This document shows positions 1 to 64,000 of a DNA stretch of 64,000 nucleotides, in pieces. Source of the DNA: Apophysomyces variabilis (lineage: Eukaryota; Mucoromycota; Mucoromycetes; Mucorales; Mucoraceae); assembly GCA_002749535.1 (NCBI GenBank), contig MZZL01000378.1, forward strand, positions 123,735 through 187,734, in the 5' to 3' direction. Under the pieces are notes generated by a model. The model was given only the letters and a program-made list of their open reading frames with translations. It was not told the DNA's origin and searched no databases. How positions within the stretch are numbered: the first letter of the stretch is position 1; the number at the start of each line of letters is the position of its first letter. A program made the position numbers and the translations under genes.

Positions 1-784
1 TTCAACGGCCTTAATGATGAACAACGAGTCCTATATGCATCCATGCTCCTCAGAGATGCAGCGGCGACCTGGTGGCAGTATCTGGAATCAAATGTGAATG
101 AGATCACTGGGTTACCACTTGTCCCAAAAACATGGCCAAATTTCAAGGAAATGTTCAGAAGAAGAGTTCAAGCCTAGCAATGCCACTCAGCTGGCTCAAC
201 AACGTCTCCAGAACTTGCAACAAATGGGCACTATTCATGACTACATCATTGCCTTTCAGGATATTATATTGGACCTGCCTGACATGTTCAATGAAGATGT
301 GGCCCATCAATTTGTCCGAGGTCTCAAGTACAATGCACATTTACAAGTGTTACTGAGTCAACCTAAGACACTTATAGAAGCATACAATGCAGTGGAGGCT
401 TTTGAGTCTGCTTGGGATTTAGCTCAAGGAATAGAAGGGCCAATGAATCATTCTGTGGATGGAAGAGCAGCGTACTATTCAGCTCAACAAACTGGACCAA
501 CACCTATGGAACTCGATGCGATCTGGACACACCAGCAACCATACTGCAATAACAATGGTCACTGTCAAGGCTATTTTAACAAAAATCAGAAAAGCTTTGG
601 TTGGCAACAAACAAGGAAGTTCTTGGACCAGAACGTGACGTCTTTCACTTGCTACAATTGCAGGGGAAAAGGACACATTGCGCGCAACTGCTCATCACCA
701 TTGATGACAAGTCATGCACCCAGTATCAGAAACAAGAATCAGAATCAAGAGGATGATTTAAAAGAGCAAGCGCGTTGGGATTAG
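1..784 (+). pseudogene. gag: Gyp1 Gag, partial, frameshifted
   Basis: Nucleocapsid/capsid protein of the retrotransposon. Reading starts in frame 1 at the window edge with a gag-like stretch (LRDAAATWWQYLE) and runs into TAG at 175. The homologous reading continues in frame 2 (SNATQLAQQRLQNL onward), so an indel lies at about 160-172. Near the C terminus is a canonical zinc knuckle, CYNCRGKGHIARNC (C-X2-C-X4-H-X4-C), at about 649-690. Gag ends at TAG 782-784. The end overlaps pol, which lies in the -1 frame. The protein cannot be made intact from this copy. Confidence 0.85.
757..763 (+). promoter_or_regulatory. Putative -1 ribosomal frameshift site, T TTA AAA (Gyp1)
   Basis: In the gag frame the codons read GAT TTA AAA, which gives the heptamer T TTA AAA of the X XXY YYZ type. 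It lies 18 nt upstream of the gag TAG (782-784). Slipping by -1 enters the frame of the protease/RT region with no stop before the protease. The placement matches the Gyp2 site at 7525-7531. No downstream pseudoknot was tested. Confidence 0.6.
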
Positions 785-3700
785 AGGGAGTTCCTTCGCG
801 CTTGAAACAACAATCTCTCAACGTCATCACCACAGAAGATAGCAAGGATCCACCGCTCATTGAACTGGAGGAAGATGAAGAAAATCTAAATCTGACAAGT
901 AACCAAACGGATGTGGAAGGCGATGTTAGATACATTCAAAGTTTAAATGCAATAAACAATACTGATTTGCCCCTGTACAACATGGTCTGTAATGGTGTCA
1001 ATTGCAAAGTATTATTGGACAGCAGAGCATCTGGCACATATGTGTTATCGCACATTGTCAAGAACCTTCCTACCAAAGCAGTCTTCAGTCGACAAGTAGA
1101 AACAGCTGGAGGACACAAATTCAATATCATGAAGCAGGTAACCTTGTGTTTGAATGTGGGAGGATATATCCACGATGTACCTGCATATGTCTTGGACACC
1201 AAGTTCAATCTTATCCTTGGTCATGATTGGATTAAACGCACAAAACCTATGCCTGACTGGGACTGGGACACTTGGAAAATCAAGGTAGTTGATCATGAAT
1301 ACATGATCAAACCAAAATACGAACGACAAGACCCTGAACTGGCATATCTGATATTCTATTGTCAAGTGCAACATATAGAATGAAATAAGGATATTGAAGC
1401 TATGTTCCTCAGTTATATCCAACCAGATCTGAAGGATAAACAGGGTCCTGTATCTATCAGAGTTCAAGAACTAGTCAAGGATTTCCTGGAGGTTTTTCAA
1501 GATAAATTACCTGGGTTACTGCTATTATGAGAGGTAGCATATGTAATTAATACTGGTGACGCTAACCCTATCAATTGACCACCTTACAAGATGAGTCCCT
1601 TGGAACTTGATGAGTTACAAAAGCAGCTCAAGGAGTTGTTGAATCTACATCTTATCTGACCCAGCTCATCACTATGGGGAGCGCCAGTGCTGTTCGTTTG
1701 AAAAAAAGATGGATCCATGCGTATGTGCATAGACTACTGTGCCATTAACAGAGTCACGCAATGAAACTTGCATCCTCTACCTAGGATCGATGAATGCCTT
1801 GAACGTCTCGGTGGTGCCAAGTACTTTTCAAGTATCAACTTAAAGAGCGGGTATCATCAGGTTCGGATTCGTGAAGAAGACATACCAAAAATGGCTTTCA
1901 ACACACGCTACGAGTCATATAAGTTTTTGGTTCTTCCTTTTAGTCTCACCAACGCGCCTCCCACGTTCCAAAAGCTCATGAACTCAGTGTTGGGGGAGTG
2001 CTTAGACAAGTTTGCACTGGTTTATCTGGACGATATCCTTATATACAGCAAGACTGAAGAAGAACATCAAGAACATGTTCAACACATGCTAGATGCCCTT
2101 CATAAGGCTCAGTTGGTGGCAAATCTTAAGAAGTGCGAATTTTACAAGACTGAATTACAGTTCGTGGGATTCCAGGTTTCAGCTAAAGGCATTCTACCTT
2201 CTGCAGAAAAAGTCAAGGCTATTCAGGACTGGCCAATCCCTCATAATGTGCAAGAAGTTTGGTAGTTCATTGGTTTGGGTTCACACTACAGACGTTTTAT
2301 ACAAGATTTCTTCTCACTCGCATCTCCTCTTATGAACTTAATGAAAGGTACTGGTGCCAAGAAATGCGAGATAACCTGGACTGCAGAGTGTCAAGCTGCA
2401 TTTGAAGAAATCAAATCTCGAATGGTGAACGCCCCTGTCCTACTGCCACCCAATCCTGATCTACTGTATGTGATTGAGACTGATGCATCAGATTATAGTG
2501 TCGGTGTGGTGCTACTGCAGGAAGGTGAAGATGGCTTAATGCATCCATTGGCTTTTGAATCAAAGAAGTTATCGACGGCTAAAAGGAATTATCCAGCCCA
2601 GGAATGGGAGCTACTTGGTATCTTGCATGCTTTACGGACTTGGCGCTGTTTTGTCAAGGGACGGTCATATATCATATACACAGATCATAACCCATTACGT
2701 TACTTCCGAACACAAACAAAACCTACGCCTCATTTGACATGGTGGATGGCAGAACTAGAATTGTTCAATCCTGACATTCAGTATAAGCCTGGACGTGACA
2801 ACCACATCCCAGATGTGCTTTCTTGATGAGATGGTCCCGATTGCAACCCAGATGAAGTTTCTATGGAGCCTGATTACCTCTATGCAGTGAAGTCAATCCA
2901 AGATTCAGATTGGCCTAAGTTTTATGTGCATGCAGATGAAGACTGGCCGGCTATATACAAGGACCTCTTAATCCAACATCGTGATAAGTTTGTAATCTGT
3001 GGTGGTCAAGTGTTCTGCAAAGTCAAGTTTGGTGATACTGTTCAGGAAATCTGATTTGCACTGTTCGCTTGTCATGCAGAAATTGTACGGCATTATCATA
3101 CAGGGTTTGGCCATGCTGGTAACTTGACGGTCTACAATGTGATCAAGAAGCGTTGGTGGTGGCCCAACATGAAAAGTGATATCCAAGATTGGCTTCGAGA
3201 TTGTCCACAGTGTCAATTAGTAGCACCAGCTGACTGCAGTACTCATCATGCCCCAATGAAGCCTTTGGATGTCCCTCCAGTGTTCTCACGTTGGCACCTT
3301 GATTTTATTAGAGAGCTACCCACCACCAAAAATGGAAACTGATGGATCCTCGTTGCTGTAGACTACACCATCAACTGGACTATTGCCTGTACCATTCTGG
3401 ATGCTACTGGTCAAGCCATTGCTGACTTTATCTTTGAAGAAATCATATTGCAGTTTGGATGTCCTGCAGAGCTAGTTACCGATCGCAGACCCAACTTTAT
3501 ATCTAAGATCCTAAAAATGTACCTCAGTTATATCAAGATCCATCATCAATTTACATTGGCTTTCCACCCTACGTCAAACAGTAAATGTGAATGCACCAAC
3601 AGAATCCTCAAATAAATGCTACGAAAATATGTTAATGGCGCAATTTCTCAATGGGATGAATATCTGGACAAATCTGTTTTTGCATGTCGAATTTGCAAGC

Positions 3701-4236
3701 ATCGTACAATGGGCCTTAGTCCTTTCTACTTGGTATATGGCACAGAGCCTTCCTTACCTGGCGATATCCTTTGACCATTCGTCCATATTGATGCCCCTGA
3801 TGATCTGGAAATCCCTGTCAATGCCTGCAAAACTGATATCATTCAACTCTGAGAAGCCTGAGAAATTGCTGCTGAATGCTTACATCAAAACGCGCAAAAA
3901 GACAAGACCATATGGGACTCCATTATGTGATATCAAGTTTTCCAGATTGGTGACCATGTACTCATGTGACATGAAAACAAGCTTAGTCTCAAGTACAATT
4001 GGAAAGGACCTTATGTTATCATTGACGCCAACTATGACACTGATATCTACAAGCTCAACGATCTTGAGGGCAAGACCTACTCGTCCTAGGTGCACACTGA
4101 CTGATTGCGACCTATCCATTCTGACAACTCTCCCTCTGACCCATGGTACAATCCTATGGCTTCTCATACTGCTGATCACCAACACATACAAGATGCACAG
4201 CTTTCTTTATTGTTCAAGGATGAACAACATTCTTAG
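763..4236 (+). pseudogene. pol: Gyp1 Pol (protease-RT-RNase H-integrase), many stops
   Basis: All Pol domains lie in frame 1, with no obvious frameshift. The protease motif is LLDSRASGTYV (about 1011-1043), where the third residue of the catalytic D-[ST]-G triad is R instead of G. The RT has LKSGYHQ and an intact catalytic YLDD (about 2020-2035). RNase H has ETDASDYSVG (about 2475) and TDHNPLRY. The integrase zinc region is followed by the D (VAVDYT, about 3352), D (VTDRRPNF) and E (KCECTNR) positions, then a GPY/F-like WKGPYVI near 4005. At least ten in-frame stops interrupt it, mostly TGA where relatives have Arg (for example 1576, 1699, 1759, 2824 and 2827) and one TAG for Gln at 2263. Gyp2 supplies the comparison. 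Confidence 0.88.
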
Positions 4237-4246
4237 GGGGGAATAA

Positions 4247-4515
4247 TGTCGTAGCACTTTTCCGCTGTGTCACCTTTTTGCCTCTTTTGGAGTATGTTAG
4301 TACTACCTTTCTTCACCATGCGTCAAATGCTCTCAGTGTGAGTCATGACAAGTATCGTTACACAAGAACAGAAGTCTTCATAACTCACTAATGGTCAGCT
4401 CTTAGAAAATAACATAGTATATATATCTTAGAAGTAGAAGCAAAATAAAGATCATCATCTGTCTATTTTATTATCTTGCAAATCTTCTATCATTGTTCCC
4501 GTTATTACCTGGCCA
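4247..4515 (+). repeat. Gyp1-family LTR, plus orientation (3' edge approximate)
   Basis: Starts TGTCGTAGCAC just after the Gyp1 polypurine tract, so it should be the 3' LTR of Gyp1. It contains TATA-like sequence near 4420 and an AATAAAG signal near 4445. The 3' edge is set near GGCCA (about 4515) by comparison with the inverted copy at 4575-4855; the two diverge strongly. The following 60 bp resemble an internal leader rather than flanking DNA. Confidence 0.7.
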
Positions 4516-4574
4516 TTGGTATTCCAGCTCAGCGTATGACGATGACAATGGTGTCATACTTCTTTTTGGCTGAT

Positions 4575-4855
4575 CCAATCAATGGCCACGAAGTGTAGTT
4601 GAATAGCAAGAGATATAACAAACAAAGAAATGAAGAATAAAATGAATGATGATCTTTATTGCTTTTTGCGTCTATGATATTTATACTGAATTATTTCTAT
4701 AACTTGATCGACAATGAGTTATGAAGGATTATGTTCTTGAGTAACCATAGTCATTCATGACTCACATTGAGAGCAATTGACGCACCATAGTGGAAGGTAG
4801 CATTGACGCGCTCCAAATCAGGCAAAAAGGTAGCACAAGGAAAACTGCTACGACA
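4575..4855 (-). repeat. Gyp1-family LTR, inverted (left edge approximate)
   Basis: The reverse complement starts TGTCGTAGCAG and follows the LTR at 4247-4515 along its length: CTTTTTGCCT, GCTCTCA.TGTGAGTCATG, AATAAAGATCATCAT, then GGCCATTG. It belongs to a related but diverged subfamily. The short stretch between the two LTRs (4516-4574) is near-palindromic at 4534-4559, where GTATGAC faces GTCATAC, as if two 5' leaders had been joined head to head. Confidence 0.7.
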
Positions 4856-4876
4856 ATGGCGATGACAAATATGACA

Positions 4877-5234
4877 TGTCGTGTCTGCAAAATTGTAGTG
4901 ACACAAACATTTTGGTCAGGTCAGCCTTGGTCCAAAAACGGCAAACGTCTAACGCATCAGTCTTTATCACAAAACAGCAATATCTCCAGGAAGACTATGC
5001 TCAGCGAAATTATTACATAATCTCTTGTCTGTTTATTTTACTTATTTTGAATGCTCATCCATCTCAGCATTGTTACAATTAGTTTTAGAAAAAATATAAA
5101 TATCCATAGATTTGTTTAGCAATAAAGACAATCATCTGTTTATTCTCTATCTCTTTTGTTACCCTTGATCCCCAGTGGGTTTGACCTTTGCCAGGAAGAA
5201 AACCCAGATCAGGAAAAAAATACCGCGCACGACA
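4877..5234 (+). repeat. Gyp2 5' LTR (358 bp)
   Basis: Begins TGTCGTGTCTGC and ends CGCGCACGACA. It contains TATAAATA at 5095-5102 and AATAAAG about 20 nt further on. The matching 3' copy is at 22425-22782 and has the same length. The sequence after the LTR (ATTGATAGCTG) is the presumptive primer-binding position, but it does not match a tRNA 3' end that I recognise. Confidence 0.92.
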
Positions 5235-5855
5235 ATTGATAGCTGATGCAAGATCATATCCACAAAGAACAAATTGACAATTTAATACTGAGTACCATTG
5301 AAGCGTTCGAGAAACTAAGCATGTCAAGCCAACCCAGTATGGAAGATATGATTACCCTGATGGCCCAAGCTTTCCAGAAGGCCATGCAGATGAATGACAA
5401 GACAACAGGCGTGGTGACCAAGATGCATGCCCGCCAACCAGAAACTTACAGTAGAGAACGTAATGTGGCTGTCATCGATGGATGGTTGCGATTGGTGGAA
5501 CGCTATGCTGAATTTCTGGAAGCTGATTCAGACCAGCAAATGCGTTACGCCATTACCCTTTTATGGGGAAGAGCCGACGTGTGGTGGTGCAGACTTGAGC
5601 AGTTGGAAGAAGAACCAAGAACATAGGGGTCCTTCAAGCGCCGTCTGAACAAAGAATTCCGCCTGGTCTTCACTCTTCAAATGGCTCGTGACAAGATAGC
5701 GGAGTTATGGCAAACTGGTTCGATTGAAGCGTATGTTGATAAATTCCAGAACATCCAGTTGGAGATCCCAAATATGACTGAAGAGGAGGCCATGGACCGT
5801 TTCATGCATGGGCTGAAAAAAGAAGTCAGGGTCCATGTGTTGATGCGAGAACCAG

Positions 5856-7223
5856 CACTGCGGTTGAAGGGTGATTCTACCACCTTTACACCACATGGTA
5901 GAATCTCTGGTTCCACCCACTTTCCACCCAGGTGGTAGAATTTCTTATATTACCACATTTTTCTCTCCACCCAAACGCTGTTACTTTAGCAGACATGCAT
6001 ACAAAATTAAGTTACCACAGCAAAACTAGTGCATTCACATTTCCCAGGAACTGCATAATTATTTATGTCACGCGCTTCTAACATGGTTTCTTTTTTTTTT
6101 TACAGAGTTATCCGCGTTTTCCTTTTATTCATCCTTTTCTTTTGCAAACTTTTTCCTCTATACCATTTTTTGTTTCATAGTGTTTTATCACTTCTTCATC
6201 AGAAAACTCACTTTGAAAACGTTGCTAGTATATGATCCTAATAATATGCAACCTTGATCTAAAAGCATACCCTTTGCTGGTAAGCTTTTATCTTCATTTC
6301 ATAGCATCTCATTCTTTTTTTCTTTTGATAGCTAGAATGATCACTACGTTATAGAAGAGCTTGCTTCTTACTTTTAATAAGGTATTTTGATTGATTGACC
6401 TAAATGTAACTAATCTTGACTTTTTGATTATTATATAGAGTAGCTTTCGTTTCTTAACAAAATGGAAACAGAGAAAGATGACATACTTTTTAATGGTACA
6501 GATACTTTTTTACGTCGTAATTTAATTACTTGGCAAGGTAACTTTTTGTAGGCCTATACGTAATGCTGCCATTTGTTATTGCATGCTGGCTTAGGTATGC
6601 TACTGTGTGTTAGCTTTTAGTACGTTTTACTAATTGTCATTTTTAAAAGCTATGCTTCTTTAACCTTCAGTAATTAGGTAAGATAATATAAAACTAAGCA
6701 TAAAGTTAGCTATTTGTTAGTACATTACGCTACATAGCTCCAAGAAAATAAAAGTGTCTGTTTTTTTCCTATATATATAGCTAAAGAAGCTTCCTTGTAT
6801 ATGATAAAGAAGTGTATCTTAATGGCTAAAATAATGTACACAACGAAAAGAACATCCAATCGGATAGACTAGATAAAAATCAGTAGCTCCAATAGAATGT
6901 ATCGTTGTAGGCAAGTTAATCCAATAAAAAGTGCTTGAATAAAGGAATATGGTCGAATGAAACTAAAACGTTAGCCTCTAATGCATACTACTTGATCCAA
7001 TAACATCAACGTAATGGTCTCTGTCATATAGCAGTTCATCCAATTGTTGAACTTGGGGGGGGGTAGAAAGGTGGTGGAAAAGGTGGTGGAAGGTACATTC
7101 CACAAACCTTTGAAGAGATTCCACCGCATGGTGGAAAAGCGGTGGAAAGGTGGTGGAAAGGTGGTGGAATCTCAGATTCCACCAAGTTTCTACAGATGGT
7201 AGAATCTTTTTTTGACCGCAGTG
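5856..7223 (+). mobile_element. Cmi1: non-autonomous CACTA-like element (1368 bp) inside Gyp2 gag
   Basis: The ends are CACTGCGGTTGAAGG (left) and the inverted CACTGCGGTCAAAAA (right), flanked by the 3-bp duplication CAG (5853-5855 and 7224-7226). Both ends carry dense subterminal copies of GGTGGAA/TTCCACC. CACTG termini, a 3-bp TSD and subterminal arrays fit the CACTA/EnSpm superfamily. The interior is AT-rich with no transposase. A short start-codon-bearing segment (ATG at 6462, encoding METEKDD) is conserved in Cmi2 and recognisable in Cmi3. Cmi2 is the same element in opposite orientation. Confidence 0.85.
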
Positions 7224-7524
7224 CAGAGACCTTGGATAAAGCCATTCATGCTGCGTTGGCATATGAGAGTGAAAGGCGCGTAGGACAAATGGTCATCACA
7301 AGCAATGTCCGTTGGGAATCCAGTTCCACCTCTCAAGCCAAACCAATGGATCTGGACGTCATTACAAATTGGTCAAGAAAATCAAGCTCCAATGATCGCC
7401 GCACAGACCTGGTGTGTTACTGGTGCAACAAAAAAGGCCATATTCGTCATGACTGCCAGTCCCGCCTTGCAAGAATCTGAGAAAAAATCAAGGAACTCGA
7501 CGAAGAACATGACCGAAAACGTCA

Positions 7525-7531
7525 GGGTTTT
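7525..7531 (+). promoter_or_regulatory. Putative -1 ribosomal frameshift site, G GGT TTT (Gyp2)
   Basis: In the gag frame the codons are CAG GGT TTT, giving the X XXY YYZ heptamer G GGT TTT. It lies 15 nt before the gag TGA (7547-7549). The -1 frame is open from 7513 and leads directly into the protease. Gyp1 has a different but equally canonical heptamer at the same place. Confidence 0.6.
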
Positions 7532-7974
7532 CAGCCAGCACAGCTGTGAAGGGAGGTCAGCTGTGCATGATAGAAGAAAAATCCTCCCCTGAGGCGAGTA
7601 CTGAAAAAGTACCAGAAAAGGAGCAAATCGAAGTTAATAAAGAGATGTCTTCTCTGTATATACCTGTTATCAATGATACGCTGCCTGAACATATCAAATT
7701 GGATCAAGAACATTTGAATTTGCTGAATTCGATCAAGCGTGGTGATCTGCCTCTGTACACCATTAAATGCAATGGAAAAGAAGCCACGGCATTGCTAGAC
7801 ACAGGTGCTGGGTCTTCTTACATTGCGCCATGGTTAGCTCAAGGCCTCCCAGCGCACAAAGTACATGGTCGAGAGGTAGAAACGGCGGGAGGACATAGAA
7901 TCGGAGTGAATGCCAAGGTTTCTATGGAACTCTATATGGCAGGTGGATACCAATAACAATGGGATGCTTATGTG
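7531..7974 (+). pseudogene. pol: Gyp2 Pol, first segment (protease), cut by Tfl1
   Basis: Start of Pol in frame 1 after the presumed -1 slip. The aspartic protease core ALLDTGAGSSYIA lies at about 7789-7827, with the DTG triad intact. A stop, TAA 7954-7956 (expected Gln), follows AGGYQ. Coding is interrupted by Tfl1 after AYV (GCT TAT GTG) and continues at 13116 with VLDMKFDLILG, exactly as in Gyp1 (AYVLDTKFNLILG). Confidence 0.85.
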
Positions 7975-8150
7975 TGTGGTATTTAAGAGGTGTGTTAAGA
8001 GATATGCAACAGACGTAGAAGTACTGTGAGACTCTGATTTATTCTTGTGGAAAGAACAACCCTTCTTGTTTTGATAATTACTCTCTTTTTACTAGGGTTG
8101 AGTTTGAATATAAGCCACAGTACATATTAGATTCTATGTTGAATACGACA
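7975..8150 (-). repeat. Tfl1 3' LTR (176 bp)
   Basis: On the minus strand it begins TGTCGTATTCAAC and ends ATACCACA. It is the same length as the copy at 12940-13115 and differs by three transitions. It is unusually short for a Ty3/gypsy LTR. Confidence 0.93.
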
Positions 8151-8164
8151 TTATCCCCCTCCAG
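8151..8164 (-). other. Tfl1 3' polypurine tract
   Basis: On the minus strand CTGGAGGGGGATAA directly precedes the 3' LTR (TG...). This is the expected primer for plus-strand DNA synthesis. The same 16 nt, including the following TG, recur inside pol at 9576-9591. Confidence 0.85.
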
Positions 8165-8187
8165 GTTGGATAACTGTCTAAAAGCCT

Positions 8188-11100
8188 TTATTTGTTTCTT
8201 GCTCTTTTGGTTCTCTTCTTTGATGATATTGGAGCTTGAATACTTCTTTGGACATTATCGGCGTTTGAAGTTTGTCCTTGACGTTCCCAGTACCTGGAGA
8301 TGATCTTGCGGTCTGAAAAATGACTTGCTGGCTCCCACGTATCATGCTCTTTTTTATGACCTCTCCATCTTACTTTATATAGGTATTGTCCATTTTCCTT
8401 TTTGTGATTTACAATGGCTTCAACCTCATATATCTTATCTTCAGGCACAGTTTCATCTATTGTGATTGCCTTTAGAGCTGATGGAGGGTATTCTTTAGAA
8501 GTTAAGTCACCATCCTCATCTTTTAAGATGTATGATCCACCCTTAGTTTCTCTAACTACTGTATATGGACCGTTATAGATCGGGTCTAATTTGCTGGATT
8601 GGATTGCTTTTACCATAACGTGACTTCCTGGTGGGAATTTAACCAGCGCATGTTTGCTGTCAAACTTCTGCTTTTGTGCGTCTGTCAACGTCTGCACCTT
8701 TTGACTTATCGCTGGAAAAACTACTTTTGCCATTTGCTCCAACCTCTTCTTCAGTTCATCAGTACTCATTGGTGGACATGGCTTATCTTTGGTGTAGTTC
8801 TCGAACTTGTTCAATGGTCATGCGAACATTAAAGCAAAAGGCTGTGAGTTATGCCATTTGGATTCTTTTGCATTCACTGTCAGTTGTACACTTGGTACAT
8901 ATATATCCCAATCTTTCTTTACGCCTTCAATTCTTTTCTTAATGGCGGTTACACTGGTCTCTACCCATCTTTCAGCAGCTCCATTGGCGCGTGGATGGTA
9001 AGGTACCACCAATTGGTGGTCGAATCCTGACGCTTCAGCAAAACGGCTCATGAGATCATTTACAAACTCTCTGCCATTATCTGATTGAAGCACACGAGGT
9101 AGCCCAAAGTCACAGAATATCTGCACTAGCACTTTGACAATAGTGTCCGCTTGTTTGTTCAGTATGGGACGTAATATGCAGAAACGCGTGCAAATATTAA
9201 TCAGGATCAACAGGTAGTTATTTCCTTGATTAGAGGTTGTGAAGGGACCCGCTAGGTCTAGAGCCCAGTGGTCTCCTGGTATCTCAGAGCGTATAGGTCT
9301 TAAAGGATGATAGCCTTTCTTTGCTATGTTAAACTTTTGGCATTCTACGCATGCTGAAATGAGTTTTACCGCATCTTGGATCATGTTTGTCCAATGGATG
9401 CCATCATTGTGTAATGATTTTACAATAGCTTCTGCGCCAAAGTGTCCGAATAAATGCGCTTTTTGGAGTAGGTCTTTTCTTTCTGTTTCATCATTTGGCG
9501 CTTTCCCGTTATTTGCCACCTTTGCGGTTGCTTTATGGTTTTGGATTATTTCAGGGTTATCAGCAATGTCATGCTCATTATCCCCCTCCAGATCTTTGTC
9601 CATAGGAAAAAGTCATGAAAGACTATCAGGCAGGACATTGTTTATGCCTGGTAAATGTACAATGGTGAAATTGTACTCTAGAATGATGTCTAACCAATGC
9701 AGCATCATGGCGTTTACATCCTTTTGTGTATGTATGTAAGTAAGGGCTTTGTGATCAGTAAAAAGTGTGAAGTGATTGCCCCATAGAAATTTGTGGAATT
9801 TTTGCAAAGCGAACTTTATGGCCAGTAATTCGCGTTTGGTGGTAGGATATCTCCTTTCAGAGGGAGAGAGAGATCGTGCCATGAAGGCTATATGGTGCGT
9901 TTCATCACCATCCATCTGATACAATACAGCTCCTATGCCAACATTGGATGCATCTGTAGCAACGTAAAATGGTGCGGACAAGTCTGGGTAGCATAATATA
10001 GGGGCGCGCGTTAGGACGTACTTTAAGTTTCTGAATGCTCTATCCTGCGCTTTAGTCCAATGCCCTTTGAGATTTCCTGCGTTACGCAGTGGATCTAGTG
10101 GTGCCGTCAATCGGCTGATGTTGGGAATATGTTCCCTAAAATAATTGATAACTCCCAGGAAACGTTGAATATCTTTGCCCGTTTGGGGTGTAGGCCATTC
10201 TTGCACATTGGCGACCTTTCTGGCATCTAATGATATGCCACTCTTAGAAACACAAAAACCCAACAGATAAACAGATTGCTGCGCAAAACAACACTTTTGC
10301 GGGTTGAGGATTAGATTAACCTCTGTCAACCTTGAGATCACATGTCGTACATAGTTTAAGTATTCCTCCATACCATGGGAGTATATAACAATATCATCCA
10401 CGAAAGCCGTTGCAAAGGGCAATTCGTGTAATAGGATAGCCATCACTCTTTGAAACTTGGATGATATAGGTTTAAGGCCGAATGGACAGCCCTTAAACAT
10501 GTACTGCATACCATCCACGGACGTGAATGCGGTTTTGTGCTGATCCTTATCTGCGATTTTAAATCAATGGAACGCACTTTGTAAATCCAGTGTCGTGAAA
10601 ATAGATGCACCCTTAATCATATGAAATATATCTCTGATGAGTGGTAAAGTGTACTTGTCATCTGGCAACAACTTATTGATATGTCTTGGATCTAAACATG
10701 GTCGTACAGCGGTATAGTTACCTTGTGCATCCTTTTTAGGTGCAACTGTCAAGGGGCTGTTCCATGCCGTATTGACTGGTGCTTTCACCATTATTCCATC
10801 TGTAAGCCATTTTTGTACGGTTTCATGAACAATGGGCTTAACCTTCTCTGGTAGGTTATATTGCCTTCTATAGGCTGTTTGCCCTTCTGGTGTGTCCAAC
10901 GTAATGATGGATTCTGGAATTGTACAGAAAGAGTTTTTAGGAATCTTCTGATTTTGATCAATGTATGGTTGGATGGCTTCCATGAATTTTGCATGTTCAG
11001 AGGTAGTTCCAGCAGGCGAGTAATTAGGTAGTGGAGTGTCATCCACTGTTGCTTCTTTGGATGTGGGTTTTTCCCATGATGTCGCCAAACCGGTCAAACC

Positions 11101-12903
11101 AATCCCCATTTTTGGCATCAAATCTGTGCCTATGCAAACCTTTGTACCCTCTGATAACTCCATTACTTCAAAAGCATGATAAAGAGTGCGGCCATTATAA
11201 GAAATTCTTATTCTATCTGTAGTGCCTATCCTTTGTGTGGTCATTCCATGTGCTGCAAGGCCAATGCTGCCTTCTCGTTTATTTATATTCCATGCAAATT
11301 GTTTGCAAAGGGAAGTATCCACGGAGGAAAAGTCAGCACCAGTGTCAACGAGACCCATTAACCATTCACTCTGTAATGTCAAAGGTACAAAATGCGATTT
11401 AGACATGCTTTGTTCAGATTTTGTCACTCTAATGCAGTAGTTAGACTTACTCAGGTCATCTGGGTCCACTGCATCCATGGGATCATCTGTCTCCATGCTC
11501 TCATCATCAGACAGGGTTGGATTGTTGCAATCGTATTTCTGAGAGCTTGTACTTCCCTTTTTCCAGTATACGCAGGCAGCACGAGTGACAAAATTCTTTC
11601 AGAATTGTTTGGCGTTGGCATTTGCGTCAGCCGTTTTCTCTTCTCTTCCTTTGCCCTTGGCAGCACAGTATTCTGGGCATGTGTGCCTGGGCCAACATGG
11701 TCGTGAGCAATAATGACACAAGTCTACTGACCTGGTCTGCCCATGTTGTACGTTTCTTTCCCTATGGTTGTTAGTAGGGTATCTACTATCCAGCCTACGC
11801 TGTTTTTGTTTGTGATGCTTTTTCGTCGGATGGGCTTCATGCACCTCATCGTCGGAATCACGAATGCGCTTATTGTCAGACGCCATTGCTTTGATGAGGT
11901 CACAGACAGCATCGACATCAGTTGGGCATTGAGACCCATACTTCGTTGCTATAAGCAAGTAAGCATTTTCCCAGTGTTTGGGAAGGAGAGAGGACAGGAA
12001 AGCAACAACCAGGGCTTGAGATTCCTCACAACCTGCTTCCATTTTCTTCTCCAGGAAGTTGTCAATATATGCCATCAGAGATTCATTGGGCTTTTGCACT
12101 ATGCGCATAACTTGAGCATACAGCTTAAGCTGATGCAACGGGGTGTCGAACTTGTTTGCCACAATATCATGAGCTTCCTGCCACGTCAAGTTCTTACCTG
12201 ACAACTTCGTCTCAAACCAGATCTTCTGGGTGTTGTTCAGATAGAGAACAAGTAAACGCTCCCAGTTCTCATTTAGTGTCAGGCCATCGGCCTTCAACCG
12301 GTAGGCAAAGTCTCTAAGAAAAGCCTTTGCTGAAGAATGCACAGTTCCAGGTGCCCACTTTTTACCTCCTACAATCTGCAAAGCAGGCAACGTCTTCAGA
12401 ACAGACTGCTTCTCTTTCTTCTCTTGCGGGGTCGCCTTAACAGGGTCGCCCATTTTCTGGAAAGCTTTACAGCTGGGATACATGTTGTTGAAGAGTCTAC
12501 GACTCTTTTCCAACCTAACCTGCGCCTGGTCAGCTTTGTTGAGCAGGTCATCTGTTTCTGCTTTGGCTGCACCTGAGGCCATGGCAATCAAGAAAGCCTG
12601 GGTGGCAGCGTCAGCTTTGGCCTTCAACTTCTCATAGGCGTAAACAGCCTGCGTCTCTCCACCTCCATGCTTCGAGAACGCAGCATCATTGGGGGCTACC
12701 CCAGGCACCGAAGGGGTCACTGGAGCCGCGGCCAACACTCGATCACTGGGCGAGGGGGAGGGCGCCACACTTGTCAATGGCGAGCCATTGAACAAATGCT
12801 CACTGGTCGAGTCTTCCAAGAGATGCTGAAGCTCGGCATCGTTCATGAAGGTGTCTTCAAGAGAGATGACGTTGGTGTTGTTGAAATCGTTGTTGGCAGA
12901 CAT
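8188..12903 (-). pseudogene. gag-pol: Tfl1 Gag-Pol polyprotein, 1571 codons, four TGA stops
   Basis: A single frame from ATG 12903 to the stop at 8188. The order is Gag; an atypical zinc motif CHYCSRPCWPRHTC near residue 390; protease LVDTGAD near 519; RT with TTLDLQSAFH and intact FVDD near 834; RNase H VATDASNVGIG and TDHKALTY; the integrase HHCC region; D (ALDLAGPF), D (SDNGREF) and E (AAERWVE); and a chromodomain (YEVEAIVNHK, YKVRWRGH, DTWEP) near 1490-1545. The only in-frame stops are TGA at 11601, 10566, 9615 and 8820 (minus-strand first bases), each at a place where relatives suggest Arg. No frameshift is seen. A one-ORF gag-pol is typical of the Tf1/sushi group. Confidence 0.92.
9576..9591 (-). 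other. Candidate central polypurine tract in Tfl1 pol
   Basis: On the minus strand CTGGAGGGGGATAATG is identical over 16 nt to the 3' polypurine tract with its adjoining LTR bases (8149-8164). It lies between the RNase H and integrase domains. A purine tract occurs at the same place in Tfl2, Tfl3 and Tfl4. Confidence 0.6.
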
Positions 12904-12926
12904 GTCAGAAAAAGTAGGTTGAGAAT

Positions 12927-12934
12927 TCACAGTA
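12927..12934 (-). other. Tfl1 putative self-priming primer-binding site
   Basis: On the minus strand TACTGTGA begins 5 nt after the 5' LTR, behind a T run. It is the exact reverse complement of TCACAGTA in the LTR (12994-12987). It has no TGG and does not look like a tRNA 3' end. The arrangement resembles Tf1 self-priming, in which the 5' end of the RNA folds back onto the primer-binding site. Confidence 0.55.
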
Positions 12935-12939
12935 AAAAA

Positions 12940-13115
12940 TGTGGTATTTAAGAGGTGTGTTAAGAGATATGCAACAGACGTAGAAGTACTGTGAGACTCT
13001 GATTTATTCTTGTGGAAAGAACAACCCTTCTTGTTTTGATAATTACTCTCTTTTTACTAGGGTTGAGTTTGAATATAAGCCACAGTATATATTAGATTCT
13101 ATGTCGAATACAACA
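12940..13115 (-). repeat. Tfl1 5' LTR (176 bp)
   Basis: The 5' LTR of the minus-strand element, spanning 13115 down to 12940. The segment TCACAGTA at 12994-12987 is the proposed start of R, from which RNA would pair with the primer-binding site at 12934-12927. Confidence 0.92.
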
Positions 13116-13220
13116 ATGTGCTTGATATGAAATTTGACCTGATCCTTGGACAAGACTGGTTTAGACATACAAGACCTGAGCCTGACTGGGAATTGGATAG
13201 CTGGAAAATACAACACGAAG
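13116..13220 (+). pseudogene. pol: Gyp2 Pol, second segment between Tfl1 and Tfl2
   Basis: A 105-bp stretch of Gyp2 that encodes VLDMKFDLILGQDWFRHTR and PEPDWELDSWKIQHE, matching the end of the protease region of Gyp1. The first five bases are the right TSD of Tfl1 and the last five (CGAAG) are the left TSD of Tfl2. The open frame crosses both insertion points when the elements and one TSD copy are removed. Confidence 0.9.
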
Positions 13221-13636
13221 TGTTGAATACGAATGTAGACAATAGGGCAATAGACCAGTGATTAACCAGACTAAAAGGTATTCATCAACTTTATTTCTTA
13301 TTGAAGCTTATTTATACTAAATGTGAGACACTCTTTCAACTGAGATCGTAAAACTTTTCATGAGGCTTATTCATGATAGCGGAAGATCAAGTACTTAGGA
13401 CGAATCAGATATCCCTAATATGACAATAGTTTCCAAGGAACAATAACAGATCAGATCTATTGGTTATATGTACCTGAAACCTAGTTACATAGTAATTGGT
13501 ACGTTTGATGAACCTGAGTTTGAATAGCTTATTGTATTCTAATCAGTTGTCTCAAAGTGACAAGCTGTAGTTGAATAACTGACAGTTGTTGTTTCATACT
13601 TAGTTAATAGTTAATCCTTCAGATATGAATACAACA
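13221..13636 (-). repeat. Tfl2 3' LTR (416 bp)
   Basis: On the minus strand it begins TGTTGTATTCATATC and ends TTCGTATTCAACA. TATAAATA lies at 13316-13309 (minus). The polypurine tract AGAAGGGGGCTA sits just upstream on the minus strand (about 13648-13637). Confidence 0.93.
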
Positions 13637-13870
13637 TAGCCCCCTTCTAAACGAAAGTGTAGGAACTTTGTCTAAATATATAAGCTGTTGTGTATGCTTG
13701 GAATGTCATAATATTCAGTACAATGCAGTCATTGTGTGTAAACATTTTGATTTATGCGTGAGAGCATCTTTGTCAGCAATAGTGAGATACGCCAGTAAAA
13801 ACCTAATCAAAAAACCAAGTGGGAAAAAAGTCTATAGGAGAAAAAGGACTGTATCCACTTGACTTGGAAG

Positions 13871-16800
13871 TTATTTGGTAGTCTTGGTGCGCTTATTACG
13901 AGTAGCAATTTTACGTGTATTGACTGATTTCGGTAGAGTCTTACGTTTGTTAGAAGAGGAATCCTTTTCAGCATTACGACGTCCCCAATACAACTCAATA
14001 TGCTTGGTTGAGTCGAAATGTTCAACTGGTTCCCAAGTATCATCAGAGAGATCAGGATAACCTTTCCATCGTACTCTATATTCATAATTTCCATATGTAC
14101 CTCTATGATCAATAACTGCTTAGATTTCATAATGATCATCCTTGAGTTTTTTGAATTCATTAGGTATAACATTTGCCGCAGCCTTGTAGACTATATGTGA
14201 TGTGGGAACATCTCTAGACAGAAGTGTGCCAGTTTTGTCTTTCAGTATATAGCTACCATTTTTTGTGATACCATGAATAAAGAATGGTTCTTTATAGCGT
14301 TCATCAATCTTTCTATTACGATTGACATTTTTGATCATGACCTTACTTCCAATTGGAAATTGTTGCTCAACGATCTTATGCGTCTTAGAGAACCTTTCAT
14401 GATCACGTTTCTGTGTTTCTTTGATTCGTTCAGACAATGCCAGTATTAAGACTTCTTGAATGAATTTGTACTTTTCGTCAATAATCTTATTTTCAGCTTT
14501 CTCCATCTTGAGTGTTGGTGTGACTTTGGTGTAGTCCTGAAACTGATTTGGTTGCCTGTTAAAGAGTACTGCGTATGGTCTTGACTTGTGAAGACGTGCA
14601 TATCTTATGTTAAGACAATATTGAGTGTAATTGAGGTATGAACACCAGGATTCACCTTTTCCGCGTAACATCTTGATAATTGTACGCTTGGCCAAGCCCA
14701 CATAAGCTTCGTTCACAGAATTACCCATTGGAGAGTAGGGAAGTGATAATCTTCTGTCAATGCCACTCATTTGTAACAGTTGTGAAACGATATCATTTAC
14801 GAACTCGGCGCCATTATCACTATTGATAACTTTGGGGAATCCAAACAAAGAGAATACGTTGAGTAATTCTTTTGCTATTGTTGTACTGTGCTTATCTGGT
14901 AAGGCTCTCAAAATTGTGAACCGTGAATAATAATCAACAAGTACTAACATGAAGTTGTTTCCATACTCTGAAGTGACATCAAAAAACCCAAGATCCATGC
15001 ACCAATGATCCAGAGGTTGATCAGGCAAGACTGATTTAGGTGGATGATACCTTACTTTTGCAATGTTGAATTTGTTATACTCGAGACAGTCAGCGAGTAT
15101 ACGTTCAATGTCTTTTCGCATATTTGTCCAGTGTATACCGTCATGATGTAATTGATTCTCAATACTCTGTAACCCGTAATGACCTAACAGATGTGCTTTC
15201 AAAATAAGCGTATCTCTTTCATGAATAGGAGGTGTCATGTATTCAGCAAACTTCAATGTTTGGATAGCTATATTGTGATCATCATTGTTTGTTTGTGATG
15301 ATGAAGAGTGATTGGAATGTTCTTTGTCATCCGTTAGTAACTTTGTATTGGCACAGTTACTGTCGTCAGATGCTAAAGTTGTAGAAGAAGAAGAAGAGCT
15401 TGTTGATGAGGAAATATTTCGTTCTTTATTTGCCTCATAAATTTTAGTAGAGCGTAACTTGTCAACCGCATTAAAAGGAAACTTCTCTTTTTTTGGTGTA
15501 AGAAACTCTTTGTTGGTGATTCTCTTGTTTTTCTTCTTGACAATAGAACCATCACTAGTAACATCAGCACAACTACCCCCCTCCAGAAGTAAAGGTACTT
15601 CTTCATCAGAATAGAGGTGAGAGAGAGCGTCTGGTATCAAGTTACTAATACCAGGTAAATAAACGCATGTGAACGTATATGAGAAGATAGATTCCCACCA
15701 TCCTAACATGAACGCATTGGGAGATTCTTGAGTATTCAAATATATCAAGCTTTTGTGATCCGTGTGGAGTGTAAATGGAATCAGGTACAACCACTTGTGG
15801 AATTTTGAGAAGGAGTATACCACTGCAAGCAATTCACGTTTTGTAGTGCTATAGTTGTGCTCGGATGGTGACAGCTTTCAGGAAACCATGGCAATATACT
15901 TTACCTCATTATCAATAACTTGATACAGAATGCCAGCAATACCAGTAGCACTTGCGTCAGTAGCCACATGAAAACGATGAGAAAGATCAGGAGCAGAAAT
16001 AACCGGTGCGTTGGCCAAGGCAGTCTGTAAGTTCCTAAACAACGTTGTGTGACAATCGGTCCAGACATTCTGTAATGTCTTGTAACTGCGGAGTTGGTCC
16101 AATTCAGCTGTAAGCTTGGAAAAGAATGGGATAGATGATCAGAAGAACGACATGAAACCAAGGTAACTAGCCAAATGACGTCCTGTAGTGGGCAAAGGCC
16201 AGGTATAAGCATTCAATACCTTGCATGGATCAGGTATGAGCTTTCCACTGATCAGAGACCAGCCAAGGATGTTGACACTCTTTTGTGCAAAGACTATCTT
16301 GTCAGGATTCAAGACTAGGTTTGCTTTGGTTAACCATCTAATAACCTCACTAACACAGTCAGTATGATAAAAAAGTGGAGGAAATGTAGAGATTATAATA
16401 TCATCAACGTAAACGTTGACGTGGGGAAGATCCTCAAACAAAGTGGTCAAGCATCGTTGTACAATGGATCCAACATGGGTGATACCAAAACACGCCTTAC
16501 GATGGATGTATTGTATATCTGTAAAAGGTGACGTGAAAGCCAATTTGACCTGATTGGGTTCATGAATGGCAAATGATGTAAAACATGCATGAATGTCTAA
16601 AATCGTATGGATAGGGGCATTACCAATGCGTTGATGGATTGAAGAAATAAGCGGAAGCTGTTGTCAATCATTAACAAGAAGTTGTTGATTCAACAAATGA
16701 ACATCGCATACGATTCTAGGCTTCTTCATAGAGTAATTGCCCTGAGAATCTTTCTTCTTAACAACAAGCAAAGGACTATTATAAGCCGTATGAGATGGTG

Positions 16801-18991
16801 CTTTTTCAATGACACCTTTGGCCAGCCATACTTCGATCTGTTATTGCACAACATCACGATAAGCTTCCAGTAATGGGTATTGACGTTGATAAGCAATAGA
16901 TCCTGGCTTCATTTTCAGATGTATGACCGAACCAGGCAGGCTACAGCTGGTATTCTTCATATCAATCTCTGAATTGTCCTTGAGCAGCTTGTTGACTACA
17001 TCCAACATCAGTTTGCATTCTTCAATGGTACCATATAGATCATCGTTTGGTTTGACGCTATCAGGATCAATTGGATCAGGCTTTCTTGGACCGGTATGAT
17101 CGAAATGAGAACTGACAAGACCTGTAATACCAATGTTCAACCTGGGTAAGATATCAAGACTGAAGCAAATAGGTACATTTTCATGAGAAAAGAATAGAAA
17201 AATTTCAAATATATGTTTGACATTGACTTTATTATAGAAAACAGACAATATGGTATGGCCAATCCGTTCATATCTAGAATCTCTATGTCCAAGCTGCACA
17301 TTACCATTCGATTTAGTGAAAGATACAGAGGAACCAAAGGATTCAAAAAATTCGGGCGTTACCAGTGAACATGTTGAGCCTGTGTCCAGCAAGGCATATG
17401 TTTTGATGTTTTCTATAATAACCGGTAAAACCAGAGAATTAGATTTCTGTTTCAGCAAATTGGAAAATCGAGTGTCAAACTTACAGTTCTGCGCATTTGC
17501 AGCTATCATGAGACTCTCTTCATCAGAATCGAGTTTCATGTTCTGTGTTTTTTGCACCGTTAAAGGTATATCATTGTTACCGGTTTGCTGAGTGTTATTT
17601 ACTGATGACGACGTAGACAATGCACGGACCACAACATCCCCAGAAGAAGACGAAGAAGAAGATCTGAAACAGATAGCTGTATTACACTGATGGTTAGGAG
17701 ACCAGCCAGGAGCACTGCAGCGACGACACTTGTTCTTAACTTTGGGTTCTTCACCCTTTTTCTTTGCCTTGCACTCGTCAGTATTATGGGTAGTAACCCA
17801 ATGAAATGAGCAAAACTTGCCCGACTTTACTTTCGATTTACCAGGCGAACTGGATAAAGATGATGAAGTGTGTCTAGACTTCTTTGAGCTTTCCAGAGGA
17901 TTGGAAGTGACAGAGGAAGAACACTTAGAACCAACAGCAGCCAGAGTATCTAAGTGACGCGCTTGATTGTAAAGATTCCGGGCTTTTGAGCACACAAACT
18001 CCAAGTTGTTTTTGGCTTCAGTAGAGGCTGACTCCAGAGTTATGTTAATGTTCTTGACCAAATTAGCAGGAAGAGCGCGCAGGAAGTATCGAATCAGAAC
18101 GTGAGCATCACGAACACCAGATCTAATGCGTAAAGCATTATAGCGATCAATAAACTGCTCAATGGTCTCTTTTTGTTCCTTAAAACGCATTGATAACAAT
18201 TCTTCGTAAGCACGGGCTTTGTTGTCCTCAACTGTTAAACCGTAATTCTTTACAAGGGCAGTTTTGAATTCCTGCCATGTAATCTCAGAAATAGGCTTAT
18301 TAGAACTTTCAACAAACTGTTTCAGCCAAAGACGTTGATCAGGATCTACACATGTAATAACCAATCAATACCAATTGGCATCAATGTCCAATTGATAGCA
18401 AAAGATAACGTCTTCAAACTTGTCTAAACAAGCTTCAATATCCTGGAATACGATCTCACTCTTTTGGAAAACAGTACCGCCAACCCATTGGAAATAAGGA
18501 ACCTCTTTTGGACAACCATGGGCCTTTCAAATAACAGAGGGAGATACCGGAACGGAAGGAGCACTAGCACCAACAGCAGGGAAAGACCGGGCAGAACCAG
18601 AAAAGTTGTTTAGCAAGTCATACAGTTTTGCCATATTAGCTAGATCCTGGGATCTAACTTCAAAAGCTGTACAGATTGCTTGAGCCCGTTCACTTGCTTC
18701 ACTGCCTACAGAGACCAATTGACTGGCAAGTCCTTGGACCTCCAATTTAAGACGATTAAAATTGTTCTCAAAATCAGTGGAAGAAGTGTTTGGCACAGAG
18801 CTAACCAGAGACACCGAGCAACGAGTAACAGAGTCAATGTCCATGTCATTAAACTGCTGGGAAACAGAAGACACCAAAGGAGAGGCATTCATTGGTGGGT
18901 TACCAGACACCACAGCAGAAGCAGGAGAGGTGGACAATTCCAAAGGAATAGAAGAGAGAGAGGAAACAGAAGTTTGGGTAGGAATAGACAT
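13871..18991 (-). pseudogene. gag-pol: Tfl2 Gag-Pol polyprotein, 1706 codons, seven stops
   Basis: One frame from ATG 18991 to TAA at 13871. Gag has a Ser-rich N terminus, a capsid-like region near 18360-17950 and a zinc motif CRRCSAPGWSPNHQC. The protease is ALLDTGSTCSLV. The RT has an intact YVDD (VNVYVDDIIIS). RNase H has VATDASATGIAG and TDHKSLIY. The integrase has DLGFFDV, SDNGAEFVND and a VNEAYVG-type E region. A chromodomain (YEYRVRWKGYPD, DTWEPVEHF) lies at about 14120-13965. In-frame stops are five TGA (18529, 18367, 16666, 16141 and 15880) and two TAA (16843 and 14122), given as minus-strand first bases. Acidic and Ser repeats separate RNase H from integrase. Confidence 0.92.
15573..15586 (-). 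other. Purine tract between RNase H and integrase of Tfl2
   Basis: On the minus strand CTGGAGGGGGGTAG, at the same place as the pol purine tracts of Tfl1, Tfl3 and Tfl4. It is similar but not identical to the Tfl2 3' tract (AGAAGGGGGCTA), so this copy supports the position but not the sequence match. Confidence 0.4.
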
Positions 18992-19028
18992 GATAAAAAA
19001 GAAGAAATAAAGATGATCAAGAAGATAA

Positions 19029-19034
19029 GGTTAA
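19029..19034 (-). other. Tfl2 putative short self-priming site
   Basis: On the minus strand TTAACC begins 6 nt after the 5' LTR within a T run. It is complementary to GGTTAA in the LTR (minus 13267-13262 in the other copy), about 49 nt downstream of the LTR TATAAATA. Only six bases pair, so this is weaker than in the other three Tfl elements. Confidence 0.35.
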
Positions 19035-19040
19035 AAAAAA

Positions 19041-19456
19041 TGTTGAATACGAATGTAGACAATAGGGCAATAGACCAGTGATTAACCAGACTAAAAGGTA
19101 TTCTTCAACTTTATTTCTTATTGAAGCTTATTTATACTAAATGTGAGACACTCTTTCAACTGAGATCGTAAAACTTTTCATGAGGCTTATTCATGATAGC
19201 GGAAGATCAAGTACTTAGGACGAATCAGATATCCCTGATATGACAATAGTTTCCAAGGAACAATAACAGATCAGATCCATTGGTTATATATACCTGAAAC
19301 CTAGTTACATAGTAATTAGTACGTTTGATGAACCTGAGTTTGAATAGCTTATTGTATTCCAATCAGTTGTCTCAAAGTGACAAGCTGTAGTCGAATAACT
19401 GACAGTTGTTGTTTCATACTTGGTTAATAGTTAATCCTTCAGATATGAATACAACA
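19041..19456 (-). repeat. Tfl2 5' LTR (416 bp)
   Basis: The 5' LTR of the minus-strand element. It matches 13221-13636 in length and in all but about eight bases, ends in CA and is followed by an A run on the plus strand (T run in the leader). Confidence 0.93.
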
Positions 19457-22449
19457 CGAAGGACAGACATATATATTGCGACTGAAATATACACGTCAGG
19501 TCCCAGAACTCTCATACCTGATATTTGGTCGACAATTCTAGCGAATGAACCACAAGAAGCAAACCGAGCAATCATATCTCTTATATTTGACCAAGGATAA
19601 TGTGGAAAATTTGGATGGGTCATTCGACAACGTGATCAAGGAGTATTCCAATGTATTCAAGGAGACTCTGCCTGGTCTTCCACCAGAACGCGAAGTGGAA
19701 CATGTCATTGATACTGGAGACGCTGCACCAATCAACAAACCACCATTCAAGATGAGTCCAAAGGAACTGGACGAACTTTGCAGACAGCTGAAAGAACTCA
19801 TCGATCTCCGTTTAATCCATCAAAATATATCTCCTTGGGGTGCGCTGATTTTGTTTGTTTGTAAGAAGGATAGCTCTATGCGTCTCTGCATCAACTACAG
19901 GGCTATCAATCAAGTCACACGACGCAATTCTCATCCCCTCCCGCGTATCAACAAATGTCTTGAATGATTGGGTGACACAAAATATTTCTCCAGTATTGAT
20001 CTCAAGAGTGGTTATCACCAGGTCTGCATTTGCCCAGAAGATGTCCCTAAAACGGCTTTTAACACTCGATATGGCTCATACGAGTTTTTGGTCCTGCCTT
20101 TCGGCTTAACTAATGCTCCACCAACGTTCCAATGGTTGATGAACTCTGTGCTCGGAGATTACCTGGACAAATTTGCTCTAGTCTACTTGGACGATATTCT
20201 GATCTACAGCAGAACACCTGAAGAACATCAAGAACATGTTCGTCTAGTATTGGATAAGTTACGAGAGGCAAAGTTATACGCCAACCTTAAGAAGTGTGAA
20301 TTCAACAAATCTGAGTTGGAGTTCATCAGTTTCCAGGTTTCTGCCAAGGGGATACTCCCAGCGGCAAGCAAGATCAAAGTGATCCAAGACTGGCCTCAAC
20401 CAATGAATGTTCAGAAGGTGCAACAATTTATCAGCCTCGGGTCTCACTACAGAAGATTCATCCGCGATTTTTCAAGCATCGCAGCCCCGCTAACCAATCT
20501 TACAAAGGGCACTGGTGCAAAGCGACGCTCTATCACATGGACTACAGCTTGTCAGAAAGCATTTGATGAGATCAAGGAACGTATGACCAGTGCACCAGTA
20601 CTGCAACCTCCAAACATGGACCACCCATTCATCATTGAGACTGACGCCTCAGATTATGGTGTTGGTGTGGTGCTGTTGCAAGAAGACGAACATGGTGTCC
20701 AACACCCTATAGTATTTGAATCCAAGAAGTTCTCTCCAGCGGAGAAGAATTACCCTGCGCAAGAGAGGGAACTGCTGGCAATCCTGCATGCATTGAAATC
20801 ATGGAGATGTTTTGTAGAAGGTAGACCTTACGTTATCTACACAGATTACCATCCCCTGCGTTATTTCCAGACCTAAAAGAAACTGACCCCACGGCTTACT
20901 CGGTGGATGGCAGACCTTGAAATGTTTGATCCCAATATTCACTACAAACCCAGCAAAGAAAATCATGTCCCTGATACACTTTCAAGACGCCAAGACTATG
21001 TAGGTGAATTGCAAGAACCAGACCTGGAACCTCAGTACGTCTATGGTGCGCAGTTGGTCCCTCACTCAGACTGGCCAAAGTTCTATGCACACCCCAAGGA
21101 AGAATGGCCTGAAGACCTGAAAGAAGTCCTATCAAAGAACAAGAAGCATTTTGAGTTCAGAGATGGCAAGGTTTTCTGCAAAATTAAGATCAATGACAAG
21201 ATCCTGGAGGTCCACTATGTGCTCTGTGCTAAGCGAGCAGACCTAGTCAACAGTTATCACAATGGTTTTGGACATCCCGGTCAACTCACAATGTTTGACG
21301 TGATGTGTAAGCGATGGTGGTGGCCAGACATGCAATCAGCTATCAATAACTGGGTCGCCAAATGCTCTCAATGTCAACTCGCAGCAAATCTGGATCGCAA
21401 TACCCATTACGCGCCCATGAAACCACTGGAGGTTCCTCCTGCCTTCTCTCATTGGCATCTTGACTTCATCAGCGAACTTCCTACAACTTTGAGTGGTAAT
21501 CAGTGGCTTCTCACAGCAGTCGATTATGCAACGAATTGGCCAATTGCTCGCGCTATCCCAGATGCAACTGGTGAGGCAATCGCTACTTTTATTTATGAAG
21601 AAATCTTGATGCGTTTTGGTTGCCCTAAAGAAATTTTGACAGATCATGGTGCCAACTTCATGTCCAAGGTGGTCGCGATGTACAACACCAAGGTCCATAC
21701 AAATCACAAGTTCACCTCTGCTTTCTACCTGCAAACTAATGGTAAATGCGAATGATTAAATGGGACTTTCAAGAAAATGCTCTACAAATACGTGAATGGC
21801 GCTGTTCACCGATGGGATGATTATATTGATACTACTCTTTGGGCTTGCCACATCCGAAAGCATCATACAACCAGATTCAGTCCTTTTTTCTTGACTTATG
21901 GCCGTGAACCTCATTTACCTGGTGATTCTTTGCATCCCTTCATGGATACTACAACTGAAACAGACCTGCAAGTCATTGCTGAAGATGGCCTTTCCTACCT
22001 AAGAAAATTATGCGAAGCACGTGATACTGCAGCAGATCGAGCACACAAAGTCAGTTCGCAAGATAAAGAGTGATGGGATGCTGCCATGACTCATCAAGTA
22101 TTTGACATCGGAGATCATATGCTACTACGCCATGAAAGTCGCTTTGGCCTAGAATTCCAATGGATGGAACCATATGTAGTGGTTGATATCAATCCCGATA
22201 CAAAACATCTACAAGATTGAATCTGTCAATAGTACACTATACAACTCTTAGGTTTATACAGAAAGATTAAAACTTGCTCTCGGTGACGAATTCCAATCTG
22301 TTTGATATCATCTGGCAACCTCTCACGCCTGCAACTGTCAAGAACTCGAAAACGCTCCATTGGCCCTGCTCACTGCAGCTCCAGAAGTTGATCGAGGACG
22401 ACCAACATTTTCAGAGAGGAGTAATGTCATGTCTGCAAAATTGTAATGA
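19457..22449 (+). pseudogene. pol: Gyp2 Pol, main segment (RT, RNase H, integrase)
   Basis: Continues Pol after Tfl2. The RT has SSIDLKSGYHQ, intact YLDD (about 20188) and LPFGLTNAPPTFQ. RNase H has ETDASDYGVGVVLL (about 20637) and TDYHPLRY. The integrase has YHNGFGH and CSQCQLA (zinc), then D (AVDYATNW), D (LTDHGANF) and E (GKCE region, about 21745). A GPY/F-like EPYVVVD follows. Stops are TAG 19537, TGA 19965 (expected Arg), TAA 20874 (expected Gln), TGA 21754 and TGA 22072. A one-base A insertion near 22205 shifts the frame. The restored reading runs a few codons into the 3' LTR, to TAA near 22447. There is no chromodomain. Confidence 0.9.
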
Positions 22450-22782
22450 CACAAACATTTTGGTCAGGTCGGCCTTGGTCCAAAAACGGCAAACGTCTAA
22501 TGCATCAGTCTTCATCACAAAACAGCAACATCTCTAGGAAGACTATGCTCAGCGAAATTATTACATAATCTCTTGTCTGTTTATTTTACTTATTTTGAAT
22601 GCTCATCTATCTCAGCATTGTTACAATTAGTTTTAGAAAAAATATAAATATTCATAGATTTGTTTAGCAATAAAGACAATCATCCGTTTATTCTCTATCT
22701 CTTTTGTTACCCTTGATCCCCAGTAGGTTTGACCTTTGCCAGGAAGAAAACCCAGATCAGGAAGAAAATACCGCGCACGACA
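22425..22782 (+). repeat. Gyp2 3' LTR (358 bp)
   Basis: Begins TGTCATGTCTGC and ends CGCGCACGACA. A purine tract (AGAGAGGAGTAA) lies immediately upstream. It differs from the 5' LTR (4877-5234) at about twelve positions, all transitions. Confidence 0.93.
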
Positions 22783-22787
22783 GACAC

Positions 22788-22801
22788 AAAAATTAGTAAA
22801 A
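22788..22801 (-). terminator. Pol III terminator of tRNA-Ala
   Basis: On the minus strand TTTT at 22801-22798 directly follows the discriminator base, and a second run, TTTTT, is at 22792-22788. Confidence 0.7.
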
Positions 22802-22873
22802 TGGAGACGCCGGGGTTTGAACCCGGGGCCTTCTGCATGCAAAGCAGACGTGATACCACTACACCACATCCCC
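22802..22873 (-). tRNA. tRNA-Ala(UGC): tRNA-Ala (anticodon TGC)
   Basis: The cloverleaf can be folded by eye on the minus strand. The acceptor GGGGATG pairs with CGTCTCC, with two G-U pairs. The anticodon arm is TCTGC-TTTGCAT-GCAGA with anticodon TGC. The T arm is CCGGGTTCAAACCCCGG. The internal promoter is complete: A box TGGTGTAGTGG and B box GGTTCAAACCC. The discriminator is A and no intron is present. TTTT follows at once (22801-22798), with TTTTT slightly further on, as Pol III terminators. It is probably functional. Gyp2 lies 19 bp beyond its 3' end; LINE-A begins at its 5' end. Confidence 0.93.
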
Positions 22874-22924
22874 CACTTCTTTTTCCACTAAATTTACGTT
22901 ATATAAAGAAGTATATTCATCACC

Positions 22925-24139
22925 ATAGACAACAACAACAACAACATTAAAGAAACACTATCAAGCAACCCATCCATCAGTGAATCCATCGTTTCCTTGG
23001 CGCCTGGACAAAAGCGAAAGCTCGAAATCGACAAAACCAATATAAGCTCCCTTTCAGAAGCAATTCCTGATTGCAACATTAAGATTCCCAAATCTACAAA
23101 AAACTTATACCTTAGAGACAAAAGGAATAACATAGAAATCTCAACTGACTTCGGCCCTAGTACACTACTAAAGTGCGCTAAAATGGAAGATGAAAACCTA
23201 AAACTGATTCAGCATCTTAATGCACAAATTTCTTCTTTAAAAGAAATTATTCAACAACTTAAAGATAATAAGCAGCAAATGATGGCTCAATAGAGCCAGC
23301 TAATGTAGCTTATTATGACACTGCAAGCAAAACTGGATAGAGGAGATAATCACCCATCTACTCCATCTTCTAACAACAATACTGCAAAAAAACCAGCTTT
23401 TGTGCCTAGTCCTATTTCTGTGATGGCTCCCTCTTTTGGATCTGGCTCCTCAACAGCCAGCTCAATTTATACTGCTAAACCTACTACTACATATACTACA
23501 GTCGCAGCAAAGAATACTCTTTCACCAAAAAGAATGAAAAAAACTATGTGAACAATATCTGTAGCAGCTACACAACGTACCTTAAGTGAACCAACAGGAC
23601 CATCTCAATATAAGTTTATTTATTTCCCTTGTTGCCACTATCTCCACCATTCTAATATTAGGAAACTGCTAACAGTTATGAAAGTTCCTCAGTCTAGGAT
23701 CATTGATATCCAGTTTCCAGCTAAAGGCACTGTTGCTTTACTTGTCCATAGTGACTTCAAACAACAGCTGCTTAAATTACTGGAAAAACAAAAAGTTACT
23801 CCTAAAGCTAACTTTGATCCTACTGCACCTGAGGTTATCAGTGACCCTAAATACACCAGCCTCTCCCCTCAAGACAAGAGCGCCCTTGCCAAGTCCTTGC
23901 TAGTTTCATGTCTTCTCTGCACCTGCTCCCATCTCCCTGTACATCTGGGCAATAGTGTTGCTCGATATTTTGCTCAGTCTAATGGAATCATTCAGATTCC
24001 TGCAGATGCTTACAGTAAATATCTTGCTGACTGCAAGGTGGGCACTGCCCTATTGGTCTAGGACTCTCAGAGTTCTGAGCAAGCCCACTCTACTTTTACT
24101 CTCTCAACCCAAGACCTTGAGGCAATGGATGATCAATGA
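22925..24139 (+). pseudogene. LINE-A ORF1 protein
   Basis: RNA-binding/structural ORF1 of the LINE, read in frame 2. No ATG is visible at the start: the open frame begins near 22925 with ATA and an Asn run, and a TTG is at 22997. It encodes a basic N terminus, then a helical segment (about 23180-23290, MEDENLKLIQHL and EIIQQLKDNKQQ) likely to be a coiled coil, a Ser/Thr-rich linker and a C-terminal domain ending at TGA 24137-24139. In-frame stops include TAG at about 23291 and 23306, both CAG in LINE-C, plus TGA 23549 and two later TAGs. No CCHC knuckle is seen. Confidence 0.8.
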
Positions 24140-27100
24140 GTAGACGCATCACACTTGGTTTATTCAATGCTAACGGAATCCGAACAAGCCTGGTAGAAGT
24201 ACTTGAAGTGTGCCAGAAAGAACAAGATAACGTCAATCTTTTATTAGTTACAGAGACCTACCTTCTTCAGGGCAATCTTGATAGTCCATAGTCTCAACAC
24301 CATGTGTACACCACCAAAGCCAATGCTCTTTCTCCTACACAGGGCGGTATTTCTCTTTTAGTTCGTCCTAGTTACCCACACTATGTGCACTGAATAGCTA
24401 ACACTCATAATTCAGTTTTATCTTTTAGAATCAGTCCTTACACATTTCATGGTTTGTACCTTGCTCCTTCTATAACTCATTAAGAAGTAATGACATGTAT
24501 TCAAACATTCAATATTGACGATTACACACTTGTTTTCAGTGACCTCAACACTCATTTACACACAGTAACTGGTGATTCCAAATGAAATGAGCGAGCAAAG
24601 GATATGGCAGACTGGATCAGCTCAAACAGCTTAACCTTGTGGAATGCAGAACTAGCATATGGCAAACCTACGTTCCATGGACATCATGGCTCTAGTATCA
24701 TTGACCTCTTCTTGTCGCAATGAGCACACTTTACAAATGTCGACCTTACAATTCATGATGACCTGTCATTGAATTCAGACCACCACTTGTGTGAGCTGTC
24801 GTTTGACATAGTGCCTATACCACTGCTCCCTGCAGAAACGGCTGCACGTAAACTGTGGTGTCTCTCGCATTTGCAAAAACTAGAGCTCTACAAAAAGTAC
24901 GTTACTACCTTTGAAGCAGAAATAGGAACGCTTCATGGAGAGATCCAGCAACTTGTACAAAAAGACTCTCATTTGCCATGTCTTGCTCAGTTGGAAAGTT
25001 TGATGGAAAGACTCACTGAGTCAATCTACTTTGCTTTGGATTGCAGTGTTGGGTGCTCGCAACCATGTCTGAGATCAGCAAAATGGTTTTGGAATGACCA
25101 TCTGCAGCAGTTAGCCAATCATTATCAATAGTTGTATCAATGCTGGCGTCATTTGTGCAATGACCTCAAACACATTAAAGCCCACGCTGAGTATAGACAG
25201 GCGTGTGCTGACTTTAGTTCAGCAGTAGGCACAGCACAGCAACGATCCTGGCAACAGTTTTGTAAAAAGCTCGAGAGAAACCCAGACAATATGACCGCAG
25301 CTATCAAATGTATGTGAATATGTCGTAGGACCAACGTCACCTTATCGTCACCTGACGACCCCTTGCAAGCAGCCAATGACATGATTTCTCATCTTGAGAA
25401 CATCTTTGGTGGTTCTGTTCCTCTATGTGCTGAGCCAGTGGAGGCCTCACCTTTCATGCACCAATGTGCAAGCGTAGTGCGCACAAAACCTTAGAATACT
25501 GAAACTGTCATCAATGCTATCTGATCCTTGCCAAATCGGAAAGTGCCAGGTATCGATCATATTTGGGCAGAAATGCTCAAGCCTATATCTCAAGCACTCA
25601 GTAAGATCTTGGATGCTTTGTTCACTTTGTGTTGAGCGTGGTCCTGGACCCCTATAGCATGGCAAACAGCCCAGGTTGTTCCCATCTATAAGCAGAAAGG
25701 ATCTCTGTCTGCTCCATTTAGCTATTGGCCAATCAGTCTAACCTCAGTTTTCCATAAACTGTTGGAACGCTGTATTGCTGATGAGTTAACCACCACAATG
25801 TCCACGCTTGACATTGCTCAGGGAGGGTTCTATGCTCATAGGAATATGTTGGATCAAGCCTTGTGTTTGCACAAGATTATGGGATATTTTGCCCATGACA
25901 GGAGGGAGCCACCTGTCATTGTCTTTTTGGACATCAAAGCTGCATATGACAGTACCAATCGGTCTGTTATATGGGAAACGCTGAGACACTATGTGTCTGA
26001 GCCTTTGCTCTGGTTACTTCAGAACATGTTTGATGACATTGTTGTTAACGTCGTTCTCTAGAATGTAGCCTTCCAGGATATCACATCAAAGCATGGCGTG
26101 TTACAGGGTTCTATTCTTTCTCCTTTCCTTTACTCAGTCTTTATCGACACTCTCCCTTGATTACTAAGATCAATTTCATATAACCCACATATGGTGCTGG
26201 TACCCAATCCCCCCATTGGACGATCTCTCAACTTTTGTTCTCGGCGCCCTTTTACTTATGATCCCCTTGAATTTCAGCATGCAGCTCACCATTCGCTGCT
26301 TAGTGAATTACATAAACTGCATAATCTGTATTCTTTTGATGTCCAAGGACCTGAGGATCATACCCCTGTTTCAATGCTTCCTGTCAATTGTCTGTTATAT
26401 ACAGATGATGTTGCCCTTATAGGAACACCAGACAATATTGACCGACTCTTGGTAGAAGTAGAAATCCACTCCCGTCTTCTAGGTTACCAATGGAATCTGA
26501 CCAAGTGTGAGGTACTCAATGCCCCACCCGATCATACTTTTACACTCTATGGTGATCAGTTACCCACTTACAGGACCTTCTGGTACCTAGGTATCCCTTT
26601 CTCACAGTCAGGTATTGACGCAAATCTCTTGATACATCATGCCAACAACAAGGCGGTGAATGTTATGCATTCACTGAAAGGTTGTGGTGTGCACATGTAT
26701 GGGTTTGGTATTGCTCATGCTCTAAGGGCGTACAAAATTTTTGTGCATTTTATTCTAGAGTATGGGCTTGCTATTCTTCACCTCATCAAATGTGGGATTG
26801 AGGAGGCTGAACGTAGTCAAAGACGTTGTCTGAGACTATGTCTCTGCCATAATCCTTCTTCTCCCATTGGTGTTTTACATCTTGCTTCTCTTGCTGCACT
26901 GCTGTCAGTGTATGGAAGATCGTTGATCCTCCAGGCAAAATTTCTTTACTGCGCTGAAACGATTCCTGATGACACCCTGCTGAAGTGTATGATCCTGCAG
27001 CTCCAAGCACGCTGTAGTGAAGTGACATGGGTTAAGCTTTGTCACAATGTACTATGGAAAGAAGTGCGTAAACTCAGAGACCGGCCTGACCCCCTGAAGT

Positions 27101-27615
27101 ACCCATTGAAAGAAGCTATCCGTCTCTTCTGCCAATGTGAAATCGACGCCCTCCTATTGATCAAGGATCCTCTGGTTATCTTGATACGAGGCTTACATCG
27201 TCCTGTTTAGGATCCAGTTCTTCTTTTACCTTGCACCAGTAAAGAGCATCACCATTTGGTCAAGTGGCGTATTGCCTGGTTGCCTCCTTCACCCTTGATT
27301 GCATGTTAGTGCAGATGTCCTCATGGAAATTGTGATCACTTTCTCGACTGCCCTCTTACCAAAACTGCTATGGAAAACCTCATGTGTGTTACCTATTCGT
27401 TTCCCCTGCCTGCCATGCATCCAGTGGATTATGCACTTAATCTGTTGCCTCAGAAGATTCCGTCTACCTACAGCCTATGGATAGTCATGTGGCAGCGCGT
27501 TCACATTATCCTTCACAAGATCGATCAAGCCACCTCTGATGAAACCTTTGATCCTAAACCTCTTCCTGATGCTCTGCTCATTGCTGCCTTCAACAGGCAC
27601 TGCAGGCACAATTGA
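24136..27615 (+). pseudogene. LINE-A ORF2 (APE endonuclease, reverse transcriptase), 1160 codons
   Basis: A single frame from ATG 24136, overlapping the ORF1 stop as ATGA, to TGA 27613-27615. The APE-like endonuclease has LGLFNANGIRTS, VTETYL, SDLNTH, SIIDLFL and SDHH (24136-24790). The RT has FLDIKAAYDSTNR (A), GVLQGSILSPFLYSVFIDTLP-type block B and LLYTDDVALIG at 26398 (B copy: YADD). A C-terminal CRCPHGNCDHFLDCP zinc-like motif follows. More than ten stops occur; several are sense codons in LINE-B (TAG 24289 vs TGG 31029; TGA 25315 vs CGA 35902; TAG 27208 vs TGG 44482). The clade was not determined. Confidence 0.88.
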
Positions 27616-28213
27616 GTTGCATAATTTTCTTGACATGTATTTTATTTCTTGTATGTATTTCTCTTTATGAACTGCACCTTGTTTTGACTTTTTTTTTAAT
27701 TTATTTATTGATTTCGTTTGTGCAGTCATCTTTTTTACGTTTTCTTTTTTTAGCTCTGTACTAATATCAGGTTGCGTTGTCTTGTCTCCCCATGGATAGT
27801 CTTCTCCAGTTCCTGGTTGGTCTCTTCTGAAGCTTGGTTCTCTGCTGTTGTGATGGCTGCGCTCTTGGTCTCTATGGTCCTTGTGTGTCATTGTTCCCTT
27901 CTACTCCTTCTTGTTTGTCTGCTCGGTGTACATTTTCGTGTTACCTGATGCATCTCACTCTCTTTTTTTTCTCACGTCCCTGGCAGTCAGATTTTTTCCC
28001 AATGGGTTTTTTTCATCCGCACTGACCATCCCCACATTACTTCTCCGCTTGTACCCCCCATCCTTTTTATGCTGACATACTTTTTTTAATTTTTCCTCCA
28101 AGTAGTATGGAGTTTTTTTTTACATTCCTTTAGTACAATTAGATCAATGAGGCGGCCAACGCACTATGAAAAACTGGCAATATGGCCACTATGCCTTGAA
28201 TAAACTACTTTGA
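27616..28213 (+). other. LINE-A 3' UTR
   Basis: Non-coding, with T-rich stretches. It is repeated with transitions in LINE-B (44890-45282 and 45736-45940). It ends GAATAAACTACTTTGA just before the tRNA-like sequence. Open frames here on either strand are incidental. Confidence 0.8.
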
Positions 28214-28229
28214 ACTACACCATATCCCC
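28214..28229 (+). repeat. tRNA-Ala 5'-end target duplication between LINE-A and LINE-B
   Basis: ACTACACCATATCCCC equals the antisense first 16 nt of tRNA-Ala (22858-22873, ACTACACCACATCCCC) except for one C to T. It stands exactly between the last base of LINE-A and the first of LINE-B, so it reads as the target-site duplication of LINE-A and the insertion point of LINE-B. Confidence 0.8.
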
Positions 28230-30879
28230 ACTTCTTTTTCCGCTAAATTTATGTTATATAAAGAAGTATATTTATCACCATAGACAACAACAACAACAAC
28301 ACCAAAGAAACACTACCAAATAACCTATCTATCAGTGAATCTACTGCATTCAACCCCTTCCAACTTGACCTCAAAAGTTTTCTGCTAATTGGAATCAAAA
28401 GGCCACAAGATTTTACTAAAAACTAATAAAAAAAGTTTTTAATATTATATTATCATTTTAATTCAAAATAATAAAAAAGTTAATTAATTACTTCAAGTCT
28501 TATATAACACTTAGATGTTAGAAAAAAGCAACTCACCTTTGAATATAACATAACCTCTCTGGAAATATAAGAGGAGTTACTTAAAACTATATAAAGTCTA
28601 AATAACTATATTGCCTTATTAGAAAGCATTATTCAAAATTATAAAAAGAAAGAAGCTATTTGGCAAGCTTAATAGAGTAAGCTAATAGCTAAATTCCTTT
28701 TGCTAAGAGATAAGCTTGAGGTGGCTATCCTTTCTAAAAACTTATCCTTTGCCCCTGTGCAAACAATAAAAGTTATTAAAACTAAACCTCTTTCTTAACC
28801 TCTTCTTTACTCTTTCTTAAATGCCAACTTTTCCTCAGCTAACTTAATTCATATACTAAAAGCACCAACCTATGCCAATGTTGCTGCCAAAAACGCCTTT
28901 GCTCCTAAAAAGAAAGAGCATACCAAGTTCTAGTTGCTATAGTCTAATAGGTTTTATTAGAATCTTTAGGATTTTCAGTATATGATTTTATCTATCTTCT
29001 CTGTTATCACCATCTAAAACACTCTGATGTTCACCACCACTGCGGTCAAAAAAAGATTCTACTATCAGTAGAAACTTGGTGGAATCTCAGATTCCACCAT
29101 CTTTCCACCACCTTTCTACTGCTTTTTCACCATGCAGTGGAATCTCTTCAAAGGTTTGTGGAATGTACCTTCCACTACCTTTTCCACTACCTTTCTACCA
29201 CCCTCTCAAGTTCAACAATTGGATAAACTGCTATATGACAGAGACCATTATGTTGATGTTATTGGATTAAGTAGTATATATTAGAGGCTAACATTTTAGT
29301 TTCATTCAACCATATTCCTTTATTTAAGCACTTTTTATTGGATTAACTTGCCTACAACGATACATTCTATTGAAGCTACTGATTTTTATCTAGTCTATCC
29401 AATTGGATGTTCTTTTCGTTGTATACATTATTTTAGCCATTAAGATACACTTCTTTATCATATACAAGAAGCTTCTTTAGCTATATATATAGGAAAAAAA
29501 CAGACACTTTTATTTTCTTGGAGCTATATAGCGTAATGTACTAACAAATAGCTAACTTTATGCTTAGTTTTATATTATCTTACCTAATTACTGAAGGTTA
29601 AAGAAGCATAGCTTTTAAAAATGACAATTAGTAAAATGTACTAAAAGCTAACACACAGTAGCATACCTAAGCCAGCATGCAATAACAAATGGCAGCATTA
29701 TATATAGGCCTACAAAAAGTTATCTTGCCAAGTAACTGAATAACGATATAAAAAAGTATCTGTACCATTAAAAAGTATGTCATCTTTCTCTGTTTCCATT
29801 TTGTTAAGAAACAAAAGCTACTCTATATAATAATCAAAAAGTTAAGATTAGTTACATTTAGGTCAATCAATCAAAATACCTTATTAAAAATAAGAAGCAA
29901 GCTCTTCTATAACGTAGTGATCATTCTAGCTATCAAAAGAAAAAAAGAATGAGATGCTATGAAATGAAGATAAAAACTTACCAGCAAAGGGTATGCTTTT
30001 AGATCAAGGTCACATATTATTAGGATCATATAGTAGCAACGTTTTCAAAGTGAGTTTTCTGATGAAGAAGTGGTAAAACACTATAAAACAAAAAAGGTAT
30101 AGAGGAAAAAGTTTGCAAAAGAAAAGAATGAATAAAAGGAAAACGCGGATAACTCTGTAAAAAAAAAGAAACCATGTTAGAAGCGCGTGACATAAATAAT
30201 TATGCAGTTCTTGGGAAATGTGAATGCACTAGTTTTGCTGTCATAACTTAATTTTGTATGCATGTCTGCTACAGTAACAGCGTTTGGAGGGAGAGAAAAA
30301 TGTGGTAATATAAGAAATTCTACCACCTGGGTAGAAAGTGGGTGGAACCAGAGATTCTACCATGTAGTATAAAGGTGGTAGAATCACCCTTCAACTGCAG
30401 TGCACCTTTTTCATACTTTGAAAATTCTATAAAGTAAAATTATTAATATATAGTTCTCAGCTCATAGTGTGGTTGCTTTGCTGGTACACCAAGTATATAA
30501 ACATGAGCTTCTTACTTCCTTAGTAAAGATAGGTGTTAAGCCCTTAGACAACTTTAACCCACTTGCTCTAACAGTTATTGGAGATCTAAAGTATGCCTCT
30601 TTGTCTGCCAAAGACAAGAGCAACATAGTTAAGGATTTTTTAGTCTCTTGTCTTCTCTGCACTTATCTCCACTTTTCTGTGCATCTGAGTAATAGTGTTG
30701 CTCAATATTTTACTCAGTCTAATAGAATTGTTCAGATTTCTGCAGATGCTTATAGCAAATATCTTGCTGACTGCAAGGTAGGCACTGCCCCATTAGTTTA
30801 GAACTTTCAAAGTTCTAAGCAAGCTTACTCTACTTTCACTCTCTCTACATAAAATCTCAAGGCAATAGATGATTAATGA
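28230..30879 (+). pseudogene. LINE-B ORF1 remnant, split by Cmi2
   Basis: The first 150 bp match the LINE-A and LINE-C leader. Then 28380-29037 is AT-rich and does not align by eye with LINE-A until a short AAKNAF-like stretch near 28880 (LINE-A: VAAKNTLSPKRM). After Cmi2, 30430-30879 encodes the conserved ORF1 C-terminal domain (KSNIVKDFLVSCLLCTY, ADAYSKYLADCKVGTAPLV) and reaches the ATGA junction with ORF2 at 30876-30879. The N-terminal half may belong to a different ORF1 subfamily. Confidence 0.65.
29038..30402 (-). mobile_element. Cmi2: non-autonomous CACTA-like element (1365 bp) in LINE-B
   Basis: Same element as Cmi1 in opposite orientation: its left end, CACTGCGGTCAAAAA, matches the right end of Cmi1. 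It is flanked by the 3-bp duplication CAC (29035-29037 and 30403-30405). TTCCACC subterminal arrays sit at both ends. The interior aligns along its whole length with Cmi1, mostly with transition differences, and includes the conserved METEKDD mini-reading frame on the minus strand near 29800. Confidence 0.88.
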
Positions 30880-31131
30880 GTAGATGCATCATATTCAGTT
30901 TATTCAATGCTAACAGAATCTGAATAAGCCTAATAGAAGTACTTAAAGTGTACTAGAAAGAACAAGATAATGTCAATCTTTTATTAGTTATAGAGATCTA
31001 CCTTCTTTAAGGCAATCTTAATAGTCCATGGTCTCAATACTATATATATGCTACTAAAGCCAATACTCTTTCTCCTGCACAGAGTAATATTTCTCTTTTA
31101 GTTCATCCTAGTTACCTGCACTATGTACACT
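30876..31131 (+). pseudogene. LINE-B ORF2, endonuclease start, cut by hAT-1
   Basis: ATG 30876 overlaps the ORF1 TGA. It encodes the beginning of the APE endonuclease as in LINE-A, with its own stops but with TGG kept at 31029-31031 where LINE-A has TAG. hAT-1 interrupts at 31131, after TGTACACT. Confidence 0.8.
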
Positions 31132-34100
31132 TAGGGATTAGCAAAATATTCATTTATTTGTATTTGTTTGTATTCACTCATCAATGAATGAATATGAGCA
31201 AAGACCTATGGTTGATGAATGAATATGAATATAGATTTCTTATTTCAATTAGTTATTTAAATATTCCTAGCATCATTCAAACAATAAACAAATATTCTAG
31301 CTTCATTCATATTCATTTGCATCATTTGTAGAATTACTCAATTAACGTAGGATTTACTCAGTTTTGCATCAATCGCAACATAGAAGCATTTAATGTTGTA
31401 AAGGAATTGTCGTTAGCATGGTTATGTGAAATGCCAAAGCATACATATATGAACTTTATATTAACTGTGAATTAGCTTGAATTTGCAAAGAGAGATTTTC
31501 TATTCTGTATGGAGTGAAGCAATTCAGATGTCAGTGCAGCAGAAAACACTGTTAGAGATGACAAAAGTATGATGACGTAGCACTAAAGTATGATATTGTG
31601 CATGAACAAAACTAGTGTGACAAATAGGATGTCAGAATGTGACATGTTATAGTAGCATTGAAGAAAAGCCCTTAAATATGCAAACATAAAATGTCTTCTA
31701 AAAGAATTAGTATGCAATGCACAAACACATTGTCTGTACAATGAGCGAATAGAAAAAGGAAACAGGACGTTTATTGATAATAAAAAATCAGTCGCTTCCA
31801 AACAGCATGCTTTTGTTCAATTGCAAAACAAAAAAGTTTTGCTTTTTTTTTGCATAAGCTAAATATTTAAAGCAGCATTCCTTTAAAGACACGTTATGGC
31901 ATTGTTCAAGTCCTGTCAGCTAAACATATTATTGTTTAAATGGCGACGCTAAGTTTACTTTCAATATCTTATCTCCTATATGCTGAATGATCAATGGTTC
32001 ATTAAGTCTGAAGAATCAATATTGTCATTTGACAGAGCAATCATTAAATCTTTTAGACCAAATGATCGTTTAGCTCCTTTAAACTGAATGAGCGTTTAAT
32101 TTCTTTAGACTAAATCACTATAATATAAAATAAGAGCAGAAATAGAAACCCATTTCACTTTATTATTGATATTATATCATGTCTGACATACCTAAATGCT
32201 TCACTTCTTAGCAAAGAAGACGCACTGAATTTACTCATGCTACTGTAAGTATATATCTATTGTTATAATGTAACATTTTATACTAAATCATTGCATTGCC
32301 ATAAAACCTGTAGGATCAAACTATAAAGTTTTCAATGCCTGCTCACTCTTTGGTACAATTGTATCCATCCTCTGAAGATCTTATGTTGGAAGATACATCT
32401 ATTACTGATAAGAAAGTGGAAGAAAATACTTCATCCACTATGGTTACTGTTCCTTCCACCAAGCACAAGAGGTCAAAAACAAGCTGGGTATATGGAAATG
32501 AATGGGTCGTAGTTGAAAAAGATTCAAAGACAGGTATCAACTATTACCACTGTCAATACCAATATCTATCAGGCAGTATATACAATAAACAATATAAGAA
32601 AGTTAGCTCCATAACTAGCAACATCATGTACTATTTGAAAGCAGCATATAATCTCAATAGCAACTTTACAAAGGCGGGTATCCATAACAAAACCACTGGC
32701 ATTATGGATAACTTTGTCATTCATTCATCAACAATCAATTCAAAGTTCACTTAAGATCTTTTTCGCAATATACTGCTTAATTATCTGGTTTCTGCTGCTT
32801 TGCTTTTTAATGCCATAGAGAACCCTGCGTTCCAGAAGCTGCTGTATCTTGCTTGTATGGCACCCAATGAACAACAGCTTTTACTTCCCAGTATGAAAAC
32901 AATCTGCCACAATCTTGATCAAGCCTATGCGCTTTATCTTACTCAAATCATCGACCTTCTTAGACAGCAGCCATATATTTTATATACACTGGATGCATGG
33001 ACAAGTGAATGGAGAGATGCATTTCTTAGTGTCATAACACATTGGATAGATGAAAATTGGACGCAAAAAACAGTTATCATCAGTTTTGAGCCATTGTCTG
33101 GTATACACAGCGCAGATAACATGGGAACAGTTTTTGTGAATCTCTTAAAGAGTTTGGATCTTGACAAAAAACCTTTTTTTATTACTACCAACAATGCTAG
33201 CAACATGATTATGATGGCTAAGAGAATTGAAAAAGAAGTATCTTCCAACATTTTCTAAGCAGATCAAAACTGTATTCTCTATATTGCCCATGTCATGAAC
33301 TTATCTATGCAAGCAATCATTGGTGATGCTCTTGGCGCTGATGCTCCTGAAGATGACAACCAAGAGATGAACAATAGCAATCCTATTATTGATCCTTCTG
33401 AATGGGACCATCCAGGTAAGTCTTGCTTAGCTTTCATGTATCTTACAAAATTTCTCAAAACCTTTGTTTAAAGGTGCCATATTATGTTGTTTACAAAATG
33501 GTGTTAATAAGATTCACTCCTCCCCACAATGACTTGAGCACTATTGCAACTGTAGCAAAGCTATCCAAAAAGCAAGCTCAACCCTAGAAATGGAAGATGC
33601 AAATAAAATAAACAAAAACTAAACAGTGGTGAAGGAGCTCATTCTTGACGTTAAAACCCGCTGGAATTCCACTTATGCTATAATTGAATGGGCAATGGAA
33701 ATGCGCTATGCTTACAACATAACCTACAGTAGCATTCCAAAGTTGGAATCATACCATCTAAGCAAACAAGAATGGCAAGTCCTACAAGAGCTACACCCAT
33801 TGCTGAAACCATTTTTTGAACTAACAAGAATACTTGATAGTGAACAGTATCCTTGTCTATCAAGTACAATTATTAGATACAACATGTTGATGGATCATCT
33901 TGAGGATTACCATGATAATAGAGGAAAGATATGATTGAACTGTTACTGTAGGGAATGACATTGACAGTTGTTGACCTTTTTAGGATTGTCTCATGCTGCG
34001 ATATAGAACTGAAGTAGCATAAAACAAATTGCAAAAGTATTATGCGCATACAGGAATACTAGTGTATTCAATTACTATATCACTAGATTCTTGCGCCAAG

Positions 34101-34970
34101 TTCCAATGGTAGAGCGATCAAGAGTGGGAGCCCGAATACATTGAGCAAGCAATGTGCAATGTGACTGGAACTTGGAAGAAGGAATTTTGTGTTATGCATT
34201 ATGAAAACGTCTCCCAAATGCCTGGTTTCTGCCTGTTTCAGAGTTGACCGCGTCAGGATCAGTTGGCTGAGTATATAATGGAGCCAAGAGCAGTTGAGGA
34301 TACCAACATACTCGAGTACTGGCGAAGTCACAGTGTTTAGTGGCCGCAAATGGCTGGAATGGCCCATAAGTATTTGTCTATTCTAGCATCTTCTGCTCCC
34401 TCTGAACAGTGCTTTTTGCACGCCAAGTTTTTTGCTCCGTTTTAACACAATCGTTTGTTGCCAGAAACAATTCAGAAAAGTGTTTTAGTAGATTCCTGGA
34501 GTAAAACTTTACTCTCTACTGAATAAAGCTTTTTAGACCATAAAACATTACTTCTCTATTCTTTTTCGCGAAATGTCTTTTCCCAAGTGATTTTGCTCTT
34601 ACTTTTCTCTTAAGCTTCAAGGGCTCATTTAGAGTTCATTTAACTTGCTATTACATTCACTCTCAGAAAACCTTTTGCCAACTTCATATTACCAATTAGC
34701 CTTGTTAAAGTGATAACAACAAAATGGCATTGTCTTTAATTATAAGATTGAGAACATTACTCATTCCTAATTTCTATATACAATGACAAATAATTGAACG
34801 AATATGAATATTGCCTCTGTTATTCAAATAAGCTAAGAATATTCATCTGTTTATTCAAATGAACGAGAATATTCACATTTGCTTAGCGAACAAATAAGAA
34901 TATCTAAAAAATTATTTGAATGAAAATGAATATTTGTTTATTTATTCATATTCATTCTTGCTGATCTCTA
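31132..34970 (+). mobile_element. hAT-1: complete hAT DNA transposon
   Basis: 3839 bp. The terminal inverted repeats are TAGGGATTAGCAA (left) and, reversed, TAGAGATCAGCAA (right), with a perfect 8-bp TSD TGTACACT (31124-31131 and 34971-34978). The subterminal 200 bp on both sides are dominated by imperfect copies of AATGAATATTCATT-like motifs. A decayed transposase gene lies inside. The uninterrupted LINE sequence at this point is known from LINE-A, which confirms the boundaries. Confidence 0.95.
32179..34526 (+). pseudogene. hAT-1 transposase (BED/RNase H-like/C-terminal dimerisation), introns visible
   Basis: Exon 1 runs from ATG 32179 to 32244. Intron 1 is 32245-32313 (GTAAGT...TAG). Exon 2 covers 32314-33415. 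Intron 2 is 33416-33473 (GTAAG...AAG). Later exons follow, with a probable third intron near 33935-33985 whose donor looks decayed. Features are a degenerate BED-like N terminus (YYHCQY), TLDAWTSEWRDAFLSV (first catalytic region), FFITTNNASNM, LILDVKTRWNSTY and the C-terminal LSILASSAPSEQCF (hAT dimerisation). Stops include TAG 32212, TAA 32752, TAA 33256, a TGA near 33530 and a TAG near 34340. The gene is inactive. Confidence 0.85.
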
Positions 34971-34978
34971 TGTACACT

Positions 34979-36495
34979 GAATAGCTAACGCTCACAATTT
35001 GGTTTTATCTTTTAGAATCAGTCCTTACACATTTCATGGTTTGTACCTTGCTCCTTCTATAACTCATTAAGAAGTAATGACATGTATTCAAACATTCAAC
35101 ATTGACAATTACACACTTGTTTTCAGCGACCTCAACATTTATTTGCACACAGTAACTGGTAATTCTAAACAAAATGAGCGAGCAAAAGATATAGCAAACT
35201 GGATTGGCTCAAATGGCTTAATCTTGTGGAATGTGGAACTAGCATATGGCAAATCTATATTCTATAAATATCATGGCTCTAGCATCATTGACCTCTTCTT
35301 GTTGTAATGAGCACATTTTACAAATGTCAACCTTATAATTCACGATGACCTATCATTGAATTCAGACCACCACTTATATAAGCTATCATTTGACACAGTG
35401 TCTATACCACTGCTCCCTGCAGAAACGGCTGCATGTAAACTATGGCATCTTTTGCATTTGCAAAAACCAGAGCTCTACAAAAAGTACATTACTATCTTTG
35501 AAGTAAAAACAGAAACACTTCATAGAGAGATCTAGCAACTTGTACAAAAAAACTCTCATTTGCCATATCCTGCTCAGTTAGAAAGTTTGGTGGAAAGACT
35601 CACTAAGTCAATCTACTTTGCTTTGGATTACAGTGTTGGGCGCTTGCAATCATGTCTGAGATTAGCAAAATGGTTTTGGAATGATCATCTGCAGCAGTTA
35701 GCTAACTATCATCAATAGTTGTATTAATGCTAGCGTCATTTGCACAATGACCTTGAATGTATTAAAGCCTACACTGAGTATAGACAGGCGTGTGCTGACT
35801 TTAGTTCAGCAGTAGACACAGCATGGCAATGATCCTGATGACAGTTTTGTAAAAAGCTCAAGGAAAACTTGGACAATATAACCATGACTATCAAACATAT
35901 ACGAATACATCATAGGACCAACGTCACCTTATTATCATCTGACGGCCCCTTGCAAGCAGCCAATGACATGATTTCTTATCTTGAGAATGTCTTTAGTAGT
36001 TCTGTTCCTCTATGTACTAAGCCAGTAGAGGCCTCACCTTTCATGCACCAACATGCAAGCATAGTGCGCACAAAACCTTAGACTATCAAAACTGTTATCA
36101 ATGTTATCTGATCCTTGCCAAATTAGAAAGCGCCAGGTATTGATCACATTCAGGCAGAAATGCTCAAGCTTATATCTTAAGCACTTAGTAAGATCTTAGA
36201 TGCTTTGTTCACTTTATGTTAGGTATGGTCCTGGACTTCTATAGCATGGTGAACAGCCTAGGTTGTTCCCATCTATAAGCAGAAAGGATCTTTGTCTGCT
36301 CCATCTAGCTATTGGCCAATCAGTTTAATCTCAGTTTTCCATAAACTGTTAGAACGCTGTATTGCCAATGAGTTAACTACCATAATGCCCACGCTTAACA
36401 TTGCTCAAGGAGAGTTTCATGCTCATAGGAGTATATTGGATCAAGCCTTATATTTGCACAAGATTATAAGATATTTTGCCTGTGACAGGAGGGAG
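34979..36495 (+). pseudogene. LINE-B ORF2, middle segment (endonuclease end to RT start)
   Basis: Continues after hAT-1 with the endonuclease (FSDLNIYLHT, SSIIDLFLL, SDHHL) through the linker to YWPISLISVFHKLLERCIANE of the RT. It is cut by Cmi3 after DRRE. Several stops are shared with LINE-A (TAA near 35068, TAG near 35716). Others differ: TAG 36220 here versus TGA 25633 in LINE-A at one presumed Trp codon, and CAA 35170 here versus TGA 24583 in LINE-A at one presumed CGA. Confidence 0.83.
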
Positions 36496-37513
36496 CACTG
36501 CAGTTGAAAGGACGTTTTACCCTGGGTAAAATCTGGGTAAAACGTCAAATATTACCCACATTTTACTCACATTTTACCCACGTTTTACCCAGTGGATAAA
36601 ACTTTTGAGAAGTGGGTGAAACGTACCTTTTACCCACATTTTACCCACGTTTTACCCACCTTCTATACCGTTATTAATTGGATAAAACAATATGTGTCAG
36701 ACATAATTACATTAATGCTATTGGACTAATTTGTATGCATTTAACAACTAACATTAAAATTCTATTCGACCATATTCTTTTCTTTAAGCTCTTTTATTGG
36801 ATTAACTTGCTTACAACAATACATGCTATTGGAGCTAATGATTCTTATCTAGTCTTTCTGATTGGATGCTTTTTTCATTGCATTCATTATTTTAGCCAAT
36901 AAAATACACTTCTTTATTATGTACAACAACACTTCTTAGCCTTATATATAGAGAAAACAAACATTTTTATTTTATTGAAGATATATAATATAATGTATGA
37001 ACAGGTATCTAACTTTACGATTGGATCTATATAATCTTACCTAATTACTGAAGGCTAAAGAAGCATAGAATTTAAAAAATGATAATTAGTAAAACATACG
37101 GCATAGCAATAACAAATGGCAACATTATATATAAGCCTACAAAGATTATCTTAATGAATAATCAAGTTACAACATAAAAAAAAATCTGTACTATTAAAAT
37201 ATGTATTATGTTTCTCTGTTTCCATATTTTTTAAAGAAAGGAAAAGCTACTCTATAGAACAAATAAAAAGTTAAGATTAGTTACATTTAGGTCAATTAAT
37301 CAAAATACCTTAGTTAAAAGTAAGAAGCAAGCTTTCTTATAACATTGCAATTATATCAGCTATTAAAAGAAAAAAAAGAATGAGGTGCTGTCAAATGAAG
37401 ATAAAAGCTTACCAGTAAAGAACACGCTTTCAGGTCAAGGATATATGTCATTAAGATGATATATTATCAACATTGTGAAAGTAAGTTTGCTGATGAAGAA
37501 GTACTGAAAATGC

Positions 37514-37928
37514 TGTCATATAGCTAGTATGTCATTATATACCTTAATAGCAGGACTACAATACAGTTTTCCAATTTAGTATATAGATCATCGTATTTTA
37601 CATGCAATGTAGCTCTCTCCTTTACGCAGTATAAAGACGATCAGACTATCTTACTACATGCATCATGTATCAAACTAAGTGTACAGTTTAATCTATGCAA
37701 GGTGGTTCTTTCCCTCTTTCTTTACATCTCTCTATCCTTATAGATCTACACTGTATCTATAGAGACAACACATAGAACAACACATTACACAACGCATACA
37801 CTTACATTTAGAGACAACATATAAATAGTCATGAAAATATAATGATAATAAAAACAATCTTGACTCAGTCTCAAAGGATTCTATTGTCCGATTTTCTTTT
37901 ATCTCATTTGTCTCTAACATATACAACA
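37514..37928 (+). repeat. Tfl3 5' LTR (415 bp)
   Basis: TGTCATATAG...TACAACA. TATAAATA is at 37820-37827. TCAAAGGA is at 37871-37878, about 51 nt after the TATA start; it is the proposed RNA 5' region that pairs with the primer-binding site. Confidence 0.93.
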
Positions 37929-37935
37929 TTTTTTT

Positions 37936-37943
37936 TCCTTTGA
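37936..37943 (+). other. Tfl3 putative self-priming primer-binding site
   Basis: TCCTTTGA, 7 nt after the LTR behind a T run, is the exact reverse complement of TCAAAGGA at 37871-37878 in the LTR. The same pairing exists in Tfl4; Tfl1 keeps pairing with two changed base pairs. Confidence 0.55.
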
Positions 37944-37955
37944 ATACCTTTTATT

Positions 37956-40900
37956 ATGTCTGCTCAAAATGACAATACTAACTCTCCCATTTTTAGAACC
38001 ATTTCATAAGAAGATCGTGAAGCTATCAGACAGGCCATGTCCATGGGCAATCTGGTCGCTCCACAGGAAGAAGACACCGCTATGCAAGTGGTAGAGGAGT
38101 CTACAGAGCTCCACATTAACTTGGAAAAAATTCAAGAAAACTTACATCAAAAGAAGAAGGCTGCCGCTGATAAATTGATCTGGGTCTTGGCCAATCTGCA
38201 AGGAACACAGCAGGAATAGGAAACAGCTCAGGCAGATCTTGATGCTGCCAAAACTGCTTGGAACGCTTTTGTGGAAGCCAAGAAGGTATGAGAGGAAACC
38301 TTTACAGAAGGAACAAGCACAGAGGAAAAAAGCAGCCAGACATTGGCTGTTGTACCAAAAGAGCTACTAGCATTTCAGATCAAAGGTAGGCCTATCAGAA
38401 ATGTAAGCAAAAAGATGCATGACACCGTACATACGTTCATCAGCGCTTTTGAGGTGCAATTGAGGGCATATAAATTGGTTCCACTCAATGACCATTGGGA
38501 ATGGTTATTCTGGTTGACCTGTGATGACATGCAACGTCAATGGTTTGCACGTACATTAGCTGACAAAGGACTTTGCTGGGAACAGGCGCATACACACCTG
38601 GAAAAGGAGTTTGGAAATCCCTTCTATATTTGGCAAAAGAAGGATGAACATCACTACCTGGCACAACGTCCTGATGAAAGCATACACCTCTTTCTGGAAC
38701 GATATCAAGAGGTATCTTATGAGGCCAATTTAGAAAGTGACCAAGACTTAGTGTACAACTTTGTATGCTCCCTGTTACTGCCAATTAAGAAAAAAGCTTG
38801 GTCTACCCTGACAAATCAATATGGTCTCGAATTAACAAATGACCTGCAGCAAGCTGCACAGTTGATTATGGCCGCATGTAGGGAAGGTACCAACAATACC
38901 TATATGGAAACAGCATCCAACGGCAAAAGGTGATATGACAATGAGGGTTTCAATGGTAACAAGAAGCACAAACATGCTAGACAGGGCGCCTGCCCTCTAC
39001 ACCCAAAAGGTTCGCATGCTAAGGAAGACTGCTTCATGTGGAAATCAATGCTGAAGGAGGCAGCAGCCAAGAGCAACAAACCCCACAACAACGGACAAAA
39101 GGGGTACAAGGAGCCAAACCTCTGCCGCTACTATAAAAAGGTGGAATACACTAAAGGGCACACATGTCCAGAATATTAGAACAGCAAGAAAGTAGTGGCA
39201 AACCGCTCTGTAAAGGTTATGGATCTAGAAGATCCAGACAACCTATTGCCAATCAACATGAAGAAATTGGATCTCCAACAACAAGGTATTCACCTTACAA
39301 ATTCCATTAACAAAACCACTGACTCAATTTACGTACCAATTCTTGTACAGAATAAACGACAGTGGGGCCTCATTGATATGGGAGTGAATGGATCTTTTAT
39401 GGACCTGGGATTAGCATAGGAATTACATTTGTCAGTTAACACAAATAAAAAACATAATATCCAACTGGCATCCACAGATAGTACCATAAATAGTTTTGGT
39501 ACTGTTGAAGCAGAATTGTCATACAAGGGTAAACACCTAAAACATACCTTCATTGTTATGAATCTATCACTGGGTACACAAATCAGCATCGGTTTGGATC
39601 TTATGCCCAAGTTAGGATTAGGCATCACAGGTATCGCAGCTTCATGGGATGACTAAATGGAGAAAAACTTTAAAGACAATATCATAAATGATATTCCTAA
39701 GCCCAACAACTCACCCGCAGGCACAACAGCAGAAAGACATATATTCTTTCAAGCAATTCAGCCTTCATTGCATATTAATGCAAACATACCTAGTTCATCA
39801 TTTTGCATGATACCTGAGTCAATTATACGCTTAGACACACCAGAAGGCTTAACATCATACCGAAGACAATATGATCTGCCAGTGGTGTATGAATCCAAAG
39901 TACAAGAAGCCATAGACACTTGGTTAAAAGAGGGAACAATTGAAAGGGCACCAGTTGACACAGCCTGGAATAGTCCTTTAACCCTGGCACCAAAGAAAGA
40001 TGCATCCAGTAACTATATTGATCGTCGTCCTTGCTTGGATCCATGACATATCAACAAACTCATCAAAGTGGATCGATACCCACTACCTCTTATTGGAGAC
40101 ATATTTCACAAGCTTGGAGGTTCTACTGTGTTCACTACATTGGACCTTAAAACTACTTTTTATTGTTTCCAAATCTATGAGCCAGACCGTCCTAAAACAG
40201 CATTCACTTTTAAAGGCATGCAATATATGTTTAAAGGTTGTCCATTTGGTCTCAAACCGATATCATCCAAGTTTCAACACGTCATGGATATCCTTTTCTG
40301 TGATACTCCGTTCATGACAACATTTGCGGACAATATTATCATACACTCTGAAAATATGGAAAAACACACAGTGCATGTCAAAACTGTTATTGATAAACTC
40401 ACTGCCGTCAACTTGATCCTCAACCCTAAAAAATGCTACTTTGCACAAAAGTTGGTTTATTTATTAGGTTTCTGCATGTCAGGAAAAGGCATAATGCTGG
40501 ACCCATGCAAAGTGAGTAACATACAAGAGTGGCCACTTCCTCACACAGGAAAAGATGTACAACGTTTTCTTGGCGTCATCAACTACTTCTAGGAACACAT
40601 TCCTAATGCTTCCATGCTCATAGCTCCATTGGATCGGTTATGCAATGCGGACAATCTGAAAGACCTTTGGACAGAAGAGCACATGACCACTTTCCAAAGC
40701 CTAAAGCAAATTTTGCTGACGCTACCTATCCTGTGCTACCCAAACTTAAAATACCCGTTCAGTGTTGCAACAGACGCCTCTAACACAGGCATTGGGGCAG
40801 TTCTCTACCAAATAATTAATGGAGAAACACGCCATATTGCTTTCATGGCACGTGCTTTAACAACAAGCAAACGTAATTATTCCACTACCAAATGAGAACT

Positions 40901-42524
40901 ACTTGCTATTATTTATGCGCTCAACAAATTCTACAAATATCTATGGGGAAACAAATTCACCCTCCTGACTGACCACAAGGCACTAATGTATCTTCATATG
41001 CAAAAGAAGCCTAATGCCATGATGATTAACTGGCTTGATATGCTTCTGCAATATGACTTCAATGTTGAACACCTCCCAGGTTTACAAAACATCTTATCTG
41101 ATCAACTTTCACGCCTTTTTCCCCCGGCAAAAATGCTAGAAAGGGGTATTGCTCCTGCAATAAGTTAGGATGATAAGGAAAAGCTTCTTAATAGGGCAGC
41201 TTCCATGGATAATGATGATAAATTAATTCCACCAGAAAAGGAACGCCCAGAGCTTTTATACAACGCGCATATATTTGGACATTTTGGCGCTGACGCCATG
41301 GTCAATGCACTTCATAACGAAGGGTTACACTGGCCGAACATACATAAAGAAGCTGTAAAAACAGTAAGAAAGTGTGCAGAGTGCCAAAAGCACAATATCA
41401 TAAAAAGAGGTTATCATCCTCTGCGTCCTATACATGCATACTTGCCTTGTAATCATTGGGCAATAGATCTGGCCAGTCCTTTCACTACCTCTCATACAGG
41501 TAACAATTATTTGTTGATTATGATTGACATTTGCACTCGTTTCTGTGTTCTCCATGCAATACTTAACAAATCTCAAAACACAGTGGTAAACGCTGTAATT
41601 CACATCTTCTGTGATTTCAGATTTCCTCAATATCTACAATCTGACAATGAAAAAGAGTTCATCAATTTACTCATTAAATTACTGGCGTAATTATTAGGTT
41701 TTGATCATCAATTGGTCACACCTTATCATCTAAGAGCCAATGGCATAGCAGAACGCTGGGTTTCTATCTCAACAAACACACTCAGAAAATGCATCAAAGG
41801 GGCAACCTGAGATTAGGACCTCTATATACCAAGTGTACAACTAGCATTAAATGCAAAAGTCACAAAGCAGACAGGATCATCACCTTACAGTCTTATGTTT
41901 GCAAGAACTATGAATGGGTTTAAAAATTACCAAGAAGATCCTAGCACTCCTCCGCTAACAAACAAAGAACTTTTGCAGCGTATAGAGGATATGGCGAATA
42001 TTATTTTTCCAGCAATTGCCGAAAGAATGCAAGCTGTGACAAATGCACAAAAAGGAAAATTTGATAGTAAATACAGACTAGTCAAGTTTCCGCCAAAAAG
42101 CCAGGTCATGATCAAAGAAAGACAATGCAGAAAATTAGAACCTGCATATCATGGTCCTTATACAGTTGTCAAAGAAACCAGAGGAGGATCCTATGTCCTT
42201 ATAGATGAACAAGGACTTTTACTCCCAAGCGACTATCCACCATCAGCACTCAAATTGATATCTCAAGACGAGATTATTTCCCTAGAAGAAGTCCAAGAAA
42301 AAGGCAAAGACTATTATATTGTAGAAGCCATAGTAGGACACAAAGAAATTTCTAAAGAGAATTATATCTATAGAGTAAGATGGGAAAGTTACAGTGAAGC
42401 TGACGATACATGGCAAAAGCCAGATTCATTCAGCAGTCCACAACCTATTATGGATTACTGGGAAAGACTTGGCACTACACCAAATAGCAAGACAGGTCAG
42501 AAATGCACACTACAAAATACATGA
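37956..42524 (+). pseudogene. gag-pol: Tfl3 Gag-Pol polyprotein, 1523 codons, about 14 stops
   Basis: One frame from ATG 37956 to about 42524. Gag has a central capsid-like region (WLTCDDMQRQWFARTL, NPFYIWQKKDEH) and a zinc motif CRYYKKVEYTKGHTC in which the second Cys is Tyr. The protease motif is GLIDMGVNGSF, damaged at the DTG triad. The RT has FADNIIIHS instead of the FVDD of Tfl1, so the second catalytic Asp is Asn. RNase H has ATDASNTGIG. The integrase has DLASPF, SDNEKEF and AERW. A chromodomain (YYIVEAIVGHK, YRVRWESY, DTWQKP) lies at 42310-42430. All 14 or so stops are in frame with no indel; several coincide with sense codons in Tfl4 (for example TAG versus TGG after CPEY). Confidence 0.9.
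41136..41151 (+). other. Decayed pol purine tract of Tfl3
   Basis: CTAGAAAGGGGTATTG matches the Tfl3 3' tract CTGGAAGGGGGTAATG at 13 of 16 positions. Two of the three differences are G to A. It sits between RNase H and integrase like the tracts in Tfl1 and Tfl4. Confidence 0.4.
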
Positions 42525-42640
42525 TCCAACAAACGTCTGAATAATAACCAGAAAAATTCATGACAAAGTAAATGTATACGAACATAACTCCATACAACTA
42601 TCATTTAGTTTACGGTTAAGTCTAACCTGGAAGGGGGTAA

Positions 42641-43055
42641 TGTCATATAGCTAGTATGTCATTATACACCTTAATAGCGGGACTACAATATAGTTTCCCA
42701 ATTTAGTATATGGATCATCGTATTTTACATGCAATGTAGCTCTCTCCTTTACACAGTATAAAGACGATCAGACCATCTTACTACATGCATCATGTATCAA
42801 ACTAAGTGTACAGTTTAATCTATGCAAGGTGGTTCTTTCCCTCTTTCTTTACATCTCTCTATCCTCATAGATCTACACTGCATCTATAGAGACAACACAT
42901 AGAATAACACATTACACAACGCATACACTTACATTTAGAGACAACATATAAATAGTCATGAAAACATAATGATAATAAAAACAATCTCGACTTAGTCTCA
43001 AAGGATTCTATTGTCCGATTTTCTTTTATTTCATTTGTCTTTAACACATATAACA
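42641..43055 (+). repeat. Tfl3 3' LTR (415 bp)
   Basis: TGTCATATAG...TATAACA, same length as the 5' copy, preceded by the polypurine tract GGAAGGGGGTAA at 42629-42640. The 116 bp between the stop and this LTR hold no gene. Confidence 0.93.
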
Positions 43056-43366
43056 AATGCCATAGAGTAAAAAAAAGCAGAGGAAAAAGTTTGTGAAAAA
43101 AAAGGATAATAAAAAGAAAATGCGAATAACCCCATAAAAAAGAAAAAAAACCATGTTAAAAGCGCGTGATATAAATATTGATGCAGTTCCTGAAAATTAT
43201 ATATACATTGTCATACTGCTTATATTTTTACATTTGTTAGTTTTTCTCTTTTGGGAAAGAAGAGACTGAATAATACTAAAGATTGCTCCCTTTATAGGAA
43301 AGTGGGTAAAACATCATGTATTACCCAGGGGTAAAATGTAGGTAAAACGCCTATTCTACCACAGTG

Positions 43367-44889
43367 ATGGCGTGTTATAGGGTTCTATTCTTTCTCCTTT
43401 CCTTTACTCAGTCTTTATCAACACTTTCCCTTGATTACTAAGATTGATTTCATACAACCTATATATGGTACTGGTACCCAATCCCCCCATTAGATGATCT
43501 TTTAACTTTTGTTCTCAGCGCCCTTTTACTTATGATCTCCTTGAATTTTAGCATGCAGCTTACCATTCACTGCTTAGTGAATTGCACGAACTACATAATC
43601 TATATTCTTTTGGTATCCAAGGACCTGAGGATTATACCTCTGTTTTGATGCTTCCTATCAATTGTCTGTTGTATGCAGATGATGTTGCCCTTATAGGAAC
43701 ACCAGATGATATTGACCAACTCTTGGTAGGAGTAGAAATCCACTCTTATCTTCTAGGTTACCAATAGAATCCAACCAAGTACAAGGTACTCAACGCCCCA
43801 ACTGATCATATTTTTATGCTCTATGGCGATCAGTTACCCACTTGCAGGACCTTTTGATACCTAGGTATCCCTTTTTCACAGTCAGGTATTGACGTGAATC
43901 TCTTGATACATCATGCTAACAACAAGGCAGTGAATGTTATGCATTCACTGAAAGGTTGTGGTATGCACATGTATAGGTTTGGTATTGCTCATGCTCTAAG
44001 GATATATAAAATTTTTATATATCCTATTCTAGAGTATGGGCTTGCTATTCTTCACCTTACCAAATGTAAGATTGAGGAGGCTGAGCATAGTTAAAGATGT
44101 TGTCTGAGACTATGTCTCTGCTGTAATCCTTCTTCTCCTGTTGGTGTTTTATATTTTGCTTCTCTTGCTATATTGCTGTCAGTGTATGGAAGATCATTGA
44201 TCCTCCAGGCAAAATTTTTTTACCATACTGAAATGATTCCTAATGACACCCTGCTGAAGTGTATAATCTCACAGCTTTAAGCATGCCATAGTGAAGCAAC
44301 ATGGGTTAAGCTTCATTATAATGTACTATGGAAAGAAGTGCATAAACTCAGAGATCAGCCTGACCCCTTGAAGTACCTATTAAAAGAAGCTATCCATCTC
44401 TTCTGCCAATATGAAATCAATGCCCTTCTATCAATCAAGGATTCTCCAATTACCTTGATGCAAGGCTTATGTCATCCTGTTTGGGACCCAGTTCTTCTTT
44501 TACCTTGTACCAGTAAAGAGTGTTACTATTTAGTCAAGTGGTATATTGCCTGGTTGCCTCCTTCGTCCTTAGTTGCATGTCAGTGCAGATATTCTTATAG
44601 AAATCATAATCACTTTCTCAACTGCCCTCTTATCAAGACTGCCATAGAAAACCTTATGCATGTTATATATCTGTTTCCTCTGCCTGCCATGCATCCAGTA
44701 GATTATGCACTTAATCTGTTGCCTTAAAAGATTCTGTCTACCTATAGCCTATGGATAGTTATGTGGCAGTGCCTTCACATTGTCCTTTGCAAGATCAATT
44801 AAGCCACCTCTGATGAAACCTTTGATCCTGAACCTCTTCCCAGTACTCTGCTTATTGCTGCCTTCAACAGGCACCATAGGTACAATTGA
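43367..44889 (+). pseudogene. LINE-B ORF2, 3' segment (RT palm to C terminus)
   Basis: Resumes at ATGGCGTGTTATAG (RT block B). LLYADDVALIG (43666-43698) keeps the YADD motif that is YTDD in LINE-A. The segment WYLGIPF-type to HSLKGCG and the C-terminal CQCRYSYRNHNHFLNCP region follow. It ends at TGA 44887-44889 like LINE-A. It keeps TGG at 44482 and CAG at 44581-44583, where LINE-A has TAG. Other stops are private to this copy. Confidence 0.85.
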
Positions 44890-45940
44890 GTTGCATATTT
44901 TTCTTGACATGTATTTTATTTCCTACATGTATTTCTCTTTATGAACTGCACCTTATTTTGACTTTTTCTTTTTAATTTATTTATTGATTTCATTTGTACA
45001 GTCATCTTTTTTACGTTTTCTTTTTTTGGCTCTGTACTAATATCAGGTTGTGTTGTCTTGTCTCCTCATGGATGGTCTTCTTCAGTTCTCAGTTGATCTT
45101 TCCTGAAACTTGGTTCTCTGCTATTGTAATGGCTGTGCTCTTAGTCTCTATGGTCTTCATGTGTCATTGTTTCCTTCTACTCCTTCTCATTTGTCTGCTT
45201 GGTGCATATTTTTATATTACCTGATGCATCTCACTCTCTTTTTTTTTCTTACATCCTTAGCAGTCAGATTTTTCCCAATAGGTAAAGTATTTAAGAGAGA
45301 AATAAAGATAAAGAGATCAGAAGGATACTTTGAGACTCTTGGATATTGTTTTATTCAAAAGTCCAATTACTGGTTTTAACAATCTCTACTACTAATATTT
45401 ATACTGTCTGGATGCTTAGTCAGATATCTTATTAATCAGAGGATGCATAAGCTCTGAGTAATCATGGTGGATTGATAATAATTGATAATGAGTGCTTGTC
45501 AAGATGTTATTGTCTATCTGAGTTTGAATAAGAGAATTCAAAGATGATGACAAATCACTGTGTTCCTGCTAAGATTGTAATCATTGTACTTATCTTGTCA
45601 CACCAATTATAAGATAGAGAGACTATACCAGAAGTTTATATAAGACCGCAATGATTGCTTTATTAGAGGAAACAAGGTGATAAGTGAATGTGTATGATCG
45701 TTATATAATAAAAATATATCAAATACAACAATAGGTTTTTTTCATCTGCACTGACCATCCTTATATTACTTCTCTGCTTGTACCCCTATCTTTTTTATGC
45801 CAACATACTTTTTTTAATTTTTCCTCCAAGTAGTACAGAGTTTTTTTTACATTCCTTTAATACAATTAAATCAATAAGGCGGCCAATGCACCATGAAAAA
45901 CTGGCATTATAGCCATTATATCTTAAATAAACTATTTTGA
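44890..45940 (+). other. LINE-B 3' UTR, split by a solo LTR
   Basis: Matches 27616-28213 of LINE-A. It is interrupted by the solo LTR 45283-45730 with TSD ATAGG. It ends AATAAACTATTTTGA. No coding sequence is supported; a 76-codon hydrophobic frame here is incidental. Confidence 0.8.
45283..45730 (-). repeat. Solo LTR of a Tf1-like element (448 bp)
   Basis: Flanked by the 5-bp duplication ATAGG (45278-45282 and 45731-45735) in LINE-B 3' UTR. On the minus strand it begins TGTTGTATTTGAT and ends ATACTTTA (CA changed to TA). It has TATAAATA and, downstream, AGTCTCAAAGTATCC, the same proposed RNA-start motif as in Tfl1, Tfl3 and Tfl4. It represents a Tfl subfamily with no internal copy in this window. 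Confidence 0.85.
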
Positions 45941-45955
45941 ACTATACCATATCCC
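45941..45955 (+). repeat. tRNA-Ala 5'-end target duplication between LINE-B and LINE-C
   Basis: ACTATACCATATCCC equals the antisense tRNA-Ala 5' end with C to T changes. It follows the last base of LINE-B and precedes the first base of LINE-C. It is the third occurrence of this junction, after 22858-22873 and 28214-28229. Confidence 0.75.
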
Positions 45956-45966
45956 TTATTTTCTTT

Positions 45967-46949
45967 TGACATAGTGTATAATGATTGTTTCTAGCCGTCC
46001 TAAGGAAGTAAAAAAATACAGAAATGAAGCGCTTGCATATACTTGATTCTATGGAAAGTCTTGGTCTTCTTCCTGTCTCTTTGGTTATATGCACCACGTT
46101 TTTGAAGGTATATGACACTTGGGTGGAGTTCGTGCACAACGTATTTGGCTGGGACACAATGTCTGGCAGTTGTTGATACACCGCGTCTTTTGAGGTACAC
46201 TACCTTTACAAACCAAAAAATAGATATATAACAGACTCTAATGGTGCACAACTTTCGTGAATGATGAACCTACCACTTGACCTTAACCTGGGTAAAACTG
46301 GTGTTACATGACGCTATCATCTCTGCATTTTATTGTTCTATCCTAATGTATATACTGTTGTCTTTTAAGTTATAATAGTATAATTTATAATTATTTTCTT
46401 TTGTTTGTTATTGCTGTCTTCCATTTTATCTATTCTTTTATTAGTTTCTTTTCCTAAAGATCTTGTCTTACTAGTATGAAGTTTAGTAGAAGTTTTTTAT
46501 AAATAAAAAGATGAGAATAAAGGAAATAGAAAGGTATATGTAAAAGTGATATCTAAAAAACTCTTTTTATGCCTCAAGCTCTATTTACACTCTAAAATTT
46601 ATCTTGGTCAAGTTATATTGTTGTCATTGGATTGCTAAGGATCATTGAAGTATATAATTGATAGAAGTTTATTGTGTATTTTGCTAAAATCTTTTTTTTA
46701 GTACCCTTCTATTATTATATTTTCTTCTTTCAATCACCTTTATTTTATTATTCTCTTTTAAAATTCTTTAACATTCTTTTTATAGTTAAGATTATCTTAT
46801 TGTACCTTTTCCCTTTTATCAATTGCAATTACATTGTATCTTTTTCTTCTAAGTATTATATTTATTATACACCCCTTCTCTTCCTATATATATTTGTATT
46901 CTCTTTATTTTGTATCCTTCTGTTACAAGATAAAGCACTGCATATATCA
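45967..46949 (+). repeat. Gyp3 5' LTR
   Basis: Begins TGACATAGTG and ends CATATATCA. AT-rich, with frames of up to 96 codons that are not genes, because the same sequence recurs as the 3' LTR at 57372-58354. Confidence 0.88.
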
Positions 46950-47800
46950 ATTGGTAAGGAGTGAGTGACAAAGTTATTTTAAGATGTGCTGTGCTACTCT
47001 CAATCTATTATGGAAACCTGAACAAAAGTCTCAAGGTTTATAGCTAAACTGGAGGAGTTTGATAGAACCTTCAGAAGAAACCCCATCTTATAACTGAAAA
47101 GCATAAACCACTTGTGCAAGGTTGTAAACTTATCTGACAAAAAGATCCTGATGATGGCCGCCTCACATCTTCATAGATAAGCTGAGCGCTGATGGGAAGT
47201 TAAAGAAAGTAACATAAATTCTTAGAATGAATTTGAAGAGACTTTTTAGGCGCAATTTTCCTCCATGCAAATGTGGGAAACATAGTGGTTCAAACTGGAA
47301 ACATTACGTTAAGGTCCAGATCAGACTGTTGATGATATTGCTCTATATCTATAGAAATTATTTGCACTTATAAAACAAACCAAAGAAACCCTGATGATCT
47401 ATATATTTTTGCATGCTATCAAGCCAGATATTGCCTATAAAGTGGAATAAAAGGGACAAATTAAAAAGTTAGATGATGCTATTACAAAAGCATGCTGCAT
47501 TGAAATTGTCAAAAAGAAATATCTAACAACTGAAACCTTCTCAATGTCATATTCAAGTGGTATCTCTTCAATTTCAAGCGCAGCTAGCACAGTCAGTGAC
47601 CCCTAGTCTAGAAGTCTTAGTGAATTGACAGAAGGAATCAAAGCAATTAAGATTCACCTTATTGATAGAAATAAGACAAAAAAGGCCCCAAGCCAGATTG
47701 AATGCTGGAATTGCAGCGCCAAGGGTCATAAATCTAGTGATTGTAATCAACCCCAAAAGAAGATACAGATGATAGAAAAAGACAAAGAGCGTCAGTAATA
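46950..47800 (+). pseudogene. gag: Gyp3 Gag remnant
   Basis: After the LTR the sequence is AATTGGTAAGGAG (primer-binding position, tRNA not identified). From about 47230, frame 3 gives a retrotransposon gag-like region (WFKLETLR, DQTVDDIALYL, HAIKPDIAYKVE, KLDDAITKACCIE) with several stops, then a CCHC knuckle CWNCSAKGHKSSDC at 47703-47744. The first 280 bp are too decayed to assign. Confidence 0.75.
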
Positions 47801-48420
47801 GAGGCAATTAATACCTAAAAAAATCTATCAAGTCCTCAAAAAAAGAATTCACACACTCAAGAAACCACGTCTGTCAATCTCTTGCAAGGTATTGAAATCT
47901 ATAATAAATGAACTGGAACTGAGACAGAGTTATCTGTAACAGGATAGCCAAATAAAAGAGGACCTATGACTCTCCCTGGTCTGGAAGAAAGAAAAGAAAA
48001 TTTAGAAACTATCTAAGGAAATAAAAAGCCAAAAAGAAAATGGAAAATGCAAAGACACCTACTAGTATAAACCAATTCATGCAACATCTGGGAGCGCCTT
48101 AGACAAGTGGACACAGGTCTTATAGTAGCAGACTAGGTGGTGATAAGCCATCATGCATACAAAGATTTTAGGGATGGCTTATGCTACCTTTATAGCCAGA
48201 AACCAGCAATGGAAAAAAGTCAGCCCAACAAGGTCAATAGCGTGCAAGCTATAGAACCAAAGGTCAAATCTGAGAACTTATCTGACTGAGATCAGAAGAA
48301 TAATAATCCCTAGATATTTTCAGATAATGAAGAAGACCTTACCTTGACTAACTTTTCAGATTGTGATAGTGATGATACAACATATACTTATCTATATAAC
48401 TTTAAGAGTATATGAGACAG
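47801..48420 (+). other. Gyp3 gag-protease linker, decayed
   Basis: About 620 bp rich in Lys, Glu and Asp codons with frequent stops in all frames. It lies between the knuckle and the protease and is presumably decayed gag-pol linker. No motif is recognised. Confidence 0.5.
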
Positions 48421-50322
48421 CAAGCCCTTGCATAGTTTAATCTCTATTAGAGATATGACTATTCAAGCAGTCTTTGACTCTGGTGTGAGTGTATTAGTTA
48501 TCAGCCATTCCTTAGCTGAAAGGCTGAACCTCATTCTAAATGGTGATCAGCTTCTACTATCTAGTTTTGATGACAAAGAATGTAAGCCATGCAAAATAAC
48601 AGTAAATGTGCTAATATATATAGCAAAAAAGTTATGCCCTAAACATATATGTATCTAAGATTCTACTAACCATGACGTATATTTCCTTGGGATGACATAG
48701 TTTAGAACTTATAATATTAGGCAGAACTTGAAGGAGTCTATTATCATCATCCCAACAAAACATGTTATGGGTTATATGGAATTACAGGGTAAATCATTTA
48801 CATTATAAGAAGCAAATCAGGATGAAGCATCAATCTGGGCAGTTAATGTGCGTGACAAGACTGAAACAGTAGACAAGCTTCAAAATTATGTCAAGGATAT
48901 CTTTGAAATGGCTCCAACTGAATCCATTGTCAAAGAGTCTCTTCTAGAAGTAGTTAGCCTATTAAAAGACTATGAACATACCTTTGTGGAAACTGCTAGA
49001 CTTGGTCAGATTACTTTAGTAGAGTATAATATACCTTTAACCACTAATATTCTAATTTGTTCAAGACCATATTGGTTATCCTGGGAAGAAGAAGAGCATA
49101 TAAGGAATGAAATCCAGAACATGCTTGATTTAGGGTTGATATAACCTTTGAAAGAAACTTGGATATTGCCAGTTTTCTTTGTGTAAAAGCATAATGGATC
49201 ATTATAAATGGTTATTGATTATTGCAAGCTGAACTAAATAACCATCAAGGATACGTTTCCCTTATTGTACATCGATGAGCTGCTGGATTCTCTTGGAGGT
49301 TCCACTTGGTTTTCCATCCTGGATGTGGTGTTCAGATACTGGCAAGTCTCTGTGGCAGAATCATTTATAGAAAAAACTGGATTTGTTACTAAGGAGGGTA
49401 CTTACAAGTTCACCATGATACCTTTTGGACTCACATCTGTACCATCCACATTCTAGAGGTTAATGTTAAGTCTTTTTGGGCCATACATTAGAACATTCGT
49501 GTATGTCTTTATTGATAATATTATTATCTACTCAAAGATATATAAGGAACACCTGAAGCATCTGGAAACTGTATTCAAGATTTGTACTGCTGCTGATTTA
49601 AAACTCAAGCGCAGCAAATACAGCTTTGCCAAGCAGCAAGTTCAATATTTGGGACATGTCATAGGCGCCAATAGACTACTACCTTGCCAAAGGAATGTCA
49701 AGAAGGTATTGGGGATGCCTTTGCCTAAAAATGTGGATGAAGTACAATCATTTCTTGGAACTACTGGATACTATAGAAGATTTGTTCAAGACTATGCTGC
49801 AATAGCCCAACCTTTGACAAGCCTGTTGAAGAAAGAATCATCATTCCTCTAGAGTAATATACATGAAGATACTATTTATATCCTAAAGGCGGCGCTTACC
49901 AATCCACCTATTCTGGCTTTCTCAGATCAGGATCAAATCCAAATCCTTATGACAGGTGCATCTACCTATAGTCTTAGCACAATTCTTTTTTAGGTTTCCT
50001 ATAAAGGTGAATCTTCAGAAATGGTTATTGCCTATGCTTTCTAATCATTATAAGGCCCCCAAAAAAATTACGCCATTACCTATCTTAAAGCGCTTGCTGT
50101 GGTGTGGGCCATATATAATTTCTAGCATTACTTGGCAGAACGATGATTTATCTTACAGACAGATCATTCAGCGCTGAAGTTCATCTTCAATAATAATTAC
50201 CTGTTAGCCAAGATACTTCACTGGGCTGCAGCAATGTTAGAATATAACTTCACAATTGAACATCAACTAAGAAAGTGTAATCTCACTGATACACTATCAA
50301 GGCTTATTACTACCTGAAGGAA
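48421..50322 (+). pseudogene. pol: Gyp3 protease, RT and RNase H remnant
   Basis: Frame 2. The protease-like AVFDSGVSVLVIS is at about 48467. The RT begins near 49020 (EYNIPLTTN, RPYWLS) and has LLDSLGGSTWFSILDV, MIPFGLTSVPSTF and FVYVFIDNIIIYS at 49497, where the expected FIDD is FIDN (loss of a catalytic Asp by GAT to AAT). RNase H is degraded (LMTGASTYSLSTILF, TDHSALKF). Stops occur throughout, for example at 49142, 49184, 49454 and 49850. No frameshift is needed up to the RNase H end. Confidence 0.82.
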
Positions 50323-50780
50323 CTTTTTATTGTAGTTAGCTTAGTTATTTTTTTTTGTCAAGAGATCTTTTTTTCCCTTATGGTTTTTATCAAGCTTGGC
50401 AAAATTTGTAATGTCAGTACTATTGTATCTATCATTTTAGATATAATAAATAAGCTGCATGAACTTCAGTTTATAGTGAAAAAAGAACATTACTCCTTTT
50501 TCTTCAAAAAAAAGAGAATCCTTTTTACTAGACCCATATATAAACCCTACCTTTAACTATAAGTAAGAAAGAGTTTTTGTTTATCAGAATACCTTAGGTT
50601 TACTCAAGATTCTTTTTTTATGTCTGTATGCAATAGATTATCTATTATACCTTTTGATCTTTTACTACCTTACTGAGAAGCAGTACCCATCAGGAGCAGA
50701 CAGCCATGTACAATGTAAGATTAGAAATTGAGCCAAGCACTTGATAGTAGTTAATAAAAAGCTCTTTAAGAAGGAAATTG
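50323..50780 (+). other. Gyp3 linker between RNase H and integrase, no gene seen
   Basis: T-rich sequence with stops in all frames. Only its position between the RNase H and integrase remnants is informative. Confidence 0.4.
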
Positions 50781-51599
50781 AGACTGGAGAAGTGGGTCAA
50801 GAAGTTCTTTATAAAGGGATGGCAAATGAGGTTATTACTAAGGTTCATTGTAAAGGACATTTCAGTGTGAACAACACCTGGAGGTGATTAAAGATCCAAT
50901 ATACAGGCCCAGGATTGTTTGCAAAAGCCTGAGAGATTGTGAAAACTTATAGTACCTGTCAATTTTAGGCAAAATAAGCTTCAAAAAGAATGGAGGTAGT
51001 AAGACCAATTCTGGCACCAAGATATTCCTTTTTCATAGTTGGGTGTAATGCTATTGGACTAGTCCTTCAGTCTAAGAAAGGGAACCAATATATTCTTGTA
51101 GCAGTAGATTATCTTACCAGATAGCCTATAGCAGCAGCAGTACTAGACATTACTGAACAAACTACAGCTGATTTTTTATTTAACTATGTTATTATTCTAT
51201 ATGATATTCCTAACTTTATCCTAATAGATCATGGTTCCAATTTCACAGTTGAATATATATATAAATTTTTGAAGCAGCTTGAATGCTAACATTTTACTAC
51301 TATGGCATATAGACCTCAGACAAATGGTCTCAGTGAAAGGATAAATCAAACAATCACCCAAAAATTGGCCAAGATCATTTGAGACAAAGGCAAAGAAGAA
51401 GACTAGGATGACTATCTAAACACAACCGTATTTGTCATTCAAACTATGCCCAATAACTCTACAAAATATAACCTGACAATGCTTCTATTTGGTTATGAGA
51501 TGAGGACGCCTAGCACATGGCCATCACCAAGCAAGGACTTTGAAGAAGGCATGCTGGTTGATGCAGTTATAAGCAGGGTCAAAGTAATCAAGTACTTAG
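50781..51599 (+). pseudogene. pol: Gyp3 integrase, first part, cut by Tfl4
   Basis: A degenerate zinc region (VHCKGHF and TYSTCQF) is followed by the catalytic core: LVAVDYLTR (D), LIDHGSNFTVE (D) and NGLSERINQTI (E), then NSTKYNLTMLLFGYEMRTP. Stops interrupt at several positions. Tfl4 is inserted after KVIKYL at CTTAG. The C-terminal remnant continues at 56971. Confidence 0.82.
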
Positions 51600-51952
51600 T
51601 GTGGTATATGTCGCTGTCATAGTGTGACTTCCTAGTACTTGTGTTCCATGAACAGGATGATCGGAATTAACGTGTTTCCATTTACAGTGAACTTCTCTAG
51701 TTTGGAACACCGACTGCACCTCTTCTCTAAATCAGAGATCTATCACCGAGGATGAAGACAAGGTGACACTGCTATACCGCAGTTATTACACTTAGCTAAA
51801 TCATACACCTATCGCCGAGAAGAATGTTCACTAATTACAAATCCCGCATAAGAGCAAATAATTATAAATAGGCAGACAAGTTGAATGAAATAAAGATATC
51901 CAACAGTCTCAAAGGATTCTATCCGTCCCCTTTTCTATCTATATATAACACA
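51600..51952 (+). repeat. Tfl4 5' LTR (353 bp)
   Basis: TGTGGTATATG...ATAACACA. TATAAATA is at 51863-51870, and TCAAAGGA at 51909-51916, 46 nt after the TATA start. Confidence 0.93.
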
Positions 51953-51957
51953 TTTTT

Positions 51958-51965
51958 TCCTTTGA
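51958..51965 (+). other. Tfl4 putative self-priming primer-binding site
   Basis: TCCTTTGA, 5 nt after the LTR behind a T run, is the exact reverse complement of TCAAAGGA at 51909-51916. The downstream GAATTCTC is shared with Tfl1, whose pairing bases differ. Confidence 0.55.
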
Positions 51966-51992
51966 ATTCTCTCATCTTTTATTTTTCTTACT

Positions 51993-54900
51993 ATGTCTGC
52001 CACTACTACACCTACCAACATGCCCATCTCTGGTCCTGCTATTGAAGAAAGACAAGAACTAGGCCAAGGTTCTGGCAACGAGATTCCTCCTCAGGAGGAC
52101 ACTGTCATGGAAAATGCTGAGAATTCCTCGGAAGCCTCAGTTGACATTGAACAACTTGAGGAAATGCTTAGAACAAGAAAGAAGAACGCAGCTACCAGAC
52201 TGATGCAAGTCCTGGCCAGTGCCTCTTCTAGTGAGCAAGAATGGCTAGATGCCCAGTATAACTTGAATGCAGCCAACACTGCCTAGAAGGCCTTCCTAGA
52301 AGCCAAGGAAGCACAAAAGGACACCTTAGACAAGGTACAAAAAGGAGAAAACATACATTCGGGACAAAACAAGCGTTTCACCCTGGTTCCAAAAACCTTT
52401 CTGGCTTTCCAAATTTGTGGTGGTCCCATACAGGATGAGAACAAAAAGGTTCATGACTCTGTCAAGACCTTTATCAGTGCTTTTGAGGTTTAGCTCCGAG
52501 CATACAATCTGGTGCCCCTGGATGACCACTGGGAACGACTCTTCTGGCTTACTTGCGATGACACACAACGTCAATGGTTTTCACGTACACTAGCAGACCG
52601 TGGTTTAAAGTGGAATCAAGCCTGTACCCGCCTGGAAAAGGAATTCGGTAACCCATTCTACATCTGGCAAAAAAAGGATGAACACTGACATCTGGCGCAA
52701 CGCCCCAATGAATCAATCCGTCTCTTCCTAGAATGATACCAAGAAGTCTCTTATGAGGCGAATCTTCAACAAGACCCTGAGTTGGTGTACAATTTTGTCT
52801 GCTCTCTTCAACCGCACATCAAGGTCAAAGCCTGGTCCACCCTTACGAACCATTTCAGTTTAGCCCTTACAGATGATATCCATCAGGCGGCGCAGTTGAT
52901 CATGGCATCCTGCAGAGAAGAAACCACTGGGTCCTACCAGTCTGGAGAACAATGGAACAATGGCAAGCGCCATTATACCAACGAAGATAACTCCAATCAA
53001 AGAAAACCAAAAAGGGGTAATTTCCGGCCTAAGTCCTGCCCACTCCATCCAAAGGGTTCTCACTCTAAGCAAGACTGCAATTTGTGGAAGGAGATGCTTC
53101 AAGAAGCAGTGCAATACTCTAAACAGAGTACGCCAAAGAAGTTTCCGAATCTGTGCAGATACTGCAAGAAGGAGGAGTACACCCCTGGCCATACTTGTCA
53201 AGAGTATTGGGAGTTGAAAAAGAAGGTTGTTGCCAACCAAACGGCCAAGATCATGGACATTGACGATCCAGATGCTGGATTGTTACCACTCAACATGGAG
53301 AAATTAGACCTCCAAAAACAAGAGTAGTCGACAGTGGGCCCTGGTAGACACTGGTGCAAATAGTTCATTTGTTAGTCTCTCTTTGGCAAGAGAATTAGAA
53401 TTATTATTGAATACAAAAAATAAACACAAAATCCACCTCGCATCTACAAAACAGATTGCTGAAAGTCATGGCACAGTTGAAATCCAACTACAGTACATGG
53501 GTAAACAATGCACCCACACATTCATCGTTATGGATCTTGCACTTGACACACATGTCAGTATTGGTTTAGATCTTATGCCTAAACTAGGTATTGCCATCAC
53601 AGGTATAGCTACCTCATGGGATGACGCACTCAACAACAACGTAAAAAGTGATATTCCCAATGACACTCCAGAACCAAACAATTCACCTGCAGGTACAAAG
53701 GCTGAAAGAGAAACATTCCTTCAAGCCATTCAACCCTCATTGGAAGCAAATGAACGCATTTCAAAGACTTCCTTCTGCACCGTTCCAGAATCGGTAATAC
53801 ACATTGACACGCCTGAAGGTGTAACATCATACCGTCGTCAGTATCCACTGCCAGTTGTGTATGAACCAAAAATTCAAGAAGTCATCAATACATGGCTCAA
53901 AGATGGAACTATTGAACAAGCTCCTGTAGACACAGCTTGGAATAGTCCTCTCACTTTGGCACCAAAGAAGGATATGTTCGGTAACTACACTGATCGACGT
54001 CCATGCCTAGACCCACGCCATATCAACAAGCTCTTAAAGGAGGACAGATATCCACTGCCTCTCATTGGAGACATTTTCCACAAGCTAGGAGGATCGCAGG
54101 TATTCACCACTCTGGACCTCAAAACAGCTTTCTATCGCTTTGAGATTTATGAAGCAGACAGACCCAAAACAGCATTTACCTTCAAAGGTACTCAATACAT
54201 GTTCAGAGGATGTCCATTCGGTCTCAAACCAATATCATCCAAGTTTCAAAGAGTCATGAATATCATCTTCAAAGACTTCACGTTCATTACCACGTTCGTC
54301 AATGATATTATCATACACTCAGTTACTATGGAGGAACATGCTCAACATGTCCAAACGGTCATAAAGAAGCTCACCAGTGTAAATCTAATCCTCAACCCAA
54401 AGAAGTGCTATTTCGCACAAGAATCAGTTCATCTCCTTGGTTTCTGTGTATCGCGCAATGGAATATCTCTGGATCCACGCAAAGTGAGCAACATCCAAGA
54501 ATGGCCAGAACCTCACACAGGTACTAACATACAACGCTTCCTTGGCATAATCAACTACTTCCGCAAACACATACCAAACGTATCCATGCTTACAGCCCCA
54601 TGAGACAGGCTACGCAATGAAGGAACACTTGAAGACGTTTGGAAAGAGAAGCACGTCACAGCTTTCAACAACCTCAAAAAGGTTCTTCTCAGGCTACCCA
54701 TACTGTGCTACCCAAACCTAAAGTATCCATTTAGTGTTGCCACAGACGCCTCAAACACAGGCATAGGCGCTGCCCTGTATCAGGTTATCAACAACGAGAC
54801 AAGACACATAGGGTTCATGGCAAGAGCTCTTTCAAAGAGTGAATAGAACTATTCTACCACAAAACGAGAGCTTTTAGCCATTGTGTACGCTCTTACAAAG

Positions 54901-56560
54901 TTCTACAAATACCTCTGGGGTAACAAATTCACCCTTTATACCGACCACAAAGCATTGACATATCTCCATACACAAAAAGTGGCAAACGCCATGATGATCA
55001 ATTGGCTCAATACTATCTTACAGTATGACTTTGATGTTGTGCACCTTCCAGGACTTGACAACATTCTGCCTGATCAATTATCATGCCTTTTTACCTCAGC
55101 AAAAACGCTGGAAGGGGGTAATGCTCCCGCAAATACATTGCAAGGTATGAGAAAGTGCGTTAACAGAGCGGTGGAAGTTCAATCCGAAGAGATGATGACA
55201 CCACCAGAAGATGAACGCCAAGAGTTGTTAGAGAAGGCACACGCTTTCAGACATTTTGGAGCAAATGCAATAGTCAATGCACTTCACAATGATGGTCTAT
55301 CGTGGCCCAACATGCATAAACACGCTGTTGACACAGTACGCAAATGCATAGAATGCCAAAAACATAACATCTCTATAAAGGGATATCATCCATTACGCCC
55401 CATTCATGCTTATCTACCAGGCGATCATTGGGCAATAGACCTCACGGGTCCATTCACAACCACTCATACAGGTAAAAATTACCTATTGGTTATGCTTGAT
55501 ATTTGCACATGTTTCTGTGTTCTTCGTGCTATACCTGACAAATCTCAAGATACAGTTGTCACAGCTGTAATCAACGTCTTTTGCGATTTCGGATTCCCTT
55601 GATATTTACAATCTGACAATGGAAAAGAGTTCATCAACTCCCTCATGAAATTACTCTCTGAATCATCTGGATTTGATCACAGATTAGTCATGCCTTATCA
55701 CCCAAGAGCTAACGGTGTTGCCGAACACTGGGTTAAAACAACAGTGAACGCATTGAAAAAGTGCATTAAAGGCGCAACAAGAGATTGGGACCTATATGTA
55801 CCAAGCGTTCAACTGGCGGTAAATGCAAAAGAAACAAAAAGAACAGGATCTTCTCCATACACCCTTATGTTTGCAAGAGCAATGAACGGGTTCAAATCAT
55901 ACACAAACGATCCTAACATACCACCTATGACAAATGAAGAACTTTTGCAACGCATTGATGACATGACCAATGTGGTATTTCTAGCAATTGCAGAAAGAAC
56001 ACAAGCTGTCATAAACGCACAAAGAGGCAAATTTGACAAGAAATACTGAATGGTGAAATTTGCACTAAATAACCAGGTCATGATCAAAGAGAGACAACGC
56101 AGCAAACTAGAGCCCGCTTACCATAGTCCATACACCATCGTCAGAGAAACCTGAGGAGGATCTTACGTTCTTATAGATGAACAAGAACTACTACTCCCAT
56201 GCGATTATCCACCATCCGCACTCAAACTTATATCTCAAGATGAGATAATATCCCTCAACGATGTCTAAGAAAAAGGCAAAGAATATTATGTTGTTGAAGC
56301 CACTATCGGACACAAAGAAATTTCAAAGGGAAATTATATTTACAGAGTAAGATGGGAAGGCTATGATGAAAAGGACGACATATGGCAGGAGCCAGACTCC
56401 TTCAGCAGTCCAAAGCCTATAATGGATTACTGGGAATGACTTGGTTCTAAACCAAATGACAAGATAACACGTCAGACATGCACATCATCAAACACACATT
56501 CCGAAAAACGTCTGAATAGAAACCAGACAAATACACGACCAACAAAACGTACACGCCATT
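51993..56560 (+). pseudogene. gag-pol: Tfl4 Gag-Pol polyprotein, deletion and stops
   Basis: Gag starts at ATG 51993 in frame 3 (WLTCDDTQRQWFSRTL; zinc motif CRYCKKEEYTPGHTC, intact). It breaks near 53326, where about 26 codons present in Tfl3 are missing and reading moves to frame 1. The protease ALVDTGANSSFV is intact. The RT is TTLDLKTAF, but FVND replaces FVDD (GAT to AAT next to GTC). RNase H has ATDASNTGIGA. The integrase has DLTGPF, SDNGKEF and VAEHWV. A chromodomain (YYVVEATIGHK, YRVRWEGY, DIWQEP) is at about 56285-56405. Roughly a dozen stops occur, including TAG 52285, TGA 54601 and TGA 56047. Confidence 0.88.
55109..55123 (+). other. Candidate central polypurine tract in Tfl4 pol
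   Basis: TGGAAGGGGGTAATG is identical over 15 nt to the Tfl4 3' polypurine tract plus LTR TG (56605-56619). It lies between RNase H and integrase, the same place as in Tfl1. Confidence 0.6.
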
Positions 56561-56617
56561 AATACCTTCACAAACTATTACAGTTTTAACGGTTATGTCT
56601 AACTTGGAAGGGGGTAA

Positions 56618-56970
56618 TGTGGTATACATCGCTGTCATAGTGTGACTTCTTAGTACTTATGTTCTATGAACAGGATGATCAGAATTAACGTGTTTCCATT
56701 TACAGTGAACTTCTCTAGTTTGGAACACCGACTGCACCTCTTCTCTAAATCAGAGATCTATCACCAAGGATGAAGACAAGGTGACACTGCTATACCGCAG
56801 TTATTACACTTAGCTAAATCATACACCTATCGCCGAGAAGAATGTTCACTAATTACAAATCCCGCATAAGAGCAAATAATTATAAATAGGCAGACAAGTT
56901 GAATGAAATAAAGATATTCAACAGTCTCAAAGGATTCTATCTGTCCTCTTTTCTATCTACATATAACACA
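56618..56970 (+). repeat. Tfl4 3' LTR (353 bp)
   Basis: TGTGGTATACA...ATAACACA, preceded by the tract GGAAGGGGGTAA (56606-56617). About eleven differences from the 5' copy, all transitions. Confidence 0.93.
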
Positions 56971-57371
56971 CTTAGCTGAGCAATTTCAGATAGAAGCTAG
57001 GTGACAAGTGCAAGAATGGCAAGCTAAGGATAAACAAAGGTATGATTCAAATGTCCATACCTAAAGGCGTTACTAAGTTAGGGAACAAGTCTTGATAAAG
57101 AATCAAATGCCTTCAAACAAGTTTGTAGATTGTTAGTTAGGTCTAATGACAGTTGTAAGAGTAAATAGATTAGGCACATACCACCTCATAGGTCCAAATA
57201 GCTGAAGACTTCAAGACGCAATCAATGGCGACGTCTTGGTACCATATTAGCAAAGGAAATTGATAGTTCCTAATATCCAGATAAAGCAGACAGAATAATA
57301 GTTCTAAGCATAGATTAAATGGAGAATGTTCAATTGACTAGATTTCTTAGTCTAGCCTAGGAGAGGTCGCA
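56971..57371 (+). pseudogene. pol: Gyp3 integrase C-terminal remnant and 3' end
   Basis: After Tfl4, decayed reading LAEQFQIEAR, WQAKDKQRYDS, EQVLIKN and LGTYHLIGP resembles the integrase C-terminal/GPY-F region. Stops are frequent. No chromodomain is seen. A purine stretch GGAGAGG precedes the 3' LTR at 57372. Confidence 0.7.
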
Positions 57372-58354
57372 TGACATGGTGCATGGTGATTGTTTCCGGC
57401 CGTCCCAAGGAAGTAAAAAAATATGGAAATGAAGCGCTTGCATATACTTGATTCTATAGAAAGTCTTAGTCTTCTTCCTGTCTCTTCGGTTATGTGCACC
57501 ACGTTCTTGGAGGTACACGACACTTGGGGTGGAGTTCGTGCACAACGTATTTGGCTGGGACACAACGTCTGGCAGTTGTTGGTACACTGTATCTTTTGAG
57601 GTACACTACCTTTATAAACCAAAAAATAGACATATAACAGACTCCAATGGTGCACAACTTTCATGAATGATGAACCTACCACTTGACCTTAACCTGGGTA
57701 AAACCGGTGTTATATGACACTATCATCTCTGCATTTTATTATTCTATCCTGATGTATATGCTGTTATCTTTTAAGTCAAGATAGTATAATTCATAATTAT
57801 TTTCTTTTATTCATTATTACTATCTTTTATTTTATCTATTCTTTTATTAGTTTCCTTTCCTAAAGATTTTGTCTTACTAGTATGAAGTTTAGTAGAAGTT
57901 TTTTATAAATAAAAAGATAAAGACAAAGGAAATAGAAAGGTATGTGTAGAAGTGATATCTAAAAAACCCTTTTTGTGCCTCAAGCTCTATTTACACTCTG
58001 AAATTTATCTTGGTCAAGTTATATTGTTGTCATTGGATTGCTAAGGATCATTGAAGTATATAATTGATAGAAGTTTATTGTGTATTTTGCTAGAATCTTT
58101 TTTTTGATACCCTTCTATTATTATATTTTCTTCTTTTGATCACCTTTATTTTATTATTCTCTTTTAAAATTCTTTAACACTCTTCTTACAGTTAAGATTA
58201 TCTTATTGTACCCTTCCCCTTTTATCAATTGCAATTACATTGTATCCTTTTCTTCTAAGTGTTATATTTATTATACACCCTCCCCTTCTTATATATATTT
58301 ATATTCTCTTTATTTTGTACCCTTTTGTCATAAGACAAAGCACTGTACATGTTA
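57372..58354 (+). repeat. Gyp3 3' LTR
   Basis: TGACATGGTG...TACATGTTA, aligned with 45967-46949 along its whole length. Small open frames on the minus strand near 57350-57680 repeat those in the 5' LTR and are not genes. Confidence 0.88.
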
Positions 58355-58948
58355 CTTTTCTGCTAAATTTACATTATAAAAAGAAGTATATTTATCACTA
58401 TAGACAATAATAACAACATTAAAGAAACACCATTAAGCAACCTATCTATTAGTAAATCTACTGCATCTAACCCTCCTAACAGTGAATTCATTATTTTCTT
58501 AGTACCTAGACAAAAGTGAAAGCTTAAAATTAACAAAACTAATATAAGCTCCCTTTCAGAAGCAATTCTCAATCACAATATTAAGATTCCTAAATCTATA
58601 AAAAACTTATATTTTAGAAACAAAGGAAATAACATAGAAACCTCAACTGACTTTGGCTCTAGTATACTACCAAAGTGCATTAAAATGGAAGATGAAAACC
58701 TAAAACTGATTTAGTATCTTAATGTGCAAATTTCTTCTTTAAAAGAAATTATTCAACAACTTAAAGATGATAAGTAGCAAATAATGGCTCAACAGAGCTA
58801 ACTAATGCAGCTTATTATAACACTGCAAGCAAAACTGGATAGAGGAGATAATTGCCCATCTACTCTATCTTCTAACAACATAACTGTAAAAAAACCAGCT
58901 TTTATGCCTAGCTTTATTTTTATGACAGCTCCCTCTTTTAGACCTGGC
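58355..58948 (+). pseudogene. LINE-C leader and ORF1 N-terminal part
   Basis: Matches LINE-A 22885-23450: TATA-like leader, CAA repeats, the basic stretch, the coiled-coil segment (MEDENLKLI) and the Ser/Thr linker. It has its own stops (for example TAG in KLI*YL), but at the two CAG codons that are TAG in LINE-A it still reads CAG (near 58796 and 58810). It shares with LINE-B a leader variant (AAATCTACTGCAT) that LINE-A lacks. Confidence 0.8.
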
Positions 58949-59119
58949 TATTGTATTCATAGTTGAAGGATTAACTATTAACTAAGTATGAAACAACAAT
59001 TATTAGTTATTTGACTACAGCTTGTCACTTTGAGACAACTGATTAGAATATAATAAGCTATTCAAACTCAGGTTCATCAAACATACTAATTACTATGTAA
59101 CTAGGTTTCAGATATATAT
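58949..59119 (+). repeat. Tfl2-family LTR fragment (171 bp)
   Basis: Matches the first 170 bp of the Tfl2 LTR in the sense direction (ATTCATAGTTGAAGGATTAAC, GCTTGTCACTTTGAGACAAC). The first bases are TA instead of TG. It is cut at 59119 by the CACTA element; the remainder is expected beyond it. Confidence 0.85.
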
Positions 59120-59137
59120 CACTATGGTCACAGACCT

Positions 59138-59355
59138 CACTAAAAGTAGTGAAAACGCACTAAAAGTAGTAAATCTGTACTAAAAGTAGTAAAATTACTA
59201 AAAGTAGTAAATTTTTCACTAAAAGTAGTAAAGTGCATACTAAAAGTAGTGAGTCTACTCTAAAAGTAGTGAAAGCTACACTGAAAGTAGTAAATCTACT
59301 CTAAAAGTAGTGAATGTGCTAAAGTAGCTAATATGCTCTAAAAGTAGTGATTAAT
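59138..59355 (+). repeat. Subterminal repeat array of CACTA-1
   Basis: About ten copies of CTAAAAGTAGT(A/G)A spaced 8-16 bp apart, one or two degenerate (CTGAAAGTAGT, CTAAAGTAGCT). The array lies just inside the CACTATGG terminus, where CACTA transposases bind. The motif contains an internal CACT/AGTG-like echo of the terminus. Confidence 0.85.
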
Positions 59356-59906
59356 TTGTTAGCATGGCAAAAGTTCACTAATGGTAGCTATTGTATTTTT
59401 TTTAGTAATATCTGATATTCTGCTTTAGAAACTGATTGCTTCAAGTAAAAGTTACTTCTGGTGATGCTAATGTGTCTACACTTCTAGTATTTGTGAATGT
59501 CTACTTGTTAAGTGGGATTTACTATGAATCCAAAAGGTTTCAGTATAATATATTTGTAAGTTAGACAGTGTTCTAAAGGTGATTATGGTCAATAGCAAAT
59601 ACGTTCTTAACAGGACTGAATTTATTAAAACAGATGGGATGAGATCACTATAACTATATGGTCCTTTGATACTATGACACTTGGTGTGATAGGATGTGAT
59701 TGGGGCATTATATAGTTAATTGGGACAACTTTATAAGGTAGAAGTATGACAAGGATAAGGCAAAGTTTACTAAAATAATTTATAAGTCAAACAAAAAATA
59801 AGAACAAGGGAATAGAGAAAAAGGAAGAAAAGAAAAAAGAGGAAAGAAAAGACTATGTAAGCAATACTAGAAAGAAGTTGGCAGTGGGGAAAAAAAAAGG
59901 TTGTGA
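59356..59906. other. CACTA-1 3' non-coding region
   Basis: About 550 bp between the repeat array and the transposase stop, with AG-rich runs near 59800-59890. No gene or RNA was recognised. Confidence 0.5.
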
Positions 59907-62688
59907 CTACCCAAGGGAGCTGGGGTTGCCGAACTTGAACCTTCTGTTAGTTTTTCCATATGGCCAAACAATATGAAACTGTGTAGTGAAATTCACCTTT
60001 GGAATCAATCCAGCAGCTTTGTTTAACCCCCCAACGTCAACAACCTTCAGCATCCTAGAATCAGACAGATTTTTGATGAGGACTGGAAACTGATCGCATT
60101 CCTGCCAAAAATTTCAGTAGAAACGCACAACAGCCAGAATCCACTTGTCAGTGTCATGTTGATGATAAATAAAAAATTGTGTTTCACCAACAAACACTTC
60201 ATGATGTTCTCGTCCAGACCGACTAAGTGAAGATTGAAAACGTGTAAGGCATTGTATGATAAAACGACCAGGCATCTTACCTCATCTTGGTGAACTCATA
60301 TATAGCAAGCGAGTTACATCTGTTCAATCCATGTTGGCAGTCATGGAGTTTACTGGCATAAACGCAGCTATCTTTCTATACATGACCGGCCAACAGAAAG
60401 TGTGGATATAGTTGCGGAATAACATCGTCTACTGGCATACTTGCTTCAAACTTGCAGTGACTCATCCAGAAACTGGCTAATGCGTTTTGCAGCATATCTC
60501 CTGTGATGCCCTCTATTCTGAGAAATGAATGCAGGTCGATTTCTTTATGGTAAGGTCTCCATATCTGTGGTTCAGTAGATTTTGATGTTGGGGACAGATA
60601 GGATAACTCATCATATGGTACTGACTGTTGCAATTGTGGATGCACACGTTCTACAAAACAAAAAGCTGCCAGCTTCTCAATAAAATTGCTTGCGTTTTGT
60701 CCTGGGGCGGCCATTGATCAGATCATCTTTTTGTACAGACCGTTGGTACGTTCCATACAGCATGTGGAAAAGGAACGTAGAGGGCCAAGATTGTGCAATA
60801 TACTGGCAATGTACGAAAGGTAATGTTGCATGATGGTAAATACTGGTAGTTTAAGTGTTCCTTTGCCATTGTTGTAGTGCGCCAACAGGAAAGACTGCCA
60901 TTCATAAATGTTTCTAAATGACGAAAAGAAGGTATTAGATACAGTATATATTTCTATATAATAACATACCGTTCAACAGTGCTCAGATCTGCTGCACTGA
61001 TTTCCCACTACAAACTTATTTGACAAGCAAGGATCAATTTCAGAACTGCAAAACGGGTCTCATCTTGCTCCAAGCTGTTGACTATGATGGTGGGAACAAC
61101 GTACAAAAGGAAGTTTAGCCAGTCGACTGCCTGGTAATGGCCTGAATCAGTTGCTGTATTGTTCCATTTACCCTAAAATGCAGTAGGCATATACTGGTGA
61201 GAGCTCTGTACTGCATCTTCAATCATACACAAAGTGATACCTGTCTTTAACTTGAAAGGATATTGTTCTGTAATCGTGTTGTCACCAAACTTTTGTTTAT
61301 CATTGAGCAACAAGTTCTATAGAAGTCTTGCCAATCCATGCCCAAGCAGATGCATCTCATTAAGCCTAAAGAACAAAGATCCTGTGAATGATCGTAGGTG
61401 TGCAAATGAAACTGGCGCCCTGATACCTCTATTCTGTTGATATTGCAAAGATGATATGACAGCTTGTCAGCATCTTATGCCTGATCTGTGAAGTAAACGC
61501 AACGTACCTTATCACCTTGTTTGTACTGCTCCACTGATCGCATGGTAAAAGTTTGCTGTTGGTTTGGAATGAAATACATGCCAGTTGTCTTTTTTCCCTC
61601 AATCAAACATTGTCAACAGCCATACGTATGTGAAAAGGTGGCATGATTGCAAAGACTGGCGGCAGCAGGAATGTCACTAGTGGCTAGTAGCAGGTGTACT
61701 CTTGCCCTGAATCACGTACTATCCAGCAACTTGACAACCATACCATCATTTTCCAATTGACGCAGCTCATGAAGCGTAGGCTCAAAGAACGTCCACAAGT
61801 CCCTTGGGTTTCTTGGACTAGGAGTGATACCAATTTGGAGCATATTGTGATTCTCATATCTGTGTATGGTAAGGATCTTAAAGTTAGTATAATTACTTAA
61901 TTCAAATCTGATACTTACCAAATAGAGGAATCAAAGTTGAGAACAACAAGATGCAACATTGTCAAAGAAGTTTTGCTCATGTTAAATGGTTGGAAGCCAT
62001 CAACGTACAACGTCAGGGTGATGTCATGCATTCCTCTGAACAGGTCCTTATCATGGTATAGCGATTGGTATACTGTCCTGTCAAAGATGTCCCTGTACAT
62101 CCCTTCCTCATTCTGGAAATTATAGTGATAGGACAGGAGCTTGCGCGTCTCCTCATCACCAAGCATGCGAGCCAGCTGTCCAGCAATTGAAAGGATCTTC
62201 ATTGTCTGCGCTGGCTGCAAAATGGGTTTGCCATTTGCCTGGCGCTTGTTAGATTCCTTGTATCAGCTTTCTTTGCATTCGTTGCAGACAGTCTTAGGTT
62301 CATCTTTCATGTACAAGATACAACCGTTACGACATACGTCATATACTTCCAGCTGTACATCATATTCCTCTTTTACTAGCTTGTCAGACAAGTGGTAACT
62401 GAGCAGAGGGCAGTGTCACTGATTCCGATCTACATGTTGGTAAGAAATGTGAAATGTACAATGAAATGACACTAACTGTTTTGCACGATTTCAAGGAATT
62501 CATTGAAGATCTTCACCATGTTGTCATAAGCCTTATGAGAGATGTTGGAGCTGACTGCGACCATGTAAAGTTTGACGCTCATGCATTCTGTGTACGTCCA
62601 AGAAGTATGTTTCTTGTACTCAAATGTATGGGCACTGTCGTTCGTTTCATCAGAACAAAGATCTATAGGATCAGAGTCAACTATTTTG
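59907..62688 (-). pseudogene. CACTA-1 transposase (Tnp2-like), six introns, 5' part cut by hAT-2
   Basis: Reads downward from 62688. Segments include TVCNECKES; RMLGDEETRKLLSYHYNF; GMHDITLTLYVDGFQPFNMS (conserved D); IGITPSPRNPRDLWTFFEPT; HLLLATSDIPAA with SLCNHATFSHTYG; FFRLNEMHLLGHGLARL; KWNNTATDSGHYQAVDW; CCMERTNGLYKKMI; and a C-terminal domain (HHEVFVGETQFFIYH) to TAG 59907. Introns with GT-AG ends are 62476-62430, 61918-61860, 61507-61434, 61240-61173, 60969-60914 and 60280-60223 (47-74 nt). Stops (for example TGA near 62256 and 60719, TAG near 60376) disable it. The 5' exons lie beyond hAT-2. Confidence 0.85.
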
Positions 62689-62702
62689 CATATCAGTAGA
62701 GC

Positions 62703-62875
62703 TTGAAATGGGCGGGTTATAAATGGGTGGGCCTTAATTGAGATGGGCCTTAAGTGTGCGAGTCTAAGTGGGCCGGGTCAGTATATTGGCCCATGGCCCA
62801 CTGGGCTGGGTCAAAGTATAGACCCATGACCCACTGGGCCATTGTAGTTGGGCCCAACCTTGGCCTAAAGCCCAG
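62703..62875. repeat. hAT-2 subterminal GGGCC/GGCCC array
   Basis: About a dozen GGGC/GCCC-containing copies (TGGGCC, GGCCCA, TGGGCT, GCCCAG) in both orientations within 170 bp of the end, in an otherwise AT-rich region. The placement fits transposase-binding sites, as known for hAT subterminal repeats. Confidence 0.7.
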
Positions 62876-63188
62876 TTAACTAAAGCGATGCTTGACCCAA
62901 TTCCTGACAAAACTTATTGCTCAATTGATTTCAAACATTGATCCCAATGTTAAATAACTGATTCATAATGCATGTCATTGCAATGTCATAACAAACGCAA
63001 GTTAAGTGATGTGAAATGCAATTGCATTTATTTGTAACAAATATAGTTAAGTATATAAAGAGCTTTAGTGAATAAAAAAAATTGGTTGCAAAAAGCTAAG
63101 CAATAAAACGAAATAAAGAAACTGACAGTAAGAATTAAAAAAAAAGCAATGACAAAAAACACAGTGACCAGATTAAAGTGTAAAGCAA

Positions 63189-64000
63189 TTAGTGCAATTG
63201 AGTGCAAATTTGGTGTTTCTTTAGCATGCATGCTCGAATGGTCTCAACATTCAGTGACGATCAGCTTTGTGAGATAAGATTCCTTCCACTAGAAAAGACA
63301 CGTTCAATTGGTGCACTGGAGCCTATTCTAAAGTCAATATAATTTTGGTAACTATTGATATCAATGATACCTGGAATTGCCAAAAAGTCATGAGCAATCT
63401 GAGAGAGTACTGGATATACTGCTTGTCTGTCATGCCATCACAACAATGGATCGCTTGTTCTTTCTTTGCCTTTTTCCAAGTAGTCATCAAGTTCAGTTGC
63501 TTTACTTTTCTTCTTTAGTGCTGTGCTGTTGACGTCGCCGTACATATGTTTAAAAAACTCATCAAGATCAGCATCAGTGCTAGTATTTGCCTCATGTAAG
63601 CCTTCACTTGGTGCTGTCATCAGTTCTTCATCGTCATATAAGATGAAAGGCTTGTAAACATCATATACTTCTTGGCATTTTTCTTTGCAGAAATCGATCC
63701 ATTCATCACCCCATTCATGTTTTCGATAGTAATCAGTTTTCAATCGTGGATCAAGAACTAATATATAGAGTAAACATACAAGTCATCGGAAAAGTCAAAT
63801 AGTTTTAACCTACTTGTAGCGACAGAACAGATTGGTGAAAGGTTGGTTTTGCAATAGTATTTTCTTAGTTTTTGAAAGCATGTTTCAGCAGCAGTAGCAA
63901 GTTCGTGTGAAGATGATGTATATTTGTCCAGCTTATCCATCATGAGATTATAGGCAGGGATGACAGCACTGATCGTTGGATATTTTGATGCAGACAAAAA
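63189..64000 (-). pseudogene. hAT-2 transposase, C-terminal exons
   Basis: Exon 64000-63814 (ISAVIPAYNLMMDKLDKY, CFQKLRKYYCKT), a GT-AG intron at 63813-63758 (56 nt), then exon 63757-63189 with ILDPRLKTDYYRKHEW, an acidic linker, and the hAT dimerisation region: DPLL, WHDRQAVYPVLSQIAHDFLA, SSAPIERVFSSGRNLISQS. It ends at TAA 63191-63189. Two in-frame TGAs (after DPLL, expected Trp; after ISQS, expected Arg) disable this copy. The N-terminal part is outside the window. Confidence 0.85.

Follow-up and report, generated by a model that had tools for sequence, protein, structure and literature searches.

LINEs of the APE type that are related to each other very probably insert into tRNA genes of Apophysomyces variabilis at nucleotide A14, where a duplication of 14 nt keeps the tRNA gene whole and arrays of LINEs are formed. 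The initial annotation of the DNA considered here, a window of 64 kb within contig C61 of an assembly of 38.7 Mb and 126 contigs, had proposed that the 5' end of a tRNA-Ala gene is the target of a LINE and that the target duplication recreates the target for the next insertion. This proposal is supported by other copies in the genome. The accompanying view of a single LINE specific for tRNA-Ala was too narrow: tRNA-Ala is targeted, but by one of several related families that together occupy several types of tRNA gene. Relatives are similarly placed at tRNA-Ala, Gln, Ser, Phe, Cys and Ile genes elsewhere in the genome, and at tRNA-Asp and tRNA-Lys genes they were seen on the 5' side only.

The LINE array at a tRNA-Ala gene

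The array in the window reads outward from a tRNA-Ala(TGC) gene through LINE-A, a 14-mer, LINE-B, a second 14-mer and LINE-C. The target gene, expected at the start of LINE-A from the initial annotation, was called intact by ARAGORN at 22802..22873 on the minus strand, with the antisense of its nt 1-14, TACACCACATCCCC, at 22860-22873. A single additional C separates it from LINE-A (22874..28215, plus strand, 5.3 kb), the 5' end of which lies at tRNA nt 1 with the start at 22874/22875 and the 3' tail of which, ..AATAAACTACTTTGAAC, is devoid of poly(A). The first 14-nt target site duplication, TACACCATATCCCC (28216..28229, plus strand), carries one change with respect to tRNA-Ala and is directly followed by LINE-B (28230..45942, plus strand). 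Both the 5' and the 3' end of LINE-B are present, and its length of 17.7 kb is due to other repeats that have entered it. The second 14-nt target site duplication, TATACCATATCCCT (45943..45956, plus strand), differs from tRNA-Ala by three changes. All changes in the two 14-mers are C to T on the strand as read, and their increase from one to three in successive 14-mers is consistent with an array that ages away from the tRNA gene.

That the next LINE follows each 14-mer, as had been proposed, also holds for LINE-C, with the qualifications that an extra T is present at the border of LINE-B and LINE-C and that LINE-C is split by an LTR retrotransposon of 12.4 kb (45967..58354, plus strand), which begins 10 bp past the second 14-mer. 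The initial bases of LINE-C (45957..45966, plus strand) are decayed by C-to-T changes and terminate in the CTTT duplication of the LTR element, whereas the remaining LINE-C 5' region (58355..58950, plus strand) ends at another repeat. The LTRs at 45967-46949 and 57372-58354 are 92% identical across 975 aligned columns, and the element is flanked by the 4-bp duplication CTTT, with the insertion point about 10 nt inside the LINE-C 5' end. It was this LTR-LTR alignment along with the 4-bp duplication that exposed the split and thereby placed the start of LINE-C at the second 14-mer. When the LINE-C flanks were rejoined across the LTR element and compared with the stretch leading from the first 14-mer into LINE-B, 50 of 69 positions matched at the best one-base shift, as against 28/69 and 31/70 at two other shifts. 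An interpretation of the sequence after LINE-B as the upstream flank of a tRNA gene, with the LTR element at -11 and LINE-C unrelated, was rejected. The 3' end of LINE-C was not found within the 64-kb window. The likely order of arrival deduced from this arrangement is LINE-C, the LTR element, LINE-B and LINE-A.

A further LTR element is apparently nested within 45967..58354, between direct repeats at 51597 and 56914, and the LTR family of the 12.4-kb element occurs on contig C119, where it is flanked by a 4-bp duplication TGGG and located 10 nt upstream of a tRNA-Ala gene. Nested repeats are abundant between 4876 and 59122 of the window, including direct repeats resembling LTR pairs at 13218/19038, 37514/42641 and 51597/56615, and one repeat is common to 22424-22723 and 4876-5175.

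The ORF2 frame of LINE-A (24133..27612, plus strand) is interrupted by 14 internal stops and specifies an APE-type endonuclease upstream of a reverse transcriptase (RT). The RT was matched by Pfam family PF00078 (E 9.6e-16) and the endonuclease by PF14529, with an E value of 1.5e-7 in LINE-A and 3.6e-9 in a copy on contig C11. No RNase H was matched in LINE-A by Pfam at E 0.01, and no nuclease besides the APE-type endonuclease was detected in the Pfam search. The closest solved relative of the LINE-A RT is human LINE-1 ORF2p (4.9e-11), and the named proteins among the best 120 of its 345 relatives belong to Circinella, Lichtheimia, Rhizopus, Mucor and Absidia. Judged by their RT, endonuclease and target site duplication, the elements are most likely L1-like non-LTR retrotransposons of the APE type. 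LINE-A also carries ORF1-like pieces, one of which (23552-24058) matches the FF domain PF01846 (E 1.2e-4).

Related LINEs at tRNA genes elsewhere in the genome

The genome was searched for the ends of related LINEs, with counts that represent lower bounds since only the best-scoring candidates were considered, and RT identities were computed over a 141-aa RT piece. The search with the 5' end of the LINE-A family yielded at least 11 matches, namely three tRNA-Ala genes alone and eight LINE 5' ends. Among the matches listed, two of the eight 5' ends adjoin an intact tRNA gene (Ala, Asp) and five directly follow a 14-mer (Ala in one case, Gln in one and GGGTYGATGGTGTA in three); the eighth is LINE-C, which follows its 14-mer once the LTR element is discounted. 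An additional 5' end of this family is located at C87:3321. The 3' ends, at least ten in number, are joined to the Ala-type 14-mer (2), the Gln-type 14-mer (2), GGGTYGATGGTGTA (4) and non-tRNA sites (2). The sequence GGGTYGATGGTGTA occurs at four LINE junctions (C11:2029-2046, C87:95-112, C87:2369-2386 and C87:3322-3339), and a tRNA gene starting in this way or carrying GGGTCGATGGTGTA was not found in the assembly. The contigs C11 and C87 start within these arrays. More generally, C7, C11, C16, C36, C59, C87 and C93 have contig ends inside tRNA-LINE insertions, and a single tRNA-Gln insertion may be split between C36 and C59. A 5'-truncated copy of the LINE-A family adjoins the tRNA-Gln gene on C59. 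The genome check for copies at unrelated sites that the initial annotation had suggested revealed two, which are 5'-truncated members of this family at non-tRNA sites on C76 and C21, flanked by duplications of about 12 bp.

The Ser family is represented by eight listed RT copies with 62-68% RT identity, in six of which the 5' end adjoins an intact tRNA-Ser gene or follows a Ser-type 14-mer. The LINE begins with the next base after an intact tRNA-Ser on C38, C70 and C79, and Ser-type 14-mers are present at 5' junctions twice on C38 and once on C93. One of the C38 14-mers is identical to tRNA-Ser in 14/14 positions, and the other as well as that of C93 show two changes each in a hand count. Of the two remaining copies, one extends beyond the contig end and one is without a placed 5' end; a further LINE 5' end at a tRNA-Ser gene was detected on C16. 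The 3' ends of the copies on C70 and C79 and of the second copy on C93 were not found at the predicted places. Within their first 40 nt, LINEs of the Ala and Ser types contain complementary stretches, ACTTCTTT..AAAGAAGT, that can form a short hairpin. Shuffling gave z values of -2.5, -2.5, -2.6 and -0.8 in four copies of the LINE-A family and of about 0 in three Ser-type copies, so the signal is weak and inconsistent between the families. No Rfam ribozyme was present among six matches up to E 10 in the 5' region of LINE-A (window positions 22700-23300).

A third family, with about 50-54% RT identity, is named here after the motif TAGCTCA. Its 5' end gave at least 15 matches, seven exact and eight inexact, and among the exact ones six of seven are located at tRNA-Phe (2), Cys, Ile or Lys genes or after an Ile 14-mer; at the other one (C95:906211) the LINE 5' end is preceded by an LTR-like end (..GTGTCA) instead of a tRNA gene. 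Four insertions were seen with both ends, two at tRNA-Phe on C87, one at tRNA-Cys on C90 and one at tRNA-Ile on C71, and are known from these ends, 4.8-4.9 kb apart, and a correctly oriented RT match between them. In all four, the 3' 14-mer is identical in 14/14 positions to the start of the tRNA beside the 5' end of the same LINE, and the 3' tails are nearly constant (..AATCTTTAAYC). A constant tail followed by a 14-mer that tracks the adjacent tRNA identifies the 14-mer as a target site duplication. The search for 3' ends, whose pattern contains TGAGCTA and thus does not provide an unbiased sample of the family, gave at least eight matches: the four insertions with both ends, three matches with 0-1 mismatch and one with three mismatches. 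The 14-mers of the three matches with 0-1 mismatch correspond to Phe with one change, Lys(CTT) with one change and GGGGATGTAGCTCA, which we take to be the start of tRNA-Ala(AGC); a tRNA gene starting with GGGGATGTAGCTCA was not found in this assembly. At the tRNA-Lys gene on C79, the 3' 14-mer deviates at two positions from the tRNA at the 5' end and the ends are 8.9 kb apart, and it is uncertain whether they belong to the same insertion. An LTR-element end lies 11 bp past the 14-mer in one Phe copy and 9 bp past it in the Cys copy, a spacing that also occurs upstream of 16 of 58 tRNA rows, as expected if that side was formerly the upstream flank of the tRNA gene. The TAGCTCA-bearing tRNAs L041, L042, L048-L050 and L078 are without an adjoining LINE.

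The tRNA-Ile gene on C71 heads a mixed array. It is followed by a CGCTCTTTC-type LINE that extends from 34379 to about 39240, the Ile 14-mer, a middle stretch of 5.2 kb with an RT match at 42214 and other ends (GAGACATCTG.. and ..TTTTTCACC), the identical 14-mer again and the 5' end of another CGCTCTTTC-type LINE (44490).

Additional LINEs served for comparison. The control LINEs at C35:7878, C81 and C80 (48% RT identity) have a recognisable common 5' start and no tRNA gene upstream, and in the C113 LINE (45% RT identity) the start is close to the edge of the fetched stretch. Among 19 further 5' regions at the expected distance, a tRNA gene was present in two (C90, C71), a 14-mer in one (the second C71 copy) and neither in 16. 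These 16 regions include copies with 49-50% RT identity (C95:2003510, C94, C26 twice and C79:332400), and such copies may be interrupted elements or members of families without tRNA targeting. The C35, C81 and C80 group (L105, L107, L109), with the 5' start CTTTTTCCGCTAT.., is located beside GGTACC or GGTAC-repeat flanks and perhaps represents another target-specific group.

Target site and proposed integration mechanism

The border between the 14-mer and the LINE tail is hidden in tRNA-Ala, since GT follows A14 in this tRNA. The tRNA-Gln(TTG) genes on C59 and C112 have AT after A14 (GTGTA/ATGG, with a slash at the border), and the junction on C36, the short upstream flank of which looks by eye like that of the C112 gene, reads GTGTA/GTTC, i.e. 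GTGTA/GTTCAAAG, and thus does not continue with Gln bases after the cut. Likewise, the truncated copies at non-tRNA sites converted the target ATCGTA/ACGG into ATCGTA/GTTCAAAG on C76 and the target CTGTA/ATGGC into CTGTA/GTTCAAAG on C21. These three junctions define ..CTTTGAAC as the LINE terminus and tRNA nt 1-14 as the duplication. Accordingly, the antisense tRNA start that the initial annotation had noticed after LINE-A and LINE-B is indeed present, but comprises 14 nt rather than 15-16, the leading AC being part of the LINE tail.

At all full sites the cut lies after A14 with a 14-bp stagger to nt 1, and the LINE 5' ends are separated from tRNA nt 1 by 0-4 extra bases. Integration inside the tRNA genes could proceed by target-primed reverse transcription. 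The sense strand would be nicked first in the A box, between A14 and R15, and the LINE RNA would be copied from the free 3' end at A14 as primer, before the second strand is cleaved 14 nt upstream, at nt 1 of the mature tRNA or within a few bases of it; either a protein or an RNA might read the A box. Once repaired, the site would hold an undamaged tRNA gene from which the LINE points outward, and nt 1-14 would be repeated at the distal end of the LINE. The predicted product, in which the upstream flank is followed by nt 1-14, then by the LINE, its 3' end facing the flank, and finally by the whole tRNA gene, corresponds to the observed layout. Since the tRNA gene is left whole, the next LINE would enter between it and the older LINE, and repeated entry beside the tRNA would build up head-to-tail arrays in which the youngest LINE adjoins the tRNA gene, insertion thus presumably running toward the tRNA. 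The LINE-flanked tRNA genes would presumably still be transcribed. It is moreover fairly probable that the elements form one lineage, whose families read different A boxes (GTRTA, TAGCTCA, GCCKGA) and all cut between A14 and R15, the 14-bp stagger making the tRNA whole again; tRNA genes would then act as renewable landing pads and the arrays as dated layers of LINEs and LTR elements.

The 14-16 nt might instead belong to the LINE itself as a fixed part of its 3' end, a possibility that the initial annotation had named for its 16 nt; such a tail would stem from a single capture of tRNA sequence and would have been passed on ever since. Although the same 14-mer recurs within a family, three times on C87 and one change away on C11, the near-identical tail ..AATCTTTAAYC precedes a Phe, Cys or Ile 14-mer that always matches the tRNA at the other end, which rules out a fixed tail for the TAGCTCA family. 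The tails of the LINE-A family precede Ala, Gln or GGGTY-type 14-mers and none at all on C76 and C21, and a captured tail is therefore extremely improbable overall. Only slightly less remote is the view that a single LINE beside a tRNA gene was multiplied into an array by tandem duplication or unequal crossing-over and not by repeated insertion. The identical 14-mers at array junctions and the resemblance of the C11 and C87 arrays would be expected from such a process, and tandem duplication may have copied units of these two arrays. As a general explanation, plain tandem duplication was rejected, since the C71 array contains different 5' and 3' ends, the 14-mers of the window have diverged (by one and then three changes) and LINE-B contains insertions that are absent from LINE-A. 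The mixture of two LINE types on C71 excludes the duplication of one unit and fits the re-targeting of one tRNA gene.

A different question is how the site is recognised. The LINEs could be directed by contact with a Pol III factor, as proposed for TRE5, with the position A14 resulting from geometry. In favour of this, the full targets are all tRNA genes, and TRE5-A requires the B-box with TFIIIB as the proposed partner (PMC5391098, in the part available). It is nevertheless rather doubtful, as each family is restricted to tRNAs with one A-box sequence (GTGTA/GTATA, here denoting two variants, TAGCTCA or the Ser type) and the sites ATCGTA/A and CTGTA/A of the truncated copies lie outside tRNA genes. 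This A-box fidelity together with the truncated copies at GTA/A sites points to a direct reading of the DNA sequence. Given the TAGCTCA-bearing tRNAs that have no LINE beside them, chromatin may assist, and Pol III factors may contribute.

Comparison with known tRNA-directed elements

LINEs and DNA transposons directed to tRNA genes are already known, whereas the site and the array logic described here apparently are not. No LINE with the A14 site, a 14-nt duplication, isoacceptor families and arrays was found in the literature searched, which leaves its absence unproven, and no LINE of fungal tRNA genes was found in this search, with most subscription papers lying outside its reach. Among the known elements, those named LIN originate from planarians and NeSL-1_TV from Trichomonas.

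According to the available parts of the cited sources, NeSL-1_TV (tRNA-Pro), LIN15_SM (tRNA-Arg) and LIN25_SM (tRNA-Glu) are likewise sequence-specific non-LTR elements of tRNA genes, but belong to lineages with a restriction-like endonuclease instead of the APE type PF14529 found here (PMC4640811). NLTR-A of D. purpureum is likewise a non-LTR element that lies only a few bp from the 5' end of the mature tRNA (PMC5006619, PMC5911963); its position is 2-6 bp upstream (PMC5006619), as compared with 0-4 bp here, and the two ranges overlap. Downstream of its RT, NLTR-A carries an RNase H domain, of which no match was obtained in LINE-A; the accessible text describes neither a 14-nt duplication nor an array, and the host is an amoeba and not a fungus (PMC5006619, PMC5911963). 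The Dictyostelium elements TRE5 and TRE3 are also tRNA-gene-directed LINEs of the APE type and the L1 group, but as far as these sources extend they insert outside the tRNA, about 50 bp upstream or 100 bp downstream, rather than 0-4 bases from nt 1 (PMC5006619, PMC5391098, PMC5911963). Dada-tA and Dada-tL likewise enter the tRNA-Ala or tRNA-Leu gene itself and generate duplications. The initial annotation had listed Dada among the LINEs, which was mistaken: the source, as far as available, describes DNA transposons with a DDE transposase, duplications of 6-7 bp and a target in another part of the tRNA sequence, as opposed to the RT and APE endonuclease found here (PMC3706591). Within the same fungal order, Ty3/gypsy LTR elements of Rhizopus oryzae are located near tRNA genes; these are of the LTR type, and the consulted part of the report gives no tRNA link for the LINEs of that species (PMC2699053).

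Insertion within an essential gene that stays whole would represent a nearly harmless and renewable form of parasitism. Families that share one cut position in different tRNAs provide a natural series on how LINE endonucleases read their target, and layered arrays could date waves of LINEs and LTR elements at single loci. Insertion directed to tRNA genes is known for Ty3-like LTR elements. In the present assembly, LTR-element ends (..GTGTCA or GCGTCA) are located 8-13 bp upstream in 16 of 58 tRNA rows (L035-L087 and the window; one locus is listed twice and some of the tRNAs are probably mitochondrial), and these ends point to a tRNA-directed LTR family.
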